Origin: Cymodocea nodosa
Lineage: Eukaryota > Streptophyta > Magnoliopsida > Alismatales > Cymodoceaceae
Reading direction: 5' to 3'
Assembly (NCBI GenBank): GCA_036874045.1
Contig: CM072335.1
Location: 8,080,001-8,144,000 of the forward strand
DNA: 64,000 nucleotides
Part shown: positions 1-64,000 of the stretch, one piece after another
Numbering within the stretch: the stretch's first letter is position 1
Layout of the letters: each line of letters starts with the position of its first letter
Program-made: the position numbers and the translations under genes
Notes under the pieces: generated by a model
Database searches by the model: none
Seen by the model: only the letters and a program-made list of their open reading frames with translations
What the model was told of the DNA's origin: nothing

Positions 1-6
1 ATGTGG

Positions 7-684
7 TCAGACTCTTTTCCTTGACTTTCTACCAACATTTTCACCTGTATAAGGGCTTGGTGAATGTTCATCTTCTCTACTATTAGGAAGTATCAAAGGA
101 ACTTGAGTACTGAATACAGAGAAAGTGTCCACAGGTTCTTCGGGTTCCACATGTTGTGCTGTGAAATCATGGGGAACGCGACTATTCACTCCAGTTGCCA
201 TATTTCCATCAAACACTGTATACAGATCATCATATATTATGCATGACTTTCCCCAGCATGCTTTACATTCTGGATGTTGCTATAAGAAATAAATGAAGAA
301 ATTACTTAATATATGAAAGTTCAAAGAAATACATGAATACTGTCAAATAAAATAACATACCTGCACAAATTCATCCCAAATTTCTCTGGGAATGTCAGTA
401 TGTCCACGAATGTAGTTCCACCCCTATCTACCTTGTTTGAAAATTTTTGTATAATTCTTATACATTGTCCTCCATGTTTTCATTCTACTTTCTACATATT
501 TTTTCTCAACATTGACATTAGTTTTATTATTGTATTCAACAATTACTTTTTGCCATGTCTCAGCTCTGATCTTCCCATCATGTGCTTTTGCATTTCCCTC
601 TCTTATTTCTGATGCTAAGATACCTAAAAAAATTTCATCTTGTCTGATGTTCCAGTTCACGTACTTTTTTCTTTTAGAAGTCAT
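7..684 (-). pseudogene. Myb/SANT-like DNA-binding protein of a Harbinger transposon
   Basis: Two exons can be read. Exon 1 (684 to 361) starts at an ATG and encodes a trihelix Myb/SANT-like domain with the typical tryptophans (VNWNIRQDEIFL, ETWQKVIVEYN, MKTWRTMYKNYTK). Exon 2 (279 to 7) begins HPECKACWGK and includes YDDLYTVFDGNMATG, which matches the conserved tail of plant Myb/SANT-like proteins. An 81-bp intron (360 to 280) has GT and AG ends. A TAG at 424-426 interrupts exon 1 shortly before its donor, and a TGA closes exon 2 at the window edge. In Harbinger elements this second protein is known to partner the transposase in DNA binding. With the internal stop I call it a decayed copy. 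Confidence 0.72.
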
Positions 685-2529
685 ATTCCTGTATTATGTA
701 CATTAACAAAGCTAGAACAAGTATGAGAATATCATTTTTCATTTTGCAAGTATATTCAATCGTATACATAATTTTCTTACAAATTAAGATTATATGCATT
801 CACAATAATATAACAATGAATCAATGAAACAATGAATCAACAAATCAATGACACAATAGAACAAAACAACAATGGAGATATAGGAACTATATATATCACA
901 ATCCACAATCCAATACATATCATTTGTGGAACTAAATAGTAATCCACAAAATAAAATTTAACAGTAATCCACAAAATAAATTTTTTATTAAAAGTAGAAT
1001 TTAATAGAACAAACTAGGAAAAATTTACAACATTGAAACACAAATATTAATGATTGTCATTAGACTTTCGATTAGACAGTCTTTGAACCACCTAGACCAC
1101 GTCCAAAACCACTACAGACTTCCAATCAAATACTGATGAACTTCTTGGAATTAATTGACGCATGATTTCACACATTGTTTAGTATTTTATAATGTTTGTG
1201 GAATGTTTTTAATTGATTGAGGATGTGTCTTAGTTTAAATGAAATGATGAATGATATCGTTAATGAAAGATAGCAATGAATGTAACATACCCTAATGTAA
1301 TGAAAGGTTGACTGACCTAAGATGGAGTAGTACCGGTAGCTTGAAAAAGTGGTGCAACAGTGAGATAAGTTCTTTTGAATCTAAACCGTAGTTTAATGAA
1401 TGCACACAGGTTACATTTAAAAAATACAATAGAAGTGGTGATGGCAATGCATTCACTCTAGAATATTGAACATAGGGTGGATATTTTTAAATCTGTGATG
1501 ACTAGCTAAATACATTGTCAATGACATCATGACGGTGGCTTTAGTGTAGAACTGTACATGTGTAGACTGCATTGTTTCAATGTGAAACATGGCACAGATT
1601 GTATCTTTATATGTGTAACTAAAACATGGGCATTTAATTATGAAATGCACAAAAACAGGCATGCAATGAAAACACAAGATGAGGCTTAAAAATTATGAAT
1701 TGGAAATTCAATAAACATATATAACATTCATAAAACGTATTTCCACAATTCCTTCTTAGATCACTTGTTATAAATTTAACATTCATAGAATAAATCAAAA
1801 AGATATTGTTACACATTTAATAACCATACAAAAATATGAAAAATAAGACCAACAAAATTAATCCTAAAACAATAACAAACAGTTGCATACGACAACAGAA
1901 AGAAGAGAACAACCTCATACAACAGAGCTCGCACACAATACCTTGAATTGAAGAATGGATAGCTCGCCCAATCTTGCAATGAACCAGAGAACTCGCACAC
2001 AATAGGCGACGTCTGATGGAGGCGTAGTAGTTGAGAATCAGGCGAGATGCAAGAGTTGGGCGATTAGGGAAGATTTAAGATTTGGGGAATAGGCAAGATT
2101 TGAGAGTCGGGCGATTTCTGAATGTTTAGCTGGCACTGAAGAGCAACACACCAGAGAACTCGCACACAACGAGCTCCATTAGAGGAAGACACTGGATGTT
2201 TAGCTAGCACGGTATGACGTCTGATGGGTGCGAGCACGCATTGAAATTTCAAATGTACAGATAAAACATCGATCACGAACATACAGATTTGCTACGAATA
2301 ATATTTCAAATAAATATAGATTTGCTAAATGTACATTCAGATGTAGGGAGATTACCAGTGATGGAGATGGTGAACTTCGAGTGACCATACACACACTGAC
2401 AAAAGGAGAAAGTAGCGATCGATATAAATAATGACTTCAATCGCTATTTGGATGCAACAACGATGATTGACATTCCACGATAGTTTTAGACAGTGCTGGA
2501 GGTTTCCGTTTCTCAGAGGCACAACGATG

Positions 2530-2617
2530 ACGAGATGCGGTGACGATCCTTTCTAGGGGCGACGACAACGACGACGAGATGCGGTGACGATCCTTTCCAG
2601 GGGCGACGACAACGACG
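2530..2617. repeat. two-unit 44-bp tandem repeat
   Basis: The units at 2530-2573 and 2574-2617 differ at one base. Each contains gatgcggtgacgatcc and ends in a GAC-rich run. A partial third unit follows. The repeat lies within the Harbinger element, about 300 bp from its end. Confidence 0.85.
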
Positions 2618-2938
2618 ACGAGTGGTGAGGATCCTTTCTTTGTTGATTGAAATTGGGCTCGGGAGAGGGAGGGACGAAGATCGTTGATTTGTCGGGCTCG
2701 GGAGAGGGAGGGAGGGCTTCTCTCCTTCGTCGATCGAACTCGGAAATGTTTTCCGTCGATTTTAGAGGGGGGAGAGCGAGGAAACGATTTCATGTAAGTT
2801 TTTATATGAAGGTAATAAGGGGAAATGTTTTCCCCTTATTTCCTTTATGCACAAACAACAGAAACTATAGGAAAGGATTTCCTTTCATTTCCTTTCCTTT
2901 CCTTTCCTATGGTTTCTGCATGCACAAACCCCCCCTTA

Positions 2939-4355
2939 GAGTTGTAAGCCTCTCGTGGTCTGTTAGAGGTGGAGGCAGTATGAGCCTATGGTGGCTTGAG
3001 ATAGGAGAACTTATCCCATCATTTTTTAAATTTGCATCTTAATTCGCCACACCATTGGCATTTTAGGCATTGACGGTTGCCATGCCCCCAATGGCCTCGT
3101 CCACACCCCTTACTATCCATAGTAACTAGGGTTGCTTGATTTGTAAGAATTGAGATGATAACTTAGTCAAAATATGCATAACTTTAGCAAAAGTTCCTTG
3201 TAGATTAGGTATAATATCTGCTCCTAACATAGAATCACGAATTTGGAAGGCAATCTTAGGTCTGATACTAGCTAGGTAAAAAATAATAGCAAGCTCCTCC
3301 CTATAATGAAGGAAGGTGGAAATATCAATAGTAGGTGGTTGATAAATATTTAGCTCATTTATTAACCTATAGAGACACTATAGTGATCTTGAGAACTCTT
3401 CTCCTCCTGTCTGACGTGAAAAAGTTCATAAGTTTGAAACACTTTAGATATTTTCTTTTCATGACCATACATTTGTCATAGAGTGATCCACATCTCTCGA
3501 GCTAGATGTAACATAGCTACATTGCTAGTAACTGATGGTTCTATGATAGACAACATCTATGAAATGATAACAACATCATCAACATATCAGTCTCTATATG
3601 TTGGATCCTTGACATCTAGTAGAGGTGAGCTTAAATGGTGCTCCTGTCGATGACTTATCACAATGATTTCAAAACTTTGGGTTTAAAGAAGATAGTTGTG
3701 GTCATTTAGACATTTTGAAACATTAAGAAAATGGTAGCTGAGGAGCGAAGTGCTTGAAAAAACTTGGCTGGAGTTGGAAGAGCCTGACCTTATCATTTTC
3801 GTGGATGGTTGTTGACTACACTACAGTGCTTGAAATGATTGCAAATAATTGGATTGGACTATTTAGAAGAGATGACACTAGACTGGACTAGTTGGAGAAA
3901 TGCATCATTGATTTAGCACATTGAGTAGGTCCTTGCCACAGACATTGAGTTGGTTCAATCAGATTGGACTATTTAGTGGAGAAGTGTGTAGACTCGTCAC
4001 TAAAGCCAAACTTGCACGGATAGATGCAAACTTGAGCAGAGATGGTTAGACTGCATGGATAGATGCAGACTCGAGTGGAGACAACCAGACTGTTGGACGA
4101 CTGCTCCCATCAAAGCAATAGACAGTGGACAACGAACTTCAACGACGACAAATAGAGGTTGGGTGACAATGCAACATTTGGCGAGACTTGCCATCATAGA
4201 AACCATGAACATTGTGGTCGCCATCACTGACAATAGACCAATGCAGAGAAGGGCGAGACGAGAGAAGAGAAATAGAAAAATTGGAGAGGATAGATGGGCA
4301 TAGGCGATGTAAGGGCAACCTTGGACTAGGTCCTGGCCATAAACACAAGGAGCAA
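2939..4355 (-). pseudogene. Copia gag, degraded
   Basis: No long ORF survives. The 3' end of gag, on the minus strand near 3110-3000, reads GNRQCLKCQWCGELRCKFKK and continues WDKFSYLKPP after a stop. This matches the corresponding part of the Copia at 17.8-17.9 kb (LKCQWYNKLRYRSEKC, then DKFPHLKPSLAH). The rest is frameshifted. I infer a nucleocapsid-type Gag because it sits just downstream of a primer-binding site and because of the homologous copy. Confidence 0.6.
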
Positions 4356-4359
4356 CCTG

Positions 4360-4493
4360 GCTTTGATACCAAGTTTGATGGTGCTTGACAACTAAGGTGT
4401 AGAGAGAGAGAGAGAGAGACGAAAAAGGATGTTTCTATTCACAGGTTTATATGTGTCCTACAATAAATGGATACTTAAGTGGATCTGGCAACA
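4360..4493 (-). repeat. 5' LTR with primer-binding site
   Basis: The reverse complement of 4360-4371 is TGGTATCAAAGC, one base from the initiator-Met tRNA complement TGGTATCAGAGC used by plant Copia elements. The LTR proposed from 4493 down to 4372 starts TGTTGCC on the minus strand. It is only about 122 bp, similar to the 125/149-bp LTRs of the related element at 13322-19415. It contains a GA dinucleotide run at 4393-4410. Confidence 0.6.
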
Positions 4494-5065
4494 ATTGAGA
4501 TGATGTAATTCAAGTTCTGTCTTATGTTAAAGAACTTCTGGAAATGACTTAATTTATAGGCAACATGAGAATCTTTAAGTTGAGGCTTTTTTAGACTTAG
4601 GATATGTAGAAAATCATGTAGATTGGAAGTTTACCTCAAGTTACTGCACATATATTGGAGGGAATCTAGGGATATGGTGGAGCAAGAAATAAAATATTGT
4701 CTTACTGTCTAGCAAAGAAGCAGAATATTGATCTATGACCAAAACTAGTTGTGAGTTGATGTGGATAAGGTCCTTCCTGTTTGAATTTGGTTTTGTTGTT
4801 GTTACCCTTTTGGAGATGCATTGTGATAATCATATAATAATATATATTACAAATGATCCTACATTTCATAAGAAGACCAAACATATTGAAGTAGGCTATC
4901 ACTATGTTTGAAGTCTTGTAATGGACTGTATAGACTAAACAACTTATACTCCATCATCAAAGCAAGTGGCTGATATCTTCACAAAAGAGTTAAGCAATTG
5001 CGATTTTCAAAGATTATGTAACAAATTAAGCATGTTTAATATATTTACTGCAACTTAAGGGGGAG
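4494..5065 (+). pseudogene. Copia RNase H domain fragment
   Basis: Plus-strand translation with several stops gives the C-terminal RNase H of a Copia polyprotein. Visible pieces are SSYCTYIGGNLGIWWSKK, VLLSSKEAEY, the conserved MHCDNHI strand, KKTKHIEVGYHY and KQVADIFTKEL, ending near SMFNIFTAT. It is followed by the polypurine tract aagggggag and an LTR. Reverse transcriptase and everything upstream are missing; the minus-strand Copia fragment ends exactly here. Confidence 0.8.
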
Positions 5066-5179
5066 TGTTAGAGTTGTCTTATATGTGTGTAAATATAGGA
5101 GTGTAAGTATAAAATGCTCTATATGTATTTCTTGTAACCCTATGTGATTATTGAATATAGGATCTTCATTTTCTACTCA
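5066..5179 (+). repeat. 3' LTR of plus-strand Copia fragment
   Basis: It starts TGTTAGAG directly after the polypurine tract aagggggag (5056-5065) and ends near TTCTACTCA. At about 114 bp it is short. Coding sequence of a different (Gypsy) element begins immediately after, so the right boundary is inferred from that switch. Confidence 0.65.
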
Positions 5180-5925
5180 ACCACTTACAATCCGAGGTGC
5201 TGAATCAGACTCTAGAGACTTACGATGTTTTTCATTTTAGTAACCTAGAAATTGATCTTATTGGCTTGCATGGGCCGAGTATTGGTACAATACTACTTGG
5301 CACTTGATCATGAGTATTACCCCATTTAAGGCTCTCTATGACAATCCTCCATCATCTCTACTTTCCTATGTTCTAGAGACAGCTATGGCAGAATTAGTTG
5401 ATACTGTGTGGCGATTCAAAGATGACATTTTTATGCAATTGACAACCAACCTTCATCGAGCACAACACATGCAGGACATGGCGAACAAGCAACAATGGGA
5501 TGACTCTTTTACAATGGGTGATTTAGTGTACTTGAAACTACAACCTTATTGCCAGCAATCAACAATTGCTCATGTCAATCAAATATTGGCACTGCGTTAT
5601 CACGAACCTTTTGAAGTGATTGAACAAATTGGCAATGTGGTGTATAAGTTAAAGCTACCATTGAACTCCTGCATAGATCGTCTTCCACATCTCCCACTTG
5701 TACAGGAAATTGGGATTTCTTTAGGAAGCTATTTCTCTAACAACTCTGGTTCATTTTCCACTTGAAGAGAGGCAATTGAACAAGATATTGGGCCAACGAA
5801 TGAAGAAAAAGGGAACACTGCTATGATGGACGTTTTGGTCCAATGGCCTAATACTTGGGAGTAGTACCATCCCTTAATAGAAAATTCCTTGACCTTCAGG
5901 ACAAGGTCTTCAATTAGAGGGGGAG
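5180..5925 (+). pseudogene. Ty3/Gypsy integrase C-terminus with chromodomain-like tail
   Basis: The fragment opens in the middle of the integrase core (VLNQTLETYLRCF, then AEYWYNTTWH) and runs through the longest open stretch, 5304-5765. That stretch has the hallmarks of a Gypsy integrase C-terminal domain: SITPFKALYDNPP, then MGDLVYLKLQPY, then ALRYHEPFEVIEQIGNVVYKLKLP (a GPF/Y-type module). After a frameshift, VLVQWP and further residues resemble a chromodomain, placing it among chromoviruses. Gag, protease, RT and RNase H are absent. The 3' end carries a polypurine tract and LTR, so it is the tail of a plus-strand element. Confidence 0.82.
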
Positions 5926-6232
5926 TGTTAGTTGCATGTGTTGGATATCCAATAATCAGGTATTTTGGTTAGTCTTGTGTTGGGGACTTCTTATGTTGCT
6001 TGTTTTGGGGACATCAAGGTTTTTTTCTATGCTTTTAGTAGTCAGTGTTGTGGATTGTGGAGATCGCTGCATCTCAAATAGCAGCGACCAACTTTTCCTT
6101 AATTATCATTCTTTCCATCATAGATCCATCAACTTCCTCTCATTATCACAACCTCGATTCTACTCAAAACTATTATTTTATGATTCCAGTGTTTCTCATC
6201 ATCAAAACTATTAATGAAGAATTTTCCTAACA
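5926..6232 (+). repeat. 3' LTR of Gypsy chromovirus fragment
   Basis: It begins TGTTAGTTGC right after the polypurine tract agagggggag and ends TTTTCCTAACA, giving TGTTAG/CTAACA inverted termini. The length is 307 bp, typical of small chromovirus LTRs. The matching 5' LTR and target duplication are missing. Confidence 0.75.
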
Positions 6233-6624
6233 GCTCTCATTTTATGGTTTGTGTTATTTTGTAAATAAAATATTAAAATCGTTAATTTTACTGCTCAAAA
6301 AAGCTCTGTGGACATATGATAAGAACAAAACCAGATGTGATTGATAGTTTATGCCTGGCATGCCAATTTATCTAAATGAGACCTAAAGATTCTAAACTAG
6401 TCCAAACTGTCAACACCATTGAAGAAAAGGCATCAAAATGATCAGATTTGTTGTATTTTAGTGCACAAACAATTTCTTTTTTATATATTCTGTTCTTAAA
6501 AGAAAGTCTTTTTCTATATTCTTACAGAGAAGTTTTCATGCAACTTAAATATTTAGAAGAATACCATTTTGTAGACAGTTTTCAGTTCTACTGATCTTTG
6601 ACTTTTTTCAATGTTTGTTTAAAG
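6233..6624. other. intronic sequence upstream of GGH exon A
   Basis: It is AT-rich and non-coding. The last 60 bases are pyrimidine-rich and end in AAG at the acceptor of GGH exon A. I see no repeat or ORF here. It is probably original intron of the host gene. Confidence 0.4.
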
Positions 6625-6708
6625 TATGGTGTATCACCAAAAAGATTACTGGACAATAAGGCCCTATCCAATTTCTTCAAGATTTTGACAAGTATAGATG
6701 AAAACAAG
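6625..6708 (+). CDS. GGH: GGH exon A (28 codons)
   Basis: It opens after an acceptor ...TTTAAAG and closes at donor AAG|GTATAC. The uninterrupted translation starts YGVSPKRLLDNKALSNFF and ends ILTSIDENK. In plant GGH this block follows the QNHH segment and precedes the strand leading to the catalytic histidine. The frame is intact, and it is the leftmost exon I can find. Confidence 0.85.
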
Positions 6709-7509
6709 GTATACACAATTTATCAAAATTAATTTTTTTAGTTTCTTCATTTTTCGTCTGTATTTTATTTGTTAATTTATGAAACTGATTCTCCTTTAAA
6801 AAGATATTAAAAGACTACTCTTATAGCTTACCTAGGACATTCGGATTATAAATTATATAACCTAAAATCATAATGATGATTTTATATGCCTATGAGTGTT
6901 GTGCCCATCTAAATAAAAAATCTTCCTTTCCTAATACTTAATGAATAGTGCTCATAAATTACAGATTTTGAAATTCTTTAATTGGGTGTCAAGTCTTGAT
7001 TTTGTTGAAATCTATATCTTAAAAATTGTTCTAGACACTACTTTAGTGTTTAATTGACACAACCTTTCTTTATGACCATTGTCTCAAATATTGACCCGAC
7101 GAAAAATTCTCAATACAATTTAGATGTTGAAAATGATGTTCCCGAAACATGATGTATTTTAGAGAATTCATTGGATTGTGTAATTTTTCGTGTAGGATTG
7201 ATGCGAAATTAACAAATCAGACAACATTCTTTAGTTTTTACTTGTTGGAGGACAGATCGATTGATCCATCGTAAAGATTGGTTAATTTACAGAGCACGAA
7301 AGTTGCCGATCAATGGGTTCTGCACTTCTGTTGTGTTGCTGGGTCAACTACAAAACATCAAAGGGACCGTTTGCCATTCATTGACTCCATACAATCCTAA
7401 TGCTCTTGATTCTTAAGGCATTCATGACTTTGGAGAAGAAACAATAATTGTTCTTTATGGAAACCTATTAGGATTTTCAGACTTATTCAAATGGTCGAGG
7501 TGAAGGAGG

Positions 7510-8512
7510 GAGTTAGTGAAGCACGTGAGAGATGAGAGTTAAAGAAAAGAATAGGGAAAAAGGAAAAGGAAGAAAAAGAGAAGGGGAAGAAAAAAATTTA
7601 AAAAAGGGAAATAATATAAATAAATAAAAATGTTTGATTTGACCATTGATGTGAAAAAAATAAAAAAAGTTAGATATGGCCATTGATGTTAAAAAAATTT
7701 TAAAAATAAAAAAGTTAATTTTTACCATTGACATGAAACAAAATAAAAAAATACAAATTGTATTTCACATCGATGGGGGTCTTTCCCTTTTGTAAAGGAG
7801 ATTTGAATTCTTTAAATGTAAATCAAGGAAAATAGTCTTTTACGTGAAGGGAAATGAGGTTAGGAATCAAACCTTTCGTTTGTGTGAAGGGGAAGGGTTC
7901 CTTCTTCCTAAAGAAGATTACCTCCCTCTTCTTCTTACTTTTATATAAAGTTGCTAAAATGGAATTAGAGATTTTAATTAAACTTTTGGAGAGCTGAAAA
8001 AGAAAAAGAAAGAAAAAGCTAAGGAGAAGAAAAAGAGAAAAATGTTAAAAAAAAGGGAAATTTTTTTTAAAAAAAAAGTTAGATTTGATCCTTGATGTGT
8101 AAAAAATAAAAAAAAGTTAGATTGGACCATTGTCATGAAAAAAGAGAGTTAGATTTTACCATTGATGTGAAAAGAAATTAAAAAATAGAAAAATATAAAT
8201 TGTATTTCACATCAAAGAAGTCCTTTCCCTTTTGTAAAGGAGATTTTAAGGACTCCTTACAAATTTATGTAAATCCTTTAAAGGCCACGTAAATCAAAAA
8301 GAATGACCCTTCACTTGAAGGAAAAGGAGGTGAGGAGACAACCCTTCTCTTTATGTAAGGGGGAAATCTCCTTTCTTCTTAAAGGAGATTCTCTCCCCCT
8401 TCTTCTTACTTCTGTATAAAATTCTTGAAGAAGTCTTTTTTCCTTACATTTTAAGATGAAAGTGAAAAAAAGTGTTGGAGAGTTTAATTAAACTTTTGGA
8501 GAGCTGAAGCAT
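7510..8512. repeat. diverged tandem duplication (units of about 450-515 bp)
   Basis: Two head-to-tail units share the same order of blocks. Each has an A/G-rich run (gaaaaagagaag), then spaced copies of 'accattgatgtga', then cctttcccttttgtaaagg, then ccttcttcttact, and ends attaaacttttggagagctga (around 7970-7995 and 8487-8512). The purine run makes the minus strand look like a low-complexity Phe/Leu-rich ORF, which I do not accept as a gene. Confidence 0.75.
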
Positions 8513-8586
8513 TTCTAATATTTTGTTATGATTTTCTCTCTAAGTTCATCGCTTTATTTGTGTTTTACACTAAGAGAAAAACCCAA

Positions 8587-9617
8587 TGTAAATATTGTGG
8601 GAAAAAAAAAGGAAGTGGTAATGTATCTATATTGAAGTAATATTTAGTTGGTGGTTATAGTAATGTAACAAAATGTCTTATCATTGTTAGAGATTAGATG
8701 AGACAGTTACTTAAAAATACAAAGGCAAAAAAGAGTGAGAAAAATAAGAAGGATGAATGTTTCAAGAGTATTTTACAGCAGGAAAATGAGGAAATTCTAT
8801 ATTCTTATAGTGAATCACAATATCAAAAAACCTTTGTTGAAGATAGTAATGAAGACGTTGACTACCCATCTGATATGATGAGTAAAGAAGAAAGATAAGT
8901 TTATATAGAAGCAATGATGAAATCAAGAAAGAAAGAAGGGAGAGAGAACAATTCAGATCCTCATATGATTCTTTGTGTTCTAGGCATTTTGAAAAGAGTA
9001 GTACTTCTTGTGCATATGCATCTTTTACTTCAAAGGAAAAGGAAATTACAGGTATGTTTAGAACACAGTTAAAGATATGAATGCCTAAAGTTGTAGTTGC
9101 TTGAGATAAGAAACAAAAGCCAAAAACATTGAAGGATATGTGGACAAATGTTAGAGAAAAAGTTGGAGCTATTGTATTAAAATGTATGTTTCACAATGTC
9201 ATCCTTGCAAGTGCAGCAAAAGGGACCATATCTACAAAATATGGTAGATGTAATAGTCGAAAAAAGATCAGGTGTAAAAGTTCCAACTTATTATAAAATT
9301 ATGAACAAATATTTGAATTCAACAAAGAATGAGCTCAATAGCTATATTGATAGTTTTAAAAAAAATGGCCTATGTATGGTATAATTATCATGTGTGATGA
9401 ATAAACTTTTGTTACTAGAAAGTAAATAATTAAGTTCATGATATATTGTGTTAGATGTGCTATTTTTTTGAAGTCTATTGATACATTAGAACATGTAAGA
9501 GATTACAAGTATCTTTATTGATTAATTGTTGATGTTATTAAGGAGGTTGGACTATCAAATGTTATATAGATAGTTACAAATAATGATATCAACTTTAAAT
9601 GGTTGGTATGAAAATAA
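8587..9617 (+). pseudogene. hAT transposase, BED finger and DUF659 start
   Basis: It begins with CKYCGKKKGSG, the first half of a BED zinc finger, followed by MRQLLKNTKAKK and an acidic linker (8698-8898). From about 9196 it shows the DUF659 region of plant hAT transposases: PYLQNMVDVIVEKRSGVKVPTYY, then after frameshifts a stretch fitting the 'CDEWTS...INFMIYC' block and IKEVGLSNVIQIVTNNDINF. DUF659 contains part of the RNase-H-like catalytic core. Several stops and frameshifts are present. It breaks at TAA 9615-9617, where a Harbinger element is inserted. Confidence 0.8.
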
Positions 9618-10832
9618 AGGGCTGTTTGTGCATAATTTTTGTTGAAAGGAAACAACGAGAATTGTTAGAAATGTAGGGAAATGATAGGAAATGACAAGAA
9701 TGTTTAAGTGTTTATGTATGTCGGGAAATTACGAGAAATGATAAGAAATTTTAATGTGTTTGTGCAGAATAGGAAATTTTGACGTATTTATGCATAATAG
9801 GAAATGACAAGAAATACAATTTTTAATAATTTTTTGAAATAGTAAATAATAATACAACTTGAAAGTAATATTTTAAATAATAGAGTATATATTAATTATA
9901 TTTTAAATAATATAGTATAATATAATATATAGTACACAATTATTTTGTTATGAATAAACTTTTCATCACAAACATATAATGCAAACATACAAAGATATAT
10001 ATAACTAATTTACTATGCTTGCAATGGTGAAGAAAATAAAATATATCAAAATGATAATAATATATTATAATTATTTGTAATTAATTTATTGATTAAGTTT
10101 TTAATTAATGAATTGAAATAATTAATCAAAATGTAATTAATTAATTACATTAATCAATTAACAAGGTATATAATTTTTATTTAAAATATTTAATTTTTAT
10201 CTTGACTAATTAGATCATTCATATACTTCTATCTCACAAATGTTAATCTTCGTTCATTTTTCATTCTTTTCCAGTTTTCCTCATTTTTCTTAAAAGTTTT
10301 ATTTTGTTTCATTATTTCTCATAAATAACTTTTATTTCTTTTATCAAAAGTTTTTTCTTTTTACGGTTAACCATCCATCTTCTCTGACAATGTTCACCAG
10401 AATCTGATGATCAACGAGTAGTGAGCAATAGGCTAATGAGCAGCAAGCGACAGGTTGCAAAGCCCGAGTGGAAAGAGGCTAGTAGCGAGTGCAAGCGCAA
10501 ACGGTAGAGCTTGAGTAGAAAGCAACGAGTGATGAATGGCGAGCTGGCAAGGGCGAGCGATGGAGCCAGAGTGGAAAGTAGCGAGTGATGTATGGTAGAG
10601 TGTGAGCGTAAGGCAATGTGCGACAGAGTCAAGTGGGGGCGAGCAACATGCAGCAGAGCTTTGGCATTTTTCGAAGATGATTCCAAACCTTACCGAGTGG
10701 GGTTCTAGAATTCATCTCCCAACTGTTTTCTAAGGTTTCCAAAGTGCACAAACACCATAACCTTGGGAAACACTTTTCCAATGTTACCTTTCCTGACATT
10801 TTCCAACATTATTGGGAAGCACAAACCCCTAT
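9618..10832. mobile_element. PIF/Harbinger-type non-autonomous element (1.2 kb)
   Basis: The left end reads AGGGCTGTTTGTGCATAA, and the reverse complement of the right end reads ATAGGGGTTTGTGCTTCC. TAA flanks both sides (9615-9617, 10833-10835). It splits the hAT DUF659 codons between GMKI and MDKYP. The left subterminal region repeats the motif 'gtttgtgcagaataggaaat' with variants (9660-9810). The right part holds a purine-rich stretch of 'gagtggaaag' and 'agcgagtg' repeats. I find no transposase, so it is a non-autonomous derivative. Confidence 0.8.
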
Positions 10833-10835
10833 TAA

Positions 10836-11364
10836 TGGACAAGTATCCTATTTTCTAGACACCTTATGTAGCACATTGTATTGATTTTATATTGAAAGAT
10901 TTTGGAAGGACAATGTTAATTGGAAAGATTGTAAAATTAGCATGAATTATCATTAACTATATATATAATCAATTTTTCTTACTTGCATATATGAGGTCAT
11001 GTGGTGACTTAATTCCTCTTGAGGTTACACATTTTGCTATAAATTATATAATACTTGAATCTATGCTTGACAAAAAAATGGGATTAAAACACATGTTCAA
11101 CTCCAAGATATGGTGGAAACATTTTGAAAATAACAATCCAATAAGTAGGAAAGTGATGTCAATTGTAAATGATTGCATCTTTTAAGAGAATGTCAAAAAA
11201 TGCATTGTTATTATAAAATCTATTTTCAAAGTTTTAAGATTTATTAACAATGCTAAAAAACCCACAATGAGTTTCTTATATGAAGCTATGAATTTAATGA
11301 GAGAGGTGGTACATGACTTAGTACCACAAAACACAAAGACATTCATTAATATTATCAAGGATAG
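10836..11364 (+). pseudogene. hAT transposase, DUF659 end and middle region
   Basis: It resumes after the Harbinger insertion as MDKYPIF, stop, TPYVAHCIDFILKDFG. It continues with RSCGDLIPLEVTHFAINYIILESML, LKHMFNSKIWWKHFENNNP, then VLRFINNAKKPTMSFLYEAMNLMREVV. These correspond block by block to the AHCLDL, RPAITRFAT and MGYIYEAMD motifs of plant hAT transposases. The segment ends at IIKD, where a solo-LTR-like insertion with target duplication GATAG (11360-11364) interrupts it. Confidence 0.82.
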
Positions 11365-12220
11365 TGTTGAGTTCAACACATGTGGAAGTACAACTCTACC
11401 AATTGCACATGAAAGAAGAACATGAGAAAACAAGAAACAAGGTGAAACACAAGATTTTATGTGATTTGGCAAATAACCTACGTCCACAGGTGGTAATTTC
11501 TTTCTTACTATTTCAACTCTTATTACAATTCAGTTCACCAATATTTATCATTGTAATGTTACAACATGCCTTTTATACACATATATTAGGGCATAGAGAC
11601 ATTACTATAGTAACACTCTTGTAATAGACAACAACAATGTTCAACTAGCTGTACACATTGGTCGGTTGAACTTCTAACCTTTTGGACTGTTGGAGTGTCG
11701 TCTTGCACATTCGGTCACTTAAGACGATAACTCTTTGTCTTTCTCGGATACTAATCCCTTAACCATCCGAACTTCATGGTCTTTAGTTTGCCATTTTCTC
11801 ATGTAAGGAACTTAATTTCCACGTGACTAGAACTTGTAGAGTTAGTGATAACTCTACGAATTTCTATGTTAACCCAACGACTTTCCTCTTAGATTAAGCA
11901 GCTTCGATTGACCTTTGACAATAGTTTTGCCAACACCTTTGGACATTTAAACTCTTAATTGCTTGAACTTTGTGACCTTCCAACATTGGCTCATTGGTCT
12001 TTATTACGAGCTTGCTTAGGTTATCATGTGTTCTTTCGTTAGACGCTAATCTTCATAACTCACTGTACTATTCAATTAACTCATCGATTGTTCTTGTAAG
12101 TATTCTACAATGATTGGTCTATTGTCCTTTTCAATTAAGTCCTAGCTTTCAGCTACCATTACAAACTTTAGTTTAGGCTCACTATCTAATTAATAAGGTA
12201 GTCTCCACACAACCCCAAGA
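11365..12220. mobile_element. solo-LTR-like insertion in the hAT
   Basis: This 856-bp insert is flanked by GATAG (11360-11364 and 12221-12225). Removing it joins hAT codons IIKD and RWFKIF. It begins TGTTGAGTTCAAC, as LTRs do, but the other end (ACCCCAAGA) lacks a clear terminal CA. No coding capacity is visible. The 5-bp duplication favours an LTR retrotransposon origin. Confidence 0.6.
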
Positions 12221-12225
12221 GATAG

Positions 12226-13321
12226 ATGGTTCAAAATATTTCTTCATCCATTACATAAAATTGATATGCAATTACTTAAATATATAAGTTTAATAATTAA
12301 TTTATCTTAAATATTTCTGATACAAAATATACTAAGTATCTTTTACTTGATAATTTGATATGCAATATTTTATTTGAATTTATAGTTTCAATATGAAAAA
12401 ATGCTTGATAGTTGTACTGATTTGATCAATTCATTAAAGTTTGTTATTAATAAGATTGGGCTAAATATCAAAATTCAAGTGTATGTCTTAAGTTAGATAA
12501 AAAAATTCAAGAACGATTTAGGAGGTTTTAGATACTTTGGAATTATTTGTGCTATAAATACTGTGTGTTAGTGAATATTTTTTACCAATTATTATAAATT
12601 TATAATCTTTTTTTTCAATATTGATAGTAAATTACTATTTATTAATGTCTACTTATAATTTTCTTTTACAGTTGAATGATGAGTTATCCATAAGATTGAT
12701 ACTTCTAATTTGAAAAATATTATAATCAAAATACTTTCTTAGACTATCTTTACTTCTAGTTGTGAAAGAAATTAGAGTGTATTTAATTTAATTCATATAA
12801 GGAATGAACAAATTAAAAATAGAAAGATTGAATGGCTTGGTCTTTGTCTATTATAACGTTAGGCTTTATATGAAACATATAGTTGCAGAAGATGAACATG
12901 ATAAATTAGATTGAATCAATATTAACTTTATCTATAAAAATTTTAGTGTCAAGGATCCTATTATAGATTGGATGAAAAATAATAGTAGACATCTTCTTAA
13001 TAAATAGGGTGGAAAATCTGATGAGCATTTTGTGACATAGTTAAATATAGATATTGAAACATGCATTTCTTCTTCAAAATCTCATGATGTTGGCAAAAGT
13101 CCAAGTTTAGGTTGTAATATAGATTTAGAAAATGATCATGATACTACATTGATTGTCAATCCTTTCATCAATCTTAAAGTAATGATTCTTACAATTATAG
13201 TTCATATAAAAAATCACATAACTTTTTCAATTACTAATCTGAGAGTGCAAAGACAAATCTTTTATCATTATACAAGTCAAGTAATTATTCATCAAGTTAA
13301 TATGATGAATAACATGAACAT
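12226..13321 (+). pseudogene. hAT transposase, C-terminal dimerisation region
   Basis: It starts WFKIFLHPLHKID, the hAT 'PLH' block. It then gives YEKMLDSCTDLINSL and, from about 12770, the hAT C-terminal dimerisation motif region: IHIRNEQIKNRKIE, then LVFVYYNVRLYMKHIVAEDEHDKLD and KDPIIDWMKNNSRHLLNK. The last codons (MNNMN) stop at AACAT 13317-13321, where the Copia at 13322 inserted. The frame continues at 19416 as ITNEKSLDPLFKMNQ and reaches a stop at about 19487. Internal stops and frameshifts make it non-functional. Confidence 0.8.
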
Positions 13322-13446
13322 AGATGAATAGAGAGAAGAATGATCAAAAGAAAAAATCTTTTTCTATTGATACTAACTAGGTATATATACAAGAACAAAA
13401 ATGGATCCATGAGACTAACATAAGATAACTAATATAAACTGTAACA
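13322..13446 (-). repeat. 3' LTR
   Basis: Minus-strand sequence TGTTACAG to TTCATCT, 125 bp. It is nearly identical to the 5' LTR apart from a 24-bp length difference, because the 5' copy repeats an 'ataaatggat' stretch. Confidence 0.88.
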
Positions 13447-13449
13447 CTC

Positions 13450-14689
13450 TCCTTCAAGCTGAGCTATATATATTAGTAAGACTTAGCTTGTTATAAAAAA
13501 CTTCTAATACCCTAATACTTAAACCTTTAGTGAGAACATCTGCTAGTTGATCTTTTGATTGAATAAATGGTGTAGTTATGATTCTTCTTGAGACATTGTT
13601 TCAGATGAAATGGCAATTTACTTCCACATGTTTAGGCCTTTAATTAAATATGAGATTACTAGCAATATATATAGTAGATTGATTATCACAATTTAAGGGC
13701 ATAGGTCTAATCTCTTCCACCTACAATTCATGTGCCAAAGCCTTCAATCGAATGAGCTCAAAGTAGCATTAAACATGACTCGATAATTAGCTTCAGCACT
13801 AGATTTAGAGACAACATTCTGCTTCTTATTGTGTCATGTAACCAGATTTCCTCTAAGAAAAGATAGATATCTTGAGATTGATTTTCTATCATTACAATTA
13901 TCGACATACCCAACATCAGTGAATCCTTCAATGCGTAAGTGTCCATGCTTCTTATGAAGAAGACCTTGTCCAAGGGCTTTCTTGATATAGGATAAGACTC
14001 TAATAGCTCCTTGCTAGTGAATCTCACATGGAGCATGCATAAACTGAGTAAGAAAATTGACAGCATATGAGATGTCTGGCCTAGTGACAGTCAAGTATAT
14101 CAATTTCCCAATAAGTCTTCTATATTGCTCAGGCTGACCATATAATAGGGTATTTTCATCTCAGAAGGCATGGTTTAACTCAATAGGAGTGCTTTCTAGT
14201 TTGCACCCTTCAAGCCTTATTTTATTTAGAAGGTCAAGAGCATACTTTCTTTGTGACAAGGAAAAATGTCTTTTAAAGAAAGCAAACTCAATACTCAAGA
14301 AGTAGCTCAATGTGCCTATATCTTTGGTGGCAAAGTTTTGACAAAGAAAATGTTGTCTCATCAATACCCTCTTGATCACTTCTTATTAATAACATATCAA
14401 CATATACAGCAAGAACAATGATACCTCGTGATGTATGATTGATAAAAAGTGAGTGGTCAACTCGACAATTATTAAAGCCTCCACTTCACATAACACTACT
14501 GAATTTTTCAAACTATGCATTGAGACTCTATTTGAGTCCATAAATAGCTTTGTTTAGAGAGCATACTTGAGTTTTCCTCTAAACAACATACCTAAGTGGT
14601 TGTTCCATGAAGACCTGTGCATCCAAATCTTCATAAAGAAAGGTGTTCTTGACATCTAGTTGTGTTAAGGATCATGATTGATTTACTAC
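13450..14689 (-). pseudogene. Copia RT C-terminal half and RNase H, degraded
   Basis: On the minus strand RT resumes after the MITE with LTQLDVKNTFLYEDLD and VFMEQPLRYVV, then the YGLKQ block and a corrupted VYVD catalytic strand. Next come FFLVTKK and the RNase H pieces YVDNCNDRKSISRYLSFL, GNLVTWHNKKQNVVSKSSAEA and KGLNMW. Frameshifts and stops are frequent. The RNase H region ends at the polypurine tract before the 3' LTR. Confidence 0.8.
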
Positions 14690-14691
14690 TA

Positions 14692-15703
14692 GGAGGGGGT
14701 TTGTGCACTCGGAATCTGACGGAATTGAAAATTTTTTCCGTCAGATTTCGAGTCATGAGGTGTTTGTGCATTTTGGAATTCAAATTCCTTGGGAATTTGA
14801 ATTCCAATCATGTGTAAAGGTTGAGAAAATGAATTCTCAACCTAAAAGGTTGGAATTCATTTTCCAAAAGATCGCTCAACGCTCACCCTCACCTGTTGAA
14901 GTATATATTGTTAATATTTTTATTTAATTAATTATTTTAATATTATTTTTATTAAAAATAAAATATTAATTATTTTATTATTATTAATATTATTTAATTT
15001 ATAATATTAAAATCATAAATATTATTTAATATTATTATTATTATTATTATTTTATTTATTATATTATTTAATATATAATATCAAAATTTTAAAAACTATA
15101 TAATTTTCCTAACTTTTTGTGGCTAACACAAACAAAGTCTTAAAAGTCATTTATAGCTAATAGAATGTTCAGAATTATATTTTTTTATAATCAAAGTATT
15201 TCAATAATTATTTATTATTTACTTTCATTTATTCACTTCATAATAATTATATTTTTAAAAAAGTTATTTATTATTACATTTCGAGGAATATAGAATTTAT
15301 AATTAACCTTTTATTGTTTTAAACATGTATTATAACTAAAAAGTTATCAATTTTTGTAATTTTTGATTTATTCTATATAATGATATACTTAATTAATTGA
15401 TAAATGATATATAAACATTTAATTTAATAATATGTTCATTTATTAATGTAAGTAATTAATTTCTTAATTAATTACATTTTCACTAATTACTTTAATTCAT
15501 TACTTAACTTTATTAAAAATCAATTCTATTCAATTCCATTCAATTCTGTCATGTACACAAACACCTAAATTTCAATTTCTATTAAATTCCTAAACGTGCA
15601 CAAACACCTAGATTTTGAATTCTTTCCATCAAATTTTGTAGAATTCAAATTCCGTTGAAATTCAAATTCTGCGGAATTCAAATTCTAGGTGCACAAACAG
15701 GCC
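14692..15703. mobile_element. Harbinger-type MITE, copy 1
   Basis: A 1,012-bp element flanked by CTA (14689-14691 and 15704-15706). Termini are GGAGGGGGTTTGTGCAC and, in reverse complement, GGCCTGTTTGTGCAC. Its centre is a long A+T-only stretch (14930-15100). It has no ORF of note. It inserted in the RT of the Copia; removing it and one CTA restores the frame across the RT block LLSL. It is closely similar along its whole length to the element at 29548-30530. Confidence 0.88.
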
Positions 15704-16430
15704 CTAGAGAGAGGAGAACTCTTATAGAATCAAGTCGAGCTACAAGAGAGAAAGTTTCAGAGTAATCAACGCTATATTCTTGGAAGAAGTCCTGAGCAAC
15801 TAACCGAGCTTTGTACCTATCCACCGTTCCATTCATCTTGCGCTTGATGGTGAAAACCCAATGATAGGAGACAACATTCACCTGTTCAAGACACGAAACC
15901 AAATCCCATGTACCACGAGATAACAAGACATCCATCTCTTCATCCATTGCTTGCTTCCAATGAGTAACCTGTAGAGCTTTTGTATAATTTCTAGGTAAAG
16001 CCTCAGTAGAAATGGTAAGGGAAAAATCACAAAATGTAGAGTTAAGATTATCATAGGAAACAAAATTGGATAAGGGATGAAGAGTACAAGATTGAGTCGC
16101 CTTACAGAGGGCAATTGGTAAGTTGTCGATATCAGTTGTGGAAGGAAGCTCACATATGGGTGAGGAGGTAGGTGCAGACGGATCGACAATCTCACGTGGA
16201 GGTGATCACAATCAACAACTATATACCTAAAGTGGCTGTTGAGGTCGTACCTGTCTTTGGTCAGATTCTTGTTCATCAATCGGCATCAGAGAATTGAGAT
16301 ACAGGTCAACCAAAGTAGACATGTCAATCGAGCCTGAAATAGTGTTATGTTCAAGACAACTAACAGGGGTTGAAGGCAACTCAATCTGAGTACTAAAATA
16401 TGATTGAGATTCAAAAAAAGTGACATTCAT
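15704..16430 (-). pseudogene. Copia RT N-terminal part and linker
   Basis: Minus-strand codons include MDEEMDVLLSRGTWDLV, VSYHWVFTIKRKMNGTVDRYKARLVAQDF, then YSETFSLVARLDSIRVLLSL, the fingers domain of Copia RT. It ends at the MITE. The upstream linker (16430-15950) reads VTFFESQSYF, the usual Copia junction between integrase and RT, followed by a low-conservation region. Confidence 0.85.
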
Positions 16431-17160
16431 GGAGGTGTAATATCTTTGAATACGGAAATATCCAACAAAGACACATTTGAAAGTTCGAGGAAAAAATTTA
16501 TTGAGACTTGGGGATAAGTCTTGAATGAAGGCGACACACCCAAAGATCTTAGGAGGTATAGAAAAAGGCTATTTGGTAGGATAAAGATGATGTAAAGGAA
16601 CAACTCCTCCTAAGGGAGTAGAAGACATTCTATTAATAAGGTATGTAGTGGTGAGAATGATATCGGACCATAAACTTTGGTTTCACACATGAGAGTCTGA
16701 GCAACATCAAGAATGTGCCTATGTTTACGTTCAACCACACCATTTTGTTGAGAGGTATGTGAATAGATGGTCTAATGTAGAATCCTTGAAAAAGAGCAAA
16801 TAGACTGAAAAGAGGTTTGTACAAATTCAAGAGTATTATCAGTACGCATAATTTTGGGACAAATAGAAAATTGATTTTGTATTTCAGCAAGAAATTCATT
16901 GAACACATTGACAACATTGTGACGATCTTTTAACAACTAGACTTACGAAACACGAGAATAATCATCAATAAATACAACATAATACTTGTGACCTTTGACA
17001 AAGGGAATTCGATTGGGTCCCTAAACATCACAATGGACTAAGTCAAACTTATTACACGAAGAGGAAAGACAAAGATGGTTGAAGGTAGCATGAGTATGCT
17101 TACCCAACTGATAAGACTCACAATCAAAAAAAGAAACAGAAGCCCAAGGAAGAGCCTCAT
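16431..17160 (-). pseudogene. Copia integrase, degraded
   Basis: Minus-strand pieces include KHTHATF, CNKFDLVHCDV (first Asp region), GPNRIPFVKGHKYYVVFIDDYSRVS, KIMRTDN (second Asp) and QQNGVVERKHRH (Glu of the DDE triad), then FRTFKCVFVGYFRIQRYY. All three catalytic positions can be located, but frames change several times, so no functional enzyme is predicted. Confidence 0.8.
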
Positions 17161-19250
17161 GTAGTTTTTTGAGTGACGGATGCCCCAAACGACAATGTTA
17201 GATGAATGAAGAGTCTACATTGGACATGCACACGATCAAGCTATGAGGAACATAATCTGGGACCAGCAGATACACTCTATTGGGTTGCTTACGCCCCAAA
17301 CCAATCCTTCGACCCATCTGCAAGTCTTGAAAGGTACAATGAAAGGGATAAAAGGTAACTCTATAAGATAATTGAACAATAAGGACACTTATGGATAAAA
17401 GGTTGAAAGAGAAATCTGGAATATAAAAGACATTGTTCAGTTGAATCTGGGTGGAGGTTTGAATTTCTCCATGACTAGATATGGGACATGAATGGCCATC
17501 AACAATAGTTACGAAGGATTTATTTTGCAAGGACCTCAACTGATTAAAAAGGCTAGAATTACCTGAGATGTGGGATGAGGCGTTAGAGTCTATTATCCAA
17601 GAATCATCATTTGAAGCAATTAAGACATTGGAAGTATCTGTACCAAGATGAGAGGATGTAGCTTGCGTACTCATGGTAGTGGAACTAACTTCATGTGATT
17701 GAACCAAACGATTGTGATTAGCTTGTAAGATGGTGACAATAGGCTCAGATATACTAGATGGGCCTACCATGCCAGTCCCACTAGAAGAAGATGCAACATG
17801 TGCCAATGAGGGCTTGAGATGAGGAAACTTGTCCTAGCATTTCTCAGATCGATATCTTAACTTGTTATACCATTGACATTTTAGACGTTGACGATCACTA
17901 CATCCTCTAGAACCTCAATCACGCTCTCTACTGTTAGATGTAACAAGTGTAGTCTAATCAATAATAGATTAAGAAGAAGACGGAGTAGAAATCCGTAGAG
18001 CTTTGGCAAAAGTCTCATGGAGATTAGGCATGACATCTACACTTAAAACAGGACCACAAATCTAAGAGGCAACCTCAGGGTTCAAACTGGCAAGATAAAA
18101 TGTGACAGTAAGTTCCTTTCGGTATTGGAGAAAAGTGGACACATCTATGGTAGGAGGTTGATATACATTATGCTCATTGATTAATCCTTAAAAAATACTA
18201 TAATGTTCTTGATAGGTTTGCTTTCCCTATTGGAGATGAAATAAGTCATTATAAATCTGAAGCACTTTTGAAATATTCTTCTCATAGTCATACATCTGTC
18301 GAAGAGTAACCCACATCTCACGAGCTGGGTAGAGCATGGATACGCCTCGAGCCACGGAAAGTTCCATGTTGAACATCTAAGAGATGATTGCAGTGTCATC
18401 AACATTCCAATCTCTATAAGTCAAGTCTTTGACATCCGGTGGCAGTAAGTGTAGATATTCTTGACGGTGTCCAATGACAATGGTTTCAAAACTTTGAGCC
18501 TATAATATATAATTGGAACCATTTAATCGTTCAGAGACACCTGGAAAATGCCTAACAAGAAGTAGAACGGATTGACTCCTTTGATAAGAACTAGATTGTC
18601 TGGATGTAGCTATTTTTTTTGTTGCTGTTAACCAAAGATTCTAAATGGACAAACTACATCCTTCGCATGTAGAGGCTTGGGGACAACCTACTTGAACAGG
18701 AGCTATTCTATAAGATCGTACAACCTACTTTGGTCACGACTAGCATCATCAGATGAAGTAGTGGTCATCGAGGATTGTGTTCTTCGTGCACCTGAGATGA
18801 TGGTGTTCTTTGTGCGTCCATTGCGCATAGTGGACCAGATAGGAGATGGTCGACAGGAGGGGGGGTGGTCACGTCGGATGAGACTATTCGGATAAGTGGG
18901 GATCGATCAGACAGGACTATCTGAGAGGAGTTAATAGACGATTGGAGATAACTACGTCATTCACGCGTTGGAGATCGAAGCACGGTCGTCATTCACGCAC
19001 CAACTGTGAACAATGGACGCGTAGAACACGAAATGGACAAGGCTGACCACGAGAACGAGGTCTAGTCTAGCTACAAGAGATGGTTGGGTGGCATCGATGG
19101 CCAGTTCGACATTAATCGACAATAGTGACATCAGCACGAGGAAGAACTACAGGCGAGGGTAGCTAGTGGGTGATGGATGGCAGCTGGCGGGTGCAGACAA
19201 TTGGCTGGGCATGTGGAGAATTGGTGACTAGATGGTGAAGAGAAAACCCT
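17161..19250 (-). pseudogene. Copia gag and protease
   Basis: The open stretch 17806-17198 (202 aa) carries the aspartic protease motif as SWIIDSNASSHISG. The family motif is DSGAS, so the Gly after Asp-Ser is replaced by Asn, probably abolishing activity. LNNVFYIPDFSFNLLS follows, as in Copia proteases. Upstream, gag from about 19250 is frameshifted. Its end near 17900 shows a zinc-finger-like LKCQWYNKLRYRSEKC. It starts just downstream of the primer-binding site. Confidence 0.78.
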
Positions 19251-19254
19251 TGGT

Positions 19255-19415
19255 GCTCTGATACCAAGATGAATAAAGAGAAGAATGACCAAAAGAAAAA
19301 ATCCTCCTTTCCATTGATACTAACTAGGTATATATACAAGAACATAAATGGATATCCATTTATACATAAATGGATCCATGAGACTAACATAAGATAACTA
19401 ATATAAATTGTAACA
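19255..19415 (-). repeat. 5' LTR with primer-binding site
   Basis: The LTR runs from 19415 (TGTTACAA) to 19267 (TTCATCT), 149 bp. The reverse complement of 19255-19266 is TGGTATCAGAGC, a perfect initiator-Met tRNA primer site with no gap to the LTR. AACAT follows at 19416-19420. Confidence 0.88.
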
Positions 19416-19487
19416 AACATCACTAATGAGAAATCACTAGACCCTCTTTTCAAAATGAATCAAACTATGATGAGTTCCTACGAATAG

Positions 19488-20469
19488 GATACCCACGTAT
19501 CAGATAATGTATATAATCTATTGGTTATGGAGTATTGTAGAGAATATTCCACACAGATATCATGAAATAAATGCATTATATTGCGGGAACATCAAATGCA
19601 TTCTTAAATGTTTTAAAATTATTCAATGAGGATACAAACTATATGGACATAATCCATATGAACCTCTTAGACATTCAATATGAAATTAATTTTTGTATAA
19701 TGCTATTGTTATTGAGAATTTAGGATCATGTATGTCATTATAAGTTTTTTTTACTTATTTATATATAATAATTACCTAAAAAATTATTTAAATTTTTTAA
19801 TGTTTATTATAACCTCTTTTATCTTATTCCTAAGTTGTGTTAAAATTTTAAGTTTTTTAGTTGTTTCTATAAAAGTATTGGGTTTCAAATAATATGATCT
19901 TTGATTTTCAATATGTTTCCTTTCATCATTGGGCCAATCCTTGATACGATATCAACATTTGAAACCCTACTTATGACAATAGAGGAATATACACATGATA
20001 TTAGTAAGATTTTGGTTGAGCAAAAAAAAAATGCTAAATTGAGATAAAAGGGTGGAAATTCAAAATAAGTGTTCAAAACAAATATTTATAAAGGGGAACT
20101 AAATGAAATTTAAAGTTCAAATGTTTAAATCATTAAGAAGTATGGAGAAAATAAAATTATATGTTTTGTTATTTTCCAAAAAGGAGATATTGTTGATTAT
20201 TTATAGTTTTATTAGGATTATTTTGATACAACAATAATCTAAATCTTAATCTTACCATGTAGAGTTGGCCACATGAATATTGTTCTTTTAAATATTTTTA
20301 TTTATTCTCAAATCTTTAATTAAATTATATAAATTTAAATATTTTCTTATTATTCTTAATCAAGTAGTTTTAGTTCTTTTTGCACTACGGAAGACTCTTT
20401 GTTGAGTAGTAAATATAAAAATTCTAGTGGTGAATGTGATCGTAGCAGGCTTATAGGTTAGCAAGGTTT
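19488..20469. other. no recognisable gene
   Basis: This is AT-rich sequence downstream of the hAT coding end. It probably includes the hAT 3' region, but I could not find terminal repeats. No supportable ORF, RNA or repeat is seen. Confidence 0.4.
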
Positions 20470-21850
20470 CCCCCAACCCTTGTTTGAGGTTAGGGTTCTG
20501 AATGGTGGCTTTGTTAGTGCCCTTGGGCTTTGCATCTAATATCTTGAAAGCTCCCATGGAGGACATTAAGACATTTATTGAGGTTGCTAGTTTGAAGCAA
20601 GATCTCCTAGGCTCTCATACAATCTTTGTGGATACTTGTAGAAGGATTGCCCCTATACAAATGAGCAATTCCTCATTTATGTGTATGATTAGAGAAAACC
20701 TTATTCCACCTAATTTCCCTTCTGTTCTTGTTTTGGTTTCAACCATAAAGAATGGAGAGGGGACTTTGAGGATTAGTTTTAAGGTCTCTTCATTATCAAG
20801 TGTGTTCTAGTGGACTTTACTAGGGAAGTTGAACATGAAGAGGTCATAAATGATGGATATCTATGAAGCTTTGAAGAAAATAATTCTATTCAAAGAGTAG
20901 TTGTTCCTGGTTGCTGTGGACTAAAGGTATGTTTTGATTAGATTCCAATGCTGAGAAGACTTTATTAAGGCTTATACCAAGAGTGTGTAGTATGTGAAAG
21001 GTAGATATATGTCTATCTTTCGATGGTCACCATCTTTTACTACAGGATTGGAATCATTTTAGGTCTATCTCCCTAAGCTTTGCACCCACCTCCAAGCCTC
21101 ACTAATTCTAGAATCTATTGCTAGAATGATAAGTCATTTTCTGTCTCCACCATGATGTTAACAATTTCACTAGGCCATGACTCATTGCCATTTGTATGGA
21201 AATGAGTTTGGCTAAACCTCTCCCTTGGTTGGTTAAGATCCTCAACAATACAGAACTAGTTGAGCAACTCATTCTTTATAAGGAAGAGAATCCAAAATTC
21301 TGTAACAAGTGTTTCAAAATGTCACAGTCATGCATCTTGTAAGAGGAATCACAATGGTGACCAAATAATCCTTGAAAAGGGCAAGTCTGTGGATATAGGT
21401 CCTTCTAAGCCATTTGATAAGAAGGAAGAGGAGGATCCCAAAATCAATAAAGGGTGGACAATGGTCTATTAAAAGAGGAATGCGAAAAAGAACCATCAAG
21501 GTGACAATACTTGTTTGTTAAGAAGAACTACCCAATGAAGCTCCTTCGTTGCTAAATTTGGTTGACTCTACATTAAAGGTGGTGAGAATAGTAGAGGTTG
21601 ATATGGCTATGAGTAAGGCTAAGTGTACATCGCAAACAAAGGATAATGCTACTATTATCAAGAATTTTGGTTCATTTGAGAAAGAGATGTTGGATGGACA
21701 ACAAATCATTGGGGTTGAGACGCCTTGTTTGGTCAATTACCAAGTTGTGTTTAGGGAACATGTTGAAGAGCTTGCTTAAGAAGAAAGGCAAGGAATTGGG
21801 GCTATACATATTGGTTCTGAAAATGATGTTGAGTCGACAAAGCCTTTGAA
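20470..21850 (+). pseudogene. LINE (L1-type) ORF1 fragment
   Basis: The plus strand shows pieces of the plant LINE ORF1 (DUF4283 type): SFDGHHLLLQDWNHFRSISL, then CMEMSLAKPLPWLVKI, ELVEQLILYKEENPKFCNKC and a degraded CCHC knuckle (CNKCFKMSQSC). This RNA-binding protein chaperones LINE RNA. An open stretch upstream (20502-20810) probably belongs to its N-terminus. Endonuclease and reverse transcriptase (ORF2) are absent: Copia RNase H starts by 21895. This is the reverse of normal LINE 5' truncation, so the 3' part was lost by later deletion or replacement. Confidence 0.65.
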
Positions 21851-21894
21851 TTCTCTCAAAAGTTCATAAGGTAAATCTTTGTAGTTAATTTATG

Positions 21895-22470
21895 CACTCT
21901 CCAAGAGAGGTCTACTAGCAAAGAGCCATTAGAGTCCTAGTGTATGTCAAACGTGCTTTAAGCAAAGGGCTTCTATATAAAAAGAATAGACATCTATAGG
22001 TGATAGATTTCTTTGATGCCAGATATATAGGTGATAAGATCGATAAAAAGTCTACCTTTAGATATTTGACATATCTTAGAGGAAACTTGGTCACTTGGCA
22101 TAGCAAAAAGTAAAATGTTATCTTCAAATCAAGCATCAAAGTAGAATATTGTGTCATGTCGAATGCAACTTCTGAACTTATTTGGTTGAAGACACTATTA
22201 TTCTAGTTGAGAGTCGAAATTAATACTCCAATGCAAATGTATTATGACAATCAAGTTGTCATTCACATAGCTAACAATTCTACCATTTACGAAAGAACCA
22301 AACATGTTGAGGTAGATTGTCATTTCATTCAAGATAACATTGTCAAGGGAGTGGTCTCAACACCTTTTATTCTGAAGATCAAATTGTTGATATACTCACT
22401 AAGGGACTAAGTACACTAGTATTTAAGTATCTTTGTAACAAGCTAAATATGCTTGACATATATGCTCTAG
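21895..22470 (+). pseudogene. Copia RNase H fragment
   Basis: Plus-strand pieces: FMHSPREVY, YVKRALSKGLLYKKN, DARYIGDKIDKKSTFRYLTYL, GNLVTWHSKK, SIKVEYCVMSNATSELIWLK, MQMYYDNQVVIHIANN, ERTKHVEVDCHFI, VDILTKGL. These are the C-terminal RNase H motifs of Copia. Upstream RT is missing. A polypurine tract (cttgagggaaag) and LTR follow directly. Confidence 0.85.
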
Positions 22471-22482
22471 CTTGAGGGAAAG

Positions 22483-22886
22483 TGTTAAAAATATTTTTCA
22501 TTGTATCTGTCGGATATCCATTTAATGGTCTAAATGGATATCCGACTTGTATGAGAAAATATATTCTTGAAACCTTACTGTAGCATTCTTCTTCTTCGAA
22601 TAAAAATTTTCTCCTAAACCTAATTGTGAACTCCACCATGCTTGTCAACTATAATAAAACAACAACAAAAAATTTTAAAAAAACCTTTACACATTGATTA
22701 GAATTTATTATAACTATTGAGTATAAGGGTAGAAGGGTAGAATAGTCTTTTCCATATAGATGTAACTCTTTATGTTGTATGCCTCTTTCATGATGGAATA
22801 GAGCCCTACTAACTTTTCTCTTCTTCATTGGCTTCCACTCTCTATGTTCATCACCATCAATGTTGCTTCTCATTTGGTATTAGAGT
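22483..22886 (+). repeat. single LTR with downstream primer-binding site, shared by two Copia units
   Basis: The LTR runs from TGTTAAAA (22483) to CTTCTCA (22872), 390 bp. A polypurine tract lies immediately upstream (as for a 3' LTR) and TGGTATTAGAGT, a two-mismatch initiator-Met primer site, lies 2 bp downstream at 22875-22886 (as for a 5' LTR). One LTR thus serves as end and start, a product of recombination between tandem copies. Confidence 0.78.
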
Positions 22887-25800
22887 GGACGTTGCCACCC
22901 TTCTAGTTGTGCATTCATTGATCCTCTAATGTCATCCTCTTTTGTGCTATGGTGTTAGCGGCTCAACAAACTTCGTCCTTTGTCAAATTAATAGACAAAT
23001 GTCCGTTGGTATGATGGTTTCTCCCATTCTAGGCCATTTGGAAATAACTACATTGGTGTTGTTCTCCACTCTAGCAATGCCATTAAGTGTTCCAGTCACT
23101 TGATGAGTTTGTAGATGTCTCCTCTAGGGCAATGGTGATGAAATAGAGGAGACTTATAGCTATCTTACGATATTCCTCTTTAGTTAGCACTTTTGGTTTC
23201 TATCTGCCCTTGTTAGGCAACTTTGGATTGAATAGTTGCTCAAACCATCTAAACTTTGTGGAATATTGTTGCTCCACCTTGTTCCTTACTTCAGTTGTGA
23301 AGAGGTCATAGATAAGTGATCAGCTCTACCCCTTGTTAGATTGTTATGTGTTATTAGTGTTGCTAGTCTCTATGGAATCCCAAGATGGACTTATTAAGAA
23401 TCTTTGTGGAACATTTCAAAAGTTGAATGAAAACAATTACATCCAATGGGCACAAAATTTTAAGAAGTTTCTTGTTGCTCATAAATGTATTTAGCATATC
23501 ACACAACCCCCTCTTGATGTCAAGCATCCAAGTTATAAGTGGTACATTGTTGATGCCACTATGATTTCTTGGATGTTAAACAATATTAACTTAGAAAGAA
23601 GATATGAGATACTTTGTAGTTAACCTATGAAAGTGAACAGAACATTAATGCATTATTTGAATTTTATGAATAACCATTTACTAGATGTCAATGGGAGCAA
23701 ACAACACAGGAACATTTTACTTGCTTTAGAGCTCTTGCTGATGAACTAGAACTACATCAGCCTATTACTACCAATATTCAATAAAATCAGAAGTATTGTA
23801 ATGAGTTGCTAGTTGTGGCATATCTCAACAGTTTAGAGAAAAATCATGTTCAAATAAAATACAAGTTTTACATTTATAATTAATTACAAATGTACAGTAC
23901 CTATTGTATTAAACAATATAAATGTAGGTCAATTCACAAAGAGTTTGTCTTAATTACTTTTATTGAGTTGATTACTTGATTAATACCTTAATATGATTCT
24001 AAAATTTTATTCACAACCTAAACCTATTGAAATTACAATTATATACCTACAAATAGAGTATAAAACTCACAAAACATGTACAAATCAAAAACCAACATGT
24101 TTATACAAAAGTCAATTTAAGACAATTTCATTGGTAACTATAATTCTAATCCTGGAATCATAGAAATAAAACCCAACTTATAACACCTATTCCTCCCAAT
24201 TTGGGTATTGAAAAATTATGTAAAAATGTGTTGAAAAAGATTTCAAATGATTTGAAAAATCACAGTGATTTCAAGAACTAAATCACTCCAAATAGTCCAC
24301 AGGCTTGAATCTACTAGGAGTGCACAAAATGCGTAAATCACAACACAGAATGCGCTCACTTACTAAAAAATTCCTAACTTTGTCAAATCATTGCAAAAAA
24401 TCCCAAAATCACTGCTCAACGAAAGAAGACTTCCTCATCTGGAAAGCCCAATTTATAGATTGTAAAAATTCGTTTTTGACTGCGAGAAAACACTGATAAA
24501 AGTTGTGTGATTCACTGGCCAAAAATTGCATTCTAGGCCAGATGCACCTTCCGACAATAAATTCATAAAATCCCTTCAAATCACCTCTAAAAATTCTAAA
24601 ACTGGCACAACTCAAAAGTAGACTCCAAACCACACGAAATCGATCGAAAATTTTACAAGAACTATGAGACCTAATTAAAATGATATATCCCTAATTTATG
24701 CACACAATTTTACTGTTATATAAACACACATATTCACAAACACCTTATCTACATGACAACATATCCACATATCAACATCTAGAAAACATTTTCATATCAT
24801 TGCAGCTACTGAGATTAATATCTAACTGTGCAAGTTACACTACAAAGCATGAAATAAAACAAAAACATCACAAACACATGAATAAATGTACCTATGCGTA
24901 TATAACAATATGAACATAAAAGATACATGCATAGATATCTTCCCTTCCCAAAATATACCTTAAAGCTCTGCACTTTCTTTGAGTTCCTTTTGATTTCACC
25001 TCTCCAACACATCCACTTCAAGGCTCTCTCCCTTTGAAGTTTGCTTTTCAAAGGACATCCAAGGTTACAAGAAAATATGTTGATCCACCGTCTTTCATCC
25101 CAACAGCAACAACCAGATTGAGGGGGACATGAGGGCTCCAATGGGTGGTCTTTTCCTCATCCAAAGGGGGAGAAGAGACTCCAATAACCTCAGAACACAA
25201 GATAGGACCTTGGTAAATCCTCAAACTCGTCCAATAACCCCAACCCATGCAGTTTTTTCTTGCTGTAGTTGAAGGTTCCGTGAGCTCCTTTCTCCAAACA
25301 TGAGACCCCCCCACTATTATCCTCCTCCATGCACCTCCACAACGTTGCTGTCACCAATGGCTGCTAGAAATGCCAGAGGAGGGGGTCAGATGTTGCTGGA
25401 ACTTGGCTGGAATGGGATGAATGTGCAGCCCTACGAGAGAAGGATGCTTGCTGCAATGGAAGCGGGAAAGATGCTCAATAATCGTTGCCCTTGGGTATTT
25501 TATTTCTTGCATCCTTTGATCTCCACCTTTAGATCATCATAAGTCCATCCAATGGCAGAAGATTAATATCCCTCATAACTTCATAATGTCTCCTATTTAA
25601 ATCAAAATACTTGTACCAAATGCATCATCTATGTGGTGATTGCTAACAAATATAACATGAGAAAGTGTATTTGTATTAGAATGGACTATTAAACTATATG
25701 CAATAGAAACAAAATATAAACTTTTCTATTACATTCTCATTTTATGAAATTAAAGTCATATTTTAATAATATTGCTTCGCTAGTTGTGTATGGGAGATAA

Positions 25801-26345
25801 AAATGCAAAACTACTTTGTGTTCAATACATAGACTATTGACTTGGTACTCATTAAATAAAGGACAAATTTGTGCATTAATTAAAATTTAACACATAAAAA
25901 CATGCATAACTCTAAAATATGATTTTCATGTAATCCTTCATTAAGACATATATAATTACAATTTATAATCTATAATATAAATGAATTGACATATAAAATA
26001 CACAAATTTAGACTTTATAGAGAGGAATTAGGTTCTTAGTGGTGAAAGCTTGCAAGATTTTCATGGTGTATTGTTAAAGGTGTTACGGTTGTCAATTTCA
26101 TCTTCAATAGTTGAGTAGTTGACCATGATAGTTAGAGTTCGTGGACATTCTAGAAGCCGTGAGGGAGGCAGAGGAGGTTGTGGGAAGGTTCTCGATGAGC
26201 ATTGTGGTAGAACCTATCATCAATTAGGCAAGTGTTGGTAAAAGTTTGGCAAACTTGAGTATGCTAGGGTGGCTACTAAGACTAAGAGCACTACATAGGA
26301 AATTGAGAGTTACACACCTAGTCAAAGTGGATCCTTCATTATTAC
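22887..26345 (+). pseudogene. Copia gag, split by a 2.1-kb insertion
   Basis: After a leader of about 485 bp, an ATG at 23372 starts ESQDGLIKNLCGTFQKL and NYIQWAQNFKKFLVAHKCI, the N-terminal block of Copia Gag. It continues with stops to LNSLEKNHVQIK, breaks at 23863 and resumes at 26003. There VLSGESLQDF fits the conserved 'ILTGE' block, followed by RGHSRSREGGRGG and a remnant zinc knuckle (CGRTYHQLGKCW). The frame is continuous when the insert is removed. Confidence 0.75.
23864..26002. mobile_element. unidentified 2.1-kb insertion with 10-bp target duplication
   Basis: ATAAAATACA occurs at 23854-23863 and 25993-26002, exactly at the two edges of the interrupted Copia gag. I see no terminal inverted repeats, poly(A) tail or LTR ends. 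A 9-11 bp duplication without terminal repeats best fits a non-TIR Mutator-like (MULE) element. The interior 24900-25550 is clearly more GC-rich than its flanks and could be captured host sequence, but I recognise no protein in it. Confidence 0.55.
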
Positions 26346-27690
26346 CTAATGTAGGTTGAATATGTTGAGTTCCTATAGTTAAAGGGATAAGAGGTTTTAG
26401 CCATGTGTCTCATGTCGTTCCATCCACTTTGGGTACCATTACCTTTTTGATTTATTAGAATGACTATTGAATTGTAGATTCTAAAGTTTCATCCCACATG
26501 ATAGGTACCTATGACATTTTTATCCGTTTTAATAATCTTTCTGTTGTTAACTATGTTAATGGATAGACCTGCTCTATATTTGGAGTTGTCCAAGTTATAC
26601 TAAACATGGCTCTTGATCATATTTTATTTGTTCCTAATTTTCCTATTAACATTTCTATTGATGCTCTTACAAAACCACTTTCATGTTTTATAACCTTTTT
26701 CTCTTTTCATTGTGTTTCATAGGATCTGCAGATGAGGAGGAGAATTGGTTTAGCCCATAAGACTTAGCAAGGTGTCTATGTTCTTGTTCAAGACAATATT
26801 CTTTAGGGGCCTACACTTCTAGTGTTGCAATATAAGTCTTTCATCTTGTAGCATTATCAATTAGGTCATCTTTCCTTTGAAAAGCTTCAATAGGCTTTCC
26901 TTTGGATTTTTATTTCTTGTTTTAATTATGAGTCTTGTTAATTAGTTAAGCATCATTGTACTACCTTTCATCGGTAACGTCTCATATCTAATAAATGTCC
27001 TTTTAACATTGTTTATTGTGATATTTGGAGTTCATCTTGAATTACATTTATTAGTCGTTATCAATGTTATATTTTATTTGTGGATGATTATTTCAAAGTA
27101 TCTTAAGTTTTTTATTGACAAATCATCAAACTATGTTGGATATTGTGAAACAATATTTTGCTAAAATAAAAAATGTGTTCTTTGCTATATTCAAAATTTT
27201 TCATACTGATAATGCATTGGAGTTTGTTTAATTTGCTATACAATCTTGTTGTGCATCCTTGGCTATTGTTTGTTAAACTACTTGCACTCACACATCTATG
27301 CAAAATTAAGTTGTCAAGTACAAACATCGTCATTTGCTTGATGTTGCTTGCACTCATGCTTCATATGCATGTCTTCTTATTTTTGGTCTGATGTTATTTT
27401 TATAGTTGTCTATTTCATTAATTGTATGTCATCCTCTCTATTAAGGGGAGAGATTCCTCTCAAAATGCTCTCCGTTGATATAGAGTTGTTTACTCTTCCT
27501 TCAAAGGTATTTAGATGTATGATATTTGTTTATGATTTGACCTTTGGTCTTGACATGCTTGCTCTTTGATCCATTAAATGTATCTTTGTCAATTACTTTC
27601 AGATTAAAAAAAGATATCAGTGTTATCCTCCTATAATGCATCATTACTTTATGTTGGTCAATGTTACTTTCTTTGAGTCCACCTCATTCT
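26346..27690 (+). pseudogene. Copia protease and integrase, truncated
   Basis: The plus strand retains GAG-pre-integrase-like sequence near 26830-26960 and integrase near 26990-27110 (FNIVYCDIWSSS, then YILFVDDYFKVS). It ends NVTFFESTSFF at about 27690, the typical end of the Copia integrase before RT. RT, RNase H and the 3' LTR of this unit are missing. Many stops and frameshifts are present. Confidence 0.7.
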
Positions 27691-28282
27691 TTGTCTGTTC
27701 TTTGACCAAGTTTAACTGGCTTTACCTTTTTGGTTGATTAGGGTTGACTCTAGTTGGCCTAGAGGTTTCTTAGGGTTTTTGGGTATGTTTTGTAGTTTCT
27801 GGAAGAATTAAGGTATTGGGTGGATTTGTCAATCTTTTGCAAATTCAAACATCAGAGCTTTCAGAATGGACCTTGCATGGTGCCATAAAAATGGGTGTTT
27901 ATAATGGCTTAAGGAAGCTGATGATAATACTCATGACTCCACAGATTTGCAAATGCTTATAATTGGATCAATAACATTAGGAGAATTCAGCTTAGAAAGT
28001 TGTTTGCTGGATGAAATGGATGCAGCAATTGTAGCTTTTACAAGAACATTTCCTGCAATAATTTTCATGAACCTCTTAGTGCTATGGGTGCTCTGAAGGG
28101 CAAGTTTGATTATATGGTTTTACTTGTGTATGTCAAATGGATTTTAAGATCCATATATGCAACCTATTCAATGCCCTGAATGCTTTTAATGAAGGAGATC
28201 TCTTTTTTTCCTTTTTAAAAGATTTCTTTTATAACTTTGCTAATTAAACTAATATTTGTACTTTTCCTTTCTCCTGGGTCAG
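27690..28282. other. end of giant intron, no element recognised
   Basis: No family assignment is possible. A stretch at 27850-28110 has a more coding-like composition but no convincing frame. The last 30 bases form a good polypyrimidine tract before the exon B acceptor. Confidence 0.4.
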
Positions 28283-28345
28283 GTTTATGTTTCAACCATA
28301 CAGGCATACAAATATCCTGTTGTTGGACTTCAGTGGCATCCAGAG
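28283..28345 (+). CDS. GGH: GGH exon B with catalytic His and Glu (21 codons)
   Basis: It follows the acceptor CCTGGGTCAG and reads VYVSTIQAYKYPVVGLQWHPE. The His (28337-28339) and Glu (28343-28345) of WHPE are the second and third members of the family's Cys-His-Glu triad. The next bases are ATATGA rather than the expected GTATGA, so the 5' splice site is lost. Reading on gives Ile then a TGA stop. Confidence 0.85.
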
Positions 28346-29027
28346 ATATGATTAGGGGCCATGTCTTGATCTTCAAATGCCGGAATTTCAGCTATTACTT
28401 CATTTTTGTGGAAATTACCTTTATAATTATATTATTTTTCATCAATAATATGGTTGGGAAAATATTGGTAGGTAGTTTAATGAAAATTTGGTGCTAATGT
28501 TTGATAGATTTTTCTTCTTGCATATTTTTGGAGTTAACATTTCAAGCATAGAAGGCACCACAGATTCTGTTGTGGATTATCCATTTGAGATAAGTCTAGA
28601 GAACTGGTTTTGTCGCTTGTTTAGTTTAGAACACATAAAAAATTCAGGATATGAATCCTATAATCTTCATGGTTAGCAAGGATAAGTAACGTCTCCAGTG
28701 ACCTGTTGTAATTACTCACTTTTTTCAAATCAATTGAAGGCTCGTTCTATAGAAAAATTGCAAACTTACAAGGTTATGCTTCAGAATACTTACCACTTGG
28801 AAATCTATGCTTTCAAGAACAGATTTTGGATTAAAAATGGTATAAAAAAGATATATAAATATTAAGAATTATAAAATATTTGGTATAATTATTTGACAGA
28901 TATGAAGAGGAATCATTTCATATCATCGAATCCACATTTGAAATTACAAGTTTGTCAAAAGATGCTTGATTTGGTGATTTATTAGGGTTTTTTATATTTT
29001 ATAGTGATATTTTTTACATCTTGACAG
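28346..29027 (+). other. GGH intron with mutated 5' splice site
   Basis: The intron begins AT instead of GT and ends with a normal acceptor (TTGACAG). The length of 682 bp contains no transposon I can identify. The AG 3' end argues against a minor-class AT-AC intron. Confidence 0.7.
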
Positions 29028-29116
29028 AAAAATGCTTTTGAGTGGGGCATTACAACAATTCCACACAGTGAAGATGCAATTCGAGTAACACAACATTCTG
29101 CCAACTACTTAATAAG
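29028..29116 (+). CDS. GGH: GGH exon C
   Basis: It reads KNAFEWGITTIPHSEDAIRV and on to TQHSANYLI, ending ATA AG|GTTAGT. All are conserved plant GGH blocks, directly following WHPE. The frame is intact, and the donor matches consensus. Confidence 0.88.
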
Positions 29117-29244
29117 GTTAGTTTTTATTTTTCAAAGATTTTCTTGGGAAACTTGTCTTATTTCACACATGCTCGATCTAGAATTTCAAGAGAATGACCA
29201 AGTTTATTAAATAATGTTTATTTGAATTTCTAACATCCGAAATA

Positions 29245-31775
29245 TGTTAGAATCAATTTATTTCACTAAAAGAGGGTGAATAGTAAACTTAAATAATTTA
29301 AAAATATTTTAATAAAAAAATTGAATAAAATATTTTTCTAAAATTGTTTGATGTAAAAATCGATATGTGAATAAATAATAAATAATCAAATGTGAATCAT
29401 GAACAAAACATACGAAAATAGCAATCAAATCACAAAAGAAAAAGACAACATTCTCGAAATCGAATACATTCATTCAACAAACTTTTTTATTTATGCTTTT
29501 CACTAAATTCAATTTTTTACAGGTTCAACACTTAACATTTACACTTAGGGGGGGTTTATGCACTCGAAATCTGATGGAATTGAAAATTTTTTCCATTAAA
29601 TTTCGAGTCATGAGGTGCTTGTGCATTTTGAAAGTAATTTGAATTCCAATCATATGTAAAGGTTGGGAAAAGATTAGAATTCATTTTTTAAAAGATCGCT
29701 CGATGCTCACCCTCACTTGTTGAAGTATATATTGTTAATATTTTTTATTTAATTAATTATTTTAATATTATTTTTATTAAAAATAAAATATTAATTATTT
29801 TATTATTATTAATATTATTTAATTTTATAATATTAAAATCATAAATATTATTTAATTTAATTATTATTATTATTATTTTATTTATTATATTATTTAATAT
29901 ATAATATCAAAATTTCAAAAACTATATAATTTTCTTAACTTTCTGTGGCTAACAAAAACGAAGTCTTAAAAGTCATTTATGGCTAATAGAATGTTTAGAA
30001 TTATATTTTTTTATAATCAAAGTATTTCAATAATTATTTATTATTTACTTTCATTTATTCACTTCATAATAATTATATTTTTAAAAAAGTTATTTATTAT
30101 TACATTACAAGGAATATAGAATTTATAATTAACCTTTTGTTGTTTTAAACATGTATTATAACTAAAAAGTTATCAATTTTTGTAATTTTTGATTTATTTT
30201 ATATAATGATATACTTAATTAATTGATAAATGATATATAAACATTTAATTTAATAGTATGTTCATTTATTAATGTAAGTAATTTATTTCTTGATTAATTA
30301 CATTTTCACAAATTACTTTAATTCATTACTTAACTTTATTAAAAATCAATTCTGTTCAATTCCCTTCAATTCTGTTATGTGCACAAACACCTAAATTTTA
30401 ATTTCTGTCAAATTCCTGAACATGCACAAACACCTAGATTTTGAATTCTTTCTATTAAATTCTGTAGAATTTAAATTCCGTTAGAATTCAAATTCTACGG
30501 AATTCAAATTCTAGGTGTACAAACAGGCCTTTAGTGCTTTTGCAGACTCAACACTCAGCCATCTACCTGATGTTTTACGAGAAATACTATAGTCTCCAAC
30601 ATTTTTCAGGTCCATACAGTAACCTCTTGTATTACATGTAGGTCTAACATTAACCTTCACTTGGTAAACATCTTACCAAGTACAAAATCACTCCTTATAT
30701 CAGGAAGTTTTATCTCAAATCAAGATGCTCACACTAAAATTAGTATGTTTTTTATCACAATCTAGTGAAAACGTTTAAGCACAAAATAAATCAAATAAAA
30801 AATATTTAAGTCCAAATAGAATAAAAAAGAAAGCACAAAAAACGTTTTCTAACTTTTTTGCAATTTACTCTTGACTGAAACCATGTAGAATGAAATTTTC
30901 TCAGTATGCTTTAATGTAGCCTTGAGTGCAGCAACTAATTTTAACTTTAAATAATCTTCTTTTTCAACTTGGATGCCTTAAAATGATGTTAATTTGGAGT
31001 CACAAATGTTGTTAATGTGAAAGCACACAAAGGTATCACCTCTTATGTTGAGAAGCTACAAATATATATAAGATAGAAGCTAAAGTTTGAAAATATGAAA
31101 AGCATATTTGTCAGAATCTGTCTGAATTTATAATAAATCGGTATGCCATTTGACAAATTGGTATGCCATTATTTGAATTTCGACATAGATATCTCATAAT
31201 TAGACCTTTTTTTCTACACATACTATTCACAAATTGATATACCATTTTTTGTATCGGTATAATGTTTCTCAAACTTCTGCAAGCTATATCATCTAATTAA
31301 TATATAAAAGAAAATTCTAAATCATCTTATCAAGTCTTCTTCTAGAAAATGTTATGCTAGTGAGTCCATTGGTATTTCTTTTGATTATTCTTGATCATCT
31401 CAATAACAAACATGTATCATCCTTCTAAGCTCATCTTTTGTTTACCAAGGATCTGTTACATCTATATCCAAGAAATAGTATGGTAATGGAAAAATCGGTA
31501 TATCGTTTGCTAATTCTGATCTGTAGATGATTTTAAACAGTGTGTCACTGTTTGGTATCAATGTTTTGTTTTTCTGTCCAAAGACTTAAACAAATTACTA
31601 TACATCATAAAATGATGTCATTAATCTTAATAGTATGTTGATTTACCAATCGGTAGATCATTTTCAATGACAGTGTACAATTTATTTTAAGTCTCTATTT
31701 ATATATAATTTTTATCTAAATATATATCATTAAGTTTTGCTTCATTAAAATCCTATGAAAAAGAATTTTCTAACA
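29245..31775 (-). repeat. solo LTR of a Sirevirus/Copia-like element, with nested MITE
   Basis: AAATA flanks both sides (29240-29244 and 31776-31780). Termini are TGTTAGAA and TTCTAACA on the plus strand. The stretch near 29270-29282 (agagggtgaatag) resembles the 3' end of Sirevirus LTRs when read on the minus strand, as in the copies at 42.8 and 62.2 kb. Subtracting the MITE leaves about 1.55 kb. There is no internal domain. Six or so degenerate 'atcggtataccattt' motifs lie at 31130-31660. Confidence 0.8.
29548..30530. mobile_element. Harbinger-type MITE, copy 2
   Basis: A 983-bp element flanked by TTA (29545-29547 and 30531-30533). Termini are GGGGGGGTTTATGCAC and, in reverse complement, AGGCCTGTTTGTACAC. 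It is collinear with copy 1 at 14692-15703, differing by scattered substitutions and small deletions near the left end. It is inserted in the solo LTR. Confidence 0.88.
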
Positions 31776-31952
31776 AAATATCATTAATAATTGTTATAAT
31801 AGATGTTAATCATTTGCATAAATATATTTTGCTAATAATTATCAAATCTTATGCATTTCTTTATTGGATGGTAAATGATAATTGAACTAAATAAATTAAA
31901 TAACAGTTTTTTTATAGTGAAACTAGATTAAGATCTATCAAAATACTCTTTA

Positions 31953-33735
31953 GGGGGTGTTTGTACCCTCAGAAATTGTCAGGAAAATTGGAAAGAATTT
32001 TTCTGGATTTTCTAGGCATTTGTGGCATTATGGAAAGGAAAAGATTTAGCCTCCAGCAAACAATGGTAATGGAAAATCCACAAAAATTTTATCATCATTT
32101 ACCAGAGTATAAAAAAGATGGATTGCATGATTTTCTCTTCCATTCACATCCAAAAAAATTTACTGTCTCACTTGCAAAACCCTCGTCCATGAGGTTTGTT
32201 CTATCAGCCTCTGCCCTATTCCTCCCTCTCCACTACCACTACCATTGTCGTCAAGGTTTTATGGCCATGATCTTCCTCACGTTTAGCTGTTATTGTTTGT
32301 CAAATAGTCGTCGTTGTCCTTGTGATCTTCTAGATATAACCCATATATCAACTCATAATCCATGTAACAACTCATAACCCCTTCTCTCATTTAATATTGT
32401 TGCATGCATGTGATGTTGTCATGAGAATGCATATTTGTCATTTAGTATTGTTGAATGCATGTGATGTTGTCATGAGAATGCATGTTAGTTGTGCCTTATC
32501 AACTTGTTTATAATTATACTGCATTCAAATTACGGTATTCCAACCCATTTATTAATAGTTGTCATCTTTGATTTAATCTGTTGCATGGTAAGAGGTGAGT
32601 TGTAGGTGGTGGTTTATTTGTATTTGGAGAGTTCAATGAATAATATGGAAACCTAGAGCTGAATTGTGGATCAACCGGGATCTGCCTGGAGTATGTTTCT
32701 TACGAAGATTAGGATAGAGGATGATGTATAAAATTAAGGCTTACACCTTAAAGTTCAGAGATCGAATTTCAGTTTAAGTTAATCTTAGTATTCAATAGAT
32801 TTATGAAACATTTTGTACCCGAAAAGAATATGGAATTAGTTTGTAATAGATTTGTGATGTCAATGTCTATATAATATTTTGATAGTAACTTACATGTATA
32901 TTATTTTACTTGTATATTTTTTTCTTTGTTTCACAGTTGTTTGTTCCATCATGAGTTAAGATAATTTTACTTTCCATAATATAACAAGATATGACAACCT
33001 CATAGAAAAGAAAGCAAATGTATCGTGTTTATACAACATGAAGTGCTGAAGCAGATGCAATCTTTTATGTGAGGTTTTAAACCAAGGTCATAACAAAACT
33101 CATAATGAAAAAATTAGAGTTGAAACATGGATACAATCAGCGATAAATATAATGATAAAACCAAAAAAATCTTGAGCAGGAAAATGTGAAAATTAGAATG
33201 AAAACTTGATGCACCATATACAGAAATTACCAAAAACTTGCATATCAAAATAGGTCAGGTTGAGACTATGTACATGGTACATGAATGGGTGGGGTTGGGA
33301 CTATGCTCAACTTGTGTGTTTGAATAATTTTTTTTTCAAAATATAGATTTACGTAAAGTTAGTTGAAATATAGAAAAAATAATTAAATATTTATTATCTA
33401 ATTTTTTTCTATTTCTAGTTTCTAAAATTATGTACTTCATAAATTTAATTTTTACCAAATTAATTAGTTATCATTTTCTAGTATAAGTACAAATATACAA
33501 ATATTAATTTTCATCATTTTTCATTTTCTATTAGTATACAAACATTAAGAAAATTTTCTCTTAGAAAAAAGTTACCATCATTTTCTTCAATCTCTTGATT
33601 TTCCTTTTGTCCATTTTCCAGAGACACAAGCGAGCAAAACTTTTTTCCTAGAAAAAATTTACCATCATCTACTTCATTTTCCATCATTTACTTCATTTTC
33701 CTTTTTTGCCATTTTCTAGAGACACAAACACCCTC
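31953..33735. mobile_element. Harbinger-like non-autonomous element (1.8 kb)
   Basis: The left end is GGGGGTGTTTGTACCC after TTA (31950-31952). The right end, in reverse complement, is GAGGGTGTTTGTGTCTC. The motif 'gtgtctctggaaaatgg' recurs inside the right end near 33612-33630, a subterminal repeat. The right target duplication is not visible. The 138-aa plus-strand ORF from 31961 starts in the terminal repeat, and I do not regard it as a gene. Confidence 0.65.
32388..32489. repeat. two-unit 51-bp tandem repeat
   Basis: Units at 32388-32438 and 32439-32489 share catgtgatgttgtcatgaga and differ at only a few bases. They lie inside the Harbinger-like element. Confidence 0.85.
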
Positions 33736-33740
33736 AAAAA

Positions 33741-34165
33741 TTTATTTCCTAGAGGTAGTCAAGAGCATACTTCTCTATAATAATATCTTTCTATCCTTGG
33801 GATGGTAAGGTAAATATTCAAGAAATATTTAGATTATTTCATATTTTTAATGGCAAAATCTTGGGCTAGGTATTGTTTAATTGTCTCAATATATGTGACA
33901 TCACTCTATCAAAAGAATGTCATCTATATAGATCACTAAAGGTATGTAACAATTTATACCTCTTTTTACAAAAACTGAATGACCCACAACACACCTTCTT
34001 AACTTGTTTCCCTTGTTGACTTTTGCTAAATCAAGTATGTAGTCTCTATTTCATATTTATATATAGCCTTAAGGGAAAACATCTATTCAACTAAATCACC
34101 ATATAATAAAACATTCTTCATGTCAACTTAATATAGATCCCAATACTGATTTGTGCCAAGGGGCA
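33741..34165 (-). pseudogene. Copia reverse transcriptase fragment
   Basis: Minus-strand pieces: QVDMKNVLLYGDLVE (RT catalytic Asp strand), IYKYEIETTYLI, a corrupted YIDDI strand, SDVTYIETIKQYLAQDF and EKYALDYL. It is a central RT fragment of a Copia element, cut at about 33741 by the adjacent Harbinger-like element. Gag, integrase, RNase H and LTRs are not seen. Confidence 0.75.
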
Positions 34166-34517
34166 GGAAAATTTGAATGGAATTTAATTTGATCATGACT
34201 GAATATGTATGATAACCTTTTCTAACATGATTAACAATACTAGAGTATCGTTTTCCACAATCTACTTTATAATAATGCATGTGTCAAACATAATCAAACA
34301 TCTTCTATAATCCCAACCAAACACAACCTTTGTGTGTGAGACTTCTACCCTTGTGAGATCTAAGAAATAAAACGGAGAGAGTGTTTCTTAGAATTTAAAC
34401 TTGTGGCCTTTTAGCCATAAGGGAACAACATTATCAACCTTGTATTGATATTGATAATACAGATTTGTTTGTTGACTTTTTGTCTTCTCAATGTATTGGA
34501 ATTAATGCATGTCTCAG
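34166..34517. other. end of GGH intron, no element recognised
   Basis: AT-rich. It ends with a T-rich tract and the acceptor TGTCTCAG before exon D. Confidence 0.4.
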
Positions 34518-34610
34518 TGAGGCTCGAAAGTCTCTAAACAGAGCACCAGTGGAAGAGCTTCTGGACAACCTTATTTACAACTACGCACCAACTTACTGTG
34601 GAAAGGCTGG
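34518..34610 (+). CDS. GGH: GGH exon D
   Basis: It joins exon C in phase (AG|T, Ser) and reads SEARKSLNRAPVEELLDNLI, then YNYAPTYCGKAG, the conserved GGH C-terminal region. It ends GCT GG|GTAAGA, a consensus donor. The frame is intact. Confidence 0.9.
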
Positions 34611-34701
34611 GTAAGATTAATTATCCTCAGGCATCAGAAGCTATATTGTCTATTATACATTTGGGAAATGTAATTAATCTTTCTTCCTGTACTTTTTATA
34701 G

Positions 34702-34831
34702 GAAGGGTTACGACGAAGTCTACATCTTCACTTTCCTTGCTGTTCAAAAAAGAAAAAGACCATTCTTTGTGGTCTACATCGAGCGTTGGTGGTACTCAGG
34801 AATATATTGCTGTAATTTTTATTTGTACTAG
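34702..34831 (+). CDS. GGH: GGH terminal exon E
   Basis: After the acceptor TTTTTATAG it completes Gly and reads KGYDEVYIFTFLAVQ. KGYDEVYIF is the usual end block of plant GGH. The frame then stays open for about 28 more codons (to TAG at 34829-34831), which is longer than I expect for the family. The real stop may have been lost by a small frameshift, or the tail may be species-specific. Confidence 0.78.
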
Positions 34832-35689
34832 AGAGGACACCCTTTGCCATAAAATGGAGCTCTACATTCCAAATGCACCATGAAAATTACATTTCTCCAG
34901 ACAATCTAGCTTCCTCTAAGATTCCTACTACAAGAACATGTTCTGTTCAATTTTCTGGGTCCATGTTTTCATGTTCGTTAAAGGATGTCACAACTGGAAT
35001 TGGAGGATAATTAACTACATGTTAGTATAATTGGTACCTTATTGTGATACTTTTAGCCGGTATATGTGTTAGCGCATTTATTCATAATTCATTTTGCGAT
35101 GATGGAATGGGGTGTTGGTATTAATAGAGACCGGTCTTTAAGTATTATCTGCCTAACTTTGGAAAAAGAAATTAATACATACCAGTCTAGTCAATAATTG
35201 CTCCTTTTCATCATTACCAATCATATTTTATTTCCTCTGGGTTGCTCAACTCGTTGATGTACATTTAAATTTTCAAAAAGATGTGTAAAACAAGATTTAA
35301 CAAAATATAACTTGCGAAAAACTGCGAAACGAGTTTCAAAATATTTCTACCACAACAAAAGACCATCCAAGCTGTCAAACTCGACCAACATCATCAAAAC
35401 ATCTAATACAATAAATCTGTATCAACAGCGATCCCAAGTCAACATCCACAAGTCAGAGTAAAAGCTACCAGAGTACACGACCTGGCAACAGCCTAAGATG
35501 ATCTCCTCGACTCACATGCTCCTTGCGACATGTATCCACCATATATAATCAAGTGTTGGTATTCATAGAATTAGTAAGATCAATCAATCACTGTTTTCTT
35601 CATAACCCTAGTAGCTTTTGCATTCTTCAAGAATCTCATTGTACGTCCTTATTTGGATAAGTGATCTATTAAAAATGAATACATGTTCT
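34832..35689. other. GGH 3' flank, no gene recognised
   Basis: The first 250 bases are the likely 3' UTR. No clear polyadenylation signal was assigned. The rest is non-coding as far as I can see. Confidence 0.4.
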
Positions 35690-36197
35690 ACAACAAAAGT
35701 CTAGCAAGATGTTGCTCACCTTCAAGTCTCGATGGATGACCTTCAACCTTGAATCTTCGTGAAGGTAAAGAAAACCTTTTGGCAATCCCCTTGATGATGT
35801 TGAAACGCTTCTCCCAATCCAATAGCATCCTCTTTTCGTTACCTTTCACCACAAATCTATTGTTAGCTTAACAATTTATGATGACCATTCATGTAAGTGT
35901 TTTAAAGCTCTCACTTTGAGAAAAACAAACACAAAACTTTATATCTGTATATATATAATAGAATGAACGAGAATAAAATACATACCGAGCAAGAATGAAT
36001 CTAAAGCTTCCATTTGGCAAGAACTCGTAGATTAATATTTTCTCTTCTCCATGTACACAATAACCCAATCATCTTGCAAGATTTCTATGTTGAAGTTTTG
36101 CAATCACCATAACCTCATTCTTAAACTCTTCAAACCCTTGTCTTGAAACTTTGGAAAGTCTCTTGATTGCAATCTCTGGCCCATTTGCGAGCTTTCC
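35690..36197 (-). pseudogene. cysteine-rich receptor-like kinase (DUF26-type) fragment
   Basis: Exon 36197-35986 (212 bp, the usual size of this exon in the family) encodes [15 protein letters not shown] with the ATP-binding Lys, then [20 protein letters not shown] and ILIYEFLPNGS, interrupted by one TGA. An intron (35985-35843, GT...AG) follows. The next exon, 35842-35690, gives [16 protein letters not shown] and, after a +1 shift, [18 protein letters not shown] with the catalytic HRD and SNILLD. It then stops: the activation loop and C-lobe are absent. The extracellular DUF26 part is not present. Subfamily is inferred from the LLDWEKRF and [14 protein letters not shown] wording and exon size; an S-locus-type RLK is the alternative. 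Confidence 0.8.
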
Positions 36198-36864
36198 CTA
36201 GGAACATGTTGATGAACAATTAATTGGTGATGGTATTAACCAAAAGAAGATGATATAATTCATATTCTCTTTCCTTATTATAAGTTTTGTAAGAAAAAAA
36301 TCTTAGTTCCAATTCATATATATAAATTTATTAAAAATATCAAGAAAGCAAATCAATGGTGGTATTGTAGTTTATGATCGATCACCACCCCTAATGTTTT
36401 TACAAGCTAACTCTATAATATAAACACTAATAATGAATAGTGTAATTCAACTTCCACTATATTAGAAATGAAAAGATTTTGACTAAATACTATATTTCTC
36501 TTGATTAAGGGTAGTCAAATTTGCAATTTTTTTCTAAAATTTGAGACTTAAAGAATTAGCATGGACAACTAACAACCAACTTTGATAAACTGAATTGATT
36601 AAGGTTGTGTGAACTCAGGTCAACTGTAATCACTTAGTTAACTAAAATGACAATCATAGCTTTCATTAAATTTCAATCATGATGCACTCAAAATTATCAT
36701 TATCAAAAAATTTAATGATTCGCAGAAAAATTCATATCCCAATGTGAATATGTTCTTATATATTAATTTGAAAAAAAAATGGACTAATTAATACCTTCAA
36801 ATTCTTTGATAATGGAAAACAAACTTTCTATTCTTGATATTCTATTTTCTGATAAAATAATATG
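36198..36864. other. no gene recognised
   Basis: AT-rich sequence between the kinase exons and the truncated Sirevirus. It may be kinase intron. The Sirevirus homology starts abruptly near 36865 (ggaataggtgtg). Confidence 0.4.
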
Positions 36865-38545
36865 GAATAGGTGTGAAAAGTAGAAGATTTAAACATAACT
36901 GTTTGAGTTTCAACTGAGACATTATAAAGCAGTGAAATTCAACACGTGCACAATTTGAACTTAAGGTGTTCAGAAAGTTTCAGAGACTTATAAACTTAAC
37001 TATCCGATGCTCAGGTGCATTTCGGAGAGTTACAGATAACCTTCGGAAAGATAACTTAAGTCAATCGTCCAGATCACGACACGTGTACTTAAGCAGTTTT
37101 ATAATAAAGAGATGTTTAAGACAACTCCAAATTTAACTTTTCGATGCCTAGACGCATTTCGGAGAGTTACAAATAACTTACCGAAAATCCACTTAAGTCA
37201 TGCATTATGGTTTTGACATGTGTACTTCAGGAAATAATAAAATAGTCTATTGAACGTTTTAAAACACAACTGTCCGATACTTGTAATATAACTTGTCGAA
37301 ACAATAGAAAATTCGGATACTTAAGAATTAAAATACCTGCAAGTCACCGACAGTTTAGAAATGTACTTAATTAAGGTGTATTTCTTGAAATTATGCAGAT
37401 TCTTTCATGAAAACATATAATAGTTCAAAAATTATGAATTATTATATGAGAAATTACTCCCCCTACATAAATGTAGTGTAAAGAATCTATGACGTACTTA
37501 ATCTGGGTTGCCAAATCCTAAGTAGAGTTGGCTTAAAAAGGTCAAATAGCTTACTTAAAGAGGATGCTAAGCCTTAAATAGATTTGAGTCTCTCTTTTTT
37601 TTTTTTTAATTTGAATGAAATACAGAAATAAGTAGTAGAGTTAACAATTTAGACTTTCTGGCTTTTATCTTATTTAGTTTACAAAAGATAATTCATAGAG
37701 ATATACCTACAGAAACTTAAAAGATTTCAATAATAAGTACACAACTTAAGACAAATAAATATCGTACATTATGTGTAAAGAGTAGATAATAACAAAAATA
37801 ACAAGGATTATATACACAGATTATGTCAGGATTGTTATAACACCTTGAAAGATAAATTAAGGTTGAGTACATTGCCCTCTTTTTTATTATTATATTCATA
37901 TATATATATTTTATGTATTACCTCCCACAATATCATATTTTTACGTGATCACAATCCCTTGCTTAAGGGAAAGATAACCAGTTACTCAATGACAATTGAG
38001 AATAGGTAATTTTTTATTTATTTTAAATATAATCTGAATTACTTGCAAAATGAGTTTTCAGTCAGCACATCCCAAACCAGTTGGTTTAAGTGACTAGGGT
38101 TTAAGATCCCCCAACAGACTTAATTACTCAAGTAATTACAAACAAAAAATAAACAAAAATAAAACAAGATAATAAATTAAATTAAAGGCAACCGCAAGAC
38201 TTAATTTTTCTAACAGAATGTTAATAACTTTCCTTTAATAAAAAGTACATACTTTCTATGTATTTTCTTGTTAAAATCTCTGTAATAGCATATACATAAG
38301 TAACAAAAATATAGTTGGCATTCACATTGAATCAATTTAACTTTTCCTTAAGTAATCTTTTCTGAATTTTTCTTAAATAAATTGACTTCAATAAAAATCA
38401 GAATTTCATAAATTCTTAGCTACTAGAAAACTGTAATTCGAAAATAGATATGTTGTTTTGTTTTTGTTTTTTTTGTTTTTAATAATAAAGACATTAAATT
38501 CTAAAACTACCTTATAACAAACCAAAATACAATGAACATGACCAT
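36865..38545 (-). repeat. Sirevirus spacer between pol and envelope-like ORF, S1 copy
   Basis: It is non-coding and collinear with 47410-49094 in copy S2. It contains two to three diverged copies of a roughly 130-bp unit (about 37010-37260) with cgatgc, gcatttcggagagttaca, cttaagtca and acacgtgtactt motifs in the same order. Confidence 0.8.
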
Positions 38546-40396
38546 TTAAATATCAGATAATCTACAGATACCAAGTTCTAATCGTAATTTTGAGAAAATA
38601 TTTTCATCTAAGGGTTTTGTAAATAGATCTGCTAATTGCTTTGTGGTAGGAACAAAATTTAATACTAATTTTCCTTTTATAACATTATCCCTTAGAAAAT
38701 GATGTCGAACTTCTATATGTTTTGCTCGTGAACGTAAGACAGGATTTTTAGATAAACTAATTGCAGAATTGCTATCACAGAAAATCTTAATTGGTTCATA
38801 GTCTAAATTAAAATCTTTTAAGGTTTATCTAATCTAAAGGATTTGAGCACAGCAAAGTGCAGCAACTATATATTCAGCTTCAGTTGTAGATAATGCTACA
38901 CAATTTTATTTTTTGCTAAACCATGATACTAAGGAATTACCTAACAATTGACAAGTGCCACTAGTGCCTTTTCTTTCAGACTTACATCCTGCGAAATTAG
39001 CATCACTATAACCTATTAAGTTTAAAGAACTGTGTTTAAAGTAAAACAGTCTGAAATTGATGGTTACTAATAGATATTTAAAAATTCGTTTAACAGCAAG
39101 TAGGTGTGATTCCTTAGGATTTGATTGATATCTAGCACAAGTACACACACTAAACATAATATCTGGTCGACTAGCTGTTAAATAGAGTAATGAACCAATC
39201 ATACTTCTATATTGTTTTACATCTACAGTTTTTCCAGAGTCATCTTTATCCAACTTGGTGATATTACTCATTGGTGTATTCTTTGTTTTAGTGTTGTCTA
39301 AACCAAACCTCTTTAATAAATCTTGAGTATATTTTTCTTGTGAAATAAAAGTACCCTGATCTAATTGCTTAATTTGTAAGCCTAGGAAAAATGATAGTTC
39401 ACCCATCATACTCATTTCAAATTGATTAGTCATGTCTTTTGAAAAGGACTCAATTAATTTATCATTTGTTGCTCCAAATATGATGTCATCTACATAGATT
39501 TGAACTACTAATATATCTTTTTCGATCTTCTTGATAAAAAGAGTGTGATCTGCCTTTCCCATAGAATACCCTTTTTCCATAAGAAATTTAGATAATCTTT
39601 CATACCAAGACCTAGGAGCTTGTTTAAGGCCATATAGTGCATTCTTAAGCTTGTAAACATACTCAAGATGTTTTGAATCTTCAAAACCTGGAGGTTGTTT
39701 TACATACACTTCTTCTTTTATATATCCACTTAAAAAAGCAGTCTTAATATCCATTTGATATAATTTGAAATCCATATAACAAGTATAAGCTAACAAAATT
39801 CGTATTGATTCTAGTCTAGTAACAGGAGCAAATGTTTCATCATAGTCAATTCCTTCCTCTTGCTTGTAACCTTGAGCAACTAATCTAGCTTTATTTTTAA
39901 CTATATATCCATCTTGATCTACTTTGTTTCTAAATACCCACCTTGTTCCTATTATGGAGTGATTTTCAGGTGATGGAACTAGATCCCATACCTCATTTCT
40001 TATAAATTGATTTAGCTCATCTTGCATAGCTAAATACCAAAACTCATCTTCTAAGGCATCTTCAATTTTCTTAGGTTCTAGTAAAGAAACAAATGAATAA
40101 GCACCACAAATGTTGACTACTGATGACCTAGTTCTAACTCCTTGATTATGATTGCCTATTATCTGATCAATAGGATGAGATGAAGCATAACACCAATTTC
40201 TATGTTGTTCCATATTTTCTATAGGTATGACATTATTTTCTTCTAAATTTTCATCATTCAAACTTAGATTTCTTATTCCGTTAGATAATCCATCAATTTC
40301 TCTGTCAACATCATTTAGTACTATTTCTGGGAGAATTTCTGAATTAAAGTTTTCAGCATGTCTTAAATCCAAATGAGAATTTTCATGAAATTTCAC
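38546..40396 (-). CDS. Sirevirus S1 reverse transcriptase and RNase H
   Basis: The open frame 40396-38906 (496 aa) encodes the linker after integrase and then [51 protein letters not shown] (catalytic Asp about residue 216), [13 protein letters not shown] and [11 protein letters not shown] (residues 301-304 are the YVDD box). RNase H starts near residue 455 and continues past a stop at 38906 (after LVSWFSKK) to about 38546, with STTEAEY, CDSNSAI and LADLFTKPL. The RT core looks intact; only RNase H is interrupted by visible stops. It copies element RNA to DNA in the virus-like particle. Confidence 0.9.
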
Positions 40397-40669
40397 ATGC
40401 AGGGTTTCCTCAATGGTTTTTGTTGATTTATTATAAACTCTATATGCTTTACTTCTAATGGAATAACCAACAAAAATCCCTTCATCTGATTTGGCTTTAA
40501 GTTTGTCTCTTCGTTCCTTAGTGTTTAAAATAAAACACTTACAGCCAAAGGGTTTTAAATAATTTATTTTGGGAACCCTGTTATACCATATCTCATAAGG
40601 AGTTTTATCTAAAATTGGTCTTAGATGTACTCTATTTATAACATAGCATGCTGTATGAACTGCTTTTGC

Positions 40670-42004
40670 CTAGAGAAATAGGGGTAACTTATTCTCATTT
40701 AACATGATTCTGGACATTTCCTGAAGTGATCTGTTTTTACGTTCTACTATCCCATTTTGTGAAGGATCTCTTGGAAATGAGTACCTATGATCTATGCCTA
40801 ATTCTTCACAAAAGGTGTCCATTTGATCATTATCAAATTCTGTACCATGATCACTCCTAAGTTTTTGAATTTTAACATTTTGCTCATTCTGAACTTTATT
40901 ACAGAATATCTTAAATATTTCAAAAACTTCAGTTTTATTAGCTAGAAAATAGACCCAAGTAAATCTAGAATAGTCATCAACTAGTACAAAAGCAAAATGT
41001 TTACCTCCTAGACTGGTTGTTTTAGTAGGTCCAAATAAATCCATATGCACTAGTTCTAATACTCTTTTGCTTGTTATTTCATTTAAGCTTTTAAAGGATG
41101 TTTTATGTAATTTACCTAGTTGACATGCATCACACATAAACTCTTTCGAGTACTTAATACTAGGTAAACCTCTAACTAGATTCTTTTTAGACAACTTTTG
41201 TAATAATTTTAAGTTTGAGTATCCTAGCCTTCTATGCCATAAAATAACTTCATTCGATTTTGCAATTAAGCAAGCACTGTCTTTAATAATATCAGAAGGC
41301 AAATTTAGAATACAAATAGATCCTTTCTTGTATGCAGTGAATAAAATTTCGTTTGTAGTCATGTCCATAATTTTACAGGAATCTTTTTCAAAAATTACTC
41401 TGTAAATCTTCATTAAAACAGGAACACTCAATAAATTAAAACCTAAGTTTTCAACTAATAAAACATCATTTATAAAACATTTCTCAGTTACCTGAACCTT
41501 GCCAGACCCAAGGATATTTGTTTTGCTTTTATTTCCAAAGGTAACTTGTCCGTTCTTGGTCTTTGTTATTTTTGTAAGTAATCGTATATCTCCAGTCATG
41601 TGGCTGGATGCTCCACTGTCCATTATCCATTTTGATTTGTGTACCTCACTAGATTTTGCCATAAAGCATACATTTGCTAGATTTTCTTCTGAATCTGATG
41701 TTGATGAGGATTCATTGTCTGATGTTGAATCCTTTGTTTCTTCACTTTGTGAAGCTAAAGAGTCATCCCATGTCACTTTAAGCGCCCTTCTCTTTCTGAA
41801 TTTCTTATACCTGAAATTCCTCCTCGAATTCTTCTTATCTTTGTTGAGAGGACAATCAGTTTGAAAGTGACCCGGCATGTTGCACTTGTAGCATATACTT
41901 TTGTCTTTCGTGAATGACTTCTTCTCCATATCTCCAGATGTCTTTGCTAACCTGAAGTTACTGCGTTTCTTCAACAGATTTCTAAATTTTCTGGTCAACA
42001 ACAA
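40670..42004 (-). CDS. Sirevirus S1 zinc knuckle, protease and integrase
   Basis: An open 444-codon stretch. CYKCNMPGHFQTDCP (residues 38-52) is the CCHC zinc knuckle of Gag. WIMDSGASSHMTG (from residue 136) is the aspartic protease active site with DSGAS intact. WHRRLGYSN and CDAC form the integrase zinc-binding region, with Tyr where the second His is expected. Catalytic residues are D332 (HMDLFGP), D395 (RSDHGTEF) and E431 (NGIVERKN), giving the DD(35)E spacing. The frame closes at a stop near 40670. The integrase C-terminus continues in 40669-40397 ([22 protein letters not shown]) before the RT frame. Confidence 0.9.
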   Translation of the reverse strand: MLLTRKFRNLLKKRSNFRLAKTSGDMEKKSFTKDKSICYKCNMPGHFQTDCPLNKDKKNSRRNFRYKKFRKRRALKVTWDDSLASQSEETKDSTSDNESSSTSDSEENLANVCFMAKSSEVHKSKWIMDSGASSHMTGDIRLLTKITKTKNGQVTFGNKSKTNILGSGKVQVTEKCFINDVLLVENLGFNLLSVPVLMKIYRVIFEKDSCKIMDMTTNEILFTAYKKGSICILNLPSDIIKDSACLIAKSNEVILWHRRLGYSNLKLLQKLSKKNLVRGLPSIKYSKEFMCDACQLGKLHKTSFKSLNEITSKRVLELVHMDLFGPTKTTSLGGKHFAFVLVDDYSRFTWVYFLANKTEVFEIFKIFCNKVQNEQNVKIQKLRSDHGTEFDNDQMDTFCEELGIDHRYSFPRDPSQNGIVERKNRSLQEMSRIMLNENKLPLFL

Positions 42005-42717
42005 TAAATCATCGTTAGAATCACTAGTGACTTATAACACTTTATCAACCTCAAAAGCTAGATCCCTTCTAGGATTTTTCCCTTTTGGATCTAAATTTTG
42101 TACTTCATAGGCTGTTAGATTTCCTATGAGATCATCGAGAGTATATGTATTTAAGTCTTTGGACTCTTCAATAAATGTTGTCTTTTGAGCCCAAATTTTA
42201 GTTAAAGATCTAAGGATCTTTTTTACCAAGTCTTTTTCCTTGATTTTCTTGCCTAAAGATTTTAATGAATTTACAATCTCAAGAAAACGGGAAAACATGT
42301 CAGAGATACATTCATTTTCGTGCATTTTAAAAAGCTCATATTTATGTACTAACATATTGATCTTAGATTCCTTGACTTGATTAGTACCTTCATTGGCAAC
42401 TTCTAATGCTTGCCATATCTCATGTGCAGTTTGATATGTAGAAACTTTATTAAATTGATCATGAGATAAAGCACAAAACAAGATGTTTAAACCTTTAGCA
42501 TTCAGTGTCATTCGCTCCTTTCATCAAAAGTCCAAGTATCATATGGAGTCGTAACTAATACTATAGGATTGCTAATTATATACCATAATTTGAAATCGAT
42601 TGACTAAAAGAATACTTTCATCCTATATTTTCAGTAGCCATAATTGCTACCTTCAAACATAGGAGGACGATTAGTGGTCTGTCCTTCAGTCATAACTAAG
42701 ATTTCAGAATTATCCAT
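41850..42717 (-). pseudogene. Sirevirus S1 gag
   Basis: The ATG at 42717 begins MDNSEILVMTEGQ, then RPPMFEGSNYGY and KVFF. A 1-bp deletion near 42520 (compare the S4 copy near 62575) shifts the frame, and a second open part runs 42511-42032 (LNILFCALSHDQFNKVS, EIWQALEVANEGTNQVKESK). That is the UBN2-type capsid domain of Copia Gag. The nucleocapsid zinc knuckle follows in the next ORF. It forms the particle shell and binds RNA. Confidence 0.82.
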
Positions 42718-42808
42718 TTTAAATAGATGATCCGAAGTAAATGATAGGAAAAACCAATTCCTAAATAGAGAAATGAAGGCTTTTCGGATGCTTTAAACAG
42801 TTTAATTG

Positions 42809-42820
42809 CTCTGATACTAG
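42809..42820 (-). other. primer-binding site, S1
   Basis: The reverse complement is TAGTATCAGAGC, one mismatch from the initiator-Met tRNA complement; the S4 copy at 62269-62280 is perfect. It lies one base from the LTR end at 42822. Confidence 0.85.
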
Positions 42821-42821
42821 T

Positions 42822-44049
42822 TGTAGGATCGTCTATATCACAAGAGGGGGGGTGAATTGTGTCTTTAGTAATTAAACTAGCGGATAAAACAAGATCACAA
42901 AACACTCATAAATGAAATTCTATTCTTTTATTTTAAGATAGAATTTACAATATCTTTTCAGTTCAATTCCCTTCTTGACGGTTTTGATACAGTAATTTTT
43001 GATATACAATTCAAATAGGAAAACAAAGCTCTTTTTCAAAACTAATTTTGAATTGTATAAAACCTGATCTTTATGCACACAACTATTTTCTTTCTCTTTG
43101 CTCAGCTTCTGTATCTCTTCTTCTCTAGTTGTCAAATTTCCAAACTTCTTGCGTTTGCAGCTCCTTTTCTAAAATTACTTGGAATTTCGAACTTCTTCTG
43201 ATGTTGGAGAACTTTTCAGAATATGAATATTCAAACTTAACTTTTCAGTTAGGGATCTAGATTGAATATTCAGACTTGGTTTTTGAGATTGGGATCTTTC
43301 TGTTGTAATGTAGCTCGTATTCTCTATTAGTGGTCGAACTCTGTTGTCTTTCACGTTCAGCATGTTCATCCACTTGATCCACAATCCATAATCCATAATC
43401 CATAATCCACGTACTAATTTTCTCTTTAATCCAAATTACTTTCTATTTAAATTTTCACTTACTTCACTAACATTTTGAGTTTCCACGATCTCCACTCGTA
43501 GATACATCAAAACTTTATCTTCTTGGAGTCTTGTAGAATATCTTCTAAGTCTTCGATTTAGTCGAACAATTATCATTTAACTCCTGTAAAAACTCAAACA
43601 CTTATCCTTTAACTCTTCGAGTTTTTGCACCTGCAAAACACGTGACTAAACAAAGAAACTTTTCTGTTCGTTAGTCCTTTTATAAAACTTGAACAATTAT
43701 CTATCCATGTGTATAAAAACTTGAACAGTTATCTAACTATTCGATTTTTCATTACCAGACGCACATGTAAAACACGTGACAACTTAAAACATTAAAAACA
43801 CACGTGCATATAACTTAACTATACAAGTTTTTAACATAAAGTATTCGACAAAAATGAAACGTTAACTATCCGAAAGTTTAACTATTGCAAATCTAGCTCT
43901 TCGGAAATCTTTAATTTATCCAACATAAAAATAAAACTTTCCGATAATTTGTTAACTATTATACTTAGAGAAATATACTTAGAGAATATTATGTAGACTT
44001 ATTTAAATACGTTAATAAAGCATATATCATCAAAATTAAATACCTAACA
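42822..44049 (-). repeat. Sirevirus LTR (1.23 kb) between S2 and S1
   Basis: The minus strand runs TGTTAGGTATTTAATTTTGA to GATCCTACA. The gene-proximal end carries the conserved cacccccctcttgtgat-like stretch. It matches the plus-strand LTR at 61047-62266 along its length. It serves as the 5' LTR of S1 and lies where the 3' LTR of S2 should be. Confidence 0.87.
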
Positions 44050-44144
44050 GTTAACTATTATACTTAGAAAAATATACTTAGAGAATATTATGTAGACTTA
44101 TTTAAATACGTTAATAAAACATATATCATCAAAATTAAATGACC
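44050..44144 (-). repeat. 95-bp partial LTR copy ahead of the full LTR
   Basis: It repeats the first 95 bp of the LTR (ttaattttgatgatatatg and on), ending agttaac where the full LTR starts TGTTAGG. It is directly preceded in sense by a polypurine tract (aaaaagggagaga). It is probably the stub of the S2 3' LTR into which S1 inserted, or a tandem duplication. Confidence 0.75.
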
Positions 44145-44255
44145 AATAATCTCTCCCTTTTTGATGATGTCAAAACCTAATAAGTCACATAATTTATATC
44201 TCCCCCTTTTTGGCATTATAAAAGAGTAAACAAACTATTTTCTCCCCCTTTAGGA
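44145..44255 (-). other. triple polypurine tract of Sirevirus S2
   Basis: On the minus strand, three spaced purine tracts (around 44240-44252, 44201-44213 and 44147-44160) of the form aaaaagggggaga precede the LTR. Multiple polypurine tracts are a known hallmark of Sireviruses; the one nearest the LTR primes plus-strand DNA synthesis. Confidence 0.8.
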
Positions 44256-44474
44256 AGTTAAGCAAGTTAAATGTAAGGAAGGAAATCTTACTAAGTATAT
44301 ATTATTCAAAACGATAGTTTCAAACATACATAGGATTTATGGATTAAGCATAAACTGTTTAATATCATAAAGTGTGAAAAATAATCACATAATATTAAAA
44401 TTAGTAAACAGTTGACATAATAGTTTTGGTTAAAAATTACAAAAAATAAATCATGTAATACATAATTTGTATAA

Positions 44475-47079
44475 TCACAAGCCTCTTTGTCTTCGAAAAA
44501 TATCAATCAGAGTATCTGAAATTTTCTTTGCAATTTCTGTACTAACTTTGTTTATCTGATCAAGTAATGCTTGATCTAAATTATTTTGACAAACTTGTGA
44601 TGGTTGCTGTAAAAATTCAGTATATATGTTTGTATCTATACCTGTATGTATTTCTCTATGTATACCTTGTTGTATATCTATATGTATATCTTGTTGTATA
44701 TCTGTATGTTGCTGTGTTTCTGTAAATTGTGTGGAATGTTGCTGTTGTAGCTGTGATTGTGTTTGCCAATCCTGTTGTTGTTGTTGTCTGAGGACAGGTG
44801 TATCTGCTTCTTGGTATTTTTGGAGTTCCTTTGTAGAGAAAGATCTTGATTTTAATCTTTTCTGTGGCCAAGGTGTAATATCTGTTTGACTTGCCACAAT
44901 TCTCAAAATCGTATCACCATAAAATAATTTACTCTACAAATGTAAGATATGAGAAACAAAAATATTATACCAGTTCAACTGTATATGGTTTATTAATGCA
45001 TATGTAGCATAAAGACAACATCTGCCAACTTCTGCCCCATGACCAAACCTCTGAAACAATGTAGCATGCAATATTTTTGCAATAAAACGTACTTGGCCAT
45101 TTAAGTCATTTAGTAATCTCAATGGTTTGTTGGCAATTGGATCTTTGGCTAAACTTGTAATGTCCCATCCCAATCGATAAACTTGGTTTCTTTTTGATAA
45201 TTTAACTCCTTCATTTTTTAGACCAAGTACCTAATAAAGTAAATCTGGAGTTAAATATATGTCATTGTCTTGTATATTAGAAATAGGAATACCTTCTTCC
45301 ACTATTAAGTTTGAGTAAAAACAACTGATAAGTTTGGGTATAGCAAGATGGCCTGACTATTGTGGAAGTAGAGTCAACAAGCCTTGAAACTCAAACAATT
45401 CACGTATGTGTGCCATCCCTTCAAACTTAACTGGTCTTGAATATAAAACTGTAAAAGTTTTATATGTCTGAAATTTATCATAATAGGAATTATTTCTGAA
45501 CCATAATAGTGTATGTTCATTTAAACTCTGTTCAGGATTAGGTATTTTCCTGTCATGATTTTCTGATGTGGGACTTGTTTCAATATTATTAGTAGCATCT
45601 ATATTTTCAGATCTTTTAGAACTAGTGGAATTTCCATCAAAACTAGTATAAATGTCTGAAATATCTGTTATTGTCGTATCAATAATCTGCTGAATTTCTT
45701 CTGTTTGTTCTTCTAGAAACATTTCAGCAGCAACAGTCTTTGTATCAATCTGTCTATCAGCAACATGTATGTCTATAATTGATCTATACAACTGTCTTTG
45801 TATGAAAGAATGTTCTATATCTGTCTGTGGAATAGAATCATCTTGTATTTCTGAAATTTGTATATGTGAGACATTGGTAGTATCATATTCTATTTGTAAC
45901 TGTGTATGTTGTTGATTATATACATTTATCAACAAGTATACTATATATTGTAACAGACATAACCATATATATAAAGTGTAGTATAAGCAACTGTACCAAA
46001 ATTCAAAAGTCTTTGTTCGATACAGTAAGAGGAACAATATCTGTACATTCCTCTTCAAATGAAATATCTTCAAAATTCATAGACTTAGTGTCTATGTCAT
46101 CAAATTAGATATCATCTGTATATGTATCATCAAAATTTCCTACATGCTCTCTTTTCGTAGGAAAAGAATGTGTGCTTGCAGCATTATGTGAGAAACTGTC
46201 CATTGTTTGAAAAGATACATTATGCACTAATGTGACAAAATACCTTAGAGTATATGCTTGTAAGCCAATATTTGTCACATCTGTTGGGATTCCTGACAAA
46301 AATGTCTGTCCACCTTCTGCAATGGAGCATAGTTTTCCATTTTTCACTAATTCTTCTTTTTGCTGCAATATTCCTTGTACACTTGTAGTTAGTCCAAAAT
46401 ATTCAATTGTCTTTTTCTTTTTCCGACTATATGTCTGCAGTGTTTCAAGTTGTGTAGGAGGTTCTAAAATTGTCTTAATTTCTCCTGTTAAAGGCACCTG
46501 GGGTCTTGATGGTCCTTCACCATGATGCCTAGGTGGTAATAATGGAATATAGAGTTTTAAGCTCTCCACCTCTGCCATTTTGAGTTGATAAACTCTTTGT
46601 CCTTCACTTCGAAGGCCCATTTTGCTAATGACAGTTTTCTATTCATCTATATACTGTTTAATATCATCTAAAACAGCTAGGGGAAAATAATGTTGGGAAT
46701 ACAAGGATTGTAATTCCCTGTTTGCATTTTCGATCATTGGTCCCCACTTCTTTCCATAGTAGGTGATAGATTGTACCGATGTCTCTAGTACATGTCTAGA
46801 ACTTACAACCGCAGGGTTAGGTTGTAAATTTCTTTTCCATAAATGCAATGCAGAAAGTTCAGTCTGTTTTAGTCTAAACTATGTTTCAGCATAATTTCGA
46901 ATAAATTTTCAACAAAAATTTTTCTCATCTTGAACAGCTTTTCTTATTTCGTGTAGTACTTCATTTGAAAAAGTGTACCTGGAGTAGATGTCGTTGATTT
47001 CACTTTGTATTTTCTGAATTTCCAGCTCTCTTTTCTACACTTTTGTCATTCTACCACGTCCTCTTCCACGTCCTGACAT
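44475..47079 (-). pseudogene. Sirevirus envelope-like ORF, copy S2
   Basis: It lies after pol and before the 3' LTR. It starts MSGRGRGRGRMTKV at 47079 and ends IDIFRRQRGL at 44475, broken by stops into five open pieces. Order: a basic Gly-Arg N-terminus; an alpha-helical region (KRNLQPNPAVV, WGPMIENANRELQSL); a Pro-rich stretch; a hydrophobic segment that could span a membrane (LYYTLYIWLCLLQYIVYLL, about 45970); an acidic linker. The most conserved part follows: YSRPVKFEGMAHIRELFEFQ, LGLKNEGVKLS, LNDLNGQVRFIAKILHATLF and INHIQLNWYNIFVSHILHL. A Gln-rich repeat and coiled C-terminus end it. The conserved block resembles the 'putative plant transposon protein' domain found in plant retroelement third ORFs (my recollection, not searched). 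Function unknown. Confidence 0.72.
44620..44730. repeat. period-12 repeat in the envelope-like ORF
   Basis: Tandem copies of a tatctatatgta-type unit encode alternating Ile, Asp, Gln and His/Thr (DIQQDIHIDIQQGIHREIHT) on the minus strand. The same repeat is at 60475-60575 and 63360-63440. The opposite strand produces artefactual Cys/Tyr-rich ORFs. Confidence 0.8.
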
Positions 47080-49094
47080 TGTTGATTAATCTTCGCTTTG
47101 CACTATAGAACTTAGTGGAAGGAAATATTGTGAAGCTAGGGTTTTACCAAGTTAGAAACACGAAAGGTTGTTTGTAAAACATTTATAACTCTTCGAGTTT
47201 ATAAATGGATAAACAGATTCAATCATTGAAATCATAAATATAAGATCCGTTATCGATAAATAACTCGAGTGCTTGCAATAACTGTACAAGTTTTACAACC
47301 AACAATTGCAGAATACTTAGCGTAACTGTTCATATAAAGAAAATAACTTCAGGCTAAGTGAAAAGTGAGAAAACTCGAAGACTTATGATAACTGTTCGAG
47401 TTTCTCGAAGGAATAGGTGTGAAAAGTCGAAGAGTTAAACATAACTGTTCGAGTTTCAACTAAGACATTATAAAGCTATGAAATTCAACACGTGCACAAT
47501 TTGAACTTAAGGTGTTCAGAAAGTTTTGAAGACTTATAAACCTAACTATCCGATGCTTAGGTGCATTTCAGAGAGTTACAGATAACCTTCCGAAAGATAA
47601 CTTAAGTCAATCTTCTAGATCACGACACGTGTACTTAAGTAGTTTTATAATAAAGAGATGTTTCAGACAGTTACAAATCTAACTTTTCGATGCACAGACG
47701 CATTTCGAAGAGTTACAAATAACTTACCGAAAATTCACTTAAGTCATGCATTATGGTTTTGACACGTGTACTTCAGGAAATAATAAAATAGTCTATTGAA
47801 CGTTTTAAAACACAACTATCCGATACTTGCAATATAACTTGCCGAAACAATAGAAAATTTGGATACTTAAGAAGTAAAACACTTGCAAGTCACCGACAAT
47901 TCAGAAATGTACTTAATTAAAGTGTATTTCATGAAATTATGCAGATTCTTTCATGAAAACATATAATAGTTCATAAGAGATGAATTATTATATGAGAAAT
48001 TGCTCCTCCTACATAAATGTAGTGTAAAGAATCTATGACGTACTTAAATTGGGTTGCCAAGCCCTAAGTAGATTTGGCTTTAAAAGGTCAAATAGCTTAC
48101 TTAAAGAGGATGCTAAGCCTTAAATAGATTTGAGTCTCTCCTTTTTTTTAAAAAAAATTTGAATTAAATACAGAAATAAGTAGTAGAGTTAACAATTTAG
48201 ACTTTCTGGCTTTTATCTTATTTAGTTTACAAAAGATAATTCATAGAGATATACCTTCAGAAACTTAAAAGAATTCAATAATGAGTACACAACTTAAGAC
48301 AATAAATATTGTACATTATGTGTAAAGAGTAGATAATAACAAAAATAACAAGGATTATATGCATAGATTATGGTAGGATTGTTATAACACCTTGAAAGAT
48401 AAATTAAGCTTGAGTACATTGCCCTTCTTTTTTTTATATTCATATATATATTTTATGTATTACCTCCCACAATATCATCTTTTTACGTGATCACAATCCC
48501 TTGCTTAGGAGAAAGATAACCAGTTACTCAATGACAAGTGAGAACAGGTAAATTTTTTTTATTTATTTTAAAATATAAGCTGAATTACTTGCAAAATGAG
48601 TTTTCAGTCAGCACATCCCAAACCAGTTGGTTTAAGTGACTAGGATTTAAGATCCCCCAACGGACTTAATTACTCAAGTAATTGCAGACAAAAATAAACA
48701 AAAAAATAATACAAGACAGTAAATTAAATTAGAGGCAACCGCAAGACTTAATTTTTTTAACAAAATGTTAATAACTTTCCTTTAATAAAAAGTACATACT
48801 TTCTATGTATTTTCCTATTAAAATCTCTGTAATAGCATATACATAAGTAACAAAAATACAGTTGGCACTCACATTAAATCAATTTAACTTTCCTTAAGTA
48901 ACATTTTCTGAATTTTTCTTAAATAAATTGATTTCAATAAAAATCAGAATTTCATAAATTCTTAACTACCAGAAATACTATAATTCGAAAATAGATATTT
49001 TGTTTTGTTTTGTTTTTTTTTTTAAATAATAAGGACATTAAATTCTAAAACTACCTTTATAACAAACCAAAATACAATGAACAAGACAATTTAA
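47080..49094 (-). repeat. Sirevirus spacer, S2 copy
   Basis: Positions 47410-49094 are collinear with 36865-38545. 47080-47409 is the part missing from S1, directly upstream of the envelope-like ATG. It is non-coding, with the same diverged repeats of cgatgc, gcatttc..gagttaca and acacgtgtactt motifs at about 47545-47800. Confidence 0.82.
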
Positions 49095-50251
49095 ATATCA
49101 GATAACCTACAGATACTAAGTTCTAATCGTAATTTTGAGAAAGTATTTTCATCTAAGGGTTTTGTAAATAAATTTGCTAATTGTTCTATGGTAGGAACAA
49201 AATTTAATACTATTTTTCCTTTTATAACATTATCCCTTAGAAAATGATGTCGAACTTCTATATGTTTTGCTCGTGAATGTAAGACAGGATTTGTAGATAA
49301 ACTTATTGCAAAACTACTATCACAGAAAATCTTAGTTGGTTTATAGTCTAAATTAAAATCTTTTAAGGTTTGTCTGATTCACAAGATTTGAGTACAGCAA
49401 AGTGCAGCAACTATATATTCAGCTTCAATTGTAGATAATGCTACACAATTTTGCTTTTTGTTGAACCATGACACTAAAGAATTACCTAACAATTGACAAG
49501 TGCCATTGGTGCTTTTTATTTCAGACTTACATCCTGCAAAATCAGCATCACTATAACCTACTAAGTTTAAAGAACTGTGTTTAAAGTAAAACAGTCTGAA
49601 ATTGATGGTTCCTAATAGATATTTAAAAATTCATTTAACAGTAAGTAAGTGTGATTCCTTAGGATTAGATTGATATCTAGCACAAGTACACACACTAAAC
49701 ATAATATCTGGTCGGCTAGCTGTTAAATAGAGTAATGAACCAATCATACTTCTATATTGTTTTACATCTACAGTTTTTCTAGAGTCATCTTTATCCAACT
49801 TGGTGATAGTACTCATTGGTGTATTCTTTATTTTAGTGTTGTCTAAACCAAACTTCTTTAATAAATCTTGAGTATATTTTTCTTGTGAAATAAAAGTGTC
49901 TTGATTTAATTGCTTAATTTGTAAGCCTAGGAAAAATGATAGTTCACCCATCATACTCATTTCAAATTGATTAGTCATGTCTTTTGAAAAGGACTCAACT
50001 AATTTATCATTTGTTGCTCCAAATATGATGTCATCTACATAGATTTGAACTACTAATATATCTTTTTCGATCTTCTTGATAAAAAGAGTGTGATCTACCT
50101 TTCCCATAGAATACCCTTTTTCTATAAGAAATTTAGATAATCTTTCATACCAAGACCTAGGAGTTTGTTTAAGGCCATATAGTGCCTTCTTAAGCCTATA
50201 ATCATACTCAGGATGTTTTGAATCTTCAAAACCTAGAGGTTGTTATACATA
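49094..50251 (-). pseudogene. Sirevirus S2 RT C-terminal half and RNase H
   Basis: On the minus strand it enters at QPLGFEDSKHPEY, then [28 protein letters not shown] and [11 protein letters not shown] (ORF 50107-49631), followed by RNase H with [22 protein letters not shown] and ANLFTKPL to about 49094. It is homologous to S1. The N-terminal half of the same RT is at 57323-58017; the two parts are separated by 7.1 kb of inserted sequence. Confidence 0.88.
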
Positions 50252-50289
50252 TATTTTTCATACACATCTATACAAGTAGACAAACAAAA

Positions 50290-51823
50290 CAATTTAATCT
50301 TTTCTCCTAAGTTCATCTACTTCCTTCTAGAGTTTTTCTAATTGATGCTCTAATTGATTTATCCTCTCTACAGCTCTTGTAATTTCTCCAAAAGGTTCAG
50401 CAATCTCTACAGTAGCATAATTTCTGTATTCTTTCACTGAAATGGTTCTTGATCTTATCCTTTTGGATGCCCATTTCGTGAAATCAATATTGTCCACCAT
50501 CAATAGTGGAATCAAATCTCCATAAAATAATTTCTTCTTTACTGCTCTCAACTTGGAGATGAAAACTGTAGACCAATTTATCTGAATTCTATTCACAACT
50601 ACATATGTGGCCTATTTGACAAATTGACTCAATTCTATATCATGGCCTTGTCGTTGGTAGACATTCTTAATTAAAATGTTAGCTATCATGTGTACTTTAC
50701 CATTTAAGTGCTTCAATCTATTTAACAATGGTGCACCAGGATTGATAGCTAAACACTTCTTTATGATTTGTTCTGTCCACTCGACTACAATTGTGCTTTC
50801 TAGAATTTCTAGTCCTTCATTCTTCAATCCTAAAATGTTGTGGAGAAGCTCTAGTGTTACCTGTACATCAGCTTGCTCCACGTTGAAAATTAATCCTCTT
50901 TCTCATTCTCTTAAATTTGCATAAAAGTAGGGTACTAGATTCTCATATACTGCATGCCCTCTTTCTTGAAAAATAAACTGTAGTAGACCTTGGAACTCAA
51001 ACAAATCCTTAATTTCCTGCATCCCATCCCAATTTACTGGTCTACTATATATGATATCATAACCCCTAATCTCTTGGTATTTATTATATGCTTCCTGACT
51101 CCAAAAGTATACTTAATTTAAAACTGTTGCTTCAGTCGGGTTAGGAATATAAATTTGTTGCTCAAGAGGGGTTTGTTCTTGAACTTCCTCTTACATGTGC
51201 TGAACTTGAATAGATTGAAAATGCTTCAAAGATTCCTGCATTTTTGCTTCTGCTTTTGTCTGTGGTGGTGAGCCGATAGAACTCTCCACTCTGTCTTGAG
51301 TTCTTTCCAAAATTTGCTGAAGAGTTTCTTGCTCTTCAATGGAATCTGTTGAGTCATCTCTTTCCATATGTACTTGTTCAGTTTCTTCTTTTTCTTCTAC
51401 CTCCTGACTACCAATCTGCAATGTCACTATTCTTTCTGATTCTGTGGCAGATTGGGATGGAGTTATGCGCAAATCAACTTCTACCCTAATTTCTGTTTCT
51501 TCTGCTTGTACAAGCTATAGATTAGTTTCAGCCTATTTTTTTTCTTCTCTTTGCTCTTGGTGCTCCTGCTCCTGCTCCTTCTCAGAATTGGATAGCAGGT
51601 TTACAAAAATCGGCTCTATAGTCACTACTGATATTTGCACCTTAGATTTAATCTCTTCTTGATGTTCAGGCACTATCTCTTTTCCTTTTCTTCTTTTGAT
51701 TAATTGTGCTTGGTCTTCCTCTTCTTCTTCTAAGATTAAATCTACAAAAATAGGCTCTACAAGCCTTTGAGCCATAGGTACTGGCTCTTCCTGTTTAATT
51801 TTTTTTATAATTGTTGGTCTCCG
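50290..51823 (-). pseudogene. divergent envelope-like ORF of a second Sirevirus lineage
   Basis: Minus-strand pieces read in order: PTIIKKIKQEEPVPMAQRL, an acidic Glu/Gln-rich region (51775-51191), YSRPVNWDGMQEIKDLFEFQ, VPYFYANLRE, LELLHNILGLKNEGLEI, LKHLNGKVHMIANILI, NRIQINWSTVFISKL, KLFYGDLIPLL, then INQLEHQLEKL. Each block aligns with the S2/S3 envelope-like protein (for example YSRPVKFEGM, LGLKNEGVKL, INHIQLNWYN) but with much lower identity, so it is a different lineage. Its N-terminus is cut at 51823 by the plus-strand Copia LTR. The C-terminus ends near 50290, close to the junction with S2 pol. No hydrophobic segment is visible in the retained part. Confidence 0.75.
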
Positions 51824-52208
51824 TGATGTGTGTGTCTTCCATCAAGTATATGTATGTGTCATTGAATATGGTTGTATTTCTTTGATAATTTGTACAGGGG
51901 CAAACTTGTCTTTTGGGTATCACCAACCGTTGCCCCTATATATGTAAGGGGTCATCCACGTCCAAGGGATGTCATGCCAAACTATCCCTTGATTTTGTTC
52001 TCCCCCTTCTTTGTACCAACAACCATACAGCAAGGAATCACAATAGATTGATCGCCCGTGGACGTACCTGTGTTGGGGAACCACGTAAATTTGTTGTTCT
52101 TCGAATTCTCCACTCGCAATCCTCTCTTCCACACAAATCTCTTCTCCACGCCACCCCTAGATGCTCTACGTTCGTTTGATCTTTCCGCACAACAATTGGT
52201 ATCAGAGC
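51824..52208 (+). repeat. 5' LTR and primer-binding site
   Basis: Runs TGATGTGTGTGTCTTCC to CGCACAACA (52194), then two bases, then TGGTATCAGAGC. Confidence 0.9.
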
Positions 52209-52947
52209 CAGGTTGGACATCTCCAGGTTTGCATCTGAAGTTTCGAAGAGAATGATCAAGGTTCAAGCCATTTCCGCAAGGGATCTCTCCATTGTTGTAA
52301 TTGCCGTTGTCGTTGATGCCAGTCTGCACACTCCGATGCCAAGTCGTGCGCCTTCCACGTCCGTACTCAGTTGCATCTCAAATTTTGAGGACGTGTAGTA
52401 AGCTTCCTGAGCTTCATTCCTTTAAAATTTTGAAGAGATTTATCAAGGTTAAAGCCATTTCCGCAAGGATATCCCCCATTGCTGTAACTGCCGTCGTCGC
52501 CAGCACCAGTCTGCACACTCCGACGACAAGTCATGTGCCTTCCTTGTCCGTGCTTTGTTGCATCTCAAATTTTGAGGACGTGTGGTAAGCTTCCTGAAAT
52601 TCCTTCTTTTAAAATTTTGCAGTCAGAAGTTTCGTATTCAGAGAGATACAGCAGGAGGCGTCTGGCTAGGGCACAACAATTTTCTAGACGAGTGACTCTT
52701 TGATTGTCGGATTTTGGGCATTTTGTGATTGTGGTTTTGTGCTTGGTTTGTGCGAGTATTTGCTACTGTTTTGTGCTAAGTAGTGTGCTTGGCTTGTGGC
52801 TAATTGCATTTTGTTGAAATCAGTAGTTTCAGTAGCATATTGTTGTTGAGATATTGCTTGCTATTGTGTACCTTGCCGCAGAATTGTGTTTGTTGAAATC
52901 ACATTGTATCTCGTGTGTATTGTTGGTTGTTTGTTGTTTTGAAAATA
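52209..52947 (+). other. untranslated leader with a duplicated 180-bp segment
   Basis: The segment starting near 52245 (atgatcaaggttcaagccatt..., ...aattttgaggacgtgtagtaagcttcc) is repeated from about 52430 with moderate divergence. No gag codons appear before the ATG at 52948. Confidence 0.75.
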
Positions 52948-53900
52948 TGAATACTTCAAGGTTGAAGATAGAAAAGTTTGATGGTAAGAATAGCTTCAGC
53001 TTATGGTAAATTAAGATGAAAGCACTTCTAAAGCAACAAGGTATTTGGGCTCCTTTAAATAAGGAAACTACTTTGAACAGAAATTCGCTAGAGTTTGAAT
53101 TGCAGGAGGAGAAAGCTCACTCCACCATCTTGTTGTGTTTGTCTGATGAAGTTATAATAGAAGTTGCTGATGAATCTACCTCGTTAGGTCTTTGGTAGAA
53201 ACTTGAGTCATTGTATATGACTAAGTCTTTAACAAACAAATTGTTATTAAAGCAGAGACTATTCTCTTTAAAGATGATAGAAGGTGTACCTCTTAAGTAG
53301 CATTTAGATCAACTAAATGCTATTCTGATGGAACTCAAGAATATTAGAGTAATCATAGAAGATGAAGATGCAGCTCTTATCTTGCTTTGTTCACTCCCAT
53401 TGAGTTATGAAAACTTTGTTCAGTCTTGTGTAGTTGGAAGAGATTCAATTACACTAGAAGAAGTGAGGTCCAACCTTCATTCTAGGGAGCTCAGACACAT
53501 GGTGTATGGTAGAAATGAGGCAAGTGGTGTTGGCCTCTTAGCTCAGCAACAAGAGAATAGGGGAAGAAGCTAGAGACAAGGTGGAGGGAAGAATAGAAGC
53601 AGAAGCAAGTTGAAGGGCAAGTACTCTAGGGATACTTGCCATTACTGTAAGGAGAAAGGACACTGGAAATCACATTGTCCCAAGCTTATGAACAAAGGAA
53701 AGGATGCTATGGCAGAAACCAGTTCTACGTCAGGTGATGACTTTTCTCTTACAGTTTGTTGCAGTGCCTATTCTGATGATCAGTGGATTATGGACTTAGG
53801 AGCTTCACATCATATGACTCCTACTAGGGAGTATTTTGACACCTACGAGCAGGTGGAGGGTGGTCAAGTGACTTTGGCCAATGATGATGTGTGTTCTTGA
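52948..53900 (+). pseudogene. Copia gag and protease start
   Basis: MNTSRLKIEKFDGKNSFSLW is the Tnt1-type Gag N-terminus. MKALLKQQGIWAPL, ILLCLSDEVI and LKNIRVIIEDEDAALILLCS follow (UBN2 capsid domain). The zinc knuckle CHYCKEKGHWKSHCP lies at about 53637-53681. The protease motif is WIMDLGASHH, with Leu in place of Ser in the canonical DSGA. Stops occur after SLW, at about 53197, 53298 and 53571, and a TGA at 53898. Reads like a recently inactivated copy. Confidence 0.85.
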
Positions 53901-54659
53901 GTTGGTGTGGGCATTATAAAATTTAAATTGCATGATGGCATAGTTAGAATTCTAGAGGATGTTTGGCACATCCCAAAGCTTGGAAAAAGTCTGATCTCAC
54001 TGATGGCCCTTGATGCTAAGGGTTATAGATATACAGGTGGTGAGGGGAAGATCAGCATACTGAAAGGCTCATTAGTTGTTATGAAAGGAACCAAATCTGG
54101 TCCCTTATACATTTTGTAAGGCACTCCAATTGTTGGCGCAACTACATCAGCTATATCTGATCAGCAGAATTTTTCTATCATGTGGCACTTAAGGATGGGT
54201 CATTTGGGGCAGAAAGGAATGCAGAAACTGAGTAGTCTGGGCAAGTTTGATGGTCATAAGGTTGCTTGTATTGACATGTGCAAAAATTGTGTCTTTGGCA
54301 AACAGAAAAGAGTGTCATTTGCACGCAGTCAGCATAGCTCCAAGGGAATTCTTGATTATATTCATGCTGATTGTTGGGGGCTTTCATGTCAGACTTCTAT
54401 TGCAAGTTCCAGATATTTTCTTTCTATCATTGACTGTCATTTAAGGATGAACTGGGTTTTCTTTTTGACACACAAAAGTGAAGCTTTTTCTTGCTTCAAG
54501 CATTGGAAGAAGTAGGTAGAAAACCAAATAGATAGAAAGGTAAAATATCTTAGAACTGATAATGGTCTTGAGTTTTGTTCTCAAGAATTTGATAACTTTT
54601 GTAAAGATGAAGGCATTACACGACATAACACTGTCAGGTATACCCTTCAACAAAATGGA
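53901..54659 (+). pseudogene. Copia protease end and integrase
   Basis: VWHIPKLGKSLISL ends the protease region. MWHLRMGHLGQKGMQKL and CKNCVFGKQKRVSF make the HH-CC zinc-binding domain, complete here. LDYIHADCWGL carries the first catalytic Asp, KYLRTDNGLEFCS the second and QQNGVGERLNR the Glu. Stops lie at about 54117 and 54513. Confidence 0.85.
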
Positions 54660-56087
54660 GTGGGTGAAAGATTGAACAGAACACTCCTAGAAAAGGCACG
54701 TTGTATGCTGTCTCATGCATGTTTGAGCAAGAAGTTTTGGGCAGAGGCTGTTAACACAGCTTCCTATCTGGTGAATAGGTCTCCTTCTAGTGCCTTAGAT
54801 GGGAAGATACCTCTTAAGGTATGGTTGAAAAGATCTGCTAGTTATTCAAAGCTCAGAATTTTCAGGTGTCCAGCTTACTATCATGTGAACAATGGCAAGC
54901 TGGAACCACGTGCCAAGAAAGGCATATTTGTGGGCTATTGTGTTGGTGTAAAAGGATACAAGATATATGATATTGAATCTCACAAAGTAATATATAGCCG
55001 TGATGTTACTTTTGATGAGAATTCTCTTTTGCAGGCAATAGATAAACTAGCAGGTGAAATACTAGAAATTGAGCACACTCTTCTTGAACAGATGGAGATA
55101 GATGACGCACAGCAGCCGCCTATCACTGATCAAGTTGAAATTAGAGAAATCTCATCTGAAACTCAGGAAAATAATGTTGAGGAGGAAGAGGTGGAGCAAC
55201 CACCACCAAGAACCATTGGCAAAAATCATCCTAGAAGAGACGTTAGACCTCCGATTAGATATGGCTATGACAGTTTGGCTGCTTTTGCCTTACAAGTAGT
55301 AGTTGAGTTGGAGGATTCTGTTGATCCACCTACATATGAAGCTGCAATGAAAGATTCAGAAGCTGGTCTTTGGATGTCTGCTATGGAGGAGGAACTCCAA
55401 TCTCTCCATAAGAACAAGACTTGGGAATTGGTGAAACGTCTAAAGAACACAAATATTGTTGGTTGCAAATGGGTCTATAAGAAGAAGATTGGGACTCAAG
55501 GCAACGTAGGTGTGCAGCACAAGGCAAGATTAGTCGCCAATGGTTATTCACAGCGAGAAGGAGTTGACTTCAATGAGGTATTTGCTCCTATTGTACATCA
55601 TACATCTATTAGAATTTTGTTATCCATTGCTGCAGCACAGAATTTAGAATTGGAACAACTAGATGTAAAGACAACCTTCTTGCATGGTGAGTTGGAAGAA
55701 AATATTTGGATGGAACAACCAACAGGGTTTGTGGTGAAAGGTAAATTTGATTGGGTGTGCAAATTAAATAAGTCCTTGTATGGACTTAAACAGTTACCAT
55801 GCCAATGGTACAAAAGGTTTGATGCCTTTATAGTTAAAGTTGGTTTTAGACGTAGCAACTATGATTCATGTGTATATGTTAAAACTCTTGATAAGAGTAC
55901 ACATGTTTATTTGTTATTGTATGTTGATGATATTCTTATAGCTGCGAAGAATATCGAAGTGATACAGGAGCTGAAGGACACATTAAAATCAGAATTTGAT
56001 ATGAAGGATCTTGGTCCAACTAGCAGAATTCTTGGAATGGAGATTAGGCGTGAAAGAAATTCTGGTAAGCTGTTTTTGAATCAATAG
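54660..56087 (+). CDS. Copia integrase C-terminus and reverse transcriptase
   Basis: An open 475-codon frame. MGERLNRTLLEKARCMLSHA is the end of the integrase core, then IFVGYCVGVKGYKIYD. An acidic, proline-containing linker precedes RT: LWMSAMEEELQSLHKNKTWE, CKWVYKKK, HKARLVANGYSQREGVDFNE, LEQLDVKTTFLHGELEE, SLYGLKQLPCQWYKRFD and YVDDILIAAKN with an intact YVDD box. It ends at a TAG where the family has a Gln/Glu before KYI. RNase H continues in the next frame piece. Confidence 0.92.
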   Translation: MGERLNRTLLEKARCMLSHACLSKKFWAEAVNTASYLVNRSPSSALDGKIPLKVWLKRSASYSKLRIFRCPAYYHVNNGKLEPRAKKGIFVGYCVGVKGYKIYDIESHKVIYSRDVTFDENSLLQAIDKLAGEILEIEHTLLEQMEIDDAQQPPITDQVEIREISSETQENNVEEEEVEQPPPRTIGKNHPRRDVRPPIRYGYDSLAAFALQVVVELEDSVDPPTYEAAMKDSEAGLWMSAMEEELQSLHKNKTWELVKRLKNTNIVGCKWVYKKKIGTQGNVGVQHKARLVANGYSQREGVDFNEVFAPIVHHTSIRILLSIAAAQNLELEQLDVKTTFLHGELEENIWMEQPTGFVVKGKFDWVCKLNKSLYGLKQLPCQWYKRFDAFIVKVGFRRSNYDSCVYVKTLDKSTHVYLLLYVDDILIAAKNIEVIQELKDTLKSEFDMKDLGPTSRILGMEIRRERNSGKLFLNQ

Positions 56088-56880
56088 AAGTATATTAAGA
56101 AGATCCTTAGTAGATTTGGTATGGCTTCATGCAAAGCCATTAGCACGACTTATGACAGAAATGTCAAATTGTCATCTGCGATGTGTCCACAAACTGATTC
56201 TGAAAAGCTTGATTTGCAGCGAGTTCCTTATGCACAGGCAGTTGGAAGTCTTATGTATGCTATGGTATGCACTAGGCTTGATCTGGCATATCCTTTGAGT
56301 GTTGTTAGTAGGTTCATGTCCAATCCAGGCAGGGAACATTGGAAAGCAGTTAAAAGGATATTCAGATATTTGAAAGGAACTCCAGGTGTTGGCTTGATGT
56401 ATGCAGCAGATCAGGGTTGTACTATGGCTGGTTATATAGACTTAGACAATGCAGGTGATGTTGACAGAAGGAGATCACTATCTGGTTATGTCTTTACATT
56501 TGTAGGTTCTATTGTGAGTTGGAAATCAACTCTTCAGCCTACGGTATCTCTGTCCACAACTGAGGTTGAATATGTGGCTATGATAGAAGTTGCAAAGGAA
56601 GGGATTTGGTTGAAAGGCTTACTTGGAGACTTTGGTTGGTGCATTGATAAAGCTGATATCTTCTGTGATAGTCTTAGCACTATTTGTCTCTCCAAAGATA
56701 ATGTCTTTCATGATAGAACTAAACATATTGATGTTAAGTATCACTTCCTTAGAAATGAAGACAGGATAAAGATTATGAAGGTCAACACAAAGGACAATCC
56801 AACTGATATGTATACAAAGGGCGTTGTTGAAAGCAAGTTCAAGCATTGCTTGGACTTACTCAATGTCTATTGTTGCTGCT
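56088..56880 (+). CDS. Copia RNase H
   Basis: KYIKKILSRFGMA, then VPYAQAVGSLMYAMVCTRLD, GREHWKAVKRIFRYLKGTPG, GYIDLDNAGDVDRRRSLSGY (first catalytic Asp region), SLSTTEVEYVAMIEVAKEG, IFCDSLSTICLSKD and HDRTKHIDVKYHFL. It ends HCLDLLNVYCCC and a stop at about 56880. The open frame from 56121 covers nearly all of it. Confidence 0.9.
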
Positions 56881-56952
56881 GACCCAAGTTGGGTCTTGGT
56901 GATCCATCACTTGTTCGTGGTGAAGATTGATGAAAGATAAGAAGGAGATTTG

Positions 56953-57322
56953 TGATGCGTGTGTCTTCCATCAAGTATATGTATGTGTCTTTGAATATGG
57001 TTGTATTTCTTTGATAATTTGTACAAGGGCAAACTTATCTTTTGGGTATCACCAACCGTTGCCTCTATATATGTAAGGGGTCATCCACGTCCAAGGGATG
57101 CCATGCCAAACCATCCCTTGATTTCGTTCTCCCCCTTCTTTGTACTAGCAACCATACAGCAAGGAATCACGATAGATTGATCACTCGTGGACGTACTTGT
57201 GTTGGGGAACCACATAAATTTGTTGTTCTTCGAATTCTCCACTCGCAATCCTCCTTCCATGCAGATCTCTTCTCTACGCCACCCCTAGATGCTCCACGTT
57301 TGTTTGATCTTTTCGCACAACA
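56953..57322 (+). repeat. 3' LTR
   Basis: Runs TGATGCGTGTGTCTTCC to CGCACAACA, preceded by the purine tract aagataagaaggagatttg. ACATA, belonging to Sirevirus pol, follows at 57323. Confidence 0.9.
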
Positions 57323-58338
57323 ACATACACTTCTTCTTTTATATATCCATTTAAAAAAGCAGTCTTAACATCCATTTGATATAATTTGAAATCCATATAA
57401 CAAGCATAAGCTAACAAAATTCGTATTGATTCTAGTCTAGCAATAGGAGCAAATGTTTCATCATAGTCAATTCTTTCCTCTTGCTTGTAACCTTGAGCAA
57501 CTAATCTAGCTTTATTTTTAACTATATGTCCATCTTGATCTACTTTGTTTCTAAATACCCACCTTGTTCCTATTATGGACTGATTTTCAGGTGGTGGAAC
57601 TAGATCCCATACTTCATTTCTTATAAATTGATTTAGCTCATCTTGCATAGCTAAATACCAAAATTCATCTTCTAAGGCATCTTCAATTTTCTTAGGTTTT
57701 AGTAAAGAAACAAATGAATAAGCACCACAGATGTTGACTACTGATGACCGAGTCCTAACTCCTTGATTATGATCGCCTTTTATCTGATCAATAGGATGAG
57801 ATGAAGCATAACGCCAATTTCTATGTTGTTCCACATTTTCTATAAGTATGACATTATTTTCTTCTAAATTTTCATCATTCAAACTTAGATTTCTTATTCC
57901 GTCAGATAATCTATCAATTTCTCTGTCAACATCATTTGATACTATTTCTGGGAGAATTTCTGAATCAAAGTTTTCAGCATGTCTTAAATCCAAATGAGAA
58001 TTATCATGAAATTTCACATGCAGGGTTTCCTTAATGGTTTTTGTTGATTTATTATAAACTCTATATGCTTTACTTCTAATGGAATAACCAACAAAAATCC
58101 CTTCATTTGATTTGGCTTTAAATTTATCTCTTCGTTCCTTAGTGTTTAAAATAAAACACTTACAACCAAAGGGTTTTAAATAACTTACTTTGGGAACCTT
58201 GTTATACCATATCTCATAAGGAGTTTTATCTAAAATTGGTCTTAGATGTACTCTACTTATAACATAGTATGCTGTATGAACTGCTTCTGCCTAGAGAAAT
58301 AGGGGTAACTTATTTTCATTTAACAAGGTTCTGGACAT
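57323..58338 (-). pseudogene. Sirevirus S2 integrase C-terminus and RT N-terminus
   Basis: The minus strand from 58338 reads [28 protein letters not shown], then the open part 58017-57323: [66 protein letters not shown]. It stops exactly at the Copia LTR. The following RT residues are found at 50251 and below. Upstream gag and integrase core are missing because the sequence switches at 58339 to a plus-strand copy. Confidence 0.87.
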
Positions 58339-60718
58339 TTCTGCATTGCATTTATGGAAAAGAAATTTACAACCTAACCCTGTGGTTGTAAGTTCTAGAC
58401 ATGTACCAAAGACATCGGTACAGTCTATCACTTATTATGGAAAGAAGTGGGGACCAATGATCGAAAATGCAAACAGGGAATTACAATCCTTGTATTCCCA
58501 ACATTATTTTCCCCCAGCTGTTTTAGATGATATTAAACAGTATATCGATGAACAGAAAACTGCCATTAGCAAAATGGGCCTTCAAAGTGAAGGACAAAGA
58601 GTTTATCAACTCAAAATGGTAGAGGTGGAGAGCTTAAAACTCTATATTCCATTATTACCACATAGGCATCATGGTGAAGGACCATCAAGACAACAGGTGC
58701 CTTTAACAGGAGAAATTAAGACAATTTTAGAACCTCCTGAACAACTTGAAACACTACAGACATATAGTCGGACAAAGAAAAAGACAATTGAATATTTTGG
58801 ACTAACTGCAGGTGTACAAGGAATATTGCAACAAAAAGAAGAATCAGTGAAAAATGGTAAACTATGCTCCATTGCAGAAGCTGGACAGACATTTTTGTTA
58901 GGAATCCCAGCAGATGTGACAAATATTGGCTTACAAGCATATACGCTAAGGTATTGTGTCACATTAGTGCATAATGTATCTTTTAATATAATGAACAGTT
59001 TTTCACACAATGCTGCAAGCACACATTCTTTTCCTACGGAAAGTGAGAATGTAGGAAATTTTGATGATATATATACAGATGATATCAAATTTGATGATAT
59101 TATTGATGACATAGACACTGAGTCTATGAATTTTGAAGATATTTCATCTGAAGAGGAATGTACAGATATTCTTCCTCTTACTGTATCTCGAACAGAGACT
59201 TTTGAATTTTGGTAGAGTTGCTTATACTACACTTTATATGTATGGTTATGTTTGTTACAATATATCGTATACTTGTTGATAAATGTATATAATCAACAAC
59301 ATACACAGTTACAAATAGAATATGATAATACCAATGCCTCACATATACAAATTTGAGAAATACAGGATGATTCTATTCCACAGACAGATATAGAACATTC
59401 TTTCATATAGAGACAGTTGTATAGATCACATATAGATATACAGGTTGCTGATATACAGATTGTTACAAAGACTGTTGCTATTGAAATGTTTCCAGAAGAA
59501 CAAATAGAAGAAATTCAGCAGATTATTGATACGACAATAATAGATATTTTAGACATTTATACTAGTTTTGATAGAAATTCCACCAGTTCTGAAAGATCTG
59601 ACAATATAGATGCTATTGATAATATTGAAGTAAGTCCCAGATCAGAACATCATGACAGGAAAATACCTAATCTTGAATAGAGTTTAGATACAAATACACT
59701 ATTATGGTTTAGAAATAATTCTTGTTATGACAAATTTTAGACATATAAAACTTTTACAGTTTTATATTCAAGACCAGTTAAGTTTGAAGGGATGGCACAC
59801 ATACGTGAACTGTTTGAATTTCAAGGCTTGTTGACTCCACTTCCACAATAGCCAGACCATCTTGCTATACCCGAACTTCTCAATTGTTTTTACTCAAACT
59901 TAATAGTGGAAGAAGGTATTCCTGTTTGTAATATACAAGAAAATGACATATATTTAACTCCAGATTTACTTCATCAGGTTCTTGGTCTGAAAAATGAAGG
60001 AGTTAAATTATCAAAAAGAAAACAGGTTTATCGATTGGGATGGGACATTGCAAGTTTAGACAAAGATCCAACTGCCAACAAACCATTGACATTACTAAAT
60101 GACTTAAATGGCCAAGCACGTTTTATTGCAAAAATATTGCATGCTACATTATTTCAGAGGTTTGGTCATGGGGCAGAAGTTGGCAGATGTTGTCTTTATG
60201 CTACATACGCATTAATCAACCATATGCAGGTGAACTGGTATGATATTTTTGTTTCTCATATCTTGCATTTGCAAAGTAAATTATTTTATGGTGATACAAT
60301 TTTGAGAATTGTGGCAAGTCAAATAGATATTACACCTTGGCCACAGAAAAGATTAAAGTCATGATTTTTCTCTGTAAAGGAACTCCAAAAATACCAAGCG
60401 GTAGATACACCTATCCTCAGACAACAACAACAACAGGTTTGGCAAACACAGCAACAATCCGTAGAATTTACAGAAATACAGCAACATACAGATATACAAC
60501 AAGATATACATACAGATATACAACAAGGTATACACAGAGAAATACATACAGGTATAGATACAGACATACATACTGAATTTTTACAGCAACCATCACAAGT
60601 TTCTCAAAATGATTTAGATCAGACATTACTTGATCAGATAAACAGAGTTAGTATAGATATTGCAAAGAAAATTTCAGATACCCTGATTTATATTTTTCGA
60701 AGACAAATAGGCTTGTGA
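58337..60718 (+). pseudogene. Sirevirus envelope-like ORF, copy S3
   Basis: The plus-strand copy of the S2 protein lacks only its first 75 or so codons. The open stretch 58346-59215 (289 aa) carries LHLWKRNLQPNP, KKWGPMIENANRELQSL and GLTAGVQGILQQKEES. The hydrophobic segment LYYTLYVWLCLLQYIVYLL follows near 59228-59284 after one stop. Then come IYTSFDRNSTSSERSD, YSRPVKFEGMAHIRELFEF, and the open piece 59906-60364 with LGLKNEGVKLSKRKQVYRLG, LNDLNGQARFIAKILHATLF and MQVNWYDIFVSHILHL. The Gln-rich repeat and LIYIFRRQIGL end it at 60718. The conserved C-terminal block is the best-preserved copy in the window. Confidence 0.75.
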
Positions 60719-60939
60719 TTATACAAATTATGTATTACATGATTTATTTTTTGTAATTTGTAACCAAAACCATTTATGTAAACTGTTTACTGATTTTAAT
60801 GTTACGTGATTATTTTTTGACAGTTTATGATATTAAACAGTTTTTGCTTAATCCATAAATCCTATGAATGGTTGACACTATCGTTTTGATTAATATATAC
60901 TTAGTAAGATATCCTTCCTTACATTTATAAAACTTAACT

Positions 60940-61046
60940 TCCTGAAGGGGGAGAAAATAGTTTGTTTACTTTTTTATAATGCCAAAAAGGGGGAGATATA
61001 AATTATGTGACTTATTAGGTTTTGACATCATCAAAAAGGGGGAGAT
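60940..61046 (+). other. triple polypurine tract, S3
   Basis: Tracts at about 60944-60957, 60984-60997 and 61033-61046 share aaaaagggggaga or a close variant. The last abuts the LTR start TGTTAGG at 61047. Confidence 0.85.
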
Positions 61047-62266
61047 TGTTAGGTATTTAATTTTGATGATGTATGCTTTATTAACGTATTTAAATAAGTC
61101 TACATAATATTCTCTAAGTATATTTCTCTAAGTATAATAGTTAACAGATTATCGGAAAGTTTCATTTTTATGTCGGATAAATTAAAGATTTCCAAAGAGC
61201 TAGGTTTGCAATAGTTAAACTTTTGGATAGTTAACATTTCATTTTTGTCGAATACTTTATGTTAAAAACTTGTATAGTTAAGTTATCTGCACGTGTGTTT
61301 TTAATGTTTTAAGTTGTCATGTGTTTCCCATGTGTGTTCGGTAATGAAAAATCGAATAGTTAGATAACTGTTCGAGTTTTTATACGCATGGAAAGATAAC
61401 TGTTTGCGTTTTATAAAAGGACTAAGGAACAGATAAGTTTCCTTGTTTAGTCACGTGTTTTGCAGGTGCAAGAACTCAAAGAGTTAAAGGATAAGTGTTC
61501 GAGTTTTGACAGGAGTTAAAGGATAAATGTTCGACTAAATCGAAGACTTAGAAGATATTCTACAAGACTCTAGGAAGATAAAATTTCGGTGAATCTACGA
61601 GTGGTAATCGTGGAAATTCAAAATGTTAGAGAAGAAAGTGGAATTTTAAATAGAAAGTAGTTTGGATTAAAGAGAAAATTAGTACGTGGATTGTGGATTA
61701 TGGATTGTAGATCAAGTGGATGAACATGCTGAACGTGAAAGACAACAGAGTTCGACTAATAATAGAGAGTACGAGCTACATTACAATAGGGGATCCCAAT
61801 CTCAAAAACCAAGTCTGAATATTCAATCTGGATCCCTAACTGAAAAGTTAAGTTTGAATATTCATATTCTGAAAAGTTCTCCAACATCAGAAGAAGTTCA
61901 AAATTCGAAGCAATTTTAGAAAAGGAGCTGCAAACGCAAGAAGTCTGGAAATTCGACAACTGGAGAAGAAGAGATACAGAAGCTGAGCAAAGAGAAAGAA
62001 AAGAGCTGTGTGCATAAAGATCAGGTTTTATACAATTCAAAATTAGTTTTGAAAAAGAGCTTTGTTTTCCTATTTGAATTGTATATCAAAAATTACTGTA
62101 TCAAAACCGTCAAGAAGGGAATTGAGCTGAAAAGATATTGTAAATTCTGTCTTGAAATAAAAGAATAGAATTTCATTTACGAGTGTTTTGTGCTCTTGTT
62201 TTATCCGCTAGTTTAATTACTAAAGACACAATTCACCCCCCCTCTTGTGATACAGACGATCCTACA
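61047..62266 (+). repeat. Sirevirus LTR shared by S3 and S4
   Basis: A 1,220-bp LTR, TGTTAGGTATTTAATTTTGA to GATCCTACA. A polypurine tract is upstream and a perfect primer site TGGTATCAGAGC is downstream (62269-62280), so one LTR closes S3 and opens S4. Confidence 0.9.
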
Positions 62267-62370
62267 ACTGGTATCAGAGCAGATTAAACTGTTTAAAACA
62301 TCCGAAAGCCTTCATTTCTCTATTTAGGAATTGGTTTTTCTTGTCATTTACTTCAGATCATTTGTTTAAA

Positions 62371-63285
62371 ATGGATAATTCTAAAATCTTAGTTATGACT
62401 AAAGGATAGACCACTAATCGTCCTCCTATATTTGAAGGTAGCAATTATGGCTACTGGAAATATAGGATGAAAGTATTCTTTCAGTCAATCGATTTCAAAT
62501 TATGGCATATAATTAGCAATCCTATAGTGTTAGTTACGACTCCATATGATACTTGGACTTTTGATGAAAAGGAGCGAATGACACTAAATGCTAAAGGTTT
62601 AAACATCTTGTTTTGTGCTTTATCTCATAATCAATTTAATAAAGTTTCTACATATCAAACTACATATGAGATATGGCATGCATTAGAAGTTGCCAACGAA
62701 GGTACTAATCAGGTCAAGGAATCTAAGATCAATATGTTAGTACATAAATATGAGCTTTTTAAAATGCCTGAAAATGAATGTATCTGTGACATGTTTTCCC
62801 ATTTCTTGAGATTGTAAATTCATTAAAATCTTTAGGCAAGAAATTCGAGGAAAAATACTTGGTAAGAAAGATCCTTAAATCTTTAACTAAAATTTGGGCT
62901 CAAAAGACAACATCTAACTAAGAGTCTAAAGACTTAAATACATATACTCTCAATGATCTCATAGGAAATCTACCAGCCTATGAAGTACAATATTTAGATC
63001 CAAAAGGGAAAAATCCTAGAAGGGATCTAGCTTTTGAGGCTGATAAAGTCTCAGAAGTCACTAGTGATTCTAACGATGATTTATTGTTGTTGACCAGAAA
63101 ATTTAGAAATCTGTTGAAGAAACGCAGGAACTTCAGGTCAGCAAAGACATTTGGAGATATGGAGAAGAAGTCATTCACGAAAGATAAAAGTATATGCTAC
63201 AAGTGCAATAGGCTGGGTCACTTTCAAACTGATTGTCCTCTCAACAAAGATAAGAAGAATTCGAGGAGGAATTTTAGGAATAAGA
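62371..63285 (+). pseudogene. Sirevirus S4 gag
   Basis: ATG at 62371 (MDNSKILVMTKG), then RPPIFEGSNYGYWKYRMKVF with the tryptophan intact, LNILFCALSHNQFNKVS, EIWHALEVANEGTNQVKESK, KFRNLLKKRRNFRSAKTFGD and the zinc knuckle CYKCNRLGHFQTDCP. Stops and a frameshift occur (for example near 62817). It ends abruptly at about 63285, just after the knuckle, where sequence jumps to the envelope-like ORF. Confidence 0.85.
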
Positions 63286-63583
63286 GAAGAGAGACAACAT
63301 ACAACACAGCAACATACAACAACAGGTTCGGCAAACACAACAACAATCCGTAGAATTTATAGAAACACAGCAACATACAGATATACAACAAGGTATACAC
63401 AGAGAAATACATACAGGTATAGATACAGACATACATACTGAATTTTTACAGCAACCATCACAAGTTTCTCAAAATGATTTAGATTAGGCATTACTTGATC
63501 AGATAAACAGAGTTAGTATAGATATTGCAAAGAAAATTTTAGATACCCTAATTGATATTTTTCGAAGACAAAGAGGCTTGTGA
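63286..63583 (+). pseudogene. envelope-like ORF 3' end fused after gag
   Basis: From about 63286 the sequence is the Gln-rich repeat and C-terminus of the envelope-like ORF (RYTTRYTQRNTYRYRYRHTY in the shifted frame; DIQQGIHREIH in frame), ending FRRQRGL at 63581. Protease, integrase, RT, RNase H, spacer and the first 80% of the ORF are deleted. Confidence 0.82.
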
Positions 63584-63779
63584 TTATACAAATTATGTAT
63601 TACATGATTTATTTTTTGTAATTTGTAACCAAAACCATTTATGTAAACTGTTTAATGATTTTAATGTTACGTGATTATTTTTCACAGTTTATGATATTAA
63701 ACAGTTTTTGCTTAATCCATAAATCCTATGAATGGTTGACATTATCGTTTTGATTAATATATACTTAGTAAGATATCCT

Positions 63780-63910
63780 TCCTTACATTTATAAAACTTA
63801 ACTTCTTAAAGGGGGAGAAAATAGTTTGTTTAATTTTTTATAATGCCAAAAAGGGGGAGATATAAATTATGTGACTTATTAGGTTTTGACATCATCAAAA
63901 AGGGGGAGAT
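63780..63910 (+). other. triple polypurine tract, S4
   Basis: Purine tracts around 63809-63821, 63848-63861 and 63897-63910 lead into the final LTR. Confidence 0.82.
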
Positions 63911-64000
63911 TGTTAGGTATTTAATTTTCATGATGTATACTTTATTAACATATTTAAATAAGTTTACATAATATTCTCTAAGTATATTTCTTTAAGTATA
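63911..64000 (+). repeat. 3' LTR of S4, cut by the window end
   Basis: Starts TGTTAGGTATTTAATTTTCA and matches the first 90 bases of the 61047 LTR. Confidence 0.88.

Follow-up and report, generated by a model that had tools for sequence, protein, structure and literature searches.

Is a gamma-glutamyl hydrolase (GGH) gene, stretched by transposons, present in this part of the Cymodocea nodosa genome, and can it still make an enzyme? GGH (Peptidase C26 family) shortens folate polyglutamates. The window, i.e. the whole stretch of DNA analysed here, is 64,000 nucleotides long. An earlier note on this DNA had described a GGH gene in it. Short exons generally escape ORF callers in plant genes, and a partial gene model was obtained here where ORF scans show none. 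The best explanation, with a probability of roughly 0.65, is that a nuclear flowering-plant GGH gene has its 3' third here. Under this reading, transposable elements helped to lengthen two of its introns and its protein has long been under selection; the 5' splice site behind its second recognisable exon has most likely been lost.

Identity and extent of the GGH locus

Five short segments on the forward strand (6625-34831), taken one after the other with phases that fit together, give the C-terminal 119 residues of a plant GGH (Table 1). Joined, they total 459 bp in a single frame, which runs from YGVSP to DEVYIF and ends with a 33-residue tail and a stop; identity to relatives reaches 92/119. 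All five segments of the earlier note were thus located, and they match consecutive parts of a C-terminal GGH profile, which was built from 154 relatives and searched against 3930 six-frame pieces of the window. Exons A to D stand far above the noise level (E 2.7e-7 to 1.3e-14); the next-best piece reaches E 3.3, against a best value of E 4.6 for the reversed window. This reversed-window floor rules out chance matches. Exon E (profile 107-121) is weak by itself (E 0.39) and its tail is unusually long.

A tblastn search with GGH proteins also gives matches at these places on the plus strand. With 120 GGH proteins, the places at 6.6, 28.3 and 34.5 kb (+) are each matched by 120/120; the place at 29.0 kb is split over two position bins, in which 94 and 27 proteins were counted apart. 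Searched against solved structures, the joined protein finds four GGH sequences (E 3.8e-25 to 7.8e-20), and the other three of the seven listed are noise (E at least 0.77). The translation of exon B contains the His of QWHPE, which is taken here to be catalytic. An N occupies the H position of QWHPEK in 4l8w, presumably in keeping with a mutant of the catalytic His; H is found in the other two of the three solved sequences shown. Pfam scores of the joined protein are below cut-off for both GATase (16.2 bits vs 22.8) and Peptidase_C26 (PF07722; 11.4 bits vs 20.5), of which the profile end alone (201-219 of 219) is matched. The C-terminal third, with QWHPEKNAFEWG and CGKAGKGYDEVYIF, is common to the window copy and plant GGH genes (e.g. 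Musa, Persea). The window copy stands apart by its AT donor, its 33-residue tail and the longest tree branch; the relatives were compared as proteins.

Exon A is 21.6 kb from exon B, a distance that would suit the remains of two or more GGH copies lying side by side. This reading is extremely improbable: the window has a single match to each profile part (pieces with E at least 3.3 aside), and these matches are in order, on one strand and consistent in phase.

The claim of a GGH gene holds for GGH with transposon-bearing introns, but the window contains the 3' third only and not the whole gene. A profile built for the N-terminal two thirds gave no match in the whole window up to E 20. The interval 1-6624 was rejected as a site of the 5' exons, as neither a three-frame reading of the plus strand nor the profile (to E 20) gave anything there. 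The nucleophile Cys of GGH presumably sits in these upstream exons. To judge from the sequence, they must be left of the window, or lost; the former would be their place under the preferred reading. Since the Cys-bearing exons are not in the window, this GGH copy may be truncated at its 5' side. A retroelement fragment with a Tf2-1-like SH3 domain (5256-5762, +; E 1.3e-10) is found directly left of exon A.

Table 1. Exons, introns and intron-borne transposon sequence of the GGH locus, in window coordinates
Feature	Position	Length	Strand	Basis and remarks
Exon A, GGH coding	6625-6708	84 bp	+	YGVSPKRLL...DENK; C-terminal profile 1-32, E 2.7e-7; AG acceptor, GT donor
Intron 1	6709-28282	21,574 bp	+	GT-AG; holds copia and TIR-element sequence
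Copia element, degenerate	13466-17668		-	tblastn with 120 copia proteins and Pfam; Pol_BBD, SH3_retrovirus and RVT_2 pieces; broken by TIR element
TIR element inside copia element	14692-15703			91% to 29.5-30.5 kb; ends read; CTA at either side
Copia fragment, intron 1	21862-22469		+	Copia search
Copia fragment, intron 1	26999-27686		+	Copia search
Exon B, GGH coding	28283-28345	63 bp	+	VYVSTIQAYKYPVVGLQWHPE, contains His of QWHPE; profile 30-51, E 1.8e-8
Intron 2	28346-29027	682 bp	+	AT-AG; read-through ATA TGA, stop after one codon
Exon C, GGH coding	29028-29116	89 bp	+	KNAFEWG...NYLI; profile 52-81, E 1.2e-13
Intron 3	29117-34517	5,401 bp	+	GT-AG; about half TIR-type elements
TIR element, same family as 14692-15703, intron 3	29548-30529			91% identity; same end motif
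Second TIR-like element (putative), intron 3	31953-33735			By eye; ends imperfect, target duplication not clear
Exon D, GGH coding	34518-34610	93 bp	+	SEARKSLNR...CGKAG; profile 77-112, E 1.3e-14
Intron 4	between 34610 and 34702	91 bp	+	GT-AG
Exon E, last GGH coding	34702-34831	130 bp with stop	+	KGYDEVYIF, 33-residue tail, TAG; profile 107-121, E 0.39 alone

Transposons in the long introns

The lengths of introns 1 and 3 (21,574 and 5,401 bp) agree with the 21.6 and 5.4 kb of the earlier note, and transposon sequence is present in both. Among the best 120 of 7974 matches in a copia comparison, the highest full-coverage identity is 61%, and 70% is reached over two thirds of the query. For five of the six copia proteins shown, the alignments stop near 15.7 kb and restart near 14.67 kb, 7-9 residues on. 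A TIR element has inserted into the copia element here, the one case of nesting shown for the large intron. The family of this TIR element, which recurs in intron 3, is presumed to be PIF/Harbinger-like. The earlier note had both introns growing by stacked insertions. The transposon-assigned span of the 21.6-kb intron is about 5.5 kb, or about a quarter (gaps of up to 150 bases bridged, TIR element included), the other three quarters being unassigned; in the 5.4-kb intron, the two TIR-type elements cover roughly half. None of ten ORFs taken from the large intron matched Pfam. Two adjoining ORFs at 10946-11422 (+) are likewise without a Pfam match; by eye they resemble a hAT transposase.

Under the preferred reading, the GGH introns would originally have been short. 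Copia retrotransposons and TIR DNA transposons would have inserted into two of them, contributing to their lengths of 21.6 and 5.4 kb, and GGH transcripts would run through the elements, which would then be removed by splicing.

Very long, transposon-bearing introns are documented in other plants, so the stretching of GGH is no surprise. Published work reports that transposable elements make up about 80% of the expanded intron space in grapevine, where unusually long introns have caused single genes to be split in annotation (PMC3058033); that introns exceed 100 kb in 23 genes of Sapria (PMC10246380); and that introns above 20 kb are numerous in gymnosperms (PMC9364684). These introns are long and transposon-bearing, as here, with no difference in kind; in the window GGH, TIR-type elements contribute too. 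A literature search on plant GGH, introns and transposons found nothing related, judged by title, and one on the length of orchid introns led to a single paper, on Ginkgo. The locus is real but ordinary: its kind is already known in plants, and the donor base is the one oddity.

Conservation and the donor behind exon B

The coding sequence is well conserved. Among the 61 columns that are conserved in at least 95% of the 154 relatives, the window sequence is changed at 2; among the other 58 columns it is changed at 30 (Fisher p 7e-10). The relatives were drawn from the best 120 of 1750 and the best 120 of 404 matches, and being the best-scoring matches they under-represent unusual or decayed GGH copies. 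Four residues of the window GGH are seen in 0/154 relatives; this count of private residues is equalled or exceeded by 6/154 relatives, and near-duplicates in the set lower the count of any relative that has them. The 33-residue tail is longer than that of every relative with the end motif (148/154), the longest of which has 30 residues. Relatives include Musa (92/119 identical) and Persea (87/119); Musa, at 79%, is the best identity listed among the best 120 of 404 matches, for which candidate proteins were limited to lengths of about 199 to 633 residues. In a tree of 36 sequences (the window GGH and 35 labelled relatives hand-picked from the 154), the window GGH sits among monocot sequences (supports 53 and 80) and has the longest branch, 0.41 against 0.28 for the next. 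Conserved columns, private residues and branch length together point to long-lasting selection on the protein, with perhaps a degree of acceleration; any loss would be recent.

Standard GT-AG sites are found at three of the four introns. These are the three junctions that the earlier note listed (6708/28283, 29116/34518 and 34610/34702); the fourth, 28345/29028, was absent from its list and is AT-AG. The donor behind exon B reads GAG followed by ATATGATT, with AT where GT is expected. By eye, no GT or GC is found within 8 bases of 28345. Upstream, inside exon B, a GC and a GT lie 10 and 13 bases from the exon end, and use of either would remove HPE; downstream, a stop codon is reached before any alternative donor. 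A U12-type intron at 28346-29027 was rejected, as the final 60 bases of this 682-bp intron lack a U12 branch motif. The donor ATATGATT presumably does not fit the U12 consensus either.

As the coding exons are conserved, the AT donor has three readings: the splice site was lost recently, the intron is of a rare AT-AG kind, or the base is wrong. Under the last of these, GGH would be an ordinary functional gene, and the A at 28346 would be a mistake of sequencing or assembly, or one among several alleles. A GT donor is one base away and the remaining three introns are GT-AG. This reading is rather unlikely. It is unlikely that the gene is intact and its 682-bp intron spliced as a rare AT-AG intron. 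The junction 28345/29028 does give 119 conserved codons without stop or frameshift, but the prior for such an intron is very low and the U12 features are missing as described above. Non-canonical minor pairs do occur in plants; across 121 plant genomes surveyed, such pairs add up to about 0.09% of splice sites (PMC6310983). AT-AG as a term was not found in either of two papers on splice sites, that survey included, and a search for literature on AT-AG introns in Arabidopsis found none. It is very unlikely that this is a working GGH gene that combines a 21.6-kb transposon-filled intron with a genuine non-U12 AT-AG intron directly behind the exon of the catalytic His.

Recent loss of the splice site is thus the preferred reading: selection would have maintained the protein through most of its history, and the donor behind exon B would have been lost lately. 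The intron would then be retained, with a stop after one codon, or exon B would be skipped; these 63 nt would be removed in frame, and the His of QWHPE with them. A mis-spliced GGH transcript would be the likeliest outcome of the AT donor, and this GGH copy may no longer work. The single base at donor 28346 decides whether this copy makes enzyme; loss of this GGH copy might bear on how the plant stores folate.

Surroundings of the gene

GGH had been considered the sole long-conserved host function of the window. This does not hold, as protein-kinase remnants are found at 35.7-36.2 kb, each below the Pfam cut-off. They are located 1 kb downstream of GGH (35672-36197, -) and are receptor-kinase-like by eye. 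They include a 19-letter piece, an in-frame stop and LGYCVHGEEKILIYEFLPNGS, as well as a 25-letter piece; one piece matches Pkinase with E 3e-5 (24 bits vs a cut-off of 31.7). On this evidence, the region looks like a decayed kinase gene adjoining GGH.

Copia elements with long open frames are present at 38540-42687 (-), 53589-56906 (+) and 57286-58356 (-). A second copy of the segment at 36.9-39.7 kb, 94% identical, lies at 47.4-50.3 kb. A large inverted pair (41803-46856 and 58338-63285; 93-94% identical) is found beside copia gag-pol; its ORFs have no clear Pfam family, the best of five being Transposase_32 at E 0.0089, below cut-off.
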